A program made the translations under genes and the position numbers. Source: Bacilli bacterium (GTDB lineage: Bacteria > Bacillota > Bacilli > Paenibacillales > NBRC-103111). From it: a stretch of 64,000 nucleotides of DNA. The DNA is taken from positions 20,480 through 84,479 of the forward strand of contig JAQBPR010000191.1 in assembly GCA_028287395.1 (NCBI GenBank). Direction: 5' to 3'. Under the pieces are notes generated by a model. The model was not told the DNA's origin, made no database searches, and was given only the letters and a program-made list of their open reading frames with translations. Of the stretch, positions 1 to 64,000 are shown in pieces (the first letter of the stretch is position 1; each line of letters begins with the position of its first letter).

Positions 1-234
1 GCGCCTTTGTCTGTAGCTTATATGATCGGTTCGCATTTATCGTTGGAACAAGGGCATACCGCTTTGTTAGAGGCAATCGGTTTGACGCCTATGATCCAAT
101 TGGATATGCGCTTAGGCGAAGGTACCGGAGCTGTACTGGCCTTTCATTTTGTCGAAGCGGCGTTAAAAATTATGCGTGAAATGGCTACATTCGCAAGCGC
201 GGGTGTTTCCACACTGGAAACGGACAACAATTAA
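1..234 (+). CDS. cobT: Nicotinate-nucleotide--dimethylbenzimidazole phosphoribosyltransferase, C-terminal part (truncated by window edge)
   Basis: Translation ...GSHLSLEQGHTALLEAIGLTPMIQLDMRLGEGTGAVLAFHFVEAALKIMREMATF resembles CobT C-terminus; followed by cobU/cbiB/cobS. Confidence 0.9.
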   Translation, partial: APLSVAYMIGSHLSLEQGHTALLEAIGLTPMIQLDMRLGEGTGAVLAFHFVEAALKIMREMATFASAGVSTLETDNN

Positions 235-285
235 CAATTCCATTCATCCATATCGCGCGGATTTTTTCGACAAGGGAGGTTTAAC

Positions 286-864
286 ATGCTTGTTTTGGTT
301 ACTGGTGGGGCGAGGAGCGGGAAAAGTAAGTTTGCTGAACGTTATACAGCTCATTTGGGGACAGAAGCAATTTATGTGGCAACCGCTCAAATTTATGATG
401 AAGAGATGCAGCGAAGGATGGAGCAGCACCAGGCTCAGCGCGATCAATCAGACTTTGCTTGGCAAACGATGGTTGAGCCGTATGAACTGATGCTTCTCTT
501 GAAGAAACTGGATAAAGAAGGCTCTGCTCCGATTGTGCTTGTCGATTGCTTGACATTGTGGCTTTCCAATTGGCTGTTAAAATGGCAGGACGATCCAGCG
601 CTGGAGATACAGAAGGATCGTATACTTCAACTCGCAGATGAGCTATTCGCAGGCTGGGTCAGTGCATTAAGTTGTTTTTCGGGAACGGTTTTAATGGTTA
701 CGAACGAGGTCGGCGATGGAATTGTTCCGGAATATCCGCTTGGACGCTTATATCGCGATTTAGCGGGAATAATGAATCAAAAAATAGCTTTGATCTGCGA
801 TCAAGTATTTCTTGTGACCGCAGGCATTCCATTGGAGCTAAAAAGCAATGCATTTCGGTTTTAA
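286..864 (+). CDS. cobU: Bifunctional adenosylcobinamide kinase / adenosylcobinamide-phosphate guanylyltransferase
   Basis: N-terminal VTGGARSGKSKFAE P-loop and CobU-like sequence; RBS gggaggt upstream. Confidence 0.93.
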   Translation: MLVLVTGGARSGKSKFAERYTAHLGTEAIYVATAQIYDEEMQRRMEQHQAQRDQSDFAWQTMVEPYELMLLLKKLDKEGSAPIVLVDCLTLWLSNWLLKWQDDPALEIQKDRILQLADELFAGWVSALSCFSGTVLMVTNEVGDGIVPEYPLGRLYRDLAGIMNQKIALICDQVFLVTAGIPLELKSNAFRF

Positions 865-880
865 ACGTAGAGGAGTTTGA

Positions 881-1864
881 ATGCTACTATATTCATTTCA
901 TGAAACAGCGATGATGTTGATCGCGGCGATTCTTATCGATTGGCTTATTGGAGATCCTGCTTGGCCTACGCATCCAGTCATCTACATGGGTAAGCTGATT
1001 CGCTGGCTGGAAGGGAAATGGAGATCGCCGTTGCCATTGCAAACTAAAGCTGCGGCAGCTAAATTTCACGGGGTCTTGCTTACGCTAGTGACCGTTTTTA
1101 TTTGCTGTGGCTTGATGTGGCTGACAGTTTGGCTGTGTCGTTCAATAAATCCGTGGCTTGGTTATGCTGTGAATACATGGTTCATTTCCACTACGATTGC
1201 GATTAAAGGATTAAAAGCTGCAGCATTGCTTGTTTATCGACCTTTGCGAAAAGGAGATTTGATCGCGGTGCGTAAATATGTGGGTTATATTGTCGGTAGG
1301 GATACCGCCGTATTAGATGAGCAGGAAGCTGTAAGAGCGACGATAGAAACCGTAGCGGAGAATATTGTGGATGCTGTAGTTTCGCCGCTTTTCTACGCAT
1401 TGCTGGGTGGGGCGCCATTGGCTGTCATGTATCGCGCTAGCAATACGCTTGATTCTATGGTGGGGTACAAAAATGAGACGTACCTTCATTTTGGTTGGGC
1501 TTCTGCACGCTTGGACGATCTATTGAATTGGGTTCCAGCGCGTATGACTGGTTTGCTGCTTGTGATTTCAGCGATTCCGGGACGGACGATATCTATGCTT
1601 GGTGCTTGGAAATCCATGCGAAAGTTTGCCCATCTTCATCCAAGTCCGAATAGCGGAATTCCTGAATCTGCAGTGGCCGGTGCGCTTGGTATCGAATTGG
1701 GCGGGCGGAATTACTATGGGGGTATTGTAAGCGATAGAGCGCGTATGGGATGGCCGCTGCGCTCACTGGGACAGGATGACATCCTCTGGACGATCACATT
1801 GTTGTATCGGGTAAGTTATTTGTGGGTGGGGGGATTGCTTTGCTCGCTTTTCGTTCTAAGGTAA
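881..1864 (+). CDS. cbiB: Adenosylcobinamide-phosphate synthase
   Basis: DWLIGDPAWPTHPVIYMGKLI and RASNTLDSMVGYKNETY motifs; membrane protein in cob operon. Confidence 0.92.
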   Translation: MLLYSFHETAMMLIAAILIDWLIGDPAWPTHPVIYMGKLIRWLEGKWRSPLPLQTKAAAAKFHGVLLTLVTVFICCGLMWLTVWLCRSINPWLGYAVNTWFISTTIAIKGLKAAALLVYRPLRKGDLIAVRKYVGYIVGRDTAVLDEQEAVRATIETVAENIVDAVVSPLFYALLGGAPLAVMYRASNTLDSMVGYKNETYLHFGWASARLDDLLNWVPARMTGLLLVISAIPGRTISMLGAWKSMRKFAHLHPSPNSGIPESAVAGALGIELGGRNYYGGIVSDRARMGWPLRSLGQDDILWTITLLYRVSYLWVGGLLCSLFVLR

Positions 1865-2652
1865 CCGCTTGGCGTAATGCATGCATTGCCGCATTTCAAT
1901 TTTTAACCCGCTTTCCTTTACCGCTGCGAATCGATTATACGGATCAAGTTTTTCGCAGAAGTGTTGTCTTTTATCCTTTTGTCGGTGCGGTGATTGGGTT
2001 GTTGTTAACCTTGGTAGCAGCAGGGCTTCGCCTGTGGCTTCCTGGTTTCCCGGCAGCAGCCATCCTACTTAGTCTATGGATTATGTTAACAGGCGCGCTT
2101 CACTTGGATGGCTTAATGGATACAGCGGACGGAATATTAAGTCATCGGTCACGAGAGAAAATGCTGGAAATTATGCGGGATAGTCGTGTAGGTGCAATGG
2201 GTGTCATTGTTTGCGTGCTGTATTTGCTGTTAAAGCTATCTTTCATTATGGAATTACTGGATGGTACGTGGGATCAGGCGGCTGTCTTTTTCTGCTGCAT
2301 TCCGATTTGGAGTCGTTGGTTTACCGTTTTATCGATCATTGGTTGGCCATATGCTAGGGAAGGGAGTACGGGGATGGGCGGCTATTTTCGCAGCGTTCGT
2401 TTTCGTCATTTCTTAGGTGCAACTTTAATTGCGGCTATATTTACTTTGGGTGCGCTTTGGTTAACGGGCTTCGGGGGGTACAGACTGATGCTTTATTTCT
2501 TAGGTTTTCCGCTTATTTGCGGATTATTGGGATGGGGAATTGCCCAATATTTGCATCAGAAGCTGGGTGGCTTGACAGGGGATACCTATGGAGCAATCAA
2601 TGAATTGTTGGAGCTGTTTATGCTTTTTGCTGTGCTCATAATTTGGAATTAA
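1822..2652 (+). CDS. cobS: Adenosylcobinamide-GDP ribazoletransferase (true start may be a little downstream of 1822)
   Basis: FLTRFPLP, ALHLDGLMDTADG, GGLTGDTYGAINELLE motifs. Confidence 0.9.
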   Translation: MGGGIALLAFRSKVTAWRNACIAAFQFLTRFPLPLRIDYTDQVFRRSVVFYPFVGAVIGLLLTLVAAGLRLWLPGFPAAAILLSLWIMLTGALHLDGLMDTADGILSHRSREKMLEIMRDSRVGAMGVIVCVLYLLLKLSFIMELLDGTWDQAAVFFCCIPIWSRWFTVLSIIGWPYAREGSTGMGGYFRSVRFRHFLGATLIAAIFTLGALWLTGFGGYRLMLYFLGFPLICGLLGWGIAQYLHQKLGGLTGDTYGAINELLELFMLFAVLIIWN

Positions 2653-2662
2653 AAAACGATAA

Positions 2663-2866
2663 AGAGTATGTTCAAAGAATGGTGACGTGGAGTAATGGGT
2701 GTGCTTGTAAAGTTTACGTGCCGACTTTGAAAATGAGTTTCTACCTTCGTCCATTCAAGAAACTCATTTTCAACTGAGGTAAAAGTTTTCGTAAGAAAAC
2801 TCACTTCGTAAGCATGCGCTTAAAGCACATTCATTACGCAACATAGCTATACTTTTTGAACATGTT
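2663..2866. repeat. Palindromic intergenic element copy A (about 204 bp)
   Basis: Ends agtATGTTCAAAg / ctTTTTGAACATgt; internal perfect inverted repeats 2727-2740/2760-2773 and 2784-2790/2795-2801; shares long blocks with 10705-10790 and with the reverse complement of 30108-30249. Confidence 0.88.
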
Positions 2867-2883
2867 ATTTTAGGAGGGATGAG

Positions 2884-3966
2884 ATGTTAGAGCGTTTTGG
2901 TCATGGCGGGGATGTTTGGACAGCGGAAGAAGCATTTGGCCGATCAAGGGAGCAGTTTATTGATTTTAGCGCGAATATGAATCCTTTTGGACCCCCTGCA
3001 ATAGTGAAAGAGATTATGCATCAATGCTGGCAGGATATGGCGCGTTATCCTGATCCTATTGTTAGAGAATTGCGCAGCAAGCTTGCCGAGGTTTATGGCA
3101 TTCCAGTGGAAAGTATTCTGGTAGGCAATGGTGCGGCAGAGCTGATTGATCTGATAGTTCGTGTTTTGCAGCCCCGTATTACAGGGTTGGCTAGACCCTC
3201 TTTTTCGGAATATGAAGAGGCGGTAGCGAAGACATCGGGTGGGGTATATGAGATTCCCACTTATGCAAGATATGGGTTTGAACTGCAGATGGATGATGTA
3301 TTGCAGGCGATGCAGCATTCGGATTTGTTGTTTCTCGGCAACCCGAACAATCCTACTGGACGGCTTATTTCATCCCCATTGCTGCGACAGATTATTTCGT
3401 CAGAGAAGCCGCTCATTGTCGATGAAGCGTTTATTGATTTTGTCCCCAACGAGGAGAAGAAAAGCCTTATTCGCAAAGCTGCCGTAACTAAAAATTTATT
3501 TGTCATTCGTTCGATGACGAAGTTTTATGCGATACCCGGCATTCGTCTTGGATTCATCGTAGCGCATCCAGAAGCAATTGCGCGTCTGCAGCTGCTGCAG
3601 GTACAATGGAGCGTTAATTATTTGGCGCAGCTTATAGGCAAGGCTGTTTTAGACGATGTCGAATATGCGGTGAAAACAAAGAAATGGCTGCATACAGAAC
3701 GTGCATGGCTTATTGCCGAATTACGGGCAATGGGATTAACTGTATTCCCCAGCGATACGAACTTTATTTTATTTTCTTTTTCAAAAGAAAGTGGCTTGGA
3801 TGTCAAAATCATGCAGCAGCGCTTAGGGTTACGCGGTATTCTCATACGCGACGCTTCACTTTTTAAAGGGCTGGATGCTTCCTATTGCCGCATTGCTGTG
3901 CGCTTAAGAGCTGATAATGAACGCTTGCTTGCAGAGCTTAGGCAAGGAGGAGCAGGGCATGGTTGA
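2884..3966 (+). CDS. cobD: Threonine-phosphate decarboxylase (PLP-dependent)
   Basis: HGGDVWTAEEAFG...DFSANMNPFGPP, class-I aminotransferase fold, between cobS and cbiP. Confidence 0.9.
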   Translation: MLERFGHGGDVWTAEEAFGRSREQFIDFSANMNPFGPPAIVKEIMHQCWQDMARYPDPIVRELRSKLAEVYGIPVESILVGNGAAELIDLIVRVLQPRITGLARPSFSEYEEAVAKTSGGVYEIPTYARYGFELQMDDVLQAMQHSDLLFLGNPNNPTGRLISSPLLRQIISSEKPLIVDEAFIDFVPNEEKKSLIRKAAVTKNLFVIRSMTKFYAIPGIRLGFIVAHPEAIARLQLLQVQWSVNYLAQLIGKAVLDDVEYAVKTKKWLHTERAWLIAELRAMGLTVFPSDTNFILFSFSKESGLDVKIMQQRLGLRGILIRDASLFKGLDASYCRIAVRLRADNERLLAELRQGGAGHG

Positions 3967-5524
3967 ATCTGTGAAAAAAGCGGCTCCACTGGCTGCAACC
4001 ATTATGGTGCAAGGAACATCCTCGGATGTCGGAAAAAGTATTATTACGGCAGCGCTTTGCCGAATTTTGCTGCAGGATGGTTGGCGCGTAGCTCCTTTTA
4101 AATCGCAAAACATGTCGCTTAATTCGTATGTAACTCCGGATGGCAAAGAAATTGGCCGTGCCCAAGGAATGCAAGCGGATGCTTGTCAGACGGCTGCGAC
4201 GACGGAGATGAATCCTATTTTGTTAAAGCCTAAGGGTGAAATGGTATCGCAGGTCATTGTCCATGGCAAGCCTTACAAGGATTTAGATTTTCGCACTTAT
4301 CGTGAAAGCTATTCGACAGAGGCGGAAATCATCGTCAAAGAAGCACTGCTAAGCTTACGCAGTCAATATGAAGTGATCGTGATCGAGGGAGCCGGAAGCC
4401 CTGCGGAGATAAATTTAAAGGATCGCGATATTGTCAATATGCGCTTAGCGGGTTGGGCTGATGCGCCGGTTATTCTGGTGGCTGATATTGATCGCGGCGG
4501 TGTTTTCGCTTCGATTGTCGGGACGATGGAAATTTTGCGACCGGAAGAGCGAGATAGGGTATGCGGTTTTGTGATTAACAAATTTCGCGGAGATATTGCG
4601 CTTTTGCAATCGGGGCTTGATTGGTTGGAAGAACGGACGGGCAAGCCGGTGCTGGGTGTAATTCCTTATTTGGCGAATTTACAATTGGAGGATGAGGATT
4701 CCGCTTCCTTAAATGCGAAAATAAATACCCAAATGAAGCTGGATCAATTAGACCCATCCATGCTGGATATTGCAGTCATTCGACTTCCACTTATAGCCAA
4801 CTTTACGGATTTTGACCCGCTGCTGGAAGAGGAGGACGTTACCCTTCGCTATGTTTCAACTCCGGCTGAGCTTGGCTGTCCGGATGTGATTATTTTGCCG
4901 GGAAGTAAAAATACGATCAACGATTTACTTTTTTTGCGAGAAAGTGGATTGGAGTTGGCCATTTTGCATTTTATCCAAAAGGGTGGGCGCTTGACCGGTA
5001 TTTGTGCGGGGTATCAAATGATGGGTGAAAGGCTGTTGGACCCGCTGTTGGTCGAATCGGATCGGCTGGAGTTGTCCGGGATGGGAGTGCTTCCGCTGGA
5101 AACTTCCTTTACTGCAGACAAAAAAACAGAGCGGGTTCAAGGCTATTCGCAACCAAATGAACAGGGTAGTTCCAATGACATAGAAGGCTACGAAATACAT
5201 ATGGGAGAAACCCGATTTACGGCAGTCGTAACGCATCCTTTTCGAATCCGTCTGCAGCGAACAGCAGAATCGTCAGAAGAATATCATCCCGATGGAGTGA
5301 TATCGGCCGACGGTAAGCTGTGGGGGACTTATATTCATGGCATTTTGCATAATGACGATTTTCGTCGAGACTGGCTGAACCAAATTCGTCTAGCCAAGGG
5401 ATGGCCGCCCATTGCAGGCACGCTGCAATTTCAACATCGCAGAGAAGAAGCTTTCAATCGCTTGGCAGAGCATGTACGAAATCATTTGGATATGACAAAA
5501 ATTTATGAGATGATAGAAGCTTAA
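3959..5524 (+). CDS. cbiP: Cobyric acid synthase (glutamine-hydrolysing); start taken at ATG 3959
   Basis: MVQGTSSDVGKS, FKSQNMSLNSYVT, GICAGYQMMGERLLDP motifs. Confidence 0.95.
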   Translation: MVESVKKAAPLAATIMVQGTSSDVGKSIITAALCRILLQDGWRVAPFKSQNMSLNSYVTPDGKEIGRAQGMQADACQTAATTEMNPILLKPKGEMVSQVIVHGKPYKDLDFRTYRESYSTEAEIIVKEALLSLRSQYEVIVIEGAGSPAEINLKDRDIVNMRLAGWADAPVILVADIDRGGVFASIVGTMEILRPEERDRVCGFVINKFRGDIALLQSGLDWLEERTGKPVLGVIPYLANLQLEDEDSASLNAKINTQMKLDQLDPSMLDIAVIRLPLIANFTDFDPLLEEEDVTLRYVSTPAELGCPDVIILPGSKNTINDLLFLRESGLELAILHFIQKGGRLTGICAGYQMMGERLLDPLLVESDRLELSGMGVLPLETSFTADKKTERVQGYSQPNEQGSSNDIEGYEIHMGETRFTAVVTHPFRIRLQRTAESSEEYHPDGVISADGKLWGTYIHGILHNDDFRRDWLNQIRLAKGWPPIAGTLQFQHRREEAFNRLAEHVRNHLDMTKIYEMIEA

Positions 5525-5539
5525 AAGGAGGCATTCGTA

Positions 5540-6109
5540 ATGAATATATATACGCGTACGGGAGATGCAGGACAGACTGGAATCATTGGCGGTCGCGTCG
5601 ATAAGGATGATATTCGCGTTGAAGCCTATGGCACAGTCGATGAATTAAATTGCTTTCTAGGTCAGGCGATGAGTCTGATGGAGGAAGCGAAATTTAACGA
5701 TTTACTCACTGATTTGCGGCAAATTCAACATGAATTATTTGATTGCGGCCATGATCTTGCTATCGCAAAAAGCGGCATACGCCCTTATAAGGTCTTCGCT
5801 GAAATGGTCGTTCATTTGGAAACCTTGATCGATCAATATGATGCGGAGACGGAGGATTTAACCCGATTTATTTTACCTGGCGGAAGCGCGGTTTCGTCGG
5901 CTTTACATATTTGTCGCACGGTATGTCGTCGCGCTGAGCGCAGAGTAGTTACTTTAGCTAGGACGCAGGAAATTAATGAAGAGGTGCGCAAATATTTAAA
6001 TCGCCTATCCGATTTATTTTTCACCATTGCCCGGAACGGTAATTCGCGAAATGGAATAGCTGATGTCGAATACGAACGCAGCGCTGAGGTATTTCGGAGA
6101 AAAAAATGA
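5540..6109 (+). CDS. Cob(I)yrinic acid a,c-diamide adenosyltransferase, PduO type
   Basis: MNIYTRTGDAGQTGIIGG...VEAYGTVDELN...RTVCRRAERRVV. Confidence 0.93.
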   Translation: MNIYTRTGDAGQTGIIGGRVDKDDIRVEAYGTVDELNCFLGQAMSLMEEAKFNDLLTDLRQIQHELFDCGHDLAIAKSGIRPYKVFAEMVVHLETLIDQYDAETEDLTRFILPGGSAVSSALHICRTVCRRAERRVVTLARTQEINEEVRKYLNRLSDLFFTIARNGNSRNGIADVEYERSAEVFRRKK

Positions 6110-7065
6110 ACTATTACGAACCCTTAGTCTATGAGATTCCGTCAGAGGAAGATGGCTGGATTTTAAAGACGATTTTACAAAAAAGGATGCACATCTCACG
6201 AACGCTGTTATCTCGTTTAAAGCAGACGGAGCAGGGAATTATGTTAAACGGTGAACGCCGCTATATCAGTGTGAGAGTAAACGTGGGCGACCTTGTCGAG
6301 GTTCGTATGCAGCAAGAGGAATCAACCGACATTTTAGCACAAAACATTCCGCTCGAGATCATTTTCGAGGATGAGCATTTACTTATTGTGAACAAAGCTG
6401 CAGGGATAATTGTGCACCCGACCCATGGGCACTACATGAATACCGTCGCGAACGCCGTTGTGTATCATTGGCAGCAAAATGGGCAAAATGTGCGTTTTCG
6501 CCCGATCCATCGACTCGATCAAGAAACGTCAGGCGTGCTCGCCATTGCTAAAAACCCTTTTGTGCATCAATGGGTATCGGAGCAAATGATCGCGCATCAA
6601 ACGAAAAAAGAATATATTGCCTTCGTTCATGGACTTGTGCAATCGGAACACGGTACAATAGACGCACCGATCGACCGTAATCCGGATCAGCCGCATTTGC
6701 GGATGATTATGGAAGCCGGCTATCCTTCCGTTACGCACTTCGAAGTGATAGAGCGTTATACGGCTTCAGATGTCACGCAAGTTAGATTATGGCTGGAGAC
6801 GGGGCGAACGCATCAAATTCGTGTACATATGAAGTCGCTCGGACACCCGTTGGTTGGCGATAAATTTTATGCTGATCCTGTTGAGGAAGCCATGACGCTG
6901 CCAACGGATCAAGCATCCATGATGATGCAGCGCCACGCGCTGCATGCAGAGAAGCTTGGATTGATCCATCCCGCTACGAAACAATGGGTGGAATATACCG
7001 CAAAGCTGCCAGATGATATGCAGGACTTTTTAAAGGCGACTGTATCTAAAGAAAGGAACGAATAA
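6106..7065 (+). CDS. RluA/RluD-family pseudouridine synthase
   Basis: S4-like N-terminus, RPIHRLDQETSGVLAIAK, LETGRTHQIRVHM. Confidence 0.93.
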   Translation: MNYYEPLVYEIPSEEDGWILKTILQKRMHISRTLLSRLKQTEQGIMLNGERRYISVRVNVGDLVEVRMQQEESTDILAQNIPLEIIFEDEHLLIVNKAAGIIVHPTHGHYMNTVANAVVYHWQQNGQNVRFRPIHRLDQETSGVLAIAKNPFVHQWVSEQMIAHQTKKEYIAFVHGLVQSEHGTIDAPIDRNPDQPHLRMIMEAGYPSVTHFEVIERYTASDVTQVRLWLETGRTHQIRVHMKSLGHPLVGDKFYADPVEEAMTLPTDQASMMMQRHALHAEKLGLIHPATKQWVEYTAKLPDDMQDFLKATVSKERNE

Positions 7066-7425
7066 ATGAGTTTTCAATTATACGGTTATTCTAAGTGCGG
7101 AACATGTCGAGACGCTTTAAAATCGTTACGGGCAAAAGGACATGAACTGCAAATGATAGAGTTATTTGAAACACCGCCCTCCGAAAATCAATTAAAGCAA
7201 TGGATTCAAGCCAGCGGCTTGCCTATTCAAAGGTTTTTTAACGTTTCTGGCGAAGTATACAGGGAAATGAATTTAAAAGATAAACTGCCTTCGATGAGCT
7301 TTGATGAACAAATCACATTGCTTGCTTCAAATGGAAGATTAATTAAACGACCGATTGCAGCAGAAGGCAATAAGGTAACTGTGGGCTTTAAAGAAGCAGA
7401 ATACAAAGAGGTTTGGGGGATTTAA
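7066..7425 (+). CDS. ArsC/Spx-family thioredoxin-fold protein
   Basis: YGYSKCGTCRDALKSL CXXC motif, RPIAAEGNKVTVGF C-terminus. Confidence 0.88.
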   Translation: MSFQLYGYSKCGTCRDALKSLRAKGHELQMIELFETPPSENQLKQWIQASGLPIQRFFNVSGEVYREMNLKDKLPSMSFDEQITLLASNGRLIKRPIAAEGNKVTVGFKEAEYKEVWGI

Positions 7426-7428
7426 CGA

Positions 7429-8508
7429 TTGGCTGGTCCGCGAATAGCAGGAAATAAAAACAATCCTTGGTGGTATTTGGGAACGATTGGCGCTTTTTTA
7501 TTAGCCAAGTTTAAACTTATTATATCCTTACTGAAGCTAGGCACATTTGGGGGAACGCTGTTAAGTATGGCGATTTCCATCTGGGCATATGCTTTAATAG
7601 CTCCCTATCAATTAGCAATCGGTGTGGTTTTACTTATATTTGTCCATGAAATGGGGCATGTGATTGCGGCCAAACAAAAAGGATTGCCGACGAGCGCACC
7701 CATTTTCATTCCTTTAATTGGGGCAATGATCAATTTAAAACGCCATCCGCGTGATGCTGAGACAGAAGCTTATATCGCATTTGGTGGTCCGCTTTTAGGT
7801 ACTGCGGGTGCATTGCTTGTATTTGCTATGGGCTGGTATTGGGATTCTGCTTTATTTATTTATGTCGCATTTGTAGGATTTTTTATTAATCTAATTAATT
7901 TATTGCCGATTCATCCTTTGGATGGCGGTCGTATTTCAGTGGCTGTCAGTCGTTGGCTTTGGCTTGTCGGTTTGACGGCAGGGCTTGTGATTATTGTTTA
8001 TTTCAAGCTTTATTTGATGTTCATTTTCTGGATTTTGTTTGCATGGGATTTATATCAAAAATTTGTTCGTAAAAAGGGAAAGCTTAAACCGGAAACCACT
8101 TGGGCCACTTACGAGGTGCCCGTTGAGCCTTTACTAAATAATGGAGTTTTCATACCCGGACCCGAGCATCGTCGTGAATTGGATTTTCAAACGTATTCCG
8201 ATTTGAATGGAAAGCAAAAGGTTTTGATGATATGGGAAGAGATTGGTTTGCGAGCACAGCTCATCTTGCCAGAACAAGGCATCATTGAAAAGACCTTCAT
8301 CACTAACATAGAACGGATTTCCAAAGAAAAGGGCCCCTTTTTGTTGATTCGCTGTCAGGTCAATTATTATGTTCATCAGAACGATGCTTATTATGAAGTT
8401 TCGCCCAAGGTGAGATGGATATTCGGCTTTGCTTATGGTCTGTTGGCATTGCTGCTGATTTATATGCTGGTCCTTTCGACAAATATGGGCGTATCGATTC
8501 ATTTATAG
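7429..8508 (+). CDS. Site-2 protease family (M50) membrane metalloprotease; TTG start
   Basis: HEMGHVIAA zinc motif, LLPIHPLDGGRI motif, multiple TM segments. Confidence 0.88.
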   Translation: MAGPRIAGNKNNPWWYLGTIGAFLLAKFKLIISLLKLGTFGGTLLSMAISIWAYALIAPYQLAIGVVLLIFVHEMGHVIAAKQKGLPTSAPIFIPLIGAMINLKRHPRDAETEAYIAFGGPLLGTAGALLVFAMGWYWDSALFIYVAFVGFFINLINLLPIHPLDGGRISVAVSRWLWLVGLTAGLVIIVYFKLYLMFIFWILFAWDLYQKFVRKKGKLKPETTWATYEVPVEPLLNNGVFIPGPEHRRELDFQTYSDLNGKQKVLMIWEEIGLRAQLILPEQGIIEKTFITNIERISKEKGPFLLIRCQVNYYVHQNDAYYEVSPKVRWIFGFAYGLLALLLIYMLVLSTNMGVSIHL

Positions 8509-8535
8509 AATGAAATAGGAGAGCTGGGATGGGCA

Positions 8536-9723
8536 ATGGCAAGGGTAGCTTCCAAGCGACTTTCGCAGCTGGGTTCGGCGATTTTTGCCGAGGTAAGCGA
8601 ATGGAAGGAGCAGGTGAACAAACAGGGAATGGATGTCATCGACTTAGGCATCGGCAGTCCCGATCAGCCTCCGTCACCGAAGGTGATAGAAGCATTGGTT
8701 CAAGCGGTCAGCAAACCGCATAATTACGGGTATCCTACATCGGAAGGCAGCCTGCAATTTCGTCAAACAGTAGCTCGCTGGTATCAATACCGCTTTGGAG
8801 TTGAGCTAGATCCGAATGATGAAATTCTTACGCTCATGGGATCACAGGACGGATTGGCTCATTTGGCGATGGCCATTACGGATCCAGGTGACCTGGTACT
8901 TGTTCCTGATCCGGGCTATCCGATTTATGCGGCGAGCCTAGTCCTTGCAGGTGTGACACCTTACACCATGCCTTTGCGCGTGGAAAATAATTTTCTGCCC
9001 GACTTAGATCGTATTCCAGAGGCTATTGCCAAACAAGCCAAATTTATGCTGCTTAACTATCCGAGTAATCCGTTATCAGCTGTTGCGGATCGGGCATTTT
9101 TTGAGCGATTAGTGGCGTATGCCCGTAAACATCATATTATTATTGTACATGATTTGGCCTATTCGGAAATGACCTTCGATGGTTTCCTGCCTGTGAGCAT
9201 CTTACAAATTCCCGACGCCAAGGAAATTGCCGTAGAATTTCATTCCTTGTCGAAAAGCTTTAACATGGCAGGCTGCCGCTTGGCCTTCATGGTAGGAAAT
9301 TCAGAAGTGGTACAGGCGTTGCAAACTTTGAAATCGAATATCGACTATGGCGTTTTCATTGCTATTCAGGAAGCAGGTATAGCGGCTTTAGAAGAGGATA
9401 TGACACACGATGACTCCGTTGCAAAGCAATATGAGCTTAGAAGGAATTTGTTCGTGGAAGGATTACAAAAAATCGGCTGGGACATTCCGCTGCCGAAAGC
9501 TACGATGTTTGTTTGGGCACCGATACCCAAAGGCTGGACTTCTCGACAAATTGCCCGGGAAATTTTATTTTCGACTGGCGTTGTAGTTATTCCTGGTGAT
9601 GCTTTTGGATCTGAGGGAGAAGGGTATGTACGGATTGCGCTTGTACAAAGTGAAGAAAGATTGGCGGAAGCTATCTCACGTATCGGCAGGTTTTTTGCAG
9701 AGAAGGTTAATGTTCTAAAGTAG
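8536..9723 (+). CDS. Class I/II aminotransferase (LL-diaminopimelate aminotransferase-like)
   Basis: IDLGIGSPDQPP, VPDPGYPIY, HSLSKSFNMAGCRLAF. Confidence 0.88.
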   Translation: MARVASKRLSQLGSAIFAEVSEWKEQVNKQGMDVIDLGIGSPDQPPSPKVIEALVQAVSKPHNYGYPTSEGSLQFRQTVARWYQYRFGVELDPNDEILTLMGSQDGLAHLAMAITDPGDLVLVPDPGYPIYAASLVLAGVTPYTMPLRVENNFLPDLDRIPEAIAKQAKFMLLNYPSNPLSAVADRAFFERLVAYARKHHIIIVHDLAYSEMTFDGFLPVSILQIPDAKEIAVEFHSLSKSFNMAGCRLAFMVGNSEVVQALQTLKSNIDYGVFIAIQEAGIAALEEDMTHDDSVAKQYELRRNLFVEGLQKIGWDIPLPKATMFVWAPIPKGWTSRQIAREILFSTGVVVIPGDAFGSEGEGYVRIALVQSEERLAEAISRIGRFFAEKVNVLK

Positions 9724-9747
9724 TTTAAGGAGAGTTGGGACGATCTG

Positions 9748-10689
9748 ATGCGCAAAATACAAGTGTCATCTCGCAAAAGCAAGCTCATTATTCATTGCCT
9801 CTGGGCTGGCTTGATTATAAGCTTATTAACAGGCTGCAGCACAACTTCTTCTAGCGAACCGATTCATTCGCCTTTCGTTACTTCGCTACCCTCTATCATA
9901 CCGACTGTAGAGACTCCTTCAGAAGAAATGGGAGTTCGAGCCGGAATAATTATTCAACAAACCCCTCAGCCTCTTCCCGTTACAGCTGCATTGCAAACGA
10001 TTCAGCCTGCTCAATTAGCTAAACCGAAGCAATGGGGAGAGCAAGTGGATGGGGTCAAAAGAAGGTTGGATACGAATGATAAAGTAGTCGCGTTAACTTT
10101 TGATGCTTGTGGTGGAGTAGGCAGCGATGGTTACGATAAAAAATTAATCGACTTTTTAATTAAGGAAAAGATTCATGCCACACTTTTCATTAACGGCAGA
10201 TGGATCACAGCTAATCCTGATATTTTTCTTGAATTGGCTGCTAATCCGCTTTTTGAAATCGAGAATCACGGAACCGAGCACAAGCCTTTATCTGTAACAG
10301 GCCGATCTGCCTATGGAATAAAAGGTACCTCAAGTGTAGAAGAAGTGAAAAATGAAGTATTATTGAATGCACAAAAAATCGAGAAATTAACCGGACGAAA
10401 ACCGAAGTTTTTTCGCTCAGGAACCGCTTATTATGATGAAATTGCGATTCAAGTCGTCGAGGATTTAGGAGAAGAAGCCGTCAACTTTGATGTGCTGGGC
10501 GATGCGGGAGCGACTTATACTAAGGATCAGATTGTTAAAGCCTTGAAAAGTGTAAAACCCGGTTCCATCGTGATCAGTCATATGAACCATCCAGAAAAGC
10601 ATACAGCGGAAGGAATCGAGGCAGCCGTACCTATGCTTCAAAAAGAGGGGTACAGCTTTGTCAAGGTGGAGGACTATTCGCTTAAGTAA
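9748..10689 (+). CDS. Polysaccharide deacetylase family lipoprotein
   Basis: Lipobox LLTGCS; ALTFDACGG and ENHGTEHKP NodB-like motifs. Confidence 0.85.
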   Translation: MRKIQVSSRKSKLIIHCLWAGLIISLLTGCSTTSSSEPIHSPFVTSLPSIIPTVETPSEEMGVRAGIIIQQTPQPLPVTAALQTIQPAQLAKPKQWGEQVDGVKRRLDTNDKVVALTFDACGGVGSDGYDKKLIDFLIKEKIHATLFINGRWITANPDIFLELAANPLFEIENHGTEHKPLSVTGRSAYGIKGTSSVEEVKNEVLLNAQKIEKLTGRKPKFFRSGTAYYDEIAIQVVEDLGEEAVNFDVLGDAGATYTKDQIVKALKSVKPGSIVISHMNHPEKHTAEGIEAAVPMLQKEGYSFVKVEDYSLK

Positions 10690-10704
10690 AGCCTAATTAC
10701 TTTA

Positions 10705-10790
10705 AGAGTGCGTTCAAAAAATGGCGACGAGGAGTAATGAGTATGCTTGTAGAAGTTTATGTGCCAACTTTGAAAATGAGTTTCCACCTT
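10705..10790. repeat. Palindromic element copy B, left half only
   Basis: agagtgcgttcaaaaaatggcgacgaggagtaatgagtatgcttgtagaagtttatgtgccaactttgaaaatgagtttccacc closely matches left half of copy A; right half absent. Confidence 0.8.
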
Positions 10791-10838
10791 TAATTTTTGA
10801 AATGGTTCATTAATGAGCTGGCGAAAGGGAGAAGAAAA

Positions 10839-11417
10839 ATGAATATTGAACATACTATTCGCAATAGAAGAAGTATCGGCTTGGTCAAATCTGACCCACT
10901 GGAAAAGTTGCTGATTGAAAAATTATTGGATGCCGCTGTACACGCACCGAATCATCATTGTACGGAGCCATGGCGTTTTTTTGTGATGACAGGCAGCGGA
11001 AGAGATGTTTTGGGACGTGCCTATGCATTAATCGCAAGTGAGTCAATGCAAGACCCAACAACAGAAGAAAATCAGATGATCTTAAAAAAGCAGCATGGCA
11101 AGGCGTTTCGCGCGCCTGTAGTCATAACTGTTGCTGCAGTCCCTTTGGATTCACCTAAAGTGGAGAAGAAAGAAGAGCTTGCGGCAGTGCATGCAGCAGT
11201 GCAGAATATACTGCTTCAAGCCCATGCACTTGGCCTTGGCGCAATTTGGCGAACTGGAGAACCTGCATATCATCGGGAAATGAAGAAGGCATTTGGGCTG
11301 ACTGACGAGGCTGAAGTAGTCGGATTCATTTATGTGGGGTATCCTTTAAACCAACCAGCTTCGCGGGTAAGTCCCAGCTATGCCGAGAAAACAATTTGGT
11401 TGGATGGATCAAAATAA
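10839..11417 (+). CDS. Nitroreductase family protein
   Basis: IRNRRSIGLVKSDP, AAVHAPNHHCTEPWRFFVM, GLGAIWRTGEPAYH. Confidence 0.88.
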   Translation: MNIEHTIRNRRSIGLVKSDPLEKLLIEKLLDAAVHAPNHHCTEPWRFFVMTGSGRDVLGRAYALIASESMQDPTTEENQMILKKQHGKAFRAPVVITVAAVPLDSPKVEKKEELAAVHAAVQNILLQAHALGLGAIWRTGEPAYHREMKKAFGLTDEAEVVGFIYVGYPLNQPASRVSPSYAEKTIWLDGSK

Positions 11418-11486
11418 ATATGAATTTTTATTTGCTGCAATGCTTGTATGCTATAATATGATAAAAAATTCAGGAGTGTAAAATCA

Positions 11487-12359
11487 ATGGGAAATAATCA
11501 TAAGGTTTTAATTGTCGATGGCATGGCGCTTTTATTTAGAGCTTACTATGCGACTTCTTATGGTGGCTATATTAGAAAAACTAAAACAGGTATACCAACA
11601 AATGCAATTTATGGATTTCTTCAATATTTTTTTGATGCGATTAAACAATTTGAACCTACGCATGTTGTTTGCTGTTGGGATATGGGAAGCAAGACATTTA
11701 GGACGGAAATATATGATCTTTATAAGTCTAACAGGCAAGCCCCACCTGATGATTTAATTCCACAATTTGATCTCGTAAAGCAAGTTGTTGAAGATCTAGG
11801 TGTTCCGAATATTGGTTTACTTGGCTATGAAGCAGACGATTGTATAGGAACATTGGCTCTAGAGTTTTCAAAAAACTCAGAAGTTTTCATTTTAACGGGT
11901 GATCATGACATGCTGCAGCTAATCAATGAACGGACTTCCGTAATTATAATGAAAAAAGGGAAATCAAATTATACTGTTTATAACTTAGCTCTACTATGGG
12001 ATGAAAGAAATCTTTTGCCTTCTCAAGTGGTCGATTTAAAAGGATTTATGGGAGATTCCTCAGATAATTACCCTGGAGTACGTGGAGTGGGCGAAAAAAC
12101 CGCACAAAAGCTAATTAATGAATTTAAGTCAGTCGAAGGTGTCATTGATAATATCCACTTACTTCCAATAAGTTTGAAAAAGAAAATTGAAATAGACCTA
12201 GAAATGTTACATTTATCAAGAAAACTGGCGCAAATCCATCTTGAAGTTCCGGTTCAGTGTGGATTTGAGGAAAGTATATGGAATGTACCGCGTGAAACGA
12301 TTATTAAAAGATTTGAGCAATTGGAATTTGAAGGGCTTATAAAGTTGCTCGAAATCTAG
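11487..12359 (+). CDS. Stand-alone 5'-3' exonuclease (PolA N-terminal-like)
   Basis: VDGMALLFRAYYA, YEADDCIGTLA, GDHDMLQL, KGFMGDSSDNYPGVRGVGEKTA; no polymerase domain. Confidence 0.92.
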   Translation: MGNNHKVLIVDGMALLFRAYYATSYGGYIRKTKTGIPTNAIYGFLQYFFDAIKQFEPTHVVCCWDMGSKTFRTEIYDLYKSNRQAPPDDLIPQFDLVKQVVEDLGVPNIGLLGYEADDCIGTLALEFSKNSEVFILTGDHDMLQLINERTSVIIMKKGKSNYTVYNLALLWDERNLLPSQVVDLKGFMGDSSDNYPGVRGVGEKTAQKLINEFKSVEGVIDNIHLLPISLKKKIEIDLEMLHLSRKLAQIHLEVPVQCGFEESIWNVPRETIIKRFEQLEFEGLIKLLEI

Positions 12360-12406
12360 AAGATCTATCCATATAATGACCGTGAAGTAAAAGGAGGAAT
12401 AGAACG

Positions 12407-12931
12407 ATGAATTTAACGAATTCAATTAGCGCAATATTCCAAGCGGCACAATCGGGGAAAGCTTCGCGACTAGACGATTTACTCAACTCAGAGCCATTCC
12501 TGGCAAATACAGAAAATGGTGATGGACTCACTCCATTGGGGTTTGCAGCGCATTTTGGCCAAAAAGCTGCCGTACAGGTGCTTCTAGATCATGGAGCGGA
12601 TGTAAATTCAGTTTCCCATTCAACAATAAATTATATTCCCTCCAATACTGCATTGCATGCTGCAATCGCAGGAGAGCGAAACGTAGATGTGATCAAGCTG
12701 CTTTTGAAACACAAGGCATTGACCAATATATTCGATAGTAATAGGCATACAAGTGTACATGCGACTGCGTTCCACGATGACAATCAAGAGATCATTAATT
12801 TATTAATTGCACATGGGGCAAATGTAAATGCGAAGGTTGAAGGCGGGAAAACAGCGCTATCCCTCGCAATAGAACAAGGTAATCACCAAGTGGCGGATCT
12901 TTTACGCCAAAATGGAGCAGTTCAAAACTAA
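12407..12931 (+). CDS. Ankyrin repeat protein
   Basis: Repeated DG.TPLGFAAHFG..A.VLLDHGADVN units. Confidence 0.88.
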   Translation: MNLTNSISAIFQAAQSGKASRLDDLLNSEPFLANTENGDGLTPLGFAAHFGQKAAVQVLLDHGADVNSVSHSTINYIPSNTALHAAIAGERNVDVIKLLLKHKALTNIFDSNRHTSVHATAFHDDNQEIINLLIAHGANVNAKVEGGKTALSLAIEQGNHQVADLLRQNGAVQN

Positions 12932-13070
12932 GTCCTTTTTGGACTGCAGTGAAATAGGTTACTTCCACAATATTTAGAGGCTCTCTTTAATAAAAAAGCC
13001 CTCGATGGGATTCTCGAGGTGGTGATATCTAAAAGATTGTTTTTTTTGGAACCAGTTTCGATATCATGAA

Positions 13071-13418
13071 TCATCCCGCATCAAAGAGATCAAACGTTTG
13101 CTGTTTAGGCTTGCGTTCACCTAGTCTCCTTACATAAGGAACACCTTTAATAATGAACTGCTTCATGATAATTGAATAGCGTTCATTATGAACAGGAGAT
13201 CTACTGTGATACAGAATATCAGCGAGTTCATCAATAAGAATTTGCTCTTCATCCAGAATAATATCACGACGGTCAATCATAATAATTGCCCCGTCTTTCT
13301 TTTTTGCCCTGAAAATTAGGCTTTCATATTTAAAGCGCGGATCGGAGTCAATGATAGCTTCTACTTCTACCTTCTCCTGATTCGATAGCCAGAGTGCGAA
13401 TGTTCCCATACATATCAC
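13071..13418 (-). CDS. Hypothetical protein (start may be MGTFALW at 13409)
   Basis: 115-codon ORF between converging neighbours; no family recognised. Confidence 0.55.
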   Translation of the reverse strand: MICMGTFALWLSNQEKVEVEAIIDSDPRFKYESLIFRAKKKDGAIIMIDRRDIILDEEQILIDELADILYHSRSPVHNERYSIIMKQFIIKGVPYVRRLGERKPKQQTFDLFDAG

Positions 13419-13631
13419 CTCATTTTAAAAATGAAGAAGACAACACTGATGTATCTCTGTTTTCATTATATAGGAACAAATGTTCTGTGTCTAGTGTTTT
13501 ATTAGGATTTTTATCTCGCCGTTGAGCAGCTTGGGCTTGACTGGGTAACTCGAGCTAATAAATGGAATGTCAGGAAGTGTTAAGTTATAATGTTTCCAAA
13601 TGGATCTATGACGGAAATGGAGTAAAATAAC

Positions 13632-14000
13632 ATGAACAATGAAAAAACCATGGATTCAAAATATATTCAACAACATTTAGCAAATGAACGAACCTATCTT
13701 GCTTGGGTCAGGACTTGCATAACTATTGTTGGTTTAGGTTTTTTAGCAGCTGGTGTTATTTATCGATCTTATTTGAATGTAAAATGGGAATACGAGATTG
13801 CCGCATCCGTGGGAATCGGTGCTGTTTTGTTGGCAAGCATCTTACTTGTGTTTGCAACAATGAACTATTTAAGAAAACAACAGGATATTAATACGGATTC
13901 TTTTCGATCATCAAGGTTTATTATTTTTTTTGTAATGGGTGGATTATTACTTGTAAATATGGTCTTGCTTTTATTATTGATATTTATTTTATATAATTAA
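13632..14000 (+). CDS. DUF202 / YidH-like small membrane protein
   Basis: LANERTYLAWVRTCITIVGLGF signature, three TM segments. Confidence 0.85.
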   Translation: MNNEKTMDSKYIQQHLANERTYLAWVRTCITIVGLGFLAAGVIYRSYLNVKWEYEIAASVGIGAVLLASILLVFATMNYLRKQQDINTDSFRSSRFIIFFVMGGLLLVNMVLLLLLIFILYN

Positions 14001-14039
14001 GTCAGAAGAGAGCAATTTGACTTTGAGAGGAGCAATTTC

Positions 14040-14984
14040 ATGTATGTAGTACTTAATCCAATAGCATTTTCTTTAGGGTCTATACAGGTACATTGGTACG
14101 GTATTATTCTCGGTACGGCGGCACTAGTCGGACTATTGATTGCTATTCAAGAGGGCAAACGCTATCAGATCAATCCAGACTTTTTTATGGATATGCTTTT
14201 GATCACAGTCCCTGCCGCTATCATTGGTGCTAGAGCATATTATGTCGCTTTTAAATGGGCTGATTACCAAAACAATATTTTGGAGATTTTTAAAATATGG
14301 CATGGCGGCATTGCCATCTACGGTGCATTGATTGGATCGATAACTGCCGCATTCTTCTACTTTCGGGCAAAAGGGTACAATTTCTGGCGTATTGTTGATA
14401 TCTGCGCACCCGGTTTAATTGTCGGACAACTCATCGGACGTTGGGGTAACTATATGAATCAGGAAGCACATGGCGGATCGGTATCCGAAAGCTTCCTTCG
14501 CAATACTCTACACCTACCAAATTTTATCGTTAATCAAATGAATATTGATGGAACGTATTATCATCCTACTTTTTTATACGAATCGTTATGGAGTCTAGTC
14601 GGTTTCTTATTGCTGCTCTGGTTTCGACGGAGGACATTTTTACGAGCAGGGGAACTATTTATGAGTTACTTTATTTGGTATTCGATTGGACGGTTTTTCG
14701 TAGAAGGGGTCCGTACGGACAGTTTGGCATTTGATGGACCGGGTTGGCTTGCAAGTTTTATGAGGATGCTTTGGTCTCCAATGAAGCTTTTGTTTGAAGA
14801 AGGATCGATGGCTTACGGAAATGTTCGGGTTTCTCAACTGCTTGGTATAATCATCATAATTGCTGCAGTAGGCTTGATTATTTATCGAAGAAAGACTGGT
14901 CTTGCTTTTGTACGTTACTCGGACCCAATTGTTTCAAACAAAACCGTGGCGTCTTCTGCCAATGTAGAACCACTTCTTCACTAA
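14040..14984 (+). CDS. lgt: Prolipoprotein diacylglyceryl transferase
   Basis: VHWYGIILG, GGIAIYGALIG, GQLIGRWGNYMNQEAHGG. Confidence 0.95.
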   Translation: MYVVLNPIAFSLGSIQVHWYGIILGTAALVGLLIAIQEGKRYQINPDFFMDMLLITVPAAIIGARAYYVAFKWADYQNNILEIFKIWHGGIAIYGALIGSITAAFFYFRAKGYNFWRIVDICAPGLIVGQLIGRWGNYMNQEAHGGSVSESFLRNTLHLPNFIVNQMNIDGTYYHPTFLYESLWSLVGFLLLLWFRRRTFLRAGELFMSYFIWYSIGRFFVEGVRTDSLAFDGPGWLASFMRMLWSPMKLLFEEGSMAYGNVRVSQLLGIIIIIAAVGLIIYRRKTGLAFVRYSDPIVSNKTVASSANVEPLLH

Positions 14985-15003
14985 ATACAGAAATCCTAAA
15001 TAC

Positions 15004-15040
15004 GAAAATCGCCCAATAAAAACGGGTGATTTTTTTATTT
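15004..15040 (+). terminator. Intrinsic terminator after lgt
   Basis: aaatcgccc-aataaaaac-gggtgatttttttattt. Confidence 0.75.
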
Positions 15041-15100
15041 CTTTTAGGAAAATAATTTACTATTCGAATAGGGGAAAGAATGATAATAAAAACAACACTT

Positions 15101-15126
15101 GTATACGGTATGGGGGTATGGTATAT
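15101..15126. promoter_or_regulatory. Putative CsoR operator upstream of csoR-copZ
   Basis: tacggtatgggggtatggta, close to the classical CsoR operator pattern. Confidence 0.75.
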
Positions 15127-15150
15127 TTACTGTGAAAGGAGGTAATTCTA

Positions 15151-15483
15151 TTGGAGCGAGAACAAGAACAGGTAGTCGAGCAAGATTGCCATTCCAACAA
15201 CAATGATCGAAAAAGTCATCATTCCGATAAGGTGAAAAGTAATTTAGTATCCCGTTTAAATCGAATAGAAGGACAGATTCGAGGGGTGAAAGGATTAATC
15301 GAGAAAGACACCTATTGTGACGATGTATTAAATCAAATTGCAGCTGTTCAATCCGCTCTTAACGGTGTGGGCAGGTTACTTCTTGAAGGACATATGAAGA
15401 GCTGCGTATTGGAGCGAATCCAAGAAGGCGATCATGAAGTGATCGACGAACTATTGATAACCATGAATAAATTAATGAAATAA
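15151..15483 (+). CDS. csoR: Copper-sensing repressor, CsoR family (non-ATG start)
   Basis: LVSRLNRIEGQIRGVKGLIEKDTYCDDVLNQIAAVQSAL; adjacent to copZ/copA. Confidence 0.92.
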   Translation: MEREQEQVVEQDCHSNNNDRKSHHSDKVKSNLVSRLNRIEGQIRGVKGLIEKDTYCDDVLNQIAAVQSALNGVGRLLLEGHMKSCVLERIQEGDHEVIDELLITMNKLMK

Positions 15484-15504
15484 ACCAGTTGAGGAGAGGT
15501 TTAA

Positions 15505-15705
15505 ATGCAAACAGTTACTTTAAAGGTAGAAGGTATGTCTTGCGGTCATTGTGTCAATTCTGTTGAAGGGGCTGTCAAAAAGCTCGGAACAAACGGTAAA
15601 GTTGATTTGGCGCAAAAGTCTGTCACTGTTGAATTCGATGAGAGCAAGGTTTCCTTAGATGCGATTAAAGAGGCCATTGAAAAGCAAGGCTACGATGTCG
15701 TTTAA
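15505..15705 (+). CDS. copZ: Copper chaperone, heavy-metal-associated domain
   Basis: VEGMSCGHCVNSVEGAV. Confidence 0.92.
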   Translation: MQTVTLKVEGMSCGHCVNSVEGAVKKLGTNGKVDLAQKSVTVEFDESKVSLDAIKEAIEKQGYDVV

Positions 15706-15712
15706 CACAAGA

Positions 15713-15730
15713 GCCGCTTTCTTAAGCGGC
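15713..15730. terminator. Hairpin between copZ and copA (weak T-tract)
   Basis: gccgctt-tctt-aagcggc inverted repeat. Confidence 0.5.
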
Positions 15731-15758
15731 TTCTCGAACCTATATTTTTTTGAATAAA

Positions 15759-15780
15759 ATATACCCCATATAGGTATATT
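15759..15780. promoter_or_regulatory. Second putative CsoR operator, upstream of copA
   Basis: atataccccatataggtatatt, C-run flanked by TA-rich inverted arms. Confidence 0.7.
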
Positions 15781-15801
15781 TTAAAGGGGTGAGCTATTAA
15801 A

Positions 15802-18018
15802 ATGGAAAAACAATTGGAACAACAAACTACTTTACAAATATCGGGAATGACCTGTGCGGCTTGCGCAACACGAATTGAAAAAGGGTTAAATAAACTTCCT
15901 GGCGTTAGCAAGGCAAATGTAAATTTTGCTTTAGAGACTGCTCATGTGGAATATGCTGCAGCTGATATATCTATTAATGAAATGACCAAAAAAGTCGAGC
16001 AGCTCGGCTATAAAGCACGGCTTAACGCAGAAAAAGCAAGTGAGGGCGATTATAAACAAAAAGCAATCCGCGATAAGAAATTGCTGCTTCTGTTTTCGGC
16101 GCTTCTTTCCTTTCCGCTGCTCTGGGCGATGGTGAGCCATTTCACGTTTACTTCTTGGATTTATCTACCCGAATTTTTGATGAATCCATGGATCCAACTT
16201 GCGCTGGCTACACCCGTTCAATTCATCATTGGCAGACAATTTTATGTTGGGGCTTATAAAGCGCTTCGCAATAAAAGTGCGAATATGGATGTACTTGTGG
16301 CCCTTGGAACATCCGCCGCGTATTTCTACAGTTTGTATGTAACGCTTCAATGGGCAGGGTCTGAACATGCGCATCATATGCCGGATCTATATTATGAAAC
16401 CAGTGCGATCCTGATCACGTTGATTATTTTAGGGAAATTATTCGAGGCGCTTGCGAAAGGTCGGACCTCTGAAGCCATTAAAAAATTAATGGGCCTTCAA
16501 GCGAAAACGGCACTCGTCATCCGTGACGGTCAAGAAATGAATCTCCCCGTTGAAGAAGTCATTGTAGATGATCTAGTTATCGTAAAGCCCGGTGAAAAAA
16601 TACCTGTCGATGGCGAAGTACTAGAAGGCAGCTCTTCTGTCGATGAATCCATGTTGACCGGTGAAAGCCTTCCTGTGGAGAAAAACATCGGGGATTCGGT
16701 TATTGGCGCCACCGTCAATAAAAACGGCAGCCTGAAAATTAGAGCAACCAAAGTAGGAAAAGAAACAATGCTAGCGCAAATTGTTAAAGTGGTGGAGGAC
16801 GCGCAAGGGTCCAAAGCTCCGATTCAACGAATTGCAGATCGTATATCTGGAATCTTTGTTCCGATTGTAGTAGGCATTGCGATCATAACTTTCCTCTTTT
16901 GGTACTACTGGATTGCCCCAGACGATTTTGCGAATGCCTTAGAAAAAGCCATTGCGGTACTGGTTATTGCTTGTCCTTGTGCACTGGGGCTTGCAACGCC
17001 AACATCGATCATGGCAGGATCCGGTCGCGCTGCTGAATTTGGCATTCTATTTAAAGGCGGAGAACATTTAGAGTCTGTGCATAAAATACAAACCATTGTT
17101 TTAGATAAAACAGGCACAGTTACAAATGGGAAACCGGCGTTAACTGACATCATGCTGCAATCAGTGGATGAAAACGAGGTGCTTCGACTTGTAGGCACCG
17201 CTGAAAAGCAATCCGAACATCCGTTGGCTGAAGCCATTGTGGCGGGTATTATTGAAAAAGGCGTTGCATTAACCGTGACTCAACAATTTGAAGCGATCCC
17301 CGGCTTTGGTATTCGAGCGGTCATCGAGGATAAAGAAGTGCTTGTTGGAACACGCAAGCTGCTTACTCGCGAAGGCATTGATTTTACGAAAGCCAATGAT
17401 GCAATGGTTCAATTTGAATCCGCAGGGAAAACGGCCATGCTCATAGCGATTGATAAAAAATATGTAGGTATGGTTGCAGTAGCTGACACGATTAAAGAAA
17501 CCTCCAAAGAAGCGATTCAGCGTTTAAAGCAAATGGGGTTGGAAGTGATTATGATTACCGGGGATAATGCACGCACTGCACATGCCATTGCCCAGCAAGT
17601 TGGCATCGATCATGTCCTTGCCGAAGTGCTCCCGGAAGGTAAAGCAGATGAAGTGAAAAAGCTGCAAGCAACTGGAAAAAAAGTAGCGATGGTGGGAGAT
17701 GGGATTAACGATGCACCCGCACTTGTAACAGCGGATGTAGGGATTGCCATCGGCACGGGAACCGATATTGCAATGGAAGCAGCGGACGTGACTCTGATGC
17801 GCGGCGACTTAAATGGAATTCCGGATGCCATTTACATGAGTAAGAGAACGATGTCCAATATTAAACAAAATTTGTTTTGGGCGCTTGGGTATAATTCACT
17901 AGGTATTCCCATTGCAGCTGCAGGGTTACTAGCACCTTGGGTTGCCGGTGCCGCGATGGCTTTAAGCTCTGTATCTGTTGTTCTGAATGCACTGCGCTTG
18001 CAGCGAGTGAGGTTATAA
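15802..18018 (+). CDS. copA: Copper-translocating P-type ATPase
   Basis: One HMA domain [11 protein letters not shown] motif [28 protein letters not shown]. Confidence 0.96.
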
Positions 18019-18021
18019 TGG

Positions 18022-18450
18022 TATGAAAACATGCTTTATAAAGAGAAAAAGTAGCGTTAGCTCTATTATTAGCAACAGTTCTTTTGACTGCGTGTGGAAA
18101 ATCCAGTATGGATCACGGATCAATGAAGGCACCAGAGCAAGGACATCAAATGGGTAACGCAGCAGAATCTCAACAAGCGGATGATGTAAAGGCAACGTTT
18201 AAGCTCTCAACTGAAATGCCACAACCCAACCAAGACACGGCAATTAAAATTGATTTTCAAGACAAGCAAGGTAAAGCGATTGAGAAGTATGATATCAACC
18301 ATGAAAAACAATTGCATCTCATAACCACATTCATCCGGAATATAAGCGTAACGGCGAATTTATGGTGACAACGCAATTTCCAGTCGGTGGGGACAGTTTC
18401 TACATGAGGGAAAGGTATTCATCGTTCCGTTTGTGGTGAAAGTGCCTTAA
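18022..18450 (+). pseudogene. Decayed FixH/YtkA-like lipoprotein linked to copA
   Basis: Signal peptide VALALLLATVLLTACG is out of frame with the ATG at 18022; body (18084 ORF), HIHPEYKRNGEFMVTTQFPVGGDS and IVPFVVKVP lie in shifted frames. Confidence 0.8.
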
Positions 18451-18485
18451 GCCGCCACTTTAAACCAAATATTTTAAAAAAGAAC

Positions 18486-18521
18486 AAACATCCCAAACCC
18501 CAGCGGTTTGGGATGTTTTCT
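18486..18521 (+). terminator. Intrinsic terminator
   Basis: aaacatcccaaacc-ccagc-ggtttgggatgtttt. Confidence 0.9.
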
Positions 18522-18543
18522 GAACCCATTTCAGATAATATCA

Positions 18544-18597
18544 CACATGCTTATCATAAGATTGCACATCGCAAAGAAATTTGGGCCATTTTATAAT
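18544..18597 (+). promoter_or_regulatory. Putative AraC-type activator-dependent promoter, copy 1 (upstream of MCP gene)
   Basis: CACAT at 18544 and 18565 (21 bp apart), TATAAT at 18592; near-identical gapless module at 24171-24224. Confidence 0.6.
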
Positions 18598-18778
18598 GAT
18601 ATTATGCAAGTAATCTACCATCAGCATGAATATCTTGGAGCATTCTTGCAAAAAAAACATGTGCTTGTAGAGAGTGCGTTTTTTGAAAATATTTCCAATC
18701 ATCGTTTACAATGACAGCAATTATTATCCTATAGAAATAATACGAGGCAAGTCATAAAATAATTAGGGTGGGAAAACG

Positions 18779-20839
18779 ATGAAAAACGCAAAAGCAGAAT
18801 TTAGTCGCATATTCAATCCGTTTAAGTCAGTTGGAGCTAAGTTGTTTTTGGGATTTATCCTCAGTAATGTAATATTTGTCAGCAGTGTGGGCTTTCTCTC
18901 CTATTCTGCCTCTAAAGGAATTATCAAAGATAAAGTAGCAAGTGCCTCGCAAGAAACGATCAATCAAGCTGGTGAAAAGCTTGATTTACTTTACTTGCAA
19001 TACGAGAAATTCAGCTCAGATTTGGCTTTAGATACGGATGTACAGAAATATTTGGACGATATTCAAGATGAGACTGTAAGTGAGTTTGATAAGATTCAGA
19101 CAAAAACTAAATTATCGGATATCCTTACTCGTAAGACTTTTACAGATAAAAACATTACCAATGTTACTTTTATAGATGGGAATTCCGAAAGTATTGCTTC
19201 AAGCGCACCATTAGTTGGTACCAACGAACTGTTAGGTAGCGTTCTGAAAACTGCTGAAAACGGAAAGGGGAAAAACATTTGGTTGCAAACAACGAATAAA
19301 TCATTTACGGGAACATCTATCTCGCCTATCTTTGGTTTAACCAGACAAGTGAATAGTATTCAGACGGGTACATTGATAGGTACGTTACTTGTTGAAATTA
19401 AAGCGAGTGTACTCTCGAATGAAATTAGCAAAATCAAGCTTGCGGATAGTGGGAAAGTATATGTTATTTCAACAGATAAAACGATTGTCGCTGCTAAAAA
19501 TGAAGCGGAAGTAGGTAAACCCGATTCTATGCAGATTCCTGTAGAAAGTATGACAAAGGATGAGAATTCGCGAAATATAGATTTAGACCAAATAGGCAAC
19601 GTTTTGCTCCAATCACATAAATCCGCAGTAAATGGATGGTTAACTTTTGGAATAACGCCTGTTAATGAATTGATCAACTCTACAAGTAAAATTTTGAAAA
19701 TTACGCTAATCACATTGTTGATAGCCATTGTTTGCGCTATTTTGGTCGGTTATTTTATGGTTCGGTTAATTAGTTTCCCTTTATCTGCATTAAGTAAATT
19801 AATGAAGGAAGGCGAAAAGGGGAATTTAATCGTGCGGGCAAATTTCAAACGAAACGACGAAATGGGTCAACTAGGCACGAGCTTTGATCAGATGATGGGG
19901 CAGATTCAGCTATTGGTTTGCCAAACAAGTGAGTCAGCCGCAGAAGTATTAAACACGGCTAATGAAATCTTAATAGCTTCAAAACTAACCGCACATTCAG
20001 CCAGAGAAATTGCCATAGCCACAGAAGAAATTGCTCAAGGTGCCACGGGCTTGTCCATTGAAGCAGAAAAAGGCGATAGTCAAACGCAAGAAATTAGCAA
20101 CAATATGCAATTGGTCATACACTCCAGCAGAGGGATGAGTGTTTCAGCGGGAGAAGTATTCAAAGCAAGTGAACAAGGCGTTGGCTTTATGGCGGAATTA
20201 ATCAGTAAAACAAATTCTACCGAAAACATGACTCGTTTGATGGCAGATAAAGTGGATCGATTGAAGGAAAGTACGACTTCGATCCGAAAAATTCTGGATG
20301 TTCTCAATGAAATGACAAAACAGACAAACATTTTATCGTTAAATGCGACAATAGAGGCTGCAAGGGCGGGAGCAGCGGGCAGAGGATTTATGGTGGTTGC
20401 CGACGAAATCCGTCGATTAGCGGAGCAATCTAAGCAGTCCATTGCAATTGTCGGGAATATTACGGTACAAATTCAAAATGAGGTGGATCAAACCGTTTCT
20501 GTGTTAACTGCGGCTTATCCGGTCTTTAAAGAACAAGCTGTATCTGTAAAAGAAGCTGAAATCATCTTTGAGCATATACAATCGCATATGGGCAGCTTTG
20601 TAAAAAAACTGGATGATGTGACAGATTCGATCCAGGTATTAGATGATTCGCAAAATATACTCAGACAGGCCATGTCTAATGTTAGCGCTGTTTCGCAGCA
20701 ATCATCTGCTACCTCAGAAGAGGTGGCGTCTTTAAGCGGTGAGCAATTGACCGTAAGTGAGAATCTTGAAATGCTTTCTGAGCGGTTAGGAAGTTTGTCG
20801 CAATCTCTTCAGGAATCACTCAACAAATTTAATTTTTAA
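18779..20839 (+). CDS. Methyl-accepting chemotaxis protein (dCache-like sensor + HAMP + signalling domain)
   Basis: Two TM segments, HAMP region, [36 protein letters not shown]. Confidence 0.95.
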
Positions 20840-20943
20840 CCCTATTTGGAAGATGTTGTGCTAAAATAATAGTGAGAGTAAACGTTCATTTTAGAGACCC
20901 TTGTTACTTTGAATAATCATTGCAGAAAGGGTTGGTTTTAAAT

Positions 20944-22710
20944 ATGTTTAAATGGTTTGTAAAAATGAATTTGATTCAAAAATTAATTGTTTTTTTTATT
21001 TTTCTGATAGTTATGCCTATTTTACTTGTTGATTGGCTTGTTTCGGCAAAGGTAGCAACGATCTCTGAAGATCAAATGGGGAATACTTTATTTCAATTGG
21101 TCAAGACAAGTCATTTAACCTTGGATCGGGATATCACATCTATGGATGGTGTCACAGAGAAATTAATGATTGCGGATGCAACGCAAAAAATGTTTGATTT
21201 GACTCCCTTATCAGAATACGAGAGATTTCAATTATATAAATCGTTAGATTCCTTAATAGCTGCCTACTCCACAAATTACAATTTTTCAATTTTTATGCCC
21301 GAGCTTACAGAACGCTATCCATTTGCGCCAACCTCCGAAGCACAGCAAAAGGGGGTGTTTTATGCGGCTAACATAGCAAATATGGCTTGGTTTCAAGATG
21401 CGATTGAGGCAAGAGGCAGTGGTATTACAAGGACCATTAATCAGCTTGGGTTTAATCCGACTCATCTAAAAACATTAGCTTATCTCCGGAAAATGAATAA
21501 TATCTCAGGTTGGGATTCTTTAATTGGCGTTCTTGTTGTGACGGGTTTAGATTCTTTATTGGAGAAAGATTTGAATTCGCTTAAAATTCCGAAAGACAGT
21601 GTGATCGCGCTTGTGAATAATAATAATGAAATATTGACCAGTGCGTCTCATCTTGAAATAGGGGCAAAATTCGAGCTTCCATCGCCAGTTTCAAATTCGT
21701 TGGAGGGCGTTTACACGGAGAAAGAAAAGGGAAGTTCTTGGTTATATGCATTCCACACAAGCTCAGTTAGCGATACAAAATTACTTTTTAAAATCCCTGT
21801 AAGTTCTATCATCGGCGAGCATTTAGCAGTACGGCAATTGGTTAATTATTTAATGATTGCATACTTTTTGATTTTAATCGTTTTAAGTATTTATTTTTTC
21901 AGATATATTTTAAACCCATTATCCAGACTTGCCAGATTTACTCGTGCCTATGAACCGGGAAGACCTTTAACGATTGAGTATCATTTGGATCGAAAAGATG
22001 AGATTGGTCTATTAAACAACGCATTCATTGATATGACTAAACGTTTAAATCAAACGATTCACGATAAATATGTCTTGGAATTAAAACAAAAAGAAGTGGA
22101 ATTAACCATTCTTCATTCACAGATAAACCCTCATTTGCTTTACAACACACTTGAATCGATCTATTGGCGGACCACCATTGAAGGAAACTCGGAATCAGCC
22201 GAAATGATTCATGATCTTTCGATGTTAATGCGTATTGGGTTGAGCCGCGGTAAAACACTCATTCAAATTTCAGAGGAACTTACCCACGTTGAGGCTTATT
22301 TAAGACTCCAATTAAAAAGATATAATTATTCCTTTAAAATAAATTGGGATATTGAAGAGGATGCTAAATCATTTTTGATTCCCAAAGTGGTCCTGCAGCC
22401 TTTAGCGGAAAATGCGATTATTCATGGCATTCGCAATATGGAGCAAGAAGGGGAATTATGGATAATAATCAAAACTTTCGATGGTAAAGTTGAGATTGTC
22501 GTTGAAGATAACGGTTACAAAGCAGCTGATATGAGCAAATTAAACGCCATTTTGGATGGAAGTGAACGCAATACAGGCTACGGTATCCTAAATGTGAATA
22601 AAAGAATTAAACTTCATTTTGGCAATAGTTTTGGCTTAAGCTATGAAATAAGGCCTGAAGGTGGAACCAAAGCAATGATTATTATACCGGCCACAACGGA
22701 AGAAACTTAA
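20944..22710 (+). CDS. Sensor histidine kinase, YesM family (ORF track starts at 20920)
   Basis: HSQINPHLLYNTLESIYW H-box, HAMP, HATPase_c; pairs with downstream AraC-type regulator. Confidence 0.93.
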   Translation: MFKWFVKMNLIQKLIVFFIFLIVMPILLVDWLVSAKVATISEDQMGNTLFQLVKTSHLTLDRDITSMDGVTEKLMIADATQKMFDLTPLSEYERFQLYKSLDSLIAAYSTNYNFSIFMPELTERYPFAPTSEAQQKGVFYAANIANMAWFQDAIEARGSGITRTINQLGFNPTHLKTLAYLRKMNNISGWDSLIGVLVVTGLDSLLEKDLNSLKIPKDSVIALVNNNNEILTSASHLEIGAKFELPSPVSNSLEGVYTEKEKGSSWLYAFHTSSVSDTKLLFKIPVSSIIGEHLAVRQLVNYLMIAYFLILIVLSIYFFRYILNPLSRLARFTRAYEPGRPLTIEYHLDRKDEIGLLNNAFIDMTKRLNQTIHDKYVLELKQKEVELTILHSQINPHLLYNTLESIYWRTTIEGNSESAEMIHDLSMLMRIGLSRGKTLIQISEELTHVEAYLRLQLKRYNYSFKINWDIEEDAKSFLIPKVVLQPLAENAIIHGIRNMEQEGELWIIIKTFDGKVEIVVEDNGYKAADMSKLNAILDGSERNTGYGILNVNKRIKLHFGNSFGLSYEIRPEGGTKAMIIIPATTEET

Positions 22711-22735
22711 TTATACTTAGAGTGGGGGAAGCAGA

Positions 22736-24145
22736 TTGTATAACATTTTGGTTGTAGATGATGAACCGATGATTTGTAAAGGTGTGGCTTCCATTCTGCT
22801 TAGTGCTGATATCGCGATTACAGAAATATTTATTGCCCATAACGGATTTGAAGCGCTTGATTTTATTCGTTTGGAAAAGATAGATTTGATTTTAACCGAT
22901 ATTCAAATGGAGCAAATGAATGGAATTGAATTAATTGAAACCATCTTTGTAGAAAATCCAGGTATCCCCATTATTGTTTTATCTGCACATGGGGAATTTG
23001 AATATGCGCAAAAAGCACTAAGGTTTGGGGTTAAGGAATATATCATAAAACCGGTCAATCCTCTAGAACTCATTCAAGTCACAAAAGCACTATTATTAGA
23101 ACGAGAAACGCGATTACGTTCTTTAACGGATGCTACGTTTAATCATAAATTTTCTTTTGAAGACATGGCTACCAATAGAAACTATATCCTCAATGAATTG
23201 GTATCAGAAGGGATCAATGAATCTGAAATCGATGAAATATTTACCTATTTAGGCTATCGTTTCGATGGACCTTATTATTGTATGTTAGTGATTAGACTCG
23301 ATTTAACAAAAGCAGGACTATTTGAAAATGATATTACATCTTTTCGTGACCGAAATCTTTTAAAATATGCCTCGCTGAATGTAATCGAGGAAACGTTAGA
23401 GAAATGGGAAAGCATTGTTTTTTATAGCAGCAGCAATACAATTTCTGTTGTTTTGCAGTTTTCAGAGGAAGAAATGAACAGCTCCACCCGTCTGAATCAA
23501 CAAACTATGATCGCTCAGCTGCTGCATAATCATCTGTTAACCTTTATTAATATGAAAAGCGTCATCGGCATCAGCCGCATTAAAGCGGGAATAAAGAGCT
23601 GGTTGGAAATTTATCAAGAAGCAACTGAAGCGATCCGTTGGAGCGAAATTCATCAAGATCATAACGTTTTCTATATTGAAGATTTCGGAAAACATGGAGA
23701 AGCTCCCTTGAAATGGGGTGGCCGCAATGCCGAACCTATTATAGAAACGCCCGTAAATCAGAGATTGCAAAGTATTGGCCATGTCATATCTAAATTAGAT
23801 GATATGATAGCTAGCCAAATTGATGAGGATAACAATGGCTTTATTCATAGCACCATACAGTACATAGAGAAAAATTTTCGGCAAAAAGGATTGAAATTAC
23901 AAGATATTGCCGATTCTGTATATCTCAGTCCCAATTATTTGAGTTATTTGTTTAAAAAGATCGTAGGAATCAATCTTTGGGATTACGTGACCAAGCTAAG
24001 AATGGAAGAAGGGAAACGGCTCATTCTGACAACAGATAAACGCAGATATGAGATTTCCGATGAGATTGGTTATGAATCTCCGGAGCATTTCAGTAAAATT
24101 TTTAAAAAGCACTTTGGGATCAATCCATCTGAAATTAAAAACTAA
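22736..24145 (+). CDS. Response regulator with AraC-type HTH output, YesN family (non-ATG start)
   Basis: NILVVDDEPMI receiver, C-terminal YLSPNYLSYLFKKIVG...GYESPEHFSKIFKKHFGINPSE. Confidence 0.94.
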   Translation: MYNILVVDDEPMICKGVASILLSADIAITEIFIAHNGFEALDFIRLEKIDLILTDIQMEQMNGIELIETIFVENPGIPIIVLSAHGEFEYAQKALRFGVKEYIIKPVNPLELIQVTKALLLERETRLRSLTDATFNHKFSFEDMATNRNYILNELVSEGINESEIDEIFTYLGYRFDGPYYCMLVIRLDLTKAGLFENDITSFRDRNLLKYASLNVIEETLEKWESIVFYSSSNTISVVLQFSEEEMNSSTRLNQQTMIAQLLHNHLLTFINMKSVIGISRIKAGIKSWLEIYQEATEAIRWSEIHQDHNVFYIEDFGKHGEAPLKWGGRNAEPIIETPVNQRLQSIGHVISKLDDMIASQIDEDNNGFIHSTIQYIEKNFRQKGLKLQDIADSVYLSPNYLSYLFKKIVGINLWDYVTKLRMEEGKRLILTTDKRRYEISDEIGYESPEHFSKIFKKHFGINPSEIKN

Positions 24146-24170
24146 CGTAACGAAATATATAATAATTAAA

Positions 24171-24224
24171 CACATGCTTATCATAATATCGCACATCGTA
24201 ATACAATCGGATGGCTTTTATAAT
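24171..24224 (+). promoter_or_regulatory. Putative AraC-type activator-dependent promoter, copy 2 (upstream of solute-binding protein)
   Basis: CACAT at 24171 and 24192 (21 bp apart), TATAAT at 24219. Confidence 0.6.
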
Positions 24225-24265
24225 AAAAATGTAGCAAATTTTTATAAATTGAGAGGGGAAAGAAC

Positions 24266-25717
24266 ATGAGAAACGTAAAAGTAAAAGGCTTAATCGTAAG
24301 TTTTCTCGCATTGAGTGTTGTACTGGCAGGTTGTGGAAGTACAGCCAAGACGGGTACGTCTACAGATTCACCATCAGCAACACCAGCAGGAACAACGGCG
24401 GCAACAACCGCAGCAACACCGGTACCGGTACCAGCAGCGAAAGTAAGTATTGAATATTATACTTACCCAGCAGATCAAACCGAAAATAATAAGACGCTTG
24501 ATGCTACTGCCGCAAGATTTATGGCGAAGTATCCAAATGTTACGATGTCAAATAAAAACAATTGGCAATATAGAAATGATGAAATTGCAGTCAAGATGGC
24601 GGCAAATAGTGCGCCAACCGAATTTACCACTTGGGCTACAGAAGGCAAATTATTGTCAGACCGCAAATGGATTGCTGATCTAACCGATTATTTAGCTGCT
24701 TGGCCAAACACTAAAGATTTAAATCAAACGGCTTTGAAACCGTTTGTTATCGGTGGAAAAACATATGCAGTTCCGATTGATGCGTATTCAATGACAATCA
24801 CGGTTAATAAAAAGCTTTTTGCAGCTAAAGGAGTTGCATTGCCGCCATTGGATTGGACCTGGGATGATTTCACGGCAGCAGCGAAAGCAGTTAATGATCC
24901 AGCCAATAATGTTGCAGGATTTATCCCAATGGGTAAAGGAAGCGAAGCAGGATGGAACTGGACGAACTTCTTATATGCAGCAGGTGGAGATGTAGAAACC
25001 GTTGCGGATGGTAAAGTTACCGCAATATTTAACTCAGACGCAGGCGTTAAAGCAATGACATTGTATAAAAATTTAAATGATGCCGGCGTTCTTCCGAAAA
25101 ACTGGGCATTAAATTATACTGATGCACTGAATTGGTTCAACCAAGGTCGTGGCGCGATGGTTATGTGTGGAAGTGGTAATGCTCTGAATGGTGCGATTAA
25201 CCAAGGTGGAATTAAAGCAGATGATTTAGCCATCTATCCGATTCCGTCCATGACTAAAGGTGGAAAACATACTGGAGTACTCGGCGGAAATTATAAGGCT
25301 GTCAATGGAATGGCAACCAAAGATCAACAACAAGCAGCATTCAATTGGGTTACAAACGAATATTTTACAGACACGTATATTGATTCAATCTCCAAACAAA
25401 TTGATGCACAGAAAGCTGACGGTAATAAAACATATGTTCCACAGTTGATTAACTATTGGGATGATAACTCGGAATATGGAAAAAAAGTGCAAGCGATGTT
25501 TGCTAAGCATGACAATGTATATAAATATGCACCTGAATTAAGTGCTTTATTGGATGGAAAAACAGAAGCGACTTATGAGACACAAGCTTATTACGCTGAA
25601 GTAGCCAATGTAATTCAAAAAGTATTTACAACTAAAGGTGTAGATGTGAAAAAACTTTTGGATGATGCAGCGGCTAAAGTACAAAAAGATAAATTCGATA
25701 AAGTTAAGATTAATTAA
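24266..25717 (+). CDS. Sugar ABC transporter extracellular solute-binding lipoprotein
   Basis: Lipobox VLAGCG, family-1 SBP pattern. Confidence 0.93.
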   Translation: MRNVKVKGLIVSFLALSVVLAGCGSTAKTGTSTDSPSATPAGTTAATTAATPVPVPAAKVSIEYYTYPADQTENNKTLDATAARFMAKYPNVTMSNKNNWQYRNDEIAVKMAANSAPTEFTTWATEGKLLSDRKWIADLTDYLAAWPNTKDLNQTALKPFVIGGKTYAVPIDAYSMTITVNKKLFAAKGVALPPLDWTWDDFTAAAKAVNDPANNVAGFIPMGKGSEAGWNWTNFLYAAGGDVETVADGKVTAIFNSDAGVKAMTLYKNLNDAGVLPKNWALNYTDALNWFNQGRGAMVMCGSGNALNGAINQGGIKADDLAIYPIPSMTKGGKHTGVLGGNYKAVNGMATKDQQQAAFNWVTNEYFTDTYIDSISKQIDAQKADGNKTYVPQLINYWDDNSEYGKKVQAMFAKHDNVYKYAPELSALLDGKTEATYETQAYYAEVANVIQKVFTTKGVDVKKLLDDAAAKVQKDKFDKVKIN

Positions 25718-25740
25718 TAATCCTAGTAATCTGTTGATAG

Positions 25741-25790
25741 ACCCGGGTCTATGCTGAATCCAGTATTAGGCCCGGTTTCTTTATAAAAAG
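25741..25790 (+). terminator. Intercistronic hairpin between SBP and permease genes
   Basis: ccgggtcta...taggcccgg stem followed by tttcttta. Confidence 0.6.
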
Positions 25791-25836
25791 TACGAATAGT
25801 TGTATTTTAAAAAGACATAGTGGGGAGTGGAAATCC

Positions 25837-26739
25837 ATGGAGGTACAGCTCACACCTCGAATTGTTAAACCAGGTTTATTAAGGAAAATGCGTTGGTATT
25901 ACTTGGGTCTGCTGTTTTTAATTCCAGAAATAGTCATCTTTTTTATATTTTTATGGCTTCCGATTTTTAAAGGAATCAGATATAGTTTTTTTTATATTAA
26001 TTTTGTTGATAAAGATGCTTTTGTTGGGTTACAGAACTATATTGATGTGATAAGCAACGAGAATTTTGTGAAAGCGATAACAAATACATTGCAATATATG
26101 TCATTAACAGTAGTGTTAGGATTTTGGGTTCCCATTGTTATGGCTATTTGCGTTTCTGAATTAAAGTGGTTTCAAGGACCAGCCCGAGTGATCGGTTATT
26201 TGCCAAGTATCATTCCTGCAATTGTGCTTTATGGGATGTGGCTGTGGTTTTATGATACTGCAGGTCCAATTAATTCCTTTTTAAAATCTTTAGGCATATC
26301 GGGCATTGACTTTTTTAGCAAGAAAATGTCGATGGTTTCTCTTGTCTTTTTGGATACATGGCAAAATTTCGGGAGCGCTACCTTAATATATATTGCCGGA
26401 CTTACCACTATTCCTAAGGATTTGTATGAAGCAGCAGAATTAGACGGTGCTGGTGTGTGGAATCGCATTCGCTATATCACGCTTCCCAGTATAAAAAATT
26501 TAATTTTACTGCTGCTTTTGCTGCAATTAATTGCCACTTCCCAAAGCTTCCAGCCGCAATTGGTGATGTTTGGCGGTGGGCCGGATAACGCTACATTAAC
26601 TTACCTTTTAATGACTACCCGGATGGCATTTAACGATGCGGATTTCGGAAAAGCCAGTGCTATGGGCTCTATGATGTTTATAGTCTTGGTTCTCGTCTCA
26701 CTGATCACCATAAAATTCCGTAGAGGTGAGGCATCATGA
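25837..26739 (+). CDS. Sugar ABC transporter permease (UgpA/LplB type)
   Basis: TM pattern and EAAELDGAGVWNRIRYITLPSI EAA motif. Confidence 0.93.
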   Translation: MEVQLTPRIVKPGLLRKMRWYYLGLLFLIPEIVIFFIFLWLPIFKGIRYSFFYINFVDKDAFVGLQNYIDVISNENFVKAITNTLQYMSLTVVLGFWVPIVMAICVSELKWFQGPARVIGYLPSIIPAIVLYGMWLWFYDTAGPINSFLKSLGISGIDFFSKKMSMVSLVFLDTWQNFGSATLIYIAGLTTIPKDLYEAAELDGAGVWNRIRYITLPSIKNLILLLLLLQLIATSQSFQPQLVMFGGGPDNATLTYLLMTTRMAFNDADFGKASAMGSMMFIVLVLVSLITIKFRRGEAS

Positions 26740-27611
26740 AATCAACCGTGGATCGTGCTATAATGTCCCGCTATGATTTTCGGAAATTTAGTGTTAAGGT
26801 GATTTACTCCTTAATGGTTTTGGTCATAATCCTCGTCTCCATTTCGATGCTCTATCCTTTTGTGACCACCTTCTTAGGCTCGCTAAAAACGAAAGAAGAA
26901 TTTTTTTCCTTTCCTCCGAAATTTTTTCCGCAACATTTTTTATGGAAGAACTACGGAGAATCCTTGAAGTATCTGGACATTCCGGTTTATTTTAAAAATA
27001 CGCTGTTCATTTTTATAGGGAATGTATTCTTTTCAATAATTTTCATAGGAATGGCGGCTTTTAGTTTGTCCCACTTGAAATTGCCGATGAAAAAATGGAT
27101 TACGTTCTATTTTCTTTCCACATTATTGATTCCACCTGCAACGTATATTATTCCTAATTTTTTAAACCTCAAAAGCTTAGGTTTGATTAATACGTATTGG
27201 GCATTTTGGCTGCCTGCAGGAGCCAATGCATTCTTTTTATTGTTATTGAAAAACTTTTTTGATGGCATCCACAAGGAGCTTTTTGAAGCGGCCAGAATTG
27301 ATGGTTCTTCGGAATTAAGGTGTTTTTTTGGCATAGCAGTCCCATTATCTATCCCGATTATAATTACACTTATTTTACTGTCATTCGCAGCAACATGGAA
27401 TGATTTTTACTGGTCCTCATTAGTGATGAGAGGGGACAATCTTCCACTAGCCGCTGCAATTTATACTAAAGTCATTGGTGTGGGTTCGACCATAACGTGG
27501 AATATACGTTTTGCTATCCTTACTATGACATTGTTCCCGCCACTTCTTGTTTTTTTCTTCTTTTCAAGATACATTATTAGTGGATTAAGTGTTGGAGCTG
27601 TTAAAGGGTGA
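26736..27611 (+). CDS. Sugar ABC transporter permease (UgpE/MalG type)
   Basis: EAARIDGSSELRCFFGIAVPLSIP EAA motif; 4-bp overlap with preceding gene. Confidence 0.93.
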   Translation: MKSTVDRAIMSRYDFRKFSVKVIYSLMVLVIILVSISMLYPFVTTFLGSLKTKEEFFSFPPKFFPQHFLWKNYGESLKYLDIPVYFKNTLFIFIGNVFFSIIFIGMAAFSLSHLKLPMKKWITFYFLSTLLIPPATYIIPNFLNLKSLGLINTYWAFWLPAGANAFFLLLLKNFFDGIHKELFEAARIDGSSELRCFFGIAVPLSIPIIITLILLSFAATWNDFYWSSLVMRGDNLPLAAAIYTKVIGVGSTITWNIRFAILTMTLFPPLLVFFFFSRYIISGLSVGAVKG

Positions 27612-27640
27612 TTTTCATCATACTTTTGGATATAGGAGTA

Positions 27641-27667
27641 CTGCCCCTCGTGCATCACGAGGGGCAG
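27641..27667. other. Perfect 12-bp GC-rich hairpin without T-tract
   Basis: ctgcccctcgtg-cat-cacgaggggcag. Confidence 0.85.
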
Positions 27668-27697
27668 AATTCGTAAATACATTAAAGATCAGAAAGG

Positions 27698-28780
27698 ATG
27701 CTGCCTGTAATGAATAATGATTTTTTTAGGAATTCCTATTATACTCTCAATGGAAATAGGGATCCCTTTTTCGATCATCCCAATTGTTTTAGTAAAAATT
27801 TATACCTTGTATTGAAAAATAGATTTCACGAAAGCTTTGATCCTTATCATTTTTTTGTAGAAGACATAACACAGGTTGCCATATTGAAAGCAGACAATAG
27901 AATTCTTTTTGAAGATGTTACTTATAGTCAGCCTGATAATATCCCGTGCAATCGGTATGAGCTTCATTCGGATAGTAAAGCATCTTCTCTAGTTACAGAT
28001 TTACTGGATGACGGCTGCATGGTACTTGTTCATTCGGTGTTTGAAAAATTGCCGATCTTTACATTTTATGATCCTGGTTTCGACTCGGATAAATGGACAC
28101 CCGCACACGTTATACTTATTGTCGGGCATGATAATGACTATTTTTATTATGTGGATGAGCCAAGGCTGCTTAATCATCACCACAAGGTTTGTTTAGAAAA
28201 CGGGGATGTTGGGTATATCGAGAAAAAAGTGATGGAGAGTATTTTCTCCGAACACATCGTCTGTCATACGATAAAGCCTACCGATTTAGAGACCTTGATT
28301 GAATCACGTAAATCGAAAGAATTTGCCCCTATCCAAGCATCTATTGCAAACTACAACAAAAGCAGCTGCATTTTCAATGAACAAGCAGGATGTACGGGTC
28401 TAGACCGATTAGAAAATAATGCAATAGTATATTTTGGTCGGGAAGCCATTCAGAAAACGATCCAATTATGTTTAGATCCTACGCATACATATGCTATAGA
28501 AAACTTTTCCTTTTGGTCGGATCAAGATTTGCTCAGAAGAGGGATAGGCAGAAGGAAAATACTAAAAGACAGTTTATTGCGATATACCCATGATAGCGAA
28601 ATTATCGAAAATATAGATCAAAGTATATTTAGTTGGCTAAACATACGAAATAATCTAATAAAAAGGAAATACAAGAAAAAAACTGATTTAGATGTGGACA
28701 TGATCCCATATTTTGAAGCTGCTCTTCAGTTGGAAGATCGTTTGCAAGATAACCTTAGTTTATTGCTATCATCCCTCTAA
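27698..28780 (+). CDS. BtrH_N / C39-like papain-fold protein (tentative)
   Basis: DHPNCFSKNLYLVL (candidate Cys) and AHVILIVGHDNDYFYYVDEP resemble BtrH N-terminal domain proteins. Confidence 0.55.
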   Translation: MLPVMNNDFFRNSYYTLNGNRDPFFDHPNCFSKNLYLVLKNRFHESFDPYHFFVEDITQVAILKADNRILFEDVTYSQPDNIPCNRYELHSDSKASSLVTDLLDDGCMVLVHSVFEKLPIFTFYDPGFDSDKWTPAHVILIVGHDNDYFYYVDEPRLLNHHHKVCLENGDVGYIEKKVMESIFSEHIVCHTIKPTDLETLIESRKSKEFAPIQASIANYNKSSCIFNEQAGCTGLDRLENNAIVYFGREAIQKTIQLCLDPTHTYAIENFSFWSDQDLLRRGIGRRKILKDSLLRYTHDSEIIENIDQSIFSWLNIRNNLIKRKYKKKTDLDVDMIPYFEAALQLEDRLQDNLSLLLSSL

Positions 28781-28781
28781 G

Positions 28782-29441
28782 TTAAACCAATTCGTTTTTA
28801 ATCGCATAAATAACCAATTGAACACGATCTCTAAGCTTTAATTTTTTAAAAAGACCCGAAATAGTGTTCTTTACAGTTCCTTCCGACATATAAAGTATTT
28901 TTGCTATTTCTCTGTTTTCTTTTCCCGCAACAATATGACGAATAATATTTATTTCTCTCTCCATGATGACAACATCCAAGTGGCTCTGAGGTATTTTACC
29001 ATTCAAATGGATATACTCGGATACGCTGTGAAAAGCATCTTTATGCATCACATTAAGCCCTAGAGCAACTGTTTTTACCGTCATAATCAATTCTTCAGGA
29101 TGGATATCTTTTAACATATACCCATCTGCTCCGCAATTCATCGCTTTGATAATATTCGCTGAATCTTTGCTGCCCGTTAAAATAATCAACTTGATTGAAC
29201 TAAATTTATTTTTAATAAGTGCAGCTCCTAAAGTTCCATCACGAACAGACATGATAATATCCATTAATATCACATCCGGATGTAATTCCTTACATAATTC
29301 TAATGCCTCCTCTACGTTAGCCGCATAACCTACGACTTTAATTTCTTCATCGCCTTCAAGGATAAGTTTGATGCCTGCATTCATAATTTTTTGGTCATCG
29401 GCCAACACCACTTTAATCATAAATTCCTCCGAATTATTCAT
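28782..29441 (-). CDS. Response regulator, NarL/LuxR family; no adjacent kinase
   Basis: VVLADDQKIM, VILMDII, ILTGS, YMLKD receiver residues conserved; LuxR HTH ENREIAKILYMSEGTVKNTI. Confidence 0.93.
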   Translation of the reverse strand: MNNSEEFMIKVVLADDQKIMNAGIKLILEGDEEIKVVGYAANVEEALELCKELHPDVILMDIIMSVRDGTLGAALIKNKFSSIKLIILTGSKDSANIIKAMNCGADGYMLKDIHPEELIMTVKTVALGLNVMHKDAFHSVSEYIHLNGKIPQSHLDVVIMEREINIIRHIVAGKENREIAKILYMSEGTVKNTISGLFKKLKLRDRVQLVIYAIKNELV

Positions 29442-29453
29442 TCATGCGCTGGT

Positions 29454-30089
29454 TTACTGTATCATCTCAAATAAACCATTAATCACCCTATCGGCTTTTT
29501 GCAATGTTTCTTTCTTTCCAATCCCGATAACTCTCATACCCGCGAGCTTACCTGCCTCTACGCCTGCTTCAGCATCTTCAAAGACAATACAATCCTCTGG
29601 CTGGAGTTCGATTCCTTTGGCGCCCAGTAAGAAAACCTCTGGATCAGGCTTGGCTTTGCTTGTCTGATTCCCATCAATGATCACATCAAATAGCTTGCTT
29701 ATTTTTAAGTTTTCCAAAATCATCGGCGCATTTTTACTTGCAGAACCCAGGGCAATTTTGATGCCATTGTTCCTTAAGTGAATTAAGTATTCTTTAGCGC
29801 CGGGTAAAATTTCGGATTCATCCATATGCTTGATATACTCGACATACCAATTGTTTTTTTTCTCCGCAAAAGCAAGCTTTTTCGCTTCGCTTAATTCCAG
29901 CTTGCCAATGTCGAGCAATATTTCCAAGGAACGTGTTCTACTAACGCCCTTTAACCTTTCATTATGCTCCTCAGTAAATTCAAATCCTAACTCCTGTGCC
30001 AGTCTTGCCCATGCAAGATAATGATATTTGGCAGTATCCACGATAACGCCATCCAAATCAAAGATAGCTCCTTTAAAGCTTCCAATCAT
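29454..30089 (-). CDS. pgmB: Beta-phosphoglucomutase
   Basis: AIFDLDGVIVDTAKYHYLAWARLAQELG, LGSASKNAP, VFEDAEAGVEAGK; adjacent to GH65 phosphorylases. Confidence 0.93.
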   Translation of the reverse strand: MIGSFKGAIFDLDGVIVDTAKYHYLAWARLAQELGFEFTEEHNERLKGVSRTRSLEILLDIGKLELSEAKKLAFAEKKNNWYVEYIKHMDESEILPGAKEYLIHLRNNGIKIALGSASKNAPMILENLKISKLFDVIIDGNQTSKAKPDPEVFLLGAKGIELQPEDCIVFEDAEAGVEAGKLAGMRVIGIGKKETLQKADRVINGLFEMIQ

Positions 30090-30107
30090 CCGAATTCCTC
30101 CTAATTT

Positions 30108-30249
30108 AGAATGTGTTCAAAAAGTATAGCTTTGTTGCGTAATAAATGTGCTTTAAGCGCATGCTTACGAAGCCAGTTTTGCTAAAGCAAAACTTTCGAC
30201 TTTACAAGCACACCCATTACTCCTCGTCGCATTTTTTTGAACACACTCT
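30108..30249. repeat. Palindromic element copy C (142 bp, opposite orientation to A)
   Basis: Reverse complement matches copy A at both ends; ends AGAATGTGTTCAAAAAG / TTTTTTTGAACACACTCT; hairpin agttttgc-taaa-gcaaaact at 30175-30194. Confidence 0.9.
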
Positions 30250-32521
30250 AATAAATTAACTTCTTTTCTTGAGCAGCGATACATTCAATTGGTTTACCAT
30301 TTATTATAAAAAGACTGGTAAATGTATTATCTTTGCTTGCTCGTATTTCAATGACTGATTTGGAAATTTTAATGTGGAATTTTTGATCTCTCCAGCATAA
30401 ATTAAAGCCAATCGCTTTCCAACGGGTAGGTAATTTCGGCTTAATTGTGATTGCTTTTTCATTCGCGTTCACCCCGGCAAAGCCTAGAATGGCCGACATC
30501 CATGCTCCTCCGTTTGCGGCTGGATGCGTTCCGCCGATATAGAGATCTCCTACATATTGCTTGGATTCTCCAGTCAAATCAATCGTAGCTGTTTTCATAA
30601 AATACTTGTAGCCCCAGTCCGCATTGCCGATATCAGCCGCTACAAGTGAATAAAGGCAAGGACTTAAGCTGGAACCGTGCTCCGTTCGCGGTTCATAATA
30701 TTCCCAATTGGCTTTCTTGACCTCATGCGAATATTGATCTTTAAACATATTCAACATCGCAATCGTATCGGCTTGTTTAATAATCTTTGTACCGGTTGCT
30801 ATGCCGTTACCGCCGCCCCAGTATTCGTTCGGATGGATGACTCGGCTTTTAATGTCCTTCAAGCTGACATCTTCCAGCTTATCGTAACCGTCAAACTGTT
30901 CGATAACCAAGCTTGTTGGATGCGGTTGAGGGATATACAGCTGTTCATTCATTTCAACAATTTTAGCCAAATCAGGCTGATAATGAAGTTTATCGACTAA
31001 ACGGTTATATTCTTTTTTATACTTTTGCTTCAATATTTTTAATACGTCCAGTGCAACCTCAAGCGTATATTTAACCATCCGACTTGTAAAAATGTTATTA
31101 TTGACTCTTTCATGATATTCATCAGGGCCGGTTACATCGAGAATTTCATAGCGAGCTTTGTCTTTATTGAAATAAGCGTAGGAGTAGAAGAAACGTGCAC
31201 ACTCCAGAATAACTTCAGCTCCCCCTTCAAGAAGAATGCTTTCGTCACCAGTTAAAAGATAATATTGCCAAATGCCGTATGTCACATCAGCACTGATATG
31301 CACCTGTTTATCGCGAAAATAAGTTCTCATCGGCCTGCCTGTGAAAACATCGGTAATATTGAAAAGAGTACACGCATCCTCGCCGGTATCTTGGCTCTCC
31401 CATGCATAGAAAGCGCCGCGATATCCATATTCCTGAGCTTTTAGCCTTGCGCCCCCGAGAGTATGGCATCTGTATTTGACAAGATTTCTGGCAATTTCCG
31501 GGTTGGTATACATGAAGAAGGGGAGCATGAACATTTCGGTATCCCAGAAAACGGCGCCCTTGTAAACTTGACCTGAAAGACCTCTTGCTGGGATAGATAC
31601 CTGATCGGAATGTGTCGGAGCGATAACAAGCAGGTGATAAATACTGTATCTTAAAGCAAGCTGCGCCTCTGGATCACCGATGATTTCAATGTCCGATTGC
31701 TGCCATCTCTGCTCCCATAATTGCTGATGAGCTTGGAATAAAGCAGGGTAACCTTTTTTCAAAGCTTCCAGGCTGCTGACAAAAGCCTCTTGGCCACAAT
31801 CTTTCACCGGATCATTACTGGAAAAAACCGAAACATATTTATGAAATACATATGGTTTACCCGATTTTGCATCAACGGTTATTCTCCGAATAATGGAATG
31901 CTCTGAAGAAACAATTTGTTGCTTTCCGAAAGGAATTTCAGCTGCTTCAGACACAGTTAATTGATACCCTAATTCTTGAGTTAGTGCTTGAACGTAAAGT
32001 AAATCTCCATTCGTTCCATTCGTAATTTGTTTAAAATGCGGGCCATTAATATCCCAAACATCGCCGTCTATACCCGTTTCAATCACGATTTGACAATCTT
32101 GATTAGCTTTGAACGAATATTTCATACAAATCAAATGTACGTGATCCAAGCTAAAAAATCGTTCGGATTGAATTTGAATTTGGTTGCCGTGGTTCGTTTT
32201 GAAAATGGTTTCTCTTTGATGAAGCGCATGCTTTAAATCCAATGATTGTTGATGTTTATGTGGTTCAGCTGACACGACCGAAATCCATTCACCGTCACAA
32301 TAAAGCTTAGTATATAAGCCGTTTGGCGCATTAATCGGTTCTCTCCAGCTATTGCCAACCTTGTCATATAGACCGGACATTACACAAGAGACTAGATGTT
32401 CCTTTCCATGCTCATCTAAAGTACCACGATATCCCATATAGCCATTGCCAATCAGAAACTTATTTCCATTTAACTCTGTTCTATTTTTATTATATTGATG
32501 CTCATTAATGCTCCAATTCAT
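30248..32521 (-). CDS. Glycoside hydrolase family 65 phosphorylase (kojibiose/maltose phosphorylase-like)
   Basis: AVFWDTEMFMLPFF, VTGPDEYHERVNNNIFTSRM, catalytic GPDE motif, EHGSSLSPCLYS. Confidence 0.92.
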   Translation of the reverse strand: MNWSINEHQYNKNRTELNGNKFLIGNGYMGYRGTLDEHGKEHLVSCVMSGLYDKVGNSWREPINAPNGLYTKLYCDGEWISVVSAEPHKHQQSLDLKHALHQRETIFKTNHGNQIQIQSERFFSLDHVHLICMKYSFKANQDCQIVIETGIDGDVWDINGPHFKQITNGTNGDLLYVQALTQELGYQLTVSEAAEIPFGKQQIVSSEHSIIRRITVDAKSGKPYVFHKYVSVFSSNDPVKDCGQEAFVSSLEALKKGYPALFQAHQQLWEQRWQQSDIEIIGDPEAQLALRYSIYHLLVIAPTHSDQVSIPARGLSGQVYKGAVFWDTEMFMLPFFMYTNPEIARNLVKYRCHTLGGARLKAQEYGYRGAFYAWESQDTGEDACTLFNITDVFTGRPMRTYFRDKQVHISADVTYGIWQYYLLTGDESILLEGGAEVILECARFFYSYAYFNKDKARYEILDVTGPDEYHERVNNNIFTSRMVKYTLEVALDVLKILKQKYKKEYNRLVDKLHYQPDLAKIVEMNEQLYIPQPHPTSLVIEQFDGYDKLEDVSLKDIKSRVIHPNEYWGGGNGIATGTKIIKQADTIAMLNMFKDQYSHEVKKANWEYYEPRTEHGSSLSPCLYSLVAADIGNADWGYKYFMKTATIDLTGESKQYVGDLYIGGTHPAANGGAWMSAILGFAGVNANEKAITIKPKLPTRWKAIGFNLCWRDQKFHIKISKSVIEIRASKDNTFTSLFIINGKPIECIAAQEKKLIY

Positions 32522-32528
32522 GGTGGAG

Positions 32529-34832
32529 TCACACCCTTCCCGCAGTTAAATTAGAAACAATTATTCCAATAGGATCAATCGAGTAAGGGGTATCATAGAC
32601 CTTAATACATACATCTGAACCGTTAATCACTTTAATTTGAACGTGATGTTGATCGATATTTAGCTGGAGAACGGAGTGATTAAATAAAATTTTGAAGCTA
32701 TAAGAAGTCCATGCTTTGGGTATGGACGGGTTGAAAATAAGCTCATCTCCATCAGAACGCATTCCGCCGAATCCATACACAATATTCATCCACGCTGCGG
32801 CAATAGAAGTGGTATGCAATCCCTCCCGCGTATTTCGGTTATAATTGTCCAAATCCAAACGAGTAGCAAACTCGAAAAATTTAAAAGCCTCTTCATGCTT
32901 CCCTATTTCCGCGGCCATAATCGAATGAATCGAAGGGGAGAGTGAGGATTCATGTATACATCTTGATTCGTAATAATCATAATTAGCTTGCTTAGCTTCC
33001 AGTGTGAAATCCTGATTATATAAGAACATAAACATCAGCACATCGGGCTGCTTAATCATGTCATATCGATAAAGGCGGTCATAAGACCAATTCGAATACA
33101 AGGGAAAGTCTGTGACGGGGATGGTATCGATATCTAAATGCGGCATATCAAAAAAACCGTCATGCTCTTCATAAATTCCCGTTTCAATATCCAAAGGGAT
33201 TCGCATTTTTTCTGAAAAATGCTTCCAGCTCTCTAATTCTGCTTGCGTTATGCCGATATTGTTCACGAGATTCTGAAAGGCGGTGGATTGATTTTCTTTC
33301 ATCTCTTGCAAAATTTCTAAGGTGTATTCAAACAGTTTTTTGGCCATGAAATTAATATAGCAATTATTATTTACCATCAGCTGGAACTCATCAGGTCCCA
33401 TTACACCATAGTAGCCAAATTCGCCCGTCCTTTGTCCCCATTGACCTCGACTCGCATAGAAACGACTGATCTGGATCAGCATTTCAATTCCCTTACTATA
33501 GATAAATTCCAGATCGCCGACGATTTTGGTATAATGCCAGATGCCATATGCCACAGCAGTACCAACGTGCAATTGCAGGTTTGAATGCTGCCAGAGATCG
33601 CAGCTTTCCGTTCCGTCTATGGTTGCTATAGGGTAGCAAGCGCCTAAACAGTCGATTTCGCGGGCTCGCTCCATTGCAGCGGCAAGCGATTTATAGCGGA
33701 ATTCAAGTAAGCTTTTTGCCGCTTTGGGATTGTTGAATATATAAAATGGTAGGCAATAAGATTCTGTATCCCAAAAAGCAAGTCCGCGATAAGCTTCTCC
33801 CGTTAAGCCCTTTGCCCCAATATTGAGCCCGGGATTGTCGCCATGATAGGTTTGATAAAGCTGGAAAATACAAAATCGGATTCCCTGCTGATTTTCAGGG
33901 TCGCCATCAATGACAATATCTGAGGTTTCCCATATATGGTTCCAATAAGAGACTTGTTCGGAAAGGACTTCTTTGAAATTAAAGCGGGCATAGGCTGCTG
34001 CCAATTCCAATCCCTTTAACCAAACTTCATCGGATTCGGCAGCGGTGTTTTTTTCGGCATAATTAACGACTGTTTTCTCAAAGCCTGTTGGAATTCCTTT
34101 TTCCAGCTTTAAGCTGAAATCAAGACCAATGAATTTGTCCTCTTCAATACTTTGCATGTCTAATTCCGTATCGGATTTAATTTGAAAGCTGGAGAAAAGG
34201 CGATTTTCCGCATGAAGGGTCTTTGCCAATATGGCCGCCGTAGGTTTTGAACTGCTTTTTTGAATACAATTCCACAAGTTTTTCCCTTGATCTTCATGGA
34301 TGACTGAAAAGTCGAGTCCGGAACGGATCTCTATGGCGCCTGAAAAATTGAGCGGCAAAAAGGTAACCTGCTGACAGCCCAAGTAGGATGTTGTCATACT
34401 AACCAAACGAATAAAACATACCTGTATCGATTTACCGTTTGTTAAATGCCAATTAAACGTTCGGCTAAGGGTACCGTTTTGGAAATCTAATTTTCTGACA
34501 AAATCCGTAATATGACTTTTCGCAATATCCAGGACTTCGCCATCTATGGCTAATCTGGTATAAAGCCAGTCCACACCATTTGCCATAAAACGCAGGCTTT
34601 TGATGATTCCTTTGTAATGAGCGCCTATTTTCATTTCATCATAAAGGCCGTTAAAGTAACTCCCTACTAGACTGTCCCCGCTATATCCTTCATCCAGATA
34701 ACCACGTACACCCATATATTCATTACCAAGTGAAAAAATGGATTCGGATACACGGTTACGTGCGGGATCAAACCCTTCTTCGATAATTGCCCAAGGGTCT
34801 ATTTTTAAATATTTGTCTGCAACTTTTGCCAT
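32529..34832 (-). CDS. Glycoside hydrolase family 65 phosphorylase, second subtype
   Basis: LAFWDTESYCLPFYI, GVMGPDEFQLMVNNNCYINFMAKK, HESSLSPSIHS. Confidence 0.92.
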   Translation of the reverse strand: MAKVADKYLKIDPWAIIEEGFDPARNRVSESIFSLGNEYMGVRGYLDEGYSGDSLVGSYFNGLYDEMKIGAHYKGIIKSLRFMANGVDWLYTRLAIDGEVLDIAKSHITDFVRKLDFQNGTLSRTFNWHLTNGKSIQVCFIRLVSMTTSYLGCQQVTFLPLNFSGAIEIRSGLDFSVIHEDQGKNLWNCIQKSSSKPTAAILAKTLHAENRLFSSFQIKSDTELDMQSIEEDKFIGLDFSLKLEKGIPTGFEKTVVNYAEKNTAAESDEVWLKGLELAAAYARFNFKEVLSEQVSYWNHIWETSDIVIDGDPENQQGIRFCIFQLYQTYHGDNPGLNIGAKGLTGEAYRGLAFWDTESYCLPFYIFNNPKAAKSLLEFRYKSLAAAMERAREIDCLGACYPIATIDGTESCDLWQHSNLQLHVGTAVAYGIWHYTKIVGDLEFIYSKGIEMLIQISRFYASRGQWGQRTGEFGYYGVMGPDEFQLMVNNNCYINFMAKKLFEYTLEILQEMKENQSTAFQNLVNNIGITQAELESWKHFSEKMRIPLDIETGIYEEHDGFFDMPHLDIDTIPVTDFPLYSNWSYDRLYRYDMIKQPDVLMFMFLYNQDFTLEAKQANYDYYESRCIHESSLSPSIHSIMAAEIGKHEEAFKFFEFATRLDLDNYNRNTREGLHTTSIAAAWMNIVYGFGGMRSDGDELIFNPSIPKAWTSYSFKILFNHSVLQLNIDQHHVQIKVINGSDVCIKVYDTPYSIDPIGIIVSNLTAGRV

Positions 34833-35050
34833 ATACGTATCCCCTTATGCACGATTTTTTATTTGTATTTCCTTTAATAGCTTATCTCAAAGACGAATTG
34901 TCCTTCAATAACTTAACTTAAGCAACTTAGGTGTAATATTACTGAATAATCGGGGTAATAGGATCGATGTGATTTGCGGGTTACTTATTGCACCCCAGTA
35001 AATTAAATGGTGTAATAGACGAAAGACGTTCATACAAATGGGAGGATAGC

Positions 35051-36334
35051 ATGGAGCAATCAGATTTTACAAAACGTTTCCAGCGCAAGGCTATTCAAGT
35101 AGATGAAGCCCAAGTAAGAATTCAAAATCATATCCGGCTTGGAGACATAGAAGAAGTTCAATTGGAGGATGCCATTGGCAGAAGGGCGGCAGTGGAAATT
35201 ATCGCGCCGAATAGCATGCCTCATTTTCGTCGTTCAGGTATGGATGGGTTTGCCATTATGGCAGAGTCTACAACGGGTGCAACCTCTGAAAATAATCAAA
35301 TTCTCGAAGTGATTGAAACCATAGCATGCGGAGCTGTTCCGACTAAAGAAGTAACCCTGTATAAGGCTGCAAGGATTATGACGGGTGCCATGGTTCCCCT
35401 GGGAGCCAATGCTGTCATTATGTTTGAAATGACCGAGTCCCTGATTAGAAACGGCAAAACCTATATTTCGATTTCCAAAGAAATCAAGAACGGGCATAAT
35501 ATTACGCCTATTGGCTTAGAGCTTACTGCAGGGGAAGTTTTATTAGAAAAAGGCAGAAAGATTCAAATAGGCGAGATGGCAATTCTCGCCGCTTTTGGAT
35601 TTGCAACCCTACCCGTATTTAAACGTCCCCAAGTGGCCATTCTTGCCACAGGGTCAGAGCTGCTGAATGTAAATGAACCTCTTCAACCTGGCAAAATCCG
35701 CAATAGCAATATGTATATGCTGGCGGCACAGGTTCTGGATGCCGGCGGCATTCCGCTTATGATGGACTCTATTCCGGATGAGCTGGAGAAGGCGAAGGAG
35801 AAAATTCTCGAAGCTTATCATGAAGCGGATTTTGTGATTACAACAGGCGGCGTTTCAGTGGGCGATTATGATACTTTAACGAACCTGTTTATGGATTGGG
35901 AGGGTACGCTCCTCTTTAATAAAGTCACGATGCGCCCAGGAAGCCCAACAACGGTTGGGGTATGGAACGATAAATTTTTATTTGCTCTTTCAGGCAATCC
36001 GGGTGCATGCTTTGTAGGCTTTGAGTTATTTGTCAGACCTGTGATATGGGGGATGCAGGGGAAAAAGGAGATTGGTTTACCGAAATTATCTGCCTATTTG
36101 GCTGAGGATTTTACTAAAGTGAACGCCTATCAACGGTATATCAGAGGAAAAATGTTTCATACTCAAGGTAAACTATATGTAAAACCCACAGGTATGGACC
36201 AGTCCAGTGTAACCCTTACAATCAAGGATTCGAATTGTCTGATTATTATTCCTTCCGGCAGTAAGGGAGTACAGGCGGGGGAACTCGTTACTATAATGCA
36301 GCTCAGCAGTTCGGAGGGGTATGGACATGAATGA
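35051..36334 (+). CDS. moeA: Molybdopterin molybdenumtransferase; start taken at ATG 35051
   Basis: FRRSGMDGFAI, ATGSELL, TTGGVSVGDYD, SGNPGACFVGFE. Confidence 0.95.
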   Translation: MEQSDFTKRFQRKAIQVDEAQVRIQNHIRLGDIEEVQLEDAIGRRAAVEIIAPNSMPHFRRSGMDGFAIMAESTTGATSENNQILEVIETIACGAVPTKEVTLYKAARIMTGAMVPLGANAVIMFEMTESLIRNGKTYISISKEIKNGHNITPIGLELTAGEVLLEKGRKIQIGEMAILAAFGFATLPVFKRPQVAILATGSELLNVNEPLQPGKIRNSNMYMLAAQVLDAGGIPLMMDSIPDELEKAKEKILEAYHEADFVITTGGVSVGDYDTLTNLFMDWEGTLLFNKVTMRPGSPTTVGVWNDKFLFALSGNPGACFVGFELFVRPVIWGMQGKKEIGLPKLSAYLAEDFTKVNAYQRYIRGKMFHTQGKLYVKPTGMDQSSVTLTIKDSNCLIIIPSGSKGVQAGELVTIMQLSSSEGYGHE

Positions 36335-36836
36335 ACAGGCTGTATTTCAAGTTGTTGGCTATAAAAACACAGGCAAGACCACGTTAATCTGTCGGCTCAT
36401 AGCCAGGCTGGCAGAAAAAGGACTGCGAGTGGGAACTGTGAAGCATGATGCGCACCAATTTGAGGTGGATCAACCCGGAAGAGATACGTGGAAACATCGT
36501 GAAGCGGGCGCACAGGCCGTTGCTATTTCTTCTGCAAGTCGTACGGCTTTTATTGAAGAGCGCAGCACCTCGTTAGAGGATTTATTGAGAAAATTCCATA
36601 ACATTGATATTGTGCTGGTGGAAGGATTTAAATTTGAAAAATACGCCAAAATCGTCATCCTTAAATCGGAAGAGCATTTGGAATTGCTTCATTCAACTAA
36701 AAACATCAAGGGTATGGTCTCTTGGTTTGCTATGGAGAGCTTAAATTCGCAAATCCCAGCTGACATTCCCTGCTTTAGGATAGAAGATGAAGATGCGATT
36801 CTGGAGCTTATCCTACACCATACAAATCTGAAATAA
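36327..36836 (+). CDS. mobB: Molybdopterin-guanine dinucleotide biosynthesis protein B
   Basis: VVGYKNTGKTTLICRL, KHDAHQFEVDQPGRDTWKHREAGA. Confidence 0.94.
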   Translation: MNEQAVFQVVGYKNTGKTTLICRLIARLAEKGLRVGTVKHDAHQFEVDQPGRDTWKHREAGAQAVAISSASRTAFIEERSTSLEDLLRKFHNIDIVLVEGFKFEKYAKIVILKSEEHLELLHSTKNIKGMVSWFAMESLNSQIPADIPCFRIEDEDAILELILHHTNLK

Positions 36837-36927
36837 GCATTGGTAATTTTACTCACAATGAACGTAATAATTCTCATCGCAAATAAATTTTATTTAACTT
36901 ATATTTGAAAAATGCATAGTTATCCGA

Positions 36928-37749
36928 ATGGAAGGCGGTATGGAGATGAATGGATTTTATACTGCGATAACGATGCATTTTCGCGTTTTTTTTCATTATC
37001 GCAAAGCTTTTTTAATTTCGATGGTTATTCACCCTATAACGCTGATGATCAATATTGTGTTATTTAAGGCGCTTTATGCTTACAACGGTTCGAACAGCCT
37101 CCAGGGATATCCTCTTTCCGAAATGGTTTGGTATTTTGCCGGCTCCGTATTTGTGAGTATTTTCACCTGGAATTTTACAGAAAGCAGACTTTCGGAACGC
37201 ATTTTAGACGGATCGCTTTCGGGAGATCTGATTCGTCCTATGTCGATTTTTCGAGTAGAGCTCGCCCATGCAATGGGCCTTCGCGCGTTAGGCGTACTCA
37301 TTGAATTCATTCCCGACATCATTATTTTCAGCATCATTTTCTTCCCGCAATTTATGACGATAGCTTCTCTGCTGAAATTTGTATTCACCGCGATATTGGC
37401 CTTCTTCCTTTATTTTTTAATGGCTTTTTTAATCGGAATGACCGCATTTGTTACGAAAAATAATCGCTCCTTAACCCAGATTAAGGTGCTATTAATCGGA
37501 ATGCTTGGTGGAGCTTATATTCCACTTGAATTTATGCCGAATTGGCTCAATCGGCTGGTGGATATTTTGCCATTTAAATACGTATTCTACTTTCCCATTC
37601 AAATGTTATTGAACCGCGAGAAGGTACAAGGGTTAGACGGGTTTTTGCGAATAGTCGGTATTCAGCTTCTGTGGATTTTTGCATTTTACTTGCTATGCAA
37701 GCTTCTGTGGAAAGTCATGATCAAAAAGTATTGCGCGGTTGGAGGTTGA
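36928..37749 (+). CDS. ABC-2 family exporter permease
   Basis: Six-TM permease, paired with a second permease and an ATPase. Confidence 0.85.
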   Translation: MEGGMEMNGFYTAITMHFRVFFHYRKAFLISMVIHPITLMINIVLFKALYAYNGSNSLQGYPLSEMVWYFAGSVFVSIFTWNFTESRLSERILDGSLSGDLIRPMSIFRVELAHAMGLRALGVLIEFIPDIIIFSIIFFPQFMTIASLLKFVFTAILAFFLYFLMAFLIGMTAFVTKNNRSLTQIKVLLIGMLGGAYIPLEFMPNWLNRLVDILPFKYVFYFPIQMLLNREKVQGLDGFLRIVGIQLLWIFAFYLLCKLLWKVMIKKYCAVGG

Positions 37750-37754
37750 TAGGA

Positions 37755-38558
37755 ATGGGGTCTATACATAAGCTTGTCGGATTGATGCATTTATTTTTTG
37801 CAAACAGTAAGTTAGTTATTTCCAGAAGTATGGCTTATCGCTTCGATTTTCTTGTCAGCGCTTTAATTTCGTTAGGTTTATCCAGCGCCGCGCCTCTTGT
37901 GCAATATTTGATTTTCGTTAAAACACAAGGGTATCCGGGTTGGACTGTCTCGCAATTAATCTTATTTCAAGGAATGGTTTTGATTACGGTGGGTTTGCGA
38001 GACACTTTATTCGGCAACGTTAGAAACAATGTAATGACGCTTGTTCGTACGGGGGATTTCGATCGGCTGCTTTTAAAACCGTATCCGCCGATCGGTGTAA
38101 TATTAACAGGCGGATTTAATATCAATGGCATCGGCTTAATTATTACAGGCTTTGGGATTGTGGCTTATTCAGGCGTTAAATTGCATTTAAGCTTTGATTT
38201 TATGCGAATGTTAGGCTTTATGGGCGTCGTAGTCAGTGGATTAGTGTTCTATATGGGAATATTGATCCTGTTTTGCGGCATTGTGATTATGATCATTCAA
38301 ATGGGGAGAATTGGCGAATTTCTCGATGGATTAGTTAAGTTTTCGGAATATCCGCTCCAGATATTTCCACATTTTCTTAGGGTGGCATTTGTTACCATCG
38401 TTCCATTCGCTCTATTGAATTATTATCCGGCGCAAATTTTATTAAATAGGGTAAATAGTATAGCGCTTATTGCCGTATTCGGCAGCTTCATTTTTTTCTG
38501 GCTTATGCTCAAGTGGTGGAATGCCAGCTTGAAAAAATATACGAGTGCAGGAGGCTAA
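37755..38558 (+). CDS. ABC-2 family exporter permease
   Basis: Multi-TM protein; ATG 37755 after RBS ggaggttgat. Confidence 0.85.
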   Translation: MGSIHKLVGLMHLFFANSKLVISRSMAYRFDFLVSALISLGLSSAAPLVQYLIFVKTQGYPGWTVSQLILFQGMVLITVGLRDTLFGNVRNNVMTLVRTGDFDRLLLKPYPPIGVILTGGFNINGIGLIITGFGIVAYSGVKLHLSFDFMRMLGFMGVVVSGLVFYMGILILFCGIVIMIIQMGRIGEFLDGLVKFSEYPLQIFPHFLRVAFVTIVPFALLNYYPAQILLNRVNSIALIAVFGSFIFFWLMLKWWNASLKKYTSAGG

Positions 38559-38559
38559 T

Positions 38560-39543
38560 GTGGAGGAATTAATCATTGAAATCAGCGGGTTGAAAAAGGA
38601 ATTTAAGGTAGCCCAGCGTAGGGAAGGACTGCGGTCTTCTATCCAGTCGCTATTCAATCGTCAGTATAAAATGGTGCAGGCCGTGGAACATGTAGATCTA
38701 AATGTAACAAAGGGAGAAATTCGCGGCTTAATCGGTCCAAACGGAGCAGGAAAATCAACAACGATCAAAATTATGTCGGGTATTCTGCATCCGAGTGAAG
38801 GAACTGTTCGTGTAATGGGGTACACTCCTTGGGAGCAGCGTGAGGCATATGTAAAGCATATTGGCGTGGTATTCGGCCAGAAGTCGCAGCTGTGGTGGGA
38901 TTTGCCGGCACTTGATACGTTTGCGCTGCATAAACAAATGTATCAAATTCCAGAGAAGCGATTTCGTGAAAATGTAAACTTTTTAACTGAATTATTGAAC
39001 ATTCGAGAAGTCGTCACAAAGCCGGTACGGCAACTTTCTCTAGGGGAACGCATGAAATGCGAGCTTGTATCGGCGCTGCTTCATGACCCACCATTAATCT
39101 TTCTCGACGAACCGACAATTGGTCTGGATATTTTATCGAAAGAAACGATTCGCAGATTTATAAAGCAGTTGAATCAAGATAAGAAAACAACTTTTATAAT
39201 TACTACACATGACATGGCTGATTTAGAAAATTTGTGTGAACGCGTAACGATAATTAACAAAGGTATAGTTGTATATGATGATGCTTTAGGAAAGCTGAAT
39301 AAAATATACGCCGGAAGAAAAATTGTCGAGCTGACCTTTTTCGAACCTATCCAACCTGAAATACTGAAGGATTTCAAAGTCACAGCATTCAATGAGCTGT
39401 CTGCAAGTATCGAAGTGGGGTTAACTGACGGAGATATTATGAAAGAGATCTATCTAATCATGAGCTCGCTTCCGTCTGTACATGATATCAATATAAATAA
39501 CATCAGTATAGAAGAGGTCATCAAGGAAATCTATTTAGCCTAA
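38560..39543 (+). CDS. ABC transporter ATP-binding protein; GTG start at 38560
   Basis: IGPNGAGKSTTIK Walker A, LSLGERMKCELVSALLHDPPLIFLDEPTIGLD. Confidence 0.94.
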   Translation: MEELIIEISGLKKEFKVAQRREGLRSSIQSLFNRQYKMVQAVEHVDLNVTKGEIRGLIGPNGAGKSTTIKIMSGILHPSEGTVRVMGYTPWEQREAYVKHIGVVFGQKSQLWWDLPALDTFALHKQMYQIPEKRFRENVNFLTELLNIREVVTKPVRQLSLGERMKCELVSALLHDPPLIFLDEPTIGLDILSKETIRRFIKQLNQDKKTTFIITTHDMADLENLCERVTIINKGIVVYDDALGKLNKIYAGRKIVELTFFEPIQPEILKDFKVTAFNELSASIEVGLTDGDIMKEIYLIMSSLPSVHDININNISIEEVIKEIYLA

Positions 39544-39575
39544 GGCTTTAAGAAGTCTCATGAAAAAAAGGAGAA

Positions 39576-39601
39576 AGGCGCACTCGAGCAAGAGTGCGCC
39601 T
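39576..39601. terminator. Bidirectional terminator hairpin between convergent genes
   Basis: aggcgcactc-gagcaa-gagtgcgcct; T-rich on minus strand. Confidence 0.8.
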
Positions 39602-39606
39602 CATCA

Positions 39607-39870
39607 TTATTCATCATGCGTTTCATGATCCGCTGGATAATCACGGTCGATGCCTTCGTGTAATTCGCGATTTTCATAATTAAACTGATTCGGTGGACGT
39701 TGGTCTATACGCCAAGGGGTGCTTTTTCCGAGTACTTCTGAAACGATGCTCGAACCGTAAGGGCCTTCCGGAAATTCTTCAGCAGTCAAGTCATTTCGTT
39801 GTGATTCAACGGTAGCTAAATCGGTATATTTCTTACGCCGCTCTTTTTTGAATCCGTACATTTCATGCAC
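39607..39870 (-). CDS. Conserved hypothetical small soluble protein
   Basis: ORF with RBS-like ggggtg upstream, charged protein. Confidence 0.65.
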   Translation of the reverse strand: MHEMYGFKKERRKKYTDLATVESQRNDLTAEEFPEGPYGSSIVSEVLGKSTPWRIDQRPPNQFNYENRELHEGIDRDYPADHETHDE

Positions 39871-39984
39871 CCCCTGAGCTTGCTAAGCAAGCTGGCATTG
39901 TAAGCATCGACTTAGAAAATATAAGTCGTTTGCCACAATGTATTATATCCAGCTAGAGGATGAAATATACAATCGGAAGTGCAA

Positions 39985-40299
39985 TTAAATATCGGTAAAG
40001 TGGACAGAACCTATAATTTGTTCTAAAAATTCAATTAATTCAGCAGCTTCTTCCTCATTTAGTTTGAAGATATGCTCAACGTAGCCTTCTGTACTAATAT
40101 CGTCAGGACCGAGAATAGCCGTTTTGCCCATTTGGATATCGGTCACCAGCTTTTTTCCATAAAAACGATTGGAAGAAGTAATAGCCAGATCAAACCGTTT
40201 CATACTTTCGCCAATAAAGCTTACAAAGCGAGTTCGCGTGTCCTCGGTGGTATCATATAAGTAATCAAGCTCTTGATTTGACATTGCATTCACTCCCAA
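39985..40299 (-). CDS. DUF3055-like protein
   Basis: TRTRFVSFIGESMKRFDLAITSSNRFYGKKLVTDIQMGKTAILGPDDIS. Confidence 0.7.
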   Translation of the reverse strand: MGVNAMSNQELDYLYDTTEDTRTRFVSFIGESMKRFDLAITSSNRFYGKKLVTDIQMGKTAILGPDDISTEGYVEHIFKLNEEEAAELIEFLEQIIGSVHFTDI

Positions 40300-40349
40300 G
40301 CAGATAATATAAGCCTATTCAGACCTCATCATATCACAATAAAAAACGA

Positions 40350-40378
40350 TTGCCTACTTGACAACTTCATGATACAAT
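40350..40378 (+). promoter_or_regulatory. Putative sigma-A promoter for the HRDC gene
   Basis: TTGCCT-17 nt-TACAAT. Confidence 0.5.
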
Positions 40379-40408
40379 CGAACTAATTTCAGGAATTCCA
40401 GAGGAAGC

Positions 40409-40445
40409 ACCTCTTCTACAATACGTAGAAGGGGTGTTTTTGCGT
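40409..40445 (+). terminator. Leader terminator/attenuator candidate upstream of HRDC gene
   Basis: cacctcttctac-aata-cgtagaaggggtg followed by ttttt, between promoter and RBS. Confidence 0.7.
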
Positions 40446-40474
40446 TCCTGAAAAAACGAGTGGAGGTTGAAGAG

Positions 40475-41473
40475 ATGAATTTAATTTTTATGAACAGCTT
40501 GGAAAAAAGAACGGAGGAAAATGGTGTAACAACGGCGCAAGTATCGATTTGCGAGCAGCAGGGAGCATGGCATGTATTATGGAATGAAGCAAAGAATGAC
40601 GGTAAAGGCGAACAAAGCAGTTGGTTCGAGGGTACGCAATGGGATGTCATGCTGGAGATCTTTCGCAATCGCCTGCAAGAGAAAATTAGTGAAGGCTATA
40701 TTCCATTGCTTGAAGGCTATGGGGATACGGAACGTCCTTTATCTGCAAAAGGAAGGGAAACGCAAATGCTCTATTATTACAGTGAGCTGCATCGTAATGA
40801 TGAAGCCTACAATAAGCTGCGTCAATGGCGCAGAGAGCAGTCAGCTAAAGAAAGTAAAGCGGCTTTTATCGTTGCTTCCAATCGTATATTGGATATGATT
40901 AGCGCTTTTTTACCGCAAACTTTGGAAGAGTTAAAACAGATTCCTGGATTTGGGGATAGTCGAATCGCAGCTTACGGTCAAGCGATCCTTGTCATTACAC
41001 AGGGATTTAGTCGCGAAGCTCATTTTCCGCTGCAATGGGTAGCCGCATCCATAGATACGTCACAGTTTGAATTGTGGCTGGCGGAACAAAGGCGGCTGCG
41101 GAAGCAGTCAGAAGAAGCTAAGCTGACAGGCAAGGTTAAACTGCTGGAAGTGATTGCGAATGGCGAGAATTTGTCTTCGATTGAAAAGCTTTTATCGATG
41201 AAAAGACGGGATATCTTACTTAAGGTAGAGGAATTGGCTAAGGAAGGCTATGATGTGGATGCCTTTATTGAGTTGGAGCTCGGTTCGGTGGATCATGAGG
41301 AGCAGCAGCAAGTACAGCAATTATTTGAAAAATTGGGGGATCGCTATTTAAAGCCTGTGTTACATCATTTATATAACGAACAGCAGCTTAAGGAAAAGGA
41401 TGTAAACAAAGCTTATGAATGGATCCGTTTATTACGTCTTAAGCATCGTAAGCAAACCGCAGTTGTAATCTGA
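40475..41473 (+). CDS. HRDC domain-containing protein
   Basis: LRQWRREQSAKESKAAFIVASNRILDMISAFLPQTLEELKQIPGFGDSRIAAYG. Confidence 0.85.
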   Translation: MNLIFMNSLEKRTEENGVTTAQVSICEQQGAWHVLWNEAKNDGKGEQSSWFEGTQWDVMLEIFRNRLQEKISEGYIPLLEGYGDTERPLSAKGRETQMLYYYSELHRNDEAYNKLRQWRREQSAKESKAAFIVASNRILDMISAFLPQTLEELKQIPGFGDSRIAAYGQAILVITQGFSREAHFPLQWVAASIDTSQFELWLAEQRRLRKQSEEAKLTGKVKLLEVIANGENLSSIEKLLSMKRRDILLKVEELAKEGYDVDAFIELELGSVDHEEQQQVQQLFEKLGDRYLKPVLHHLYNEQQLKEKDVNKAYEWIRLLRLKHRKQTAVVI

Positions 41474-41488
41474 TTTTAAAAGTAAGAA

Positions 41489-41651
41489 AGGCTGTTGAGA
41501 AACCGGAAGTGAAAGATTTGTATGTCGAGCGTAGAGTTTACGCGCCACCTTTGAAAATGCATCGTTTCCAAAGTCTAATCGGAGGATGCAATTTCAAGAA
41601 GTGGCCGAAGCCGGTATACATATCTGTAACGTCGAGGTTTCTCAACAGCCT
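41489..41651. repeat. Palindromic element copy D (163 bp, variant terminal repeats)
   Basis: Perfect 15-bp terminal inverted repeats AGGCTGTTGAGAAAC/GTTTCTCAACAGCCT; core agtttacgcgccacctttgaaaatg matches copies A/B. Confidence 0.88.
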
Positions 41652-41659
41652 GAATGGCG

Positions 41660-42595
41660 TCATAGCCATTCTTTTTTACGGAAAAACCAAAGCATACCAA
41701 AGCCGAGCGCAAACATCCCGCCAAAAATAATATATTCTCCACCAGGTAAATTTTTGCCGGGGAGATTAGTGAAATTCATCCCGTATACGCCTGTAATAAA
41801 GGTTAATGGCATAAAAATCGTCGTCAGTGCCGTAAACACACGCATAATTTCATTGGCCCGACTAGCTAAGCTGGATTGGTAAGCTTCTCGTAAGTTGGAC
41901 ATCAAATCTCGATAAGTATCGAAGGCTTCTGTAATTTTGACGGCATTTTCATAAATATCGCCAAAATACTTTTGCAATTGGTCTTGAATGAGCTTCAAAT
42001 CTCTTTTGTGCAATGTGGCTACAAGGTCTCTTTGCGGAACTAGCACCTTTTTCAACCATAATATTTCACTGCGCAAACCGATAATTTCGTTCAAATGCGA
42101 TTTTTTGGTGTGCATGAGGATATCTTCTTCCAGCTTTTCCAGCTTAATCTCAAAGCGATCGCCAACTGAAAAATAATTGTCAATGACAAGATCGACAATA
42201 TGATATAAGAATCGGTCCGGAGTGTCGACTTCTTCCTCTAATAATATGGGTTTTAACGACCGCATCTCGTTAATTTTTTGTTTGGTTAGGGTTATGATAA
42301 AATGTCTGCCTAAAAACATGTTTAAGGAACGCAAGAAAAATTCTTCGTCGTCGAAACGAATGCTATTGATCACAATAAAATAGTGTCCATCATAAAGCTC
42401 GATTTTTGGGCGTTGTTCCTCTTCGCTTAAGCAGTCTTCCACAGCTAAATCATGTAAATGGAACAAGGATTGCAGCTCTTCTAAATCTTCAACCGTCGCA
42501 TCTATCCAATAAAAACCGCTTTCAGGTGCTGTCAGAGTCGTTTTAATTGAATTAATAATCGTGAATTGGCCATGCTCAACTAAACGTATCTTCAT
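41660..42595 (-). CDS. corA: CorA-family divalent cation transporter
   Basis: C-terminal YGMNF signature (ITGVYGMNFTNLPG) and two TM segments. Confidence 0.95.
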   Translation of the reverse strand: MKIRLVEHGQFTIINSIKTTLTAPESGFYWIDATVEDLEELQSLFHLHDLAVEDCLSEEEQRPKIELYDGHYFIVINSIRFDDEEFFLRSLNMFLGRHFIITLTKQKINEMRSLKPILLEEEVDTPDRFLYHIVDLVIDNYFSVGDRFEIKLEKLEEDILMHTKKSHLNEIIGLRSEILWLKKVLVPQRDLVATLHKRDLKLIQDQLQKYFGDIYENAVKITEAFDTYRDLMSNLREAYQSSLASRANEIMRVFTALTTIFMPLTFITGVYGMNFTNLPGKNLPGGEYIIFGGMFALGFGMLWFFRKKEWL

Positions 42596-42630
42596 CCGTT
42601 TTCACTCCTTTTTATTCATAATCTAAGAGC

Positions 42631-42695
42631 GAAAACAGCCGATAGGCAATATATGTATAAGCGCGTTAATACATGTGCGAATACCGACTGTTTTC
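42631..42695 (-). promoter_or_regulatory. Leader hairpin of corA transcript
   Basis: 14-bp stem (2 G-U): GAAAACAGUCGGUA / UAUCGGCUGUUUUC. Confidence 0.75.
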
Positions 42696-42755
42696 AGGAA
42701 ATATGAAATTGCTTTGCTTACTGCCTTTCCTTCTCGGTCGGTCTCCGTCCATCAT
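42666..42755 (-). CDS. 29-aa upstream ORF in corA leader (MMDGDRPRRKGSKQSNFIFPENSRYSHMY)
   Basis: Start ATGATG preceded by AAAGGGGTG; stop TAA in the loop of the leader hairpin. Confidence 0.5.
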   Translation of the reverse strand: MMDGDRPRRKGSKQSNFIFPENSRYSHMY

Positions 42756-42790
42756 TGTTGCACCCCTTTGTCCAGTAAGAATACTTGTAT

Positions 42791-42819
42791 AGTATAACCT
42801 GTCGTTATGCATTCATCAA
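42791..42819 (-). promoter_or_regulatory. Putative sigma-A promoter of corA leader
   Basis: On minus strand TTGATG-17 nt-TATACT. Confidence 0.6.
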
Positions 42820-42990
42820 GATGGTAACAGCGGATAAAAACCAACAACTAATCAACCTTCTATGAACAACATGGAAAGGTTTTTTTGTTTAAGGATAATT
42901 CATTAAAGATATTTATTTAGAAATAATAAAGTGTTAGATAGGAGTGACCATTAATACGAAATCTATTTCTATATTTAGAAAGAGGGAAAT

Positions 42991-43269
42991 ATGATTATAC
43001 TTGAAACTGCGAGGCTGCTATTAAGACACTATAAAAATGAAGATATCAACGCGCTTCAAAACATTTTTTCAGATCCAGATACGATGGAGTTTTATCCAGC
43101 TCCCTTTAGTGTTCAGCAAACACAAGAATGGATTAAACGCATAGAGAGATATCATATGGATGGTTTTGGACTATGGGCTGTCTGTTTGAAAGACACCAAT
43201 GAATTTATTGGCGATTGTGGTCTTGTTAAACAGCAAATAAACGGCAGCACAGAAGATCGGTTTCTTTAA
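42991..43269 (+). pseudogene. GNAT acetyltransferase, C-terminally truncated
   Basis: IILETARLLLRHYKNEDINALQNIFSDPDTMEFYP...FIGDCGLVKQQINGS then lost before the acetyl-CoA-binding motif. Confidence 0.75.
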
Positions 43270-43315
43270 AGAAAAAGAGGCATTTATATTCAATAAGAAC
43301 CACTACATATATTCA

Positions 43316-43346
43316 AAGGCTGCCGACATCAAGGATTGGCAGCCTT
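43316..43346. terminator. Terminator-like hairpin
   Basis: aaggctgcc-gacatcaaggatt-ggcagcctt. Confidence 0.65.
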
Positions 43347-43366
43347 CTCTGTTAATGGGCATTAAA

Positions 43367-43648
43367 ATGAAAAAAACGCTCATACTTGTTTGCGTTAGTT
43401 CAACTGTTGGTTGAATTTTACATGTCTTTAATGTGTTTGTAACTAAACCCTTTATAGCACCACCCCCTGAAAAGGAATTTAATGCTTTTAAGTGGTATTC
43501 TGGTGAATTACATTCACTTTATCACGACTGGCTTATTAGAGACAGTTCAGAAGTTGTATTTGATTGCAATTCATCTGGTATTCCCCACAAACATGCAATG
43601 ACGAAAATCATTGCACAAAAGATTACTTCACTGACAGAGAAACTATAG
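43367..43648 (+). pseudogene. Small membrane/secreted protein ORF interrupted by one in-frame TGA (43412-43414)
   Basis: MKKTLILVCVSSTVG*ILHVFNVFVTKPFIAPPPEKEFNAFKWYSGELHSLYHDWLIRDSS... all in one frame. Confidence 0.55.
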
Positions 43649-43816
43649 TTCAATAAATGGCAGTCTAGAACTTTATTTACAAGTTCTGATATGCCATTTT
43701 TCTTTTTATGGGACTCAGTCTAAAAGAGCCTGTTTAAAAAGTGACGATAGGGAGTTTTATTAGTTGCTAACAATATTTTAAAACAACCGATGTTATTCAA
43801 AAATGGCGTCATTGTA

Positions 43817-43920
43817 TTGATGTCAAACCTATATATGTATTGGTATACTCGGGCGATGTGCTCAGTTTATAATTGCACTATGATATCAAAATTAAATTAT
43901 GGCACGATTGTTTGATATCA
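43817..43920. promoter_or_regulatory. Three phased TTGATATCAA-like palindromes upstream of polyol ABC operon
   Basis: TTGATGTCAA 43817-43826, TGATATCA 43881-43888, TGATATCA 43913-43920; centre spacings 63 and 32 bp. Confidence 0.65.
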
Positions 43921-43961
43921 GAATAGACAATGGGGGGACCCGAATCTAGGAGGTTATTCAT

Positions 43962-45386
43962 TTGAACAGATGGTTAAAAGTTTTAGGGGTTATGTCTCTC
44001 ACTACTATGGTAGTGCTTACAGGCTGTAGTTCATCAGGAACTGTTGCGAAAGATGTTAAAACATCTGCACCTGCGGAAACCAATTCGACAGCTGCGACGG
44101 CTACGACTTCACCTGTAAAGGATAAAGTCGAGCTTACTGTAGCGACAGTGAACAATTCGGATATGGTTATTATGCAAAAGATGGCTAAGGATTATGAAAA
44201 GGATTCTGGTGTTAGCATTAATTTTGTAACATTGCCGGAAAATGATCTTCGCAAAAAAGTAACTGAAGATGTTTCATTGGGTGCAGGAAAATTCGATATC
44301 GTGACGATCGGAACTTACGATGCCCCAATATGGGCCAAAAATAACTGGATCGAACCGCTTACCCCGCTGCTTGATAAAATGTCAGCGGACGATAAAGCGA
44401 AATATGATGTGAAAGATATTTTTCCTGCAGTAACGGATGCTCTTTCATATAACAACAATTTATATGCTCTTCCGTTCTATGCTGAAAGCAGCTTGCTTTT
44501 CTACAACAAGGACATGTTGGCTAAAGCGAACGTAACTTTACCTGAAGCTCCCACATGGGATCAAGTGGCTGATGTCGCCAAGAAGGTAAAAGCAGCGAAT
44601 AATGTGCCGGGTATTGTCATTCGGGGTCTTCCTGGTTGGGGAGAAATGCTGGCGCCGCTGGATACGATGATCAATGCATTTGGTGGATCTTGGTTTGACA
44701 TGGGATGGAACGCAAAGCTTAACAGTCCTGAAACGGTTAAAGCGGTGCAGTTTTATGCGGATCTCTTGAAAGCAGCTGGGGAACCGGGACCTACAGGTAC
44801 TGGATTCACGGAAGCTCTAACGCTTATGTCAACCGGTAAAGCGGCAATGTGGTACGATGCGAGCGTTGCAGCGGGCTTTCTGAACAATCCAAAGAGCTCA
44901 CAGGTAGTTGGCAAAATAGGGTATGCTCTTGCACCTAGTCAAGCTAAAGAAAATAATGGTTGGTTATGGGCATGGTCGTTAGCAATGGAATCAGGAAGTA
45001 AACATAAGGATGAGGCCTTTAAATTCATAACTTGGGCTACGAGCAAGGAATATATTAATAAAGTTGGGGAAAGCGAAGGCTGGGTTGTGGCTCCTTCAGG
45101 CACACGCAAATCGACTTATGAAAACCCTAAATATAAAGCAGCCGCACCTTTTGCGGATATCACGCTTAAATCTTTGCTAAGCGCTGACTATAACAAACCC
45201 ACAAAAGATCCGGTACCTTACAAAGGTGTTCAATATGTCGCGATACCAGAGTTCCAGCAGCTTGGTACAGAAGTAAGTCAGGAAATTGCTGCTGCACTTA
45301 GTGGACAAAAAACAGTGGAAGCAGCAATGAATGTCGCACAGACAAAAGCAGAGAAAGTGGCTAAAGACGGCGGCTATAAAAAATAA
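43962..45386 (+). CDS. Polyol/sugar ABC transporter solute-binding lipoprotein (SmoE-like)
   Basis: Lipobox VLTGCS, family-1 SBP; followed by two permeases and polyol-type dehydrogenases. Confidence 0.92.
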   Translation: MNRWLKVLGVMSLTTMVVLTGCSSSGTVAKDVKTSAPAETNSTAATATTSPVKDKVELTVATVNNSDMVIMQKMAKDYEKDSGVSINFVTLPENDLRKKVTEDVSLGAGKFDIVTIGTYDAPIWAKNNWIEPLTPLLDKMSADDKAKYDVKDIFPAVTDALSYNNNLYALPFYAESSLLFYNKDMLAKANVTLPEAPTWDQVADVAKKVKAANNVPGIVIRGLPGWGEMLAPLDTMINAFGGSWFDMGWNAKLNSPETVKAVQFYADLLKAAGEPGPTGTGFTEALTLMSTGKAAMWYDASVAAGFLNNPKSSQVVGKIGYALAPSQAKENNGWLWAWSLAMESGSKHKDEAFKFITWATSKEYINKVGESEGWVVAPSGTRKSTYENPKYKAAAPFADITLKSLLSADYNKPTKDPVPYKGVQYVAIPEFQQLGTEVSQEIAAALSGQKTVEAAMNVAQTKAEKVAKDGGYKK

Positions 45387-45388
45387 AA

Positions 45389-45432
45389 TAGAATGAGGGA
45401 AGGGAGCTAATCCATGCTCTCTTCCCTATTCT
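45389..45432 (+). terminator. Intercistronic hairpin between SBP and permease genes
   Basis: agaatgagggaagggagc / gctctcttccctattct. Confidence 0.6.
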
Positions 45433-45453
45433 ATCCATAGAAAGGAAATGTAA

Positions 45454-46368
45454 ATGAATAGTGTGGAATGGAAAAAAACTAGAAAAGGCAAAAGCCACTT
45501 TTCTCCACCTACCCGATTATTGCTGTGGCCGAGCATTATTTTCGTTGCCGTACTGACGCAAATCCCATTTCTAATTACGATTTTTTTTAGTTTTCAAAGC
45601 TGGAATTTAATGAGGCCTGATAAAGGCATTGTATTTACGGGACTGAACAATTTTATTAATATTTTGGAGGACCCGGCATTCTGGGTAGTGTTGAAAAACA
45701 CGTTTATTTTAACGGTAACCGCTTTATGTTTATGCTTACTGTTGGGGATGGGGATTTCACTTTTGCTGAATCGGAATTTTTTTGCAAAAGGGATTGTACG
45801 AACGATGTTTGTGTCTCCCTTTTTTATTATGCCAGCCGTTTCGGGAATTATATGGAAGAATATGTTTCTTAATCCGAGCTTCGGACTTTTTGCTTATATT
45901 ACGGAACTTTTTGGCGGACAGCCTATAGATTGGTTAGGCCACTACCCTTTATTTACGATTATTTGTATCGTGACATGGCAATGGGCGCCTTTTTTCATGC
46001 TCGTGCTATTAGCAGGTCTGCAGTCCGTGTCAAAAGAATTAATGGAAGCTGCTATGCTTGATGGAGCTACGAAACTAAATCAATTTTTCCATGTGACTAT
46101 CCCGCATTTGTTGAAATATATCGAAGTAGCGACTTTATTGGGGCTTATTTTTATCATGCAGACGTTCGGAGAAATTTATGTAGCTACTTCAGGCGGTCCC
46201 GGTTATGCTTCAACTAATTTAGCTTTTTACGTATATCGGATTGGATTTCAGGGCTGGGATGTCGGTGGAGCTTCTGCATTAGGCGTTATTATCGTGATAT
46301 TGACTTTAATATTCATGACGTTTCTGTTTCGATTTTTACGAAAAATCTTTAAGGGGGAACTGTCATGA
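45454..46368 (+). CDS. Polyol ABC transporter permease (MalF/SmoF-like)
   Basis: EAAMLDGATKLNQFFHVTIPHL EAA motif. Confidence 0.93.
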   Translation: MNSVEWKKTRKGKSHFSPPTRLLLWPSIIFVAVLTQIPFLITIFFSFQSWNLMRPDKGIVFTGLNNFINILEDPAFWVVLKNTFILTVTALCLCLLLGMGISLLLNRNFFAKGIVRTMFVSPFFIMPAVSGIIWKNMFLNPSFGLFAYITELFGGQPIDWLGHYPLFTIICIVTWQWAPFFMLVLLAGLQSVSKELMEAAMLDGATKLNQFFHVTIPHLLKYIEVATLLGLIFIMQTFGEIYVATSGGPGYASTNLAFYVYRIGFQGWDVGGASALGVIIVILTLIFMTFLFRFLRKIFKGELS

Positions 46369-47180
46369 GAAGATTGCTATCTGGGGTGCTTAGTTTATGT
46401 ACTTACATTCTGGCGCTAATCTATGTTTTCCCTTTGGTCTGGATGTTTATGACGGGTTTTAAGCAAGAAGGAAATGCTGCAACGATGCCGCCTTCCCTAT
46501 TTTTTAAACCAACGATGGAAAATTTTAAATTAATTTGGGATGCGGGGGCAAGTGCCTTTTTATGGAACTCTGCCTTAGTTGCCGTCATTTCTACTATACT
46601 TGCACTGCTCTTTGGTGTTCCCGCTGCGTATGCGCTCGCGATGTATAGATTAAAGAAAAGCGACGATATTTTATTTTGGTTCATTTCAACGAAAATGCTT
46701 CCGGCAATTGGGGTAGTGATCCCGATATATCTAGTTTTTAAAAATCTAAATATGTTGGATTCTGTTTTCACGTTAATTTTGCTTTATACAGCAATGAATA
46801 TACCGTTAGTCGTTTGGATGATGCGTTCGTTTTTTTTGGAAATTCCTTATGAAACGATTGAAGCCGCTCAAGTGGATGGAGCGATGGGGCTGCAGGGCTT
46901 TATGCGAATTACGTTGCCTCTCGTTCGGCCAGGAATTATTTCGTCATCGTTGCTTTGTTTCGTTTTTGTGTGGAACGAATTTTTATTTGGTGTTAGTCTT
47001 ACCTATACGCATGCGGCGACGATGCCTGTTTATATGGCGACATACATGACGCAGGAAGGATTGTTCTGGGCTAAAATGTCTGCCGTTGCGACACTGGCTG
47101 TGCTGCCTGCACTCGTTCTGGGTTGGTTTACGCAGAAACAATTGGTGCGAGGACTTACTATGGGTGCTGTAAAAGGCTAA
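46365..47180 (+). CDS. Polyol ABC transporter permease (MalG/SmoG-like)
   Basis: EAAQVDGAMGLQGFMRITLPLVRPG EAA motif. Confidence 0.93.
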   Translation: MRRLLSGVLSLCTYILALIYVFPLVWMFMTGFKQEGNAATMPPSLFFKPTMENFKLIWDAGASAFLWNSALVAVISTILALLFGVPAAYALAMYRLKKSDDILFWFISTKMLPAIGVVIPIYLVFKNLNMLDSVFTLILLYTAMNIPLVVWMMRSFFLEIPYETIEAAQVDGAMGLQGFMRITLPLVRPGIISSSLLCFVFVWNEFLFGVSLTYTHAATMPVYMATYMTQEGLFWAKMSAVATLAVLPALVLGWFTQKQLVRGLTMGAVKG

Positions 47181-47226
47181 AGAAACCCATTTTATCAAAC
47201 TAAATGTATAAAGGTGGGAAACAGAA

Positions 47227-48291
47227 ATGGAAAAAAAGATGATGACTGCCGCGGTTATGGATCGACCTCTCTCTATTGAGGCCAAGCAAGTGTCTATTCC
47301 TGAACCAAAGCCGGATGAAGCGCTCATTCAGGTGTACTGTATCGGCATCTGCGGTTCGGATATTCACTACTATGAGCACGGAAAGATCGGACGATACGAA
47401 GTGAAGCAACCGATCATTTTGGGACATGAGCTTGCGGGGATTGTGGTTAAGACAGGCAGCAAAGTATCGAATATTTCAGTAGGGGATCGAGTTGCTGTAG
47501 AGCCGGGCGTCACTTGCGGACGATGCGAGTATTGTAAATCCGGACGATATAATCTTTGTCCCGACGTCGTATTCATGGCAACGCCACCGGTAGATGGAGC
47601 TTGGGCGGAATATGTGGCTGTGAGGAGTGATTTTTTATTTAAACTTCCCAAAGCAATGAGCTTTGAAGAAGGGGCTTTACTTGAGCCGCTTTCTGTTGGA
47701 TTCCATGCAATGAGACGCGCAAAAGTAGGTCCTGAGGATCGGGTGCTTGTTACAGGATTGGGTCCGATTGGATTATTGACTATTGAGGCTGCCAAGCTTT
47801 TCGGAGTGACGGAAATTTACGGCAGCGATGTTGTCGCCTTTAGGCGTGAATTGGCACTAGAAATGGGAGTCACTGGAGTATTGAATCCACTTGAGGGAGA
47901 CATCCAAACACAATTGCAGCAGTATAGCAATGCAAAAGGGATAGACGTTATTATCGAAACTTCCGGAAACGCAAAAGCGATATCCGATTGCATTCGACTT
48001 ATCAAACGCGGCGGACGTATTGTATTGGTCGGATTGCCTACATCGGATGCGATTCCGTGGGATATTCCACAGCTGATCGATTCTGAATTGGATGTGTATG
48101 GTGTTTTTCGTTATGCCAATACGTACCCAGCGGCCATTCAGGCTTTAAGCAAGGGGAAACAAGACATTCGTAAAGTGATAACCCACAAATTCCCGTTAAG
48201 CGCTATTAAAGAAGCAGTTGAATTAGCTCGAACGCAAAAGGAAACAAGCATCAAAATTATGATTTATCCCAAAGGAGACGACAAATTATGA
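47227..48291 (+). CDS. Zn-dependent sorbitol/xylitol-type dehydrogenase
   Basis: CGSDIHYYEHG, GHELAGIVVKTG, EPGVTCGRCEYCKSGRYNLC, PDVVFMATPPVDG. Confidence 0.9.
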   Translation: MEKKMMTAAVMDRPLSIEAKQVSIPEPKPDEALIQVYCIGICGSDIHYYEHGKIGRYEVKQPIILGHELAGIVVKTGSKVSNISVGDRVAVEPGVTCGRCEYCKSGRYNLCPDVVFMATPPVDGAWAEYVAVRSDFLFKLPKAMSFEEGALLEPLSVGFHAMRRAKVGPEDRVLVTGLGPIGLLTIEAAKLFGVTEIYGSDVVAFRRELALEMGVTGVLNPLEGDIQTQLQQYSNAKGIDVIIETSGNAKAISDCIRLIKRGGRIVLVGLPTSDAIPWDIPQLIDSELDVYGVFRYANTYPAAIQALSKGKQDIRKVITHKFPLSAIKEAVELARTQKETSIKIMIYPKGDDKL

Positions 48292-49295
48292 AAGCATTAG
48301 TTATCGAAGGACCACGTAAAGCATCCATTCAAGAGGTGCCATATCCAAAACCTGGCCTGGGGGAAGTAACCATAAAAGTGAAGAACGTAGGGATTTGCGG
48401 AACCGATTTTCATATTTATGAAGGGGATTTTATTTCACCATTTCCACTCATCCCTGGACATGAGTTCTCAGGTACCATTCATGAGCTTGGAGATGGAGTA
48501 TCCGGCTACGAGGTAGGAGACCGTGTTAGTGCAGATCCTTCGCTTTTTTGCGGCGCTTGTCAATTTTGTCTCTCCCATCGCGGGAATCATTGCGAGAACT
48601 GGCAGGCGATAGGGGTAACAACAAATGGCAGCATGGCTGAATTTGTGTCTGTGCCTCTGCGAAATGTGGTAAAACTGCCGGACACGATGTCCTTTGAAGT
48701 GGGGGCATTTATTGAACCTATGGCTTGTGTTGTTCATGGTATGAATCGGCTTAAACTACAAGTAGGAAACAGAGTTATTTTATTTGGAGCGGGCGCAATG
48801 GGACAACAGTTGATTCAATCTATATCTAGAGCTGGAGCGTCCGAGTTGGTCGTTGTAGATTTGGATCAGAAGAAATTGGACTTGGCTTTACAATGGGGTG
48901 CGACCAAAGGAATATTAAGTAAAGATATTGATCTTAAGTTGAGTAAAGAATACTATCCATTTGGGTTTGATGTTGTTGTTGATGTAACCGGCATTCCCTC
49001 TGTGATTGAAAAAGCATTGGAGTATATGGGACCGACAGCGAAATATTTGCAGTTTGGCGTCACTTCAGAGAATGCGAAAATTCAAATCAGCCCATTCAAG
49101 CTGTATCATAAAGATTGGGAATTAATTGGTTCAATGGCCGTCAATTATACATTTTTACCTGCATTTCATTGGATGAAGGAAGGCAGGATTGACGTAAAAC
49201 CACTCATTTCCAAAATTATCACGTTGGAAGAGGTTGTTGATTTCTTAGATAAGCCTAAAGATCCTGCGTTATTAAAAGTCCAGATTAAATTGTAA
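48288..49295 (+). CDS. Zn-dependent alcohol (polyol) dehydrogenase
   Basis: CGTDFHIYEGDF, GHEFSGTIHELG, DPSLFCGACQFC; 4-bp overlap with preceding gene. Confidence 0.9.
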   Translation: MKALVIEGPRKASIQEVPYPKPGLGEVTIKVKNVGICGTDFHIYEGDFISPFPLIPGHEFSGTIHELGDGVSGYEVGDRVSADPSLFCGACQFCLSHRGNHCENWQAIGVTTNGSMAEFVSVPLRNVVKLPDTMSFEVGAFIEPMACVVHGMNRLKLQVGNRVILFGAGAMGQQLIQSISRAGASELVVVDLDQKKLDLALQWGATKGILSKDIDLKLSKEYYPFGFDVVVDVTGIPSVIEKALEYMGPTAKYLQFGVTSENAKIQISPFKLYHKDWELIGSMAVNYTFLPAFHWMKEGRIDVKPLISKIITLEEVVDFLDKPKDPALLKVQIKL

Positions 49296-49301
49296 ACCAA
49301 C

Positions 49302-49333
49302 AATAAAGCCACTCCTAAACGGTGGCTTTTATT
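49302..49333 (+). terminator. Intrinsic terminator after dehydrogenase operon
   Basis: aataaagccac-tcctaaacg-gtggcttttatt. Confidence 0.8.
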
Positions 49334-49423
49334 AACTTACATTAAATGCGAAAAACTGGGGGGAATATCTTTGAAAAAAAACAAATTGCATTCGCTTTTT
49401 TCAAAAATATTAAATAATGGAAG

Positions 49424-50007
49424 ATGAGCGTTCATTTACAAAACCCTCTAAAATCAGTAGGGCTAAAACTGTTTCTTATTTTTTTCGCCAGTATTCTGTT
49501 TTTTGAATTAACAGTAGGGTTAGCTTCCTATCAAATTTCTAAAAAAGTGATTAAGGCAGAAGTAGCGGACTCATCCATGCAAACGATTATTCAAGCAGGG
49601 GATAAGCTTGATACGATGTATGCATCTTTTGAGGACTTATCCACACAAATGATGCTGGATAAGGATCTGCAAGGCTTATTGGAAGACGTGGCGCAAGCTG
49701 ATAAAGACTCCTACCAGTTTCAGGAGATAGCTGGGAAAATAGAGGACAAGGTTCACATTTATGCCTACTCCAACAATTGAATGAGGTCAGTGTTTCTATT
49801 AGTGATTTGGACCAATCGCAGATTGTTCTCACGGATTCGATGACGAATGCAAGTGCATTAGCTGAACAATTTCTTGCAACCTCTGAAGAGGTTGCAAGCT
49901 TAGGGATGGAACAGTCAAGCATAAGCGGAGGCTTGGTTAAGCTTTCTGATAAGTTGGAGCAGCTTTCGAATTCATTAAAAGATTCATTAACGAAGTTTCA
50001 AATATAG
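49424..50007 (+). pseudogene. Methyl-accepting chemotaxis protein remnant with internal deletion and frameshift
   Basis: First ORF matches N-terminus and second ORF the extreme C-terminus of the MCP at 18779; HAMP and signalling core absent. Confidence 0.88.
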
Positions 50008-50073
50008 CCCTCCTTGCTTCATCGTTCATACAATAGCTATAATAAATAGAATAGATTTTGCGGGGGGCTTGCG

Positions 50074-52200
50074 ATGAAACAGGAAGGAATTTCTATGAAT
50101 TCTAGGCAACATCAAATTCTAGCGCTACTTCTCGATTCACACAGCCCAGTTACATTGAGGGAGATTTCCAATCAGCTTAAAATAAGCGTTCGAACCATTC
50201 AAAGGGAATTGGACGGTCTCAATCTATCACTAAAGATGTATGATCTGGTGATGGTTTTAAAACCTGGAGTTGGACTTCATTTAGAAGGTACAGATATCGC
50301 AAAAAAACAGCTTCTTAATCAACTTTCGGTTAGACATGGGAACAAAATTTTTTCTCCGGATGAAAGACAATATGTCTTGATGCAGCTTTTGCTCTCCCTT
50401 CGTGAGCCAACGAAGCTATTTTATTTCAGCAGCAGGCTGAAAGTGACGGAAGCCACGATCAGCACTGATTTAGATAAATTAGAGCCATGGTTTGCAAAAC
50501 ATTCGATCCAATTGGTTCGCAAACAAGGATTAGGCGTATTTATTGAAGGTAATGAGAAAAACATCCGCACAGCAATCATTGATCTACTGTATTTGCATTT
50601 TACGCAAGAACAATTGATGGATATTTTATCTTCGTATTCGTATACCTTCAGCGATAAAGTCAAACTGGAGCTATCGATTAGCAACCATTTACTTCACTTC
50701 ATTGAGCCAAAAACAATCGATCAGATTGAAAAGGTTGTCAAATTGACGGAAAAAATGCACGGCTATGAGATGGCGGATAGTGCTTATGTTGGATTTGTTA
50801 TCCATATTGCTTTGGCGGTCCAGCGCTTGAAGAATGGGGAACATATTGTTATTGATACGGATTCGTTGCAAAAATTAAAAACAACGGATGAATTTGATTG
50901 GGCGCTTCAAATGGCAAGGGAATTGAGTACCTTTCTCGAAATCGAGATTCCTGAGAGCGAAGTAGGCTATATCACCATGCATTTGCTAGGAGCCAAAGGC
51001 AAGCGAATTTTCTCTTTGCCCATTAAGCAAGAAACGCTCAATGTAAAAACTTACGTTCAGCAAATGATTCGAATTGTAGAAAATGAACTTAAGCTTGAAC
51101 TGGATCATGATGCCACCCTTATCGAGTCCTTAAGCACCCATTTAGAATCTGCCATAAACAGACTCCTACTTAACATGGATATCCGTAATCCGCTGCTGGA
51201 TCGTATTCGCTCAGAATATCCCGATGTTTTTTTGGCAGCATCCAAGGCAGCGCAATACTTAGAAAGTCAGCTGAAATGCGCTGTTCCAGAAGAAGAAATT
51301 GGTTATTTGGCTATGCACTTTGGCGCTGCAATAGTCAGAAAAACTGGAAAATCTCTTCGCGGCTACCGCATTCTGCTCGCTTGCGCAAGCGGTATGGGAA
51401 CCTCACGACTGCTTGCGGCACAAATCGAAAAAAATTTACCTCATATCCGCATTGTTGATATAGTATCGCTGCTTAATTTGGAGAAATGGTTGTCTAAAAA
51501 ACTTCCGGTTGATTTAATTATTTCCACAGTCCCGTTTGAGCATGAAAACTATCAGGTCATTGTGGTAAATTCCTTTTTGCACGAAACGGATATCGAATTG
51601 ATCGAAAAATATTTAGAGAATATTCCGATTTCCGTGAAGCCGCAGCAGGACGAAGGAGTAGAAATTGAGGATACTGTGATGAAAATTAATCGATATGGCG
51701 AGGCTGTCATGTTGTTGATGAATCACATATTCATTGTTTCGGAGCTAACCGCATCCTCGAAGGATGATGTGATTCATCAAGCATCCGCATTTGCGGGCAT
51801 CCAGCTTCAACGGGTGAATGTTCCATTGCTGGAAGATGAATTGTTGAATAGGGAAAGACTTGGGGGATTGGTTTTCGAGCAGGAAAAGTTCGCGATGCTC
51901 CATTGTCGAAGCGACGCCATCCATTCCATATGCATTTGCCTGTTTCGGTTGAACAACGATGTACAATGGCATAGCTTGGATCATGATTCACCCGTTAGCA
52001 CGGTTCTTATGCTGCTAGCGCCTAGCAGTTCTCCAAAGGAATACATCGAAATGATTAGTGAAATTAGCGCTGCGTTGATCGATGAGGACTTTCGCATCAG
52101 CTTGATCATGGATGATTATTCGACACTTAAAAATAAAATCAAAGCTGTTGTGAGCAAAGGGTATATAGCAAAAACGACCTCAGTATTTCGGAGGTCATGA
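50074..52200 (+). CDS. PRD-containing transcriptional activator, MtlR/BglG type with EIIB and EIIA-like domains
   Basis: HTH, two PRD regions, LLACASGMGTSRLL EIIB Cys motif; directly upstream of mtlA-like gene. Confidence 0.92.
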   Translation: MKQEGISMNSRQHQILALLLDSHSPVTLREISNQLKISVRTIQRELDGLNLSLKMYDLVMVLKPGVGLHLEGTDIAKKQLLNQLSVRHGNKIFSPDERQYVLMQLLLSLREPTKLFYFSSRLKVTEATISTDLDKLEPWFAKHSIQLVRKQGLGVFIEGNEKNIRTAIIDLLYLHFTQEQLMDILSSYSYTFSDKVKLELSISNHLLHFIEPKTIDQIEKVVKLTEKMHGYEMADSAYVGFVIHIALAVQRLKNGEHIVIDTDSLQKLKTTDEFDWALQMARELSTFLEIEIPESEVGYITMHLLGAKGKRIFSLPIKQETLNVKTYVQQMIRIVENELKLELDHDATLIESLSTHLESAINRLLLNMDIRNPLLDRIRSEYPDVFLAASKAAQYLESQLKCAVPEEEIGYLAMHFGAAIVRKTGKSLRGYRILLACASGMGTSRLLAAQIEKNLPHIRIVDIVSLLNLEKWLSKKLPVDLIISTVPFEHENYQVIVVNSFLHETDIELIEKYLENIPISVKPQQDEGVEIEDTVMKINRYGEAVMLLMNHIFIVSELTASSKDDVIHQASAFAGIQLQRVNVPLLEDELLNRERLGGLVFEQEKFAMLHCRSDAIHSICICLFRLNNDVQWHSLDHDSPVSTVLMLLAPSSSPKEYIEMISEISAALIDEDFRISLIMDDYSTLKNKIKAVVSKGYIAKTTSVFRRS

Positions 52201-54062
52201 TGAAAACACTGGATCGTATCGGACGTTTTTTAAGTGTGATGGTATTTCAAAATATTGCTGGTCTGATAGCTCTTGGAATACTTAGGGTTACTTTTGGAAC
52301 CAACGGTTGGTGGCCACTTCCTGGGATGAATGGTTTACTCACATCGATGACCCAATATTTTATACCGATTCTTTTCGGCTACACAGGTGGTAAAATGATT
52401 GGTGACCATCGAGGTGGAGTTGTTGCCGCTTTTGTTATCATCGGATTGGTGGCAGGAAATCCATCTACGTATTCGATGATATTGCCTGCCATGCTCATTG
52501 GTCCGGCAATTGGACTGATTATTAAAAAAATAGATAAATGGCTTGAGGGTCGCATCCCATTAGGGCTGGAATTGTTATGTTATAATGCAGCCGCTGGCTT
52601 TATTGGCGTACTGTTTACGATGGTGGCCTATTATTATATTTCTCCCGCTTTTGCCCAAGGTTTATATGTTGTTGTAGTAGGTTCAGCCAAGCTGGTATCG
52701 TCGGGATATTTGTGGCTCATTGCGCTTGTAATCGAACCGGTTAAAACACTGTTTTTTAACAATGTGATCAATCACGGACTCCTTGAACCTTTGGGTATCA
52801 ATCAAACCAAGGAATTAGGAAAGTCTATCTTTTTTCTCCTTGAGAGCAACCCAGGTCCGGGGTTTGGTTTGTTAATGGCCTATTATATTCGGTCTATAAG
52901 ATCAGAAAAAGGAAATGCAAGATCGGCGGTAGTTATTCAGCTTATCGGAGGCATCCATGAGGTCTACTTCCCTTATGTTTTAAGATTGCCGTTATTGATC
53001 CTTCCATTGATTTTGGGAGGGATGGCAGGAGATTTTATCTTTAGTTTTTTACATGCCGGGCTTGTAGCTACTCCCTCTCCCGGAAGTATTTTGGCTTTGC
53101 TGCTGCTGGCTCCCAAAGGTATGCATATCTTCGTATTAGTAGGCTTTAGCACTTCGGCTTGCGTTAGTTTTTTGGGCTGTATCTATGTACTGTCTAGGAC
53201 TATAACCGAATCAAACGATTTCGCGGATGCTAAAAGGGTACCTGTCAAACAACAGATACTGTCAAATACAGAAAAGAAGCGTGTTAAACTTGCGCAAAAG
53301 GTTTTCTTTGCCTGTGATGCCGGGATGGGTTCGAGTGCAATGGGAGCCGCTTTATTGCGCAAAAAACTGAAGGAGGCTGATTTATACTTTCTTGTCGATA
53401 ACTGTTCGGTGGATGATCTCTCGGATGATGCAGATATTGTCATATCACACGTTCAGTTAACAGAACGTGCAAAGGCTTCAGCCCCATATGCACGACACTT
53501 TTCGATAAATTCATTTTTGGATCATGCTTTTTATGAGGAGCTGGTGGATTGCTTAAAACAGGAGCAGAGCGATACTCTTCATAAAGAAAAGACCCTGCTT
53601 GTAGACCTGACTGTCTTTACGCCAGAGCATATTATGCTGCAGATGAATGCGAAAGATAAATGGGAAGCGATCGGACAAATTGGACAGATGTTAACCCGTA
53701 TGGGTCATGTCGAAGAAGCGTTTGTTCAAGAAATGTGCCAAAGAGAGCAAGTGCTGTCTACTTATATCGGAAACGGTGTCGCTATTCCGCATGGAATGAA
53801 TGGAGAAAGCAGCCATATCCTAAAATCCGGAATTGCAATTGTTCAGTACCCGAATGGGATTGATTTTGGGAACGGGGATACTGCCTTTCTGCTCATTGCT
53901 GTTGTAGGGCGTCATTCCGAGAGGCTTGGACTTATTTCCCAAATTGCTTTTATGATCGATGAAGTTGAATTCGTAAAGCAACTGATTGAAGCAAAAAGCA
54001 AGCAAGAAATTTACGATCTCGTTTACAGCAGCTTTATGGAAATGGAACGGATCAGATCATAG
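52197..54062 (+). CDS. PTS mannitol-type EIICBA (fused)
   Basis: IQLIGGIHEVYFPYVL EIIC, FACDAGMGSSAMGAALLRKKL EIIB, STYIGNGVAIPHG EIIA active-site motifs. Confidence 0.92.
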   Translation: MMKTLDRIGRFLSVMVFQNIAGLIALGILRVTFGTNGWWPLPGMNGLLTSMTQYFIPILFGYTGGKMIGDHRGGVVAAFVIIGLVAGNPSTYSMILPAMLIGPAIGLIIKKIDKWLEGRIPLGLELLCYNAAAGFIGVLFTMVAYYYISPAFAQGLYVVVVGSAKLVSSGYLWLIALVIEPVKTLFFNNVINHGLLEPLGINQTKELGKSIFFLLESNPGPGFGLLMAYYIRSIRSEKGNARSAVVIQLIGGIHEVYFPYVLRLPLLILPLILGGMAGDFIFSFLHAGLVATPSPGSILALLLLAPKGMHIFVLVGFSTSACVSFLGCIYVLSRTITESNDFADAKRVPVKQQILSNTEKKRVKLAQKVFFACDAGMGSSAMGAALLRKKLKEADLYFLVDNCSVDDLSDDADIVISHVQLTERAKASAPYARHFSINSFLDHAFYEELVDCLKQEQSDTLHKEKTLLVDLTVFTPEHIMLQMNAKDKWEAIGQIGQMLTRMGHVEEAFVQEMCQREQVLSTYIGNGVAIPHGMNGESSHILKSGIAIVQYPNGIDFGNGDTAFLLIAVVGRHSERLGLISQIAFMIDEVEFVKQLIEAKSKQEIYDLVYSSFMEMERIRS

Positions 54063-54079
54063 AGGGAGAAATAATAAAT

Positions 54080-54346
54080 ATGCTAAAACAAGAAGCCATT
54101 GTTGGTTATAGAACGGGACTTCACGCACGGCCAGCCAAGCTTTTTATGACGGAAGCCCAAAAATTCGTTTCCAATATATCCGTACAGTACAAGGATCGTA
54201 TAGCTGATGGCAAGAGTATCATCAGTCTTCTTCAGTTAGGAGCTTCTCAAGGAGAAGAGGTATGGATTTGTGCAGACGGTGCTGACGAGGAGATGGCCGT
54301 TAAGGTGTTAACTGATTTGCTGCAAAGACTCGATGAATCTAATTAA
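54080..54346 (+). CDS. HPr-family phosphocarrier protein
   Basis: GYRTGLHARPAKLF (His15) and ADGKSIISLLQLG (Ser46 region). Confidence 0.92.
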   Translation: MLKQEAIVGYRTGLHARPAKLFMTEAQKFVSNISVQYKDRIADGKSIISLLQLGASQGEEVWICADGADEEMAVKVLTDLLQRLDESN

Positions 54347-54357
54347 CCCTAGAAGGA

Positions 54358-55374
54358 GTGGGAAATGTGAAAACAAATAAAATCATTGCCTTTGGTGAAG
54401 CTTTAATTGATTTTGTATCTTTAGAATCTGGATGCGGGCTGGAAGATGCTCATGGTTTTGCTAAAGCAGCGGGAGGCGCTCCCGCAAATGTAGCGGCTGC
54501 CGTCGCGAAGCTTGGCGGTAAGGCTGGTTTTATTGGAAAGGTGGGGAAGGATCCTTTCGGTTATTTTTTAAGAAATACATTGCAGGAAATCGGTGTTGAA
54601 GTTTCCCATCTTCTTCATTCAAATGAAGCGAAGACAACTTTGGCCTTTGTTTCCTTACAAGAGAATGGAGAAAGAGACTTTATGTTTTATCGGCAGCCTG
54701 GGGCAGATATGCTGCTGAATGTCTCTGATATAAACGAATCTTATATCCAAAGTGCAGCGATTTTTCATTTCGGCTCCATATCGTTAGGCTCTGAGCCTAT
54801 TCGTGAGGCTACACTACATGCGATTCGGATTGCTAAAGCGGCAAACGCAGTGATTTCATTCGATCCGAATTGGCGTCCAGCACTATGGGATAGTCCGAAT
54901 CAAGCTTTATATGAATTTGGCAATGTTCTTTCTTTCGTAGATATCATTAAATTAAATGAAGAGGAGATTGAATTTTTTACAGGAACAACTAAACCCCAGG
55001 AGGCTGCAGAACGATTACATATTAAAGGGATTTCGTTGGTAACCATTACGCTTGGTGAAAAGGGATGTTACTACTCTTACGCCAAGGAAGATTTCAAAAC
55101 AACGGGATTTTGCCCTGGTTTTTCCGTTATACCTCTAGATACTACTGGGGCCGGCGACTCCTTTATAGGAGGTTTGTTAACTCGGTTATTAGAAACTTCT
55201 GTAATTCATGCTGCAGAAATTTCTTTAGGCAGCTTTAATTGGTCTGTCGATGATTTTAAAGAAGCAGTAAGATTTGCCGTGGTTACAAGCGCACTAACGG
55301 TTACAAAAAAGGGGGGGATCCCCGCTTTGCCGCATCGTGAAGAAGTAGAGGGCATATTACAATCTGAGAAGTGA
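54358..55374 (+). CDS. PfkB-family carbohydrate kinase (fructokinase-like)
   Basis: AAGGAPANVAAAVAKLGG and LDTTGAGDSFIGGLL. Confidence 0.93.
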   Translation: MGNVKTNKIIAFGEALIDFVSLESGCGLEDAHGFAKAAGGAPANVAAAVAKLGGKAGFIGKVGKDPFGYFLRNTLQEIGVEVSHLLHSNEAKTTLAFVSLQENGERDFMFYRQPGADMLLNVSDINESYIQSAAIFHFGSISLGSEPIREATLHAIRIAKAANAVISFDPNWRPALWDSPNQALYEFGNVLSFVDIIKLNEEEIEFFTGTTKPQEAAERLHIKGISLVTITLGEKGCYYSYAKEDFKTTGFCPGFSVIPLDTTGAGDSFIGGLLTRLLETSVIHAAEISLGSFNWSVDDFKEAVRFAVVTSALTVTKKGGIPALPHREEVEGILQSEK

Positions 55375-55478
55375 GAAACGACATTATACAAGGTTCTAAC
55401 AATTTTGGGGTTAAGGGGTATATACATTTCATTTAAAATAGGTATAATAATAGTTAATAATAATCGAATAGTATTGAA

Positions 55479-55602
55479 TTTCTTATCAAGAGTAGGTGGA
55501 GGGACTAGCCCGATGACACCCGGCAACCGACAAACCTTGGAAACAAGGTATGAACGGTGCTAAATCTTGCAGGAACCCTGGAGTTTCTGAGAGATGAGAG
55601 AG
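55479..55602 (+). ncRNA. SAM-I (S-box) riboswitch
   Basis: cttatcaagagtaggtggagggactagcccgatgacacccggcaacc...ggtgctaaatcttgcag...gagagatgagaga. Confidence 0.97.
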
Positions 55603-55620
55603 GACATGTTTTATTTCTGT

Positions 55621-55651
55621 GGCCTTTCTCTCTTTGAGAAAGGTCATTTTT
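55621..55651 (+). terminator. Riboswitch expression-platform terminator
   Basis: ggcctttctc-tctt-tgagaaaggtcattttt. Confidence 0.85.
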
Positions 55652-55680
55652 GTTCGAAATCACACAAAGGAGTGAGTCGG

Positions 55681-56592
55681 ATGCCCATTAAAATTCCCGA
55701 TGATTTGCCAGCAAAAGAAATATTAAATCAGGAAAATGTATTCGTGATGAATGAAAGTGAAGCGTATCAACAAGATATACGTCCGTTGCGCATAGTCATC
55801 CTTAATTTAATGCCTACAAAAGAAACGACGGAAACGCAAATTTTACGTTTATTAGCCAATACACCGTTACAGGTGGAATTTGTATTGCTTCATCCGAAAA
55901 CGCATATTTCTAAAAACACATCTGCTGAGCATCTGGAAACCTTTTATAAAACTTTCGAGGATATCGAGCATGAACGTTTTGACGGGATGATTATTACAGG
56001 CGCACCCGTTGAGCAACTTGAATTTGAGGAAGTAACCTATTGGGAAGAATTACAGCAAATCATGAATTGGAGCAAGAAAAATGTAACCTCTACCCTGCAT
56101 ATTTGTTGGGCGGCACAGGCTGGTTTGAAGCATCATTTCGGTGTACCTAAATACTCACTTAACGAAAAAATGTTCGGCGTATTCCCCCATACGATAAATC
56201 GCAGCAATGTCATGTTATTTCGTGGCTTTGACGAAGTGTTCTATGTGCCGCAATCCCGACACACTGAAGTGCGTCGTGAGGATTTTGCCGGAATTGATGA
56301 GATTGAGGTTTTGTCGGAATCGGAAGAAGCAGGCATATATATTGCCGCATCGAAGGATGGCAGGCAAATCTTTGTAACAGGCCATTCTGAATATGACCCT
56401 TTAACCTTAAAGGCTGAATACGATCGTGACGCGAGCAAAGGATTAAAGATTGCCGTACCGCGCAATTATTATCCGCAGGATGATCCAACGAAAATGCCTG
56501 TTACGCAATGGCGAGCGCATGCTAATCTGTTGTTTTCCAACTGGCTCAATTATTATGTTTACCAAAAAACGCCTTTTGACTGGAATATATAA
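55681..56592 (+). CDS. metA: Homoserine O-acyltransferase
   Basis: [50 protein letters not shown]. Confidence 0.96.
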
Positions 56593-56627
56593 AAAATCTG
56601 CGACCAATGAGAGGAGACTATACCATC

Positions 56628-57779
56628 ATGAAAATTGAAAGTCGTTTAGCGCAAATCGGTTCACTTTCGGAACCTGTAACCGGAGCAGTAAGCTTTCCAA
56701 TTTATCAATCAACGGCATTTCGCCATCCGCGTTTAGGCCAAAGTACAGGCTTTGATTATGCCCGGACGAAAAGCCCAACACGGTCCGTTCTGGATCAAGC
56801 CATTGCAGAGCTGGAAAGCGGTGACGCCGGGTTTTCATGCAGCTCAGGCATGGCTGCTCTGCAAACGATATTTGCTTTATTCAGCCAAGGCGATCATTTG
56901 CTGGTATCGCTTGATCTTTACGGTGGTACTTATCGTTTACTGGAAAAAGTTATGTCTCGCTTTGGCGTTTCTGCGACTTATGTAGATACCAATGATTTGG
57001 CAGCGCTGGAAGCGAATCGCCGTCCCGGAACAAAAGCCGTTCTAATCGAAACACCAACGAATCCGCTCATGATGATTACCGATTTGCCGAAGGTGTGCGC
57101 ATGGGCGAAGCAGCAGGGCTTCATTACGATCGTGGACAACACGCTGTTAACGCCGTTTTTCCAGCGTCCTATTGAGCATGGCGCTGATATTGTCATTCAT
57201 AGCGCGACCAAATACTTGGGCGGGCATAATGACGTGCTTGCCGGATTAATTGTGACCAAAGGAAAAGAGCTGTCCGAGCAAATTGGTTTTTTGCACAACT
57301 CCATTGGTGCTGTTTTAGGGCCACAGGATAGCTGGCTATTAATGAGGGGAATGAAAACATTAGCGCTCCGCATGGAACGCCATCAATTCAATGCGACGAA
57401 AATTGCTGCGTTTCTTTCTACTCACCCTATGGTTGAACAAGTATACTATCCCGGATTGGAAAGTCATCCCGATTATGAAATTCAGCAGCGTCAATCTTCC
57501 GGAAACACCGGTATTTTCTCTTTTAAAATGAAAGAGGCTGGCAGTATTGAACCGATCTTACGCAGCATTAAGCTGATTGCTTTTGCCGAAAGTCTAGGCG
57601 GGGTAGAATCGTTAATGACTTATCCAGCAGTACAAACACATGCTGATATTCCGGAAGAAATTCGTCAGCGTATTGGTTTAGATGATCGCTTACTCCGTTT
57701 TTCAGTAGGCATCGAACATGTGGACGATTTGATTGCTGATCTTACGAATGCTTTTGAAATCGCCAAAAACGAGTTTTAG
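56628..57779 (+). CDS. Cystathionine gamma-synthase / O-acylhomoserine sulfhydrylase-type PLP enzyme
   Basis: Cys/Met metabolism PLP family; FSCSSGMAALQTIF, HSATKYLGGHNDVLAG. Confidence 0.9.
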   Translation: MKIESRLAQIGSLSEPVTGAVSFPIYQSTAFRHPRLGQSTGFDYARTKSPTRSVLDQAIAELESGDAGFSCSSGMAALQTIFALFSQGDHLLVSLDLYGGTYRLLEKVMSRFGVSATYVDTNDLAALEANRRPGTKAVLIETPTNPLMMITDLPKVCAWAKQQGFITIVDNTLLTPFFQRPIEHGADIVIHSATKYLGGHNDVLAGLIVTKGKELSEQIGFLHNSIGAVLGPQDSWLLMRGMKTLALRMERHQFNATKIAAFLSTHPMVEQVYYPGLESHPDYEIQQRQSSGNTGIFSFKMKEAGSIEPILRSIKLIAFAESLGGVESLMTYPAVQTHADIPEEIRQRIGLDDRLLRFSVGIEHVDDLIADLTNAFEIAKNEF

Positions 57780-57792
57780 AGGAGGGTTTTCC

Positions 57793-58965
57793 GTGGAACA
57801 CAAGAAAAAACATGAAGCGACAAAAAATACGAACTTTGCTACTCGATTGATTCATTTTGGCGCGGAAATCGATCCTCAAACAGGGGCCTCAAGTGTACCG
57901 CTCTATCAAGCTTCGACATTTCATCACTTTTCGTTGGAAAACCCTCCGGAATTTGACTATACTCGTTCAGGAAATCCAACACGACAGGCACTAGAAGACT
58001 ATATTGCCATGCTCGAAGGCGGTGTGCGCGGCTTTGCCTTTTCCTCCGGAATGGCGGCTATTTCCGCTGCCTTTATGCTATTGTCTGCGGGAGATCATGT
58101 CATTTGTACAGAGGATGTTTACGGTGGTACTTATCGACTTCTCACAACCATTTTGAGTAGAATGAACATTGAAACGACCTTTGTCGATATGACTGAAATA
58201 GAGCAAGTAAAAGCGGCTTTGAAATCGAATACGAAAGCGGTCTTTATAGAGACGCCCTCTAATCCAACCTTGAAAATAACCGACATTGCTGAAGTAAGTG
58301 AATGGGCCCAAACTCAGGGTTTGTTAACTATGCTCGATAATACATTTATGACTCCATATCATCAAAGGCCTATTGAATTTGGCATTGATATCGTGCTGCA
58401 TAGTGCGACTAAATTTTTAGGTGGACATAGTGATTTACTTGCAGGACTAGCTGTCGTTCGTACCGAAAGCTTAGGTCACAGATTGAAGCAAATTCAGAAC
58501 GGGCTCGGTAATGTGCTAGGTGTGCAGGATAGCTGGCTGCTTATTCGCGGAATGAAGACACTGCAAGCCCGAATGGAATTCTCGGAAAAAAGCGCTCGTC
58601 GTCTTGCAGAATGGCTTTCGGAGCAATCTTCAGTTGTTAAGGTCTATTATCCAGGTCTTACAACCCATCCGAGAAAAGATATCCATGAAAAGCAATCGCT
58701 TGGATACGGAGCCGTGGTTTCTTTTGATGTGGGTTCAGGTGAGAGAGCCAGGCAAGTGCTAGCGAAAGTCGCGATCCCGCTTGTTGCGGTCAGCTTAGGG
58801 GCTGTTGAAAGTATACTTTCTTATCCGGCCATGATGTCGCACGCTGCTATGCCGCTTGAAGTCAGGCATCAACGAGGAATCACGGATGGTCTCTTGAGAT
58901 ATTCAGTCGGTCTTGAGCATAGCGATGATATTATCAATGATTTGGAACAGGCTTTGAAAAAATAG
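57793..58965 (+). CDS. metC: Cystathionine beta-lyase-type PLP enzyme; GTG start at 57793
   Basis: FDYTRSGNPTRQALE, LHSATKFLGGHSDLLAGL; adjacent to gamma-synthase. Confidence 0.88.
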   Translation: MEHKKKHEATKNTNFATRLIHFGAEIDPQTGASSVPLYQASTFHHFSLENPPEFDYTRSGNPTRQALEDYIAMLEGGVRGFAFSSGMAAISAAFMLLSAGDHVICTEDVYGGTYRLLTTILSRMNIETTFVDMTEIEQVKAALKSNTKAVFIETPSNPTLKITDIAEVSEWAQTQGLLTMLDNTFMTPYHQRPIEFGIDIVLHSATKFLGGHSDLLAGLAVVRTESLGHRLKQIQNGLGNVLGVQDSWLLIRGMKTLQARMEFSEKSARRLAEWLSEQSSVVKVYYPGLTTHPRKDIHEKQSLGYGAVVSFDVGSGERARQVLAKVAIPLVAVSLGAVESILSYPAMMSHAAMPLEVRHQRGITDGLLRYSVGLEHSDDIINDLEQALKK

Positions 58966-59116
58966 TTCTAAAGTAGGGTTAAATTAGTGAAAAAAGGTTA
59001 ATTTTGGCTACAATTCGACTTCATTTTAATAGCAAAATATGTTAAGCTAATGTTATTGATGTTAATATTCTCCAAACATCTTAATAAGGTCATAATGTCA
59101 GGGTAGGAGGACAGCG

Positions 59117-60484
59117 ATGAGGTATTCTATGACCGATAAGTGGAATAAACGTTTCAAATTGCTTTGGTCATTGCCTTTTCCAAATCGAGCATTGAGGTAT
59201 TTTCCACCGGAATTCACCATTCGCGATCCACTCCTTTCCCTAGTTCATGCATATCGCCGTAAAGGCAATCACTTCGCATTACTCGTCATTCATTTGGGGC
59301 AATTCCAGAATTTAATGGCGAAATACCCATTAGCTTACTCAAAAAAGCTGCAGCAACAACTCAAAAGTGAATTTGTTGAAGTTCTTAAGCGGAATTATTC
59401 AGATCAAGAGGTTTTAGGAGTTAAACAGTTTAGTTCGGATGATTTTACAGTTTTCCTGAAAATCAACCAAAGCTTAACTTACGAAGATTTACATACGAAG
59501 GAAGTTTTATTCCGAAAAGATGTGGATCAAAGTTTAAATTTATTGATGGAGCAAAAATTGCACAGCCGCTTGAAATTCCAATCTGGCAGTATGATTGTGG
59601 GTCAGAGTTTGGAGAATACAGATGCGGTAATACAAGCAGGTTATTATTATGTGCTTTCGATTGCAGTTGAAAAGCTGCCTTCCCATTTTGCGCCGTATCG
59701 ACAGAAATTGCAGCAAGTTATTAATGATAAGGCTATTTATGTATTAACTCAACCGATCATGTGCTTGGATAATGGAGAGATTTTTGGTTGGGAAGTGCTG
59801 ACTCGGGGGCCGCAGCATTCGCCATTTCATACGCCTACGGAATTATTTGAGTTTGCTCATCAAGCCGATATGCTGCACGAGTTAGAATTCCTTGTTGTTG
59901 AGAAAGCTTTTCAAGAAATATCCGGACGTAATATTAAGGAACAAGTATTTATTAACATCACTCCTGTTACGCTATTGCAGCCCGCATTATTAACGCATCT
60001 TATACTTTGCATGGAGCAGTATCCGAAAATCTTGCCGTCGCAAATTATTTTTGAAATTACGGAGAGACATTCCATTCGCGATTTCGAACATATGGGCACG
60101 ATTCTACACGCTTATAGGAAGCATGGCTTTCGCTTCGCTGTGGATGATGCAGGGGCTGGGTATTCTAGCTTACAATCGATTTCTGAATTAGTTCCGGACA
60201 TCATTAAAATTGACAAGTCGGTCATTCAAAATATTGATCAAATTGCAGTGAAACAATCGCTTCTTAAAGCATTATTGTTTTTTGCCGAAGATATTAAATG
60301 CCAAGTTATCGCTGAAGGTGTTGAACGTGTGGAAGAAGCAAACGTGCTGTTTGAACATCAAGTTCCGATGGGACAAGGCTATTATTTTGCAAAGCCGGAG
60401 CGAATGCAGTTTGACTACGCGCGGACGCATGTTCCCCATTTAAAGGAAAAAATAATGAAACTGCGTGCAGCCTATAACTTGTAA
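59117..60484 (+). CDS. EAL-domain (c-di-GMP phosphodiesterase-like) protein
   Basis: GWEVLTRGP, FEITERHSI, FAVDDAGAGYSSL, IKIDKSVI, VIAEGVE motifs. Confidence 0.9.
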   Translation: MRYSMTDKWNKRFKLLWSLPFPNRALRYFPPEFTIRDPLLSLVHAYRRKGNHFALLVIHLGQFQNLMAKYPLAYSKKLQQQLKSEFVEVLKRNYSDQEVLGVKQFSSDDFTVFLKINQSLTYEDLHTKEVLFRKDVDQSLNLLMEQKLHSRLKFQSGSMIVGQSLENTDAVIQAGYYYVLSIAVEKLPSHFAPYRQKLQQVINDKAIYVLTQPIMCLDNGEIFGWEVLTRGPQHSPFHTPTELFEFAHQADMLHELEFLVVEKAFQEISGRNIKEQVFINITPVTLLQPALLTHLILCMEQYPKILPSQIIFEITERHSIRDFEHMGTILHAYRKHGFRFAVDDAGAGYSSLQSISELVPDIIKIDKSVIQNIDQIAVKQSLLKALLFFAEDIKCQVIAEGVERVEEANVLFEHQVPMGQGYYFAKPERMQFDYARTHVPHLKEKIMKLRAAYNL

Positions 60485-60491
60485 TCCTTTT

Positions 60492-60531
60492 CAACCCTTA
60501 TGATCTTAAATGATCATGAGGGTTTTTTTTT
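60492..60531 (+). terminator. Intrinsic terminator
   Basis: aacccttatgatc-ttaaat-gatcatgagggttttttttt. Confidence 0.92.
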
Positions 60532-60607
60532 CGACATGACGGATGATCTGTTTTTATGTTACGATATGAACAGCGAATGATAATGATGTTTAGAAGGAGT
60601 GAGAAGT

Positions 60608-61741
60608 ATGAACATAGTGGATCGTATTTTAAATAAATCGCTGGCTGGTGAAAGAATCGATGTGGAGGAATGCATCGCTTTATTCCAATCGGATGAAATT
60701 GAGAAAATTGGGCATACGGCTAACCAAATCATGATGAAATGGCATCCGGAGCCTGTGACGACTTTTGTCATTGGACGCAATATTAATTATACCAACATTT
60801 GCGATGTTTATTGCAAATTTTGCGCATTTTATCGTGCACCCGGATCAAAGGAAGGGTATGTACTTCCGGATGAAGTTATTTTTCAGAAGATTCAGGAAAC
60901 GCTCGATGTAGGTGGAACAGAGATTCTAATGCAAGGGGGTACTAACCCAAATCTGCCTTTTACGTATTATACAGATTTGCTGCGCGAGATTAAAAAGCGT
61001 TTTGTCATTCAAATGCATTCGTTTTCACCTGCGGAAATTATGAAAATGAAGGATGTTTCCGAGGGGCTCTCGTTAGAGGAAGTTATGCGTGAATTACGCG
61101 ATGCTGGATTAGATTCGCTTCCTGGAGGCGGTGCGGAAATTTTGGATGATCGTACGCGTCGCAGAATTAGTAGGTTGAAAGGCAGCTGGCGTGATTGGAT
61201 GGATGTCATGCAGACAGGCCATAAGCTAGGCATGCATTCGACCGGAACTATGGTAATAGGTTTAGGTGAATCGCTGGAAGAGCGAGCGCTGCATTTTGAA
61301 CGTATTCGTACAGCACAAGATGAGTGTGTTGAGCAAAAGCTGAATACCCCGGGATTCCTTGCCTTTATCCCTTGGACGTTCCAGCCGGATAATACGAATA
61401 TGAAGGGTGAGAAAGTATCCGCGGAAGAATATTTAAAGACCCTGGCGATCAGTCGCATTATGTTGGATAACATTCCCAATTTTCAATCTTCCTGGGTAAC
61501 GATGGGGCCTGAGGTCGGCAAGCTTTCGCTGCAATATGGCTGCAATGATTTCGGGAGCACGATGATGGAAGAAAACGTTGTATCCGCAGCGGGAACAACA
61601 CATAAGGTGAACATTGAGTTGATTTTACAATTAATTCGCGAAGCAGGTAAAATGCCGGCTCAGCGCAATACCAAATATGAAATAATACGTACATTTCAAG
61701 CCAACGATAAGGTTGCAAAAGATTTTATTTTACAAAATTAA
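60608..61741 (+). CDS. mqnC: Cyclic dehypoxanthinyl futalosine synthase (radical SAM, menaquinone pathway)
   Basis: CDVYCKFCAFYRAPGSKEGYVL radical-SAM Cys motif and MqnC-like body. Confidence 0.92.
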   Translation: MNIVDRILNKSLAGERIDVEECIALFQSDEIEKIGHTANQIMMKWHPEPVTTFVIGRNINYTNICDVYCKFCAFYRAPGSKEGYVLPDEVIFQKIQETLDVGGTEILMQGGTNPNLPFTYYTDLLREIKKRFVIQMHSFSPAEIMKMKDVSEGLSLEEVMRELRDAGLDSLPGGGAEILDDRTRRRISRLKGSWRDWMDVMQTGHKLGMHSTGTMVIGLGESLEERALHFERIRTAQDECVEQKLNTPGFLAFIPWTFQPDNTNMKGEKVSAEEYLKTLAISRIMLDNIPNFQSSWVTMGPEVGKLSLQYGCNDFGSTMMEENVVSAAGTTHKVNIELILQLIREAGKMPAQRNTKYEIIRTFQANDKVAKDFILQN

Positions 61742-61753
61742 TCGAGGGGTATT

Positions 61754-62431
61754 ATGGTCAATTTAGAGAATGATTGGGCTCCTTTATTAGCTGCGGAGTT
61801 CACAAAGCCTTATTATTTGCAGCTAAGACGAACGCTGCAGGAGGAATATCAAACAAAGATAATTTATCCAGGTGCAGATGATGTATTAGCAGCACTGCGG
61901 ATAACTTCCTATGCGAATACCAAGGTTGTGATTCTTGGACAGGACCCTTATCATGGTGCTGGACAAGCACATGGACTAAGCTTTTCTGTCAAACCGGGCG
62001 TAAAATCCCCGCCATCCCTGCAAAATATTTTCAAAGAGCTGCAGTCTGACTTGGGCTGTGCAATCCCCAAACACGGCTGCTTATTATCATGGGCAGAACA
62101 AGGAGTTTTGCTTTTAAACAGCGTTTTATCTGTTCGTGCCGGCGATGCGAGTTCGCATAAAAATTTGGGCTGGGAAACGTTTACGGACCAGCTTATTACA
62201 CTATTAAATCAACGTAAAAAACCTGTTGTTTTTATTCTTTGGGGTAATTTCGCCCAACAGAAGGCGCAGCTGATTACGGATACGCGGCATCGAATCATTC
62301 ACTCTGCGCATCCAAGCCCTTTTTCAGCGTATAAGGGTTTTTTTGGAAGCAGACCCTTCTCGCAAGCGAATCTTTTTTTAGAGGAGATCGGCAGTGAAGC
62401 AATTGATTGGCAGTTAACGGATCATGGTTAG
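61754..62431 (+). CDS. ung: Uracil-DNA glycosylase
   Basis: [46 protein letters not shown]. Confidence 0.96.
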
Positions 62432-62452
62432 TATTGAAAAGAGGTAGTCACT

Positions 62453-63184
62453 TTGACATTAATTTCTATTGGTGAAATCAGTGAAATAAACAGATATCCC
62501 GTAAAGTCGTTTGCAGGAGAGCGTTTAGAGACTAGCAAAATTGAGACATATGGATTATATGGCGACCGCTGTCATGCCTTCATTGACGAAACAGAAGAAG
62601 GATGGGAAAGATATTTTACTGCACGACATACACCTAACATGCTAGGTTACAAAGCTAAACTAATCGGTGAGGGTTCTGAGGACAAGTTTCCGACCTTGAG
62701 TGTAACTTCTCCAGACGGACGTGTTTTTAATTGGAATGAAGATTTATTAGCCGAAACACAAGCGTATTCGAAAAAAAAATTGTCTATGATTGATTATAAA
62801 CCCAGTACTCTAGACCTTTTAGCCGTCGATACAGGTAGTATCCTGATTATCACAGATACTACATTACAAAAACTTGAAGCGATATGGGGAAAGAGATTAG
62901 ATAAGCGTCGTTTTAGAGCGAACTTACTTGTGTCAGTAGACGGAAACTCATTCAATGAAAGCGATTGGATAGGAAAGCGTTTATCCGTGGGTAGTGTAGA
63001 ATTACAAGTTGATATTTATTGTGAGCGTTGTTCAATGATTACAATAGACCCCGATACACTTGAATATGATACTTCTCTGTTGAAGAAAGTAAAAGAGGAG
63101 ATGAATTTAAATTTCGGCGTGTATGCTTCAGTTAAAAAGACGGGACAAATTAATGTTGGTGAGAAGGTATATTTAGTTGATTGA
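62453..63184 (+). CDS. MOSC domain protein (non-ATG start)
   Basis: NRYPVKSFAGERLETSKIETYGLYGDRCHAFID; conserved Cys in CERCSMITIDPDT. Confidence 0.87.
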   Translation: MTLISIGEISEINRYPVKSFAGERLETSKIETYGLYGDRCHAFIDETEEGWERYFTARHTPNMLGYKAKLIGEGSEDKFPTLSVTSPDGRVFNWNEDLLAETQAYSKKKLSMIDYKPSTLDLLAVDTGSILIITDTTLQKLEAIWGKRLDKRRFRANLLVSVDGNSFNESDWIGKRLSVGSVELQVDIYCERCSMITIDPDTLEYDTSLLKKVKEEMNLNFGVYASVKKTGQINVGEKVYLVD

Positions 63185-63401
63185 CTTAATAATAGCAAAA
63201 GTTATTGTGCTGAACGGGTAGAATAACGGAACAATACTTATTATTGTCATCCTTTAAAAATTTAGTCATTTTGTTATTAATGTCATGCAAAAGTTGAACG
63301 TAAAAGGTCGTTCGCAAGCTGTTGTCGAGCTGATTAAGCTGGGGAGCTGAAAATTCTCATAGTGGACTTTGGCCGACTAGTTAATGGATATGCCTGTACA
63401 C

Positions 63402-63431
63402 AAAAAAGGGGGGATTAATTAATATCCCCCC
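63402..63431 (-). terminator. Intrinsic terminator for FMN reductase gene
   Basis: ggggggat-taattaat-atcccccc, T-run on minus strand. Confidence 0.85.
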
Positions 63432-63455
63432 ATTTACCTATTTGTGTAATGTTTT

Positions 63456-63995
63456 TTAACGCAAAGTTTTTAATGCGCCGCTCCAAGCGATCACTTGGCT
63501 AAGCATAGCATTAATATTATCAAGATGTAATTCAGCTGGTTTAAAAACACTAAAGTTTTCGAAGTCTGTATATAATGACAATGTCGGATGTACACGAACG
63601 TCTGCAATTAGTAATTCCCCTAATATTCCACGTAAATGTTCAGCTGCACGGGCCCCGCCTGTTGAACCATAACTTACGATACCAGCTGCCTTATTGTACC
63701 AAGCATCCCGCGCTGAATCGAGTGCATTTTTTAATACTCCTGTAATGCTGTGATTGTATTCCGAAGTGATAAATACGAATCCATCTAAGCTATTCAGTTT
63801 TTCTGACCAAGCTTTTAATTGTTCTTCGCTATTATCTTCTCCGAAAAACGGTAATTTGAAGTCTGCAATATCTACAATTTCATAATCTGCATCCCCGCGT
63901 TTGTCAGCAATTCCTTTTACCCAGTTTCCTACTTGTGGACTTACACGTCCCTGACGTGTGCTTCCTAAGATGATTCCGATATTTAATTTTGACAT
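63456..63995 (-). CDS. NADPH-dependent FMN reductase family protein
   Basis: IGIILGSTRQGRVSPQVGNWV, FVFITSEYNHSITGVLKNALDS. Confidence 0.94.
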   Translation of the reverse strand: MSKLNIGIILGSTRQGRVSPQVGNWVKGIADKRGDADYEIVDIADFKLPFFGEDNSEEQLKAWSEKLNSLDGFVFITSEYNHSITGVLKNALDSARDAWYNKAAGIVSYGSTGGARAAEHLRGILGELLIADVRVHPTLSLYTDFENFSVFKPAELHLDNINAMLSQVIAWSGALKTLR

Positions 63996-64000
63996 TGTGT

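Follow-up and report, generated by a model that had tools for sequence, protein, structure and literature searches.

Intergenic elements in the window

In the window, by which we mean the whole 64,000-nucleotide stretch of DNA analysed here, the gap between cobS and cobD was occupied by a complete copy (copy A, 2663 to 2866, plus strand) of an intergenic element with the module order LE-M1-M2-RE. LE (2663 to 2713) opened with the terminal repeat AGAGTATGTTCAAAGA, followed by GGAGTAATGGGTGTGCTT, the 5' side of an outer stem, P1. M1 (2714 to 2779) carried a conserved AGTTTACG loop and a long inner hairpin, the hairpin module M2 (2781 to 2821) stood in the opposite orientation to the free-standing M2 hairpins described below, and RE (2822 to 2866) contributed the 3' side of P1 and then the second terminal repeat, all on the plus strand. 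The AGGAGG ribosome-binding site of cobD (2872 to 2877, plus strand) lay directly behind the element. Copy C, complete as LE-M2-RE without M1, was found on the minus strand (30109 to 30249) in the gap between a GH65 gene and pgmB, with the AGGAGG ribosome-binding site of pgmB just behind it (30097 to 30102, minus strand). Copy B (10705 to 10791, plus strand) was truncated to LE and the 5' half of M1, without RE, and had a polysaccharide deacetylase gene and a nitroreductase gene as neighbors.

The preliminary description of this DNA had reported copies A, B and C, quoted the sequence blocks that they share and placed A and C in these two gene gaps, and we recovered all of this at the places given. 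It had overlooked a divergent fourth copy (41490 to 41650, plus strand), a member of subfamily IV with the full structured core and the ends GGCTGTTGAGAAACC and GGTTTCTCAACAGCC, and a fragment (43725 to 43755, plus strand) identified by a module profile match as a subfamily III left end. Copy C had been called inverted; relative to the genes, A and C share one orientation, LE to RE running along the direction of transcription in both. A SAM riboswitch was recognized by an Rfam match at window positions 55480 to 55600, upstream of metA.

A modular family in the parent genome

The parent genome (G000) was a 4.56-Mb draft in 268 contigs, and the genome set included a single relative of the same genus (G001, one contig of 8,101,785 bp). 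A BLAST search with copy A as the query returned 105 matches in the parent genome, many of them at 88 to 97% identity, and the end sequence AGAGTGTGTTYAAWAA (at most one mismatch) occurred at 81 sites, compared with 1 for the reversed pattern. Chance is excluded by these counts together with the RNA folding z-scores of copies A (-8.5) and C (-7.4). Profile HMMs for the four modules, run over 1.18 Mb (the window plus L196 to L255), identified 55 element loci, a number that does not give a representative density because the contigs were picked for holding copies.

The unit was laid out as LE-(M2)-(M1)-(M2)-RE, with the modules in brackets optional, spanned about 140 to 290 bp and contained no transposase gene. 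LE measured 51 nt, M1 about 66, M2 about 42 and RE about 46. The commonest combination was LE-M1-RE (n = 17), followed by LE-M2-RE (n = 6, including copy C), LE-M2-M1-M2-RE (n = 4, and a fifth in which RE is doubled), LE-M1-M2-RE (n = 3, including copy A) and LE-M2-M1-RE (n = 3), alongside fragments such as copy B, so that the differences among A, B and C were those of interior modules coming and going. At least five subfamilies were distinguished by end sequence (AGAGTGTGTTCAAAAA, AGAGTGTGTTTAATAAG, AGAGCCTGTTTAAAAAG, GGCTGTTGAGAAACC and a fifth), and subfamily II had near-identical copies at contig ends, a mark of recent amplification. As the same combinations recurred inside subfamilies with near-identical LE and RE, M1 and M2 must have been gained and lost at fixed junctions. 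Where M2 stood between LE and M1, it replaced the middle of the AGTTTACG motif, and between M1 and RE it replaced CTGG; since the AGTTTACG loop is thereby interrupted in some copies, full core function cannot belong to all of them. Near one composite element, at L032:830-1064 (minus strand), Rfam models identified a T-box leader.

Ends, target duplications, and a candidate mobilizer

The elements ended in 16-bp inverted repeats (AGAGTGTGTTCAAAAA), and 15 of the 29 copies with both ends were flanked by an exact 3-bp target duplication, compared with 3.5 expected from random re-pairing of the flanks; none of 5000 such shuffles reached 15. No signal was obtained from the same 29 copies for duplications of 2 or of 4 to 9 bp. 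The TA duplication that had been read at copy C was therefore not upheld, and both A and C were among the copies in which no exact 3-bp duplication is left. The same kind of ends occurred in G022 and G075 (another family of the order), where 5 of the 10 elements read had exact 3-bp duplications, and they were abundant in G024. At the gene level, among relatives of other genera for which the locus was read in the right orientation, several (e.g., L448, L454, and L462) had a short cobS-cobD gap without an element.

A transposase with matching inverted repeats was sought and was found in an IS1182-like insertion sequence of a relative (G015), with a relic in the parent genome. The G015 insertion sequence was 1630 bp long, had the ends AGAGSCTGTTCAAAAAG, was flanked by TAT on both sides and carried a frameshifted transposase gene; its terminal repeats and 3-bp duplication match the MITE ends. 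The gene product matched DUF772 at 40 bits (Pfam cut-off, 23.1), and IS1182 was the best NCBIfam model, at 60 bits on the broken reading frame against a cut-off of 270. A related copy, 84% identical to the G015 element, was present in G007, and the relic in the parent genome, truncated, lay at C107:660-863 with the end AGAGCGTGTTCAAAAAA. The only full-length IS1182 gene of the parent genome was situated on a short contig (C230), on which no matching ends were seen. We also considered whether AGAGTGTGTATAAAAA repeats on contig C50 delimit an autonomous transposon of 10 kb and rejected this, since the region contained ordinary genes and remnants of the elements. Copies A, B and C are modular MITEs, and the matching insertion sequence ends, the 3-bp duplication and the relic in the genome provide them with a candidate mobilizer, for which, judging from these sequence matches, an IS1182-type transposase is the leading candidate.

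The core is maintained as sense-strand RNA

M1 together with the inner portions of LE and RE (P1) formed a structured core of ~135 nt that could be aligned across genera at near-invariant AGTTTACG, TTTGAA and GGA motifs. In the predicted structure the core forms a long hairpin, in which a conserved internal loop sets GGAAAGUUUACG against CUGGAAG; this loop was near-invariant across the order. Among 18 sequences, 14 of 29 base pairs changed on both sides, with a covariation score of 0.349 compared to 0.194 after shuffling. When 65 copies were aligned, 25 of the 29 pairs changed on both sides, 96.1% of cells paired, and the score rose to 0.569 (0.192 shuffled, at most 0.109 slid). With a covariance model, R1, the core was recovered in 80 of the 105 family genomes and in 138 of the 201 Paenibacillales genomes; of about 110 Bacilli genomes outside the order, one gave a weak match. 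Several genomes contained at least 31 copies. Within the window, R1 matched copy A at 2680 to 2809 with 83.6 bits, the fourth copy with 83.3 bits, copy C with 38.8 bits and copy B, weakly, with 24.7 bits. The core was kept where the end sequences differ (subfamilies I to V). One site, in the gap that separates yabO from the sporulation gene yabP, is orthologous among ten genomes of two genera, with flanks that could still be aligned; there, 18 of 34 pairs changed on both sides. Rfam 15 covariance models returned no family for the element, and elsewhere only the SAM riboswitch and T-box; the family is thus covered by no existing Rfam entry, and its many further copies in the genome bear out the preliminary description's view of a dispersed family.

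In a DNA palindrome, G.T and A.C mismatches accrue equally, whereas a helix formed by RNA can accommodate G.U, but not A.C, when read on its own strand. G.U pairs outnumbered A.C pairs in the core by 46 to 8 in the MAFFT alignment, by 115 to 19 in the model-fitted alignment and, at the yabP site, by 9 to 2, whereas the terminal repeats of these elements had 24 and 22 (core versus ends, Fisher p = 4e-4). These counts come from related sequences, and the use of a sense-strand structure prediction introduces a mild bias towards G.U. Because the core is G.U-biased and the end repeats are symmetric, the core has been selected as sense-strand RNA, and its base pairs are kept on that strand. One and the same element thus provides an internal control, in which the end repeats evolve symmetrically and the core keeps wobble mainly on the messenger strand, making the idea of mobile elements that carry functional mRNA structure directly testable.

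The core was also found in a different setting in G142 (L293 to L312), where about 18 near-identical copies were each placed at the 3' end of a longer repeat, whose 5' side was cut short to varying extents and whose terminator-like 3' terminus (GGACGCCGCAAGGCGTTTT) was constant. This suggests that another type of mobile element uses the same core; as to an IS91-like origin of these repeats, Pfam recognized none of the upstream reading frames.

Placement and possible function

Elements between co-directional genes of the parent genome, as delimited by a simple gene caller, were sense in 25 cases and antisense in 2 (p = 6e-6), and those of relatives were sense in 17 and antisense in 1. The end of the element preceded the next start codon by a median of 42 nt. 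We consider it probable that these are mobile intercistronic mRNA elements, in which MITE ends carry a sense-strand RNA core that acts on the downstream cistron as a processing site or a 5' stabilizer. The preliminary description had offered a MITE or a structured RNA or processing element. It was right about the MITE, on the evidence of the ends, the target duplications and the matching insertion sequence, and about the RNA, given the strand-specific covariation and the orientation bias; the last step, a processing or stabilizing role, we infer.

Under such a mechanism, an IS1182-type transposase would act in trans on the ends and place the element into intergenic gaps, and the copies that survive would be those lying in sense orientation inside transcribed gaps. 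The core, co-transcribed with the operon, would fold into its long hairpin, leaving some tens of nucleotides between its end and the start codon that follows. The polycistronic message might then be cut at the element, the 5' stem might keep RNase J from degrading the downstream cistron in the 5'-to-3' direction, or both; after an internal cut, every cistron behind such a hairpin would start with a protected 5' end of its own. The cut may be attracted by the long stem, in the way that Correia elements attract RNase III.

Alternatively, the core might be an independent regulatory RNA, with a protein- or ligand-binding loop, that the MITE carries as payload, in which case it would mark a regulon rather than serve as a general stability element. 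Throughout the order the internal loop (GGAAAGUUUACG/CUGGAAG) is near-invariant, and in two genera the position before yabP is conserved, as such an RNA would lead one to expect, but in the copies seen the downstream genes (cobD, pgmB, nitroreductase, yabP, and others) have no common theme, and M2 breaks the loop in some copies, and we regard this reading as rather doubtful. MITEs are usually seen as DNA parasites, their folding a by-product, and a purely selfish MITE would owe its structure to DNA palindromes that transposition requires or at least tolerates. Genuine terminal repeats, 3-bp duplications, a matching insertion sequence and the recent amplification of subfamily II all fit this, and the sense bias could have arisen passively, from the purging of harmful antisense copies. 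A palindrome, however, predicts equal numbers of G.U and A.C pairs, which is what the ends show (24:22) and the core does not (46:8), and the core was kept despite divergent ends and also in front of yabP, where the site is old and fixed, making a purely selfish origin of the structure unlikely. That the element is a cis-acting terminator, attenuator or promoter for the downstream gene, as sense placement just before genes might suggest, is highly improbable, given that neither A nor C has a terminator-like or sigma-70-like site on either strand or a T-run directly behind the hairpin, and that the element lies inside operons needing read-through (cobS-cobD). Mobile intercistronic elements with an RNA core acting on the downstream cistron thus remain our preferred explanation.

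Relation to known repeat families

We found no earlier description of such repeats in Paenibacillus in a literature search whose coverage left out most subscription journals. The BOX elements of Streptococcus pneumoniae (boxA-boxBn-boxC) have MITE-like ends and are transcribed within operons (PMC3049150). They resemble the present elements in architecture only, as modular composites with constant ends and optional inner hairpins, but their proposed mobilizer is ISSpn2 (PMC3049150) rather than an IS1182-like element, and the 3-bp duplication measured here, the sense-strand wobble in the core and the order-wide spread set the present family apart. Among the repeats bcr1 to bcr18 of the Bacillus cereus group, bcr1 to bcr3 are MITE-like and bcr10 and bcr18 are predicted RNA elements (PMC3446304). 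The likeness is one of ecology, both being intergenic, structured and transcribed in untranslated regions and operon gaps, whereas here, outside the B. cereus group, MITE ends and an RNA-selected core are united in one element. Correia elements, or NEMIS, of Neisseria are MITEs folded from their terminal repeats, whose transcripts are cut by RNase III (PMC2649163, PMC10969869); the folding of the MITE is alike, but the modular interior and strand-specific core belong to the present elements.

Free-standing M2 hairpins

M2 also occurred outside the elements, where it read AAGCNNATGCTTACGAAGNNAGTTTTGCNNNNGCAAAACTTTTAGGAGG on the other strand and abutted Shine-Dalgarno sites. The last M2 unit was followed by a Shine-Dalgarno site and then a start codon in 91 of 102 cases, and two others stood directly before 5S rRNA genes; in a second set, a start codon lay behind 30 of 31 M2 hairpins, with compensatory changes in the stems. 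A pattern scan of named genomes yielded, among the matches listed, only Paenibacillus and close kin, and Bacilli of other orders essentially lacked the motif. In the parent genome M2 preceded remA, rpmI, dapA, hslU, atpD, accC, gltD, and spoVAC, with single or tandem free-standing copies at, for example, L217:4253-4330, L222:3451-3486, L225:9731-9802, and L238:13432-15991. In composite elements M2 was inverted relative to the free-standing reading in the parent genome and not inverted in G075 and G022. Since M2 stands free in a Shine-Dalgarno context and its orientation differs among composites, it is probably a unit in its own right that was acquired by the MITEs.

In Gram-positive bacteria, 5' stem-loops and bound ribosomes guard mRNA from the 5' exonuclease RNase J1; the Bacillus 5' stabilizers known from such work are the aprE 5' stem-loop plus ribosome-binding site and STAB-SD (cited in PMC3997798). 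Free-standing M2 is like these in being a stem-loop close to a Shine-Dalgarno site, and differs in being dispersed and often tandem, as opposed to a single leader, with a putative stabilizing role; M2 alone before a Shine-Dalgarno site could be the minimal form of the device proposed for the elements. As a second undescribed order-wide feature, it bears on gene annotation and expression in Paenibacillus. We tentatively propose, as a possibility somewhat short of probable, that Paenibacillales as a whole possess a transposable, modular cis-acting RNA, composed of a MITE with an undescribed mRNA structure and of M2 as a minimal ribosome-binding-site hairpin, set gap by gap into operons, where it would tune how stable each cistron is or how it is processed. 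In enterobacteria, REP hairpins protect 3' ends, and a system of this kind would be their mirror image on the 5' side, in Paenibacillus and related soil bacteria, a large and industrially used order.

M2 hairpins directly before the 5S rRNA gene were seen in rRNA operons at L157 and L172 (Paenibacillus) and at L064. A subtype of M2 had a longer apical insert, roughly GCG.AG....TTCA.GGAAG....GCTC, inside a GTTTT/AAAAC stem, and was found at L098, L107, L127, L133, L139, L148, L165, L175, L190, and other loci; this insert is possibly a second structured motif.
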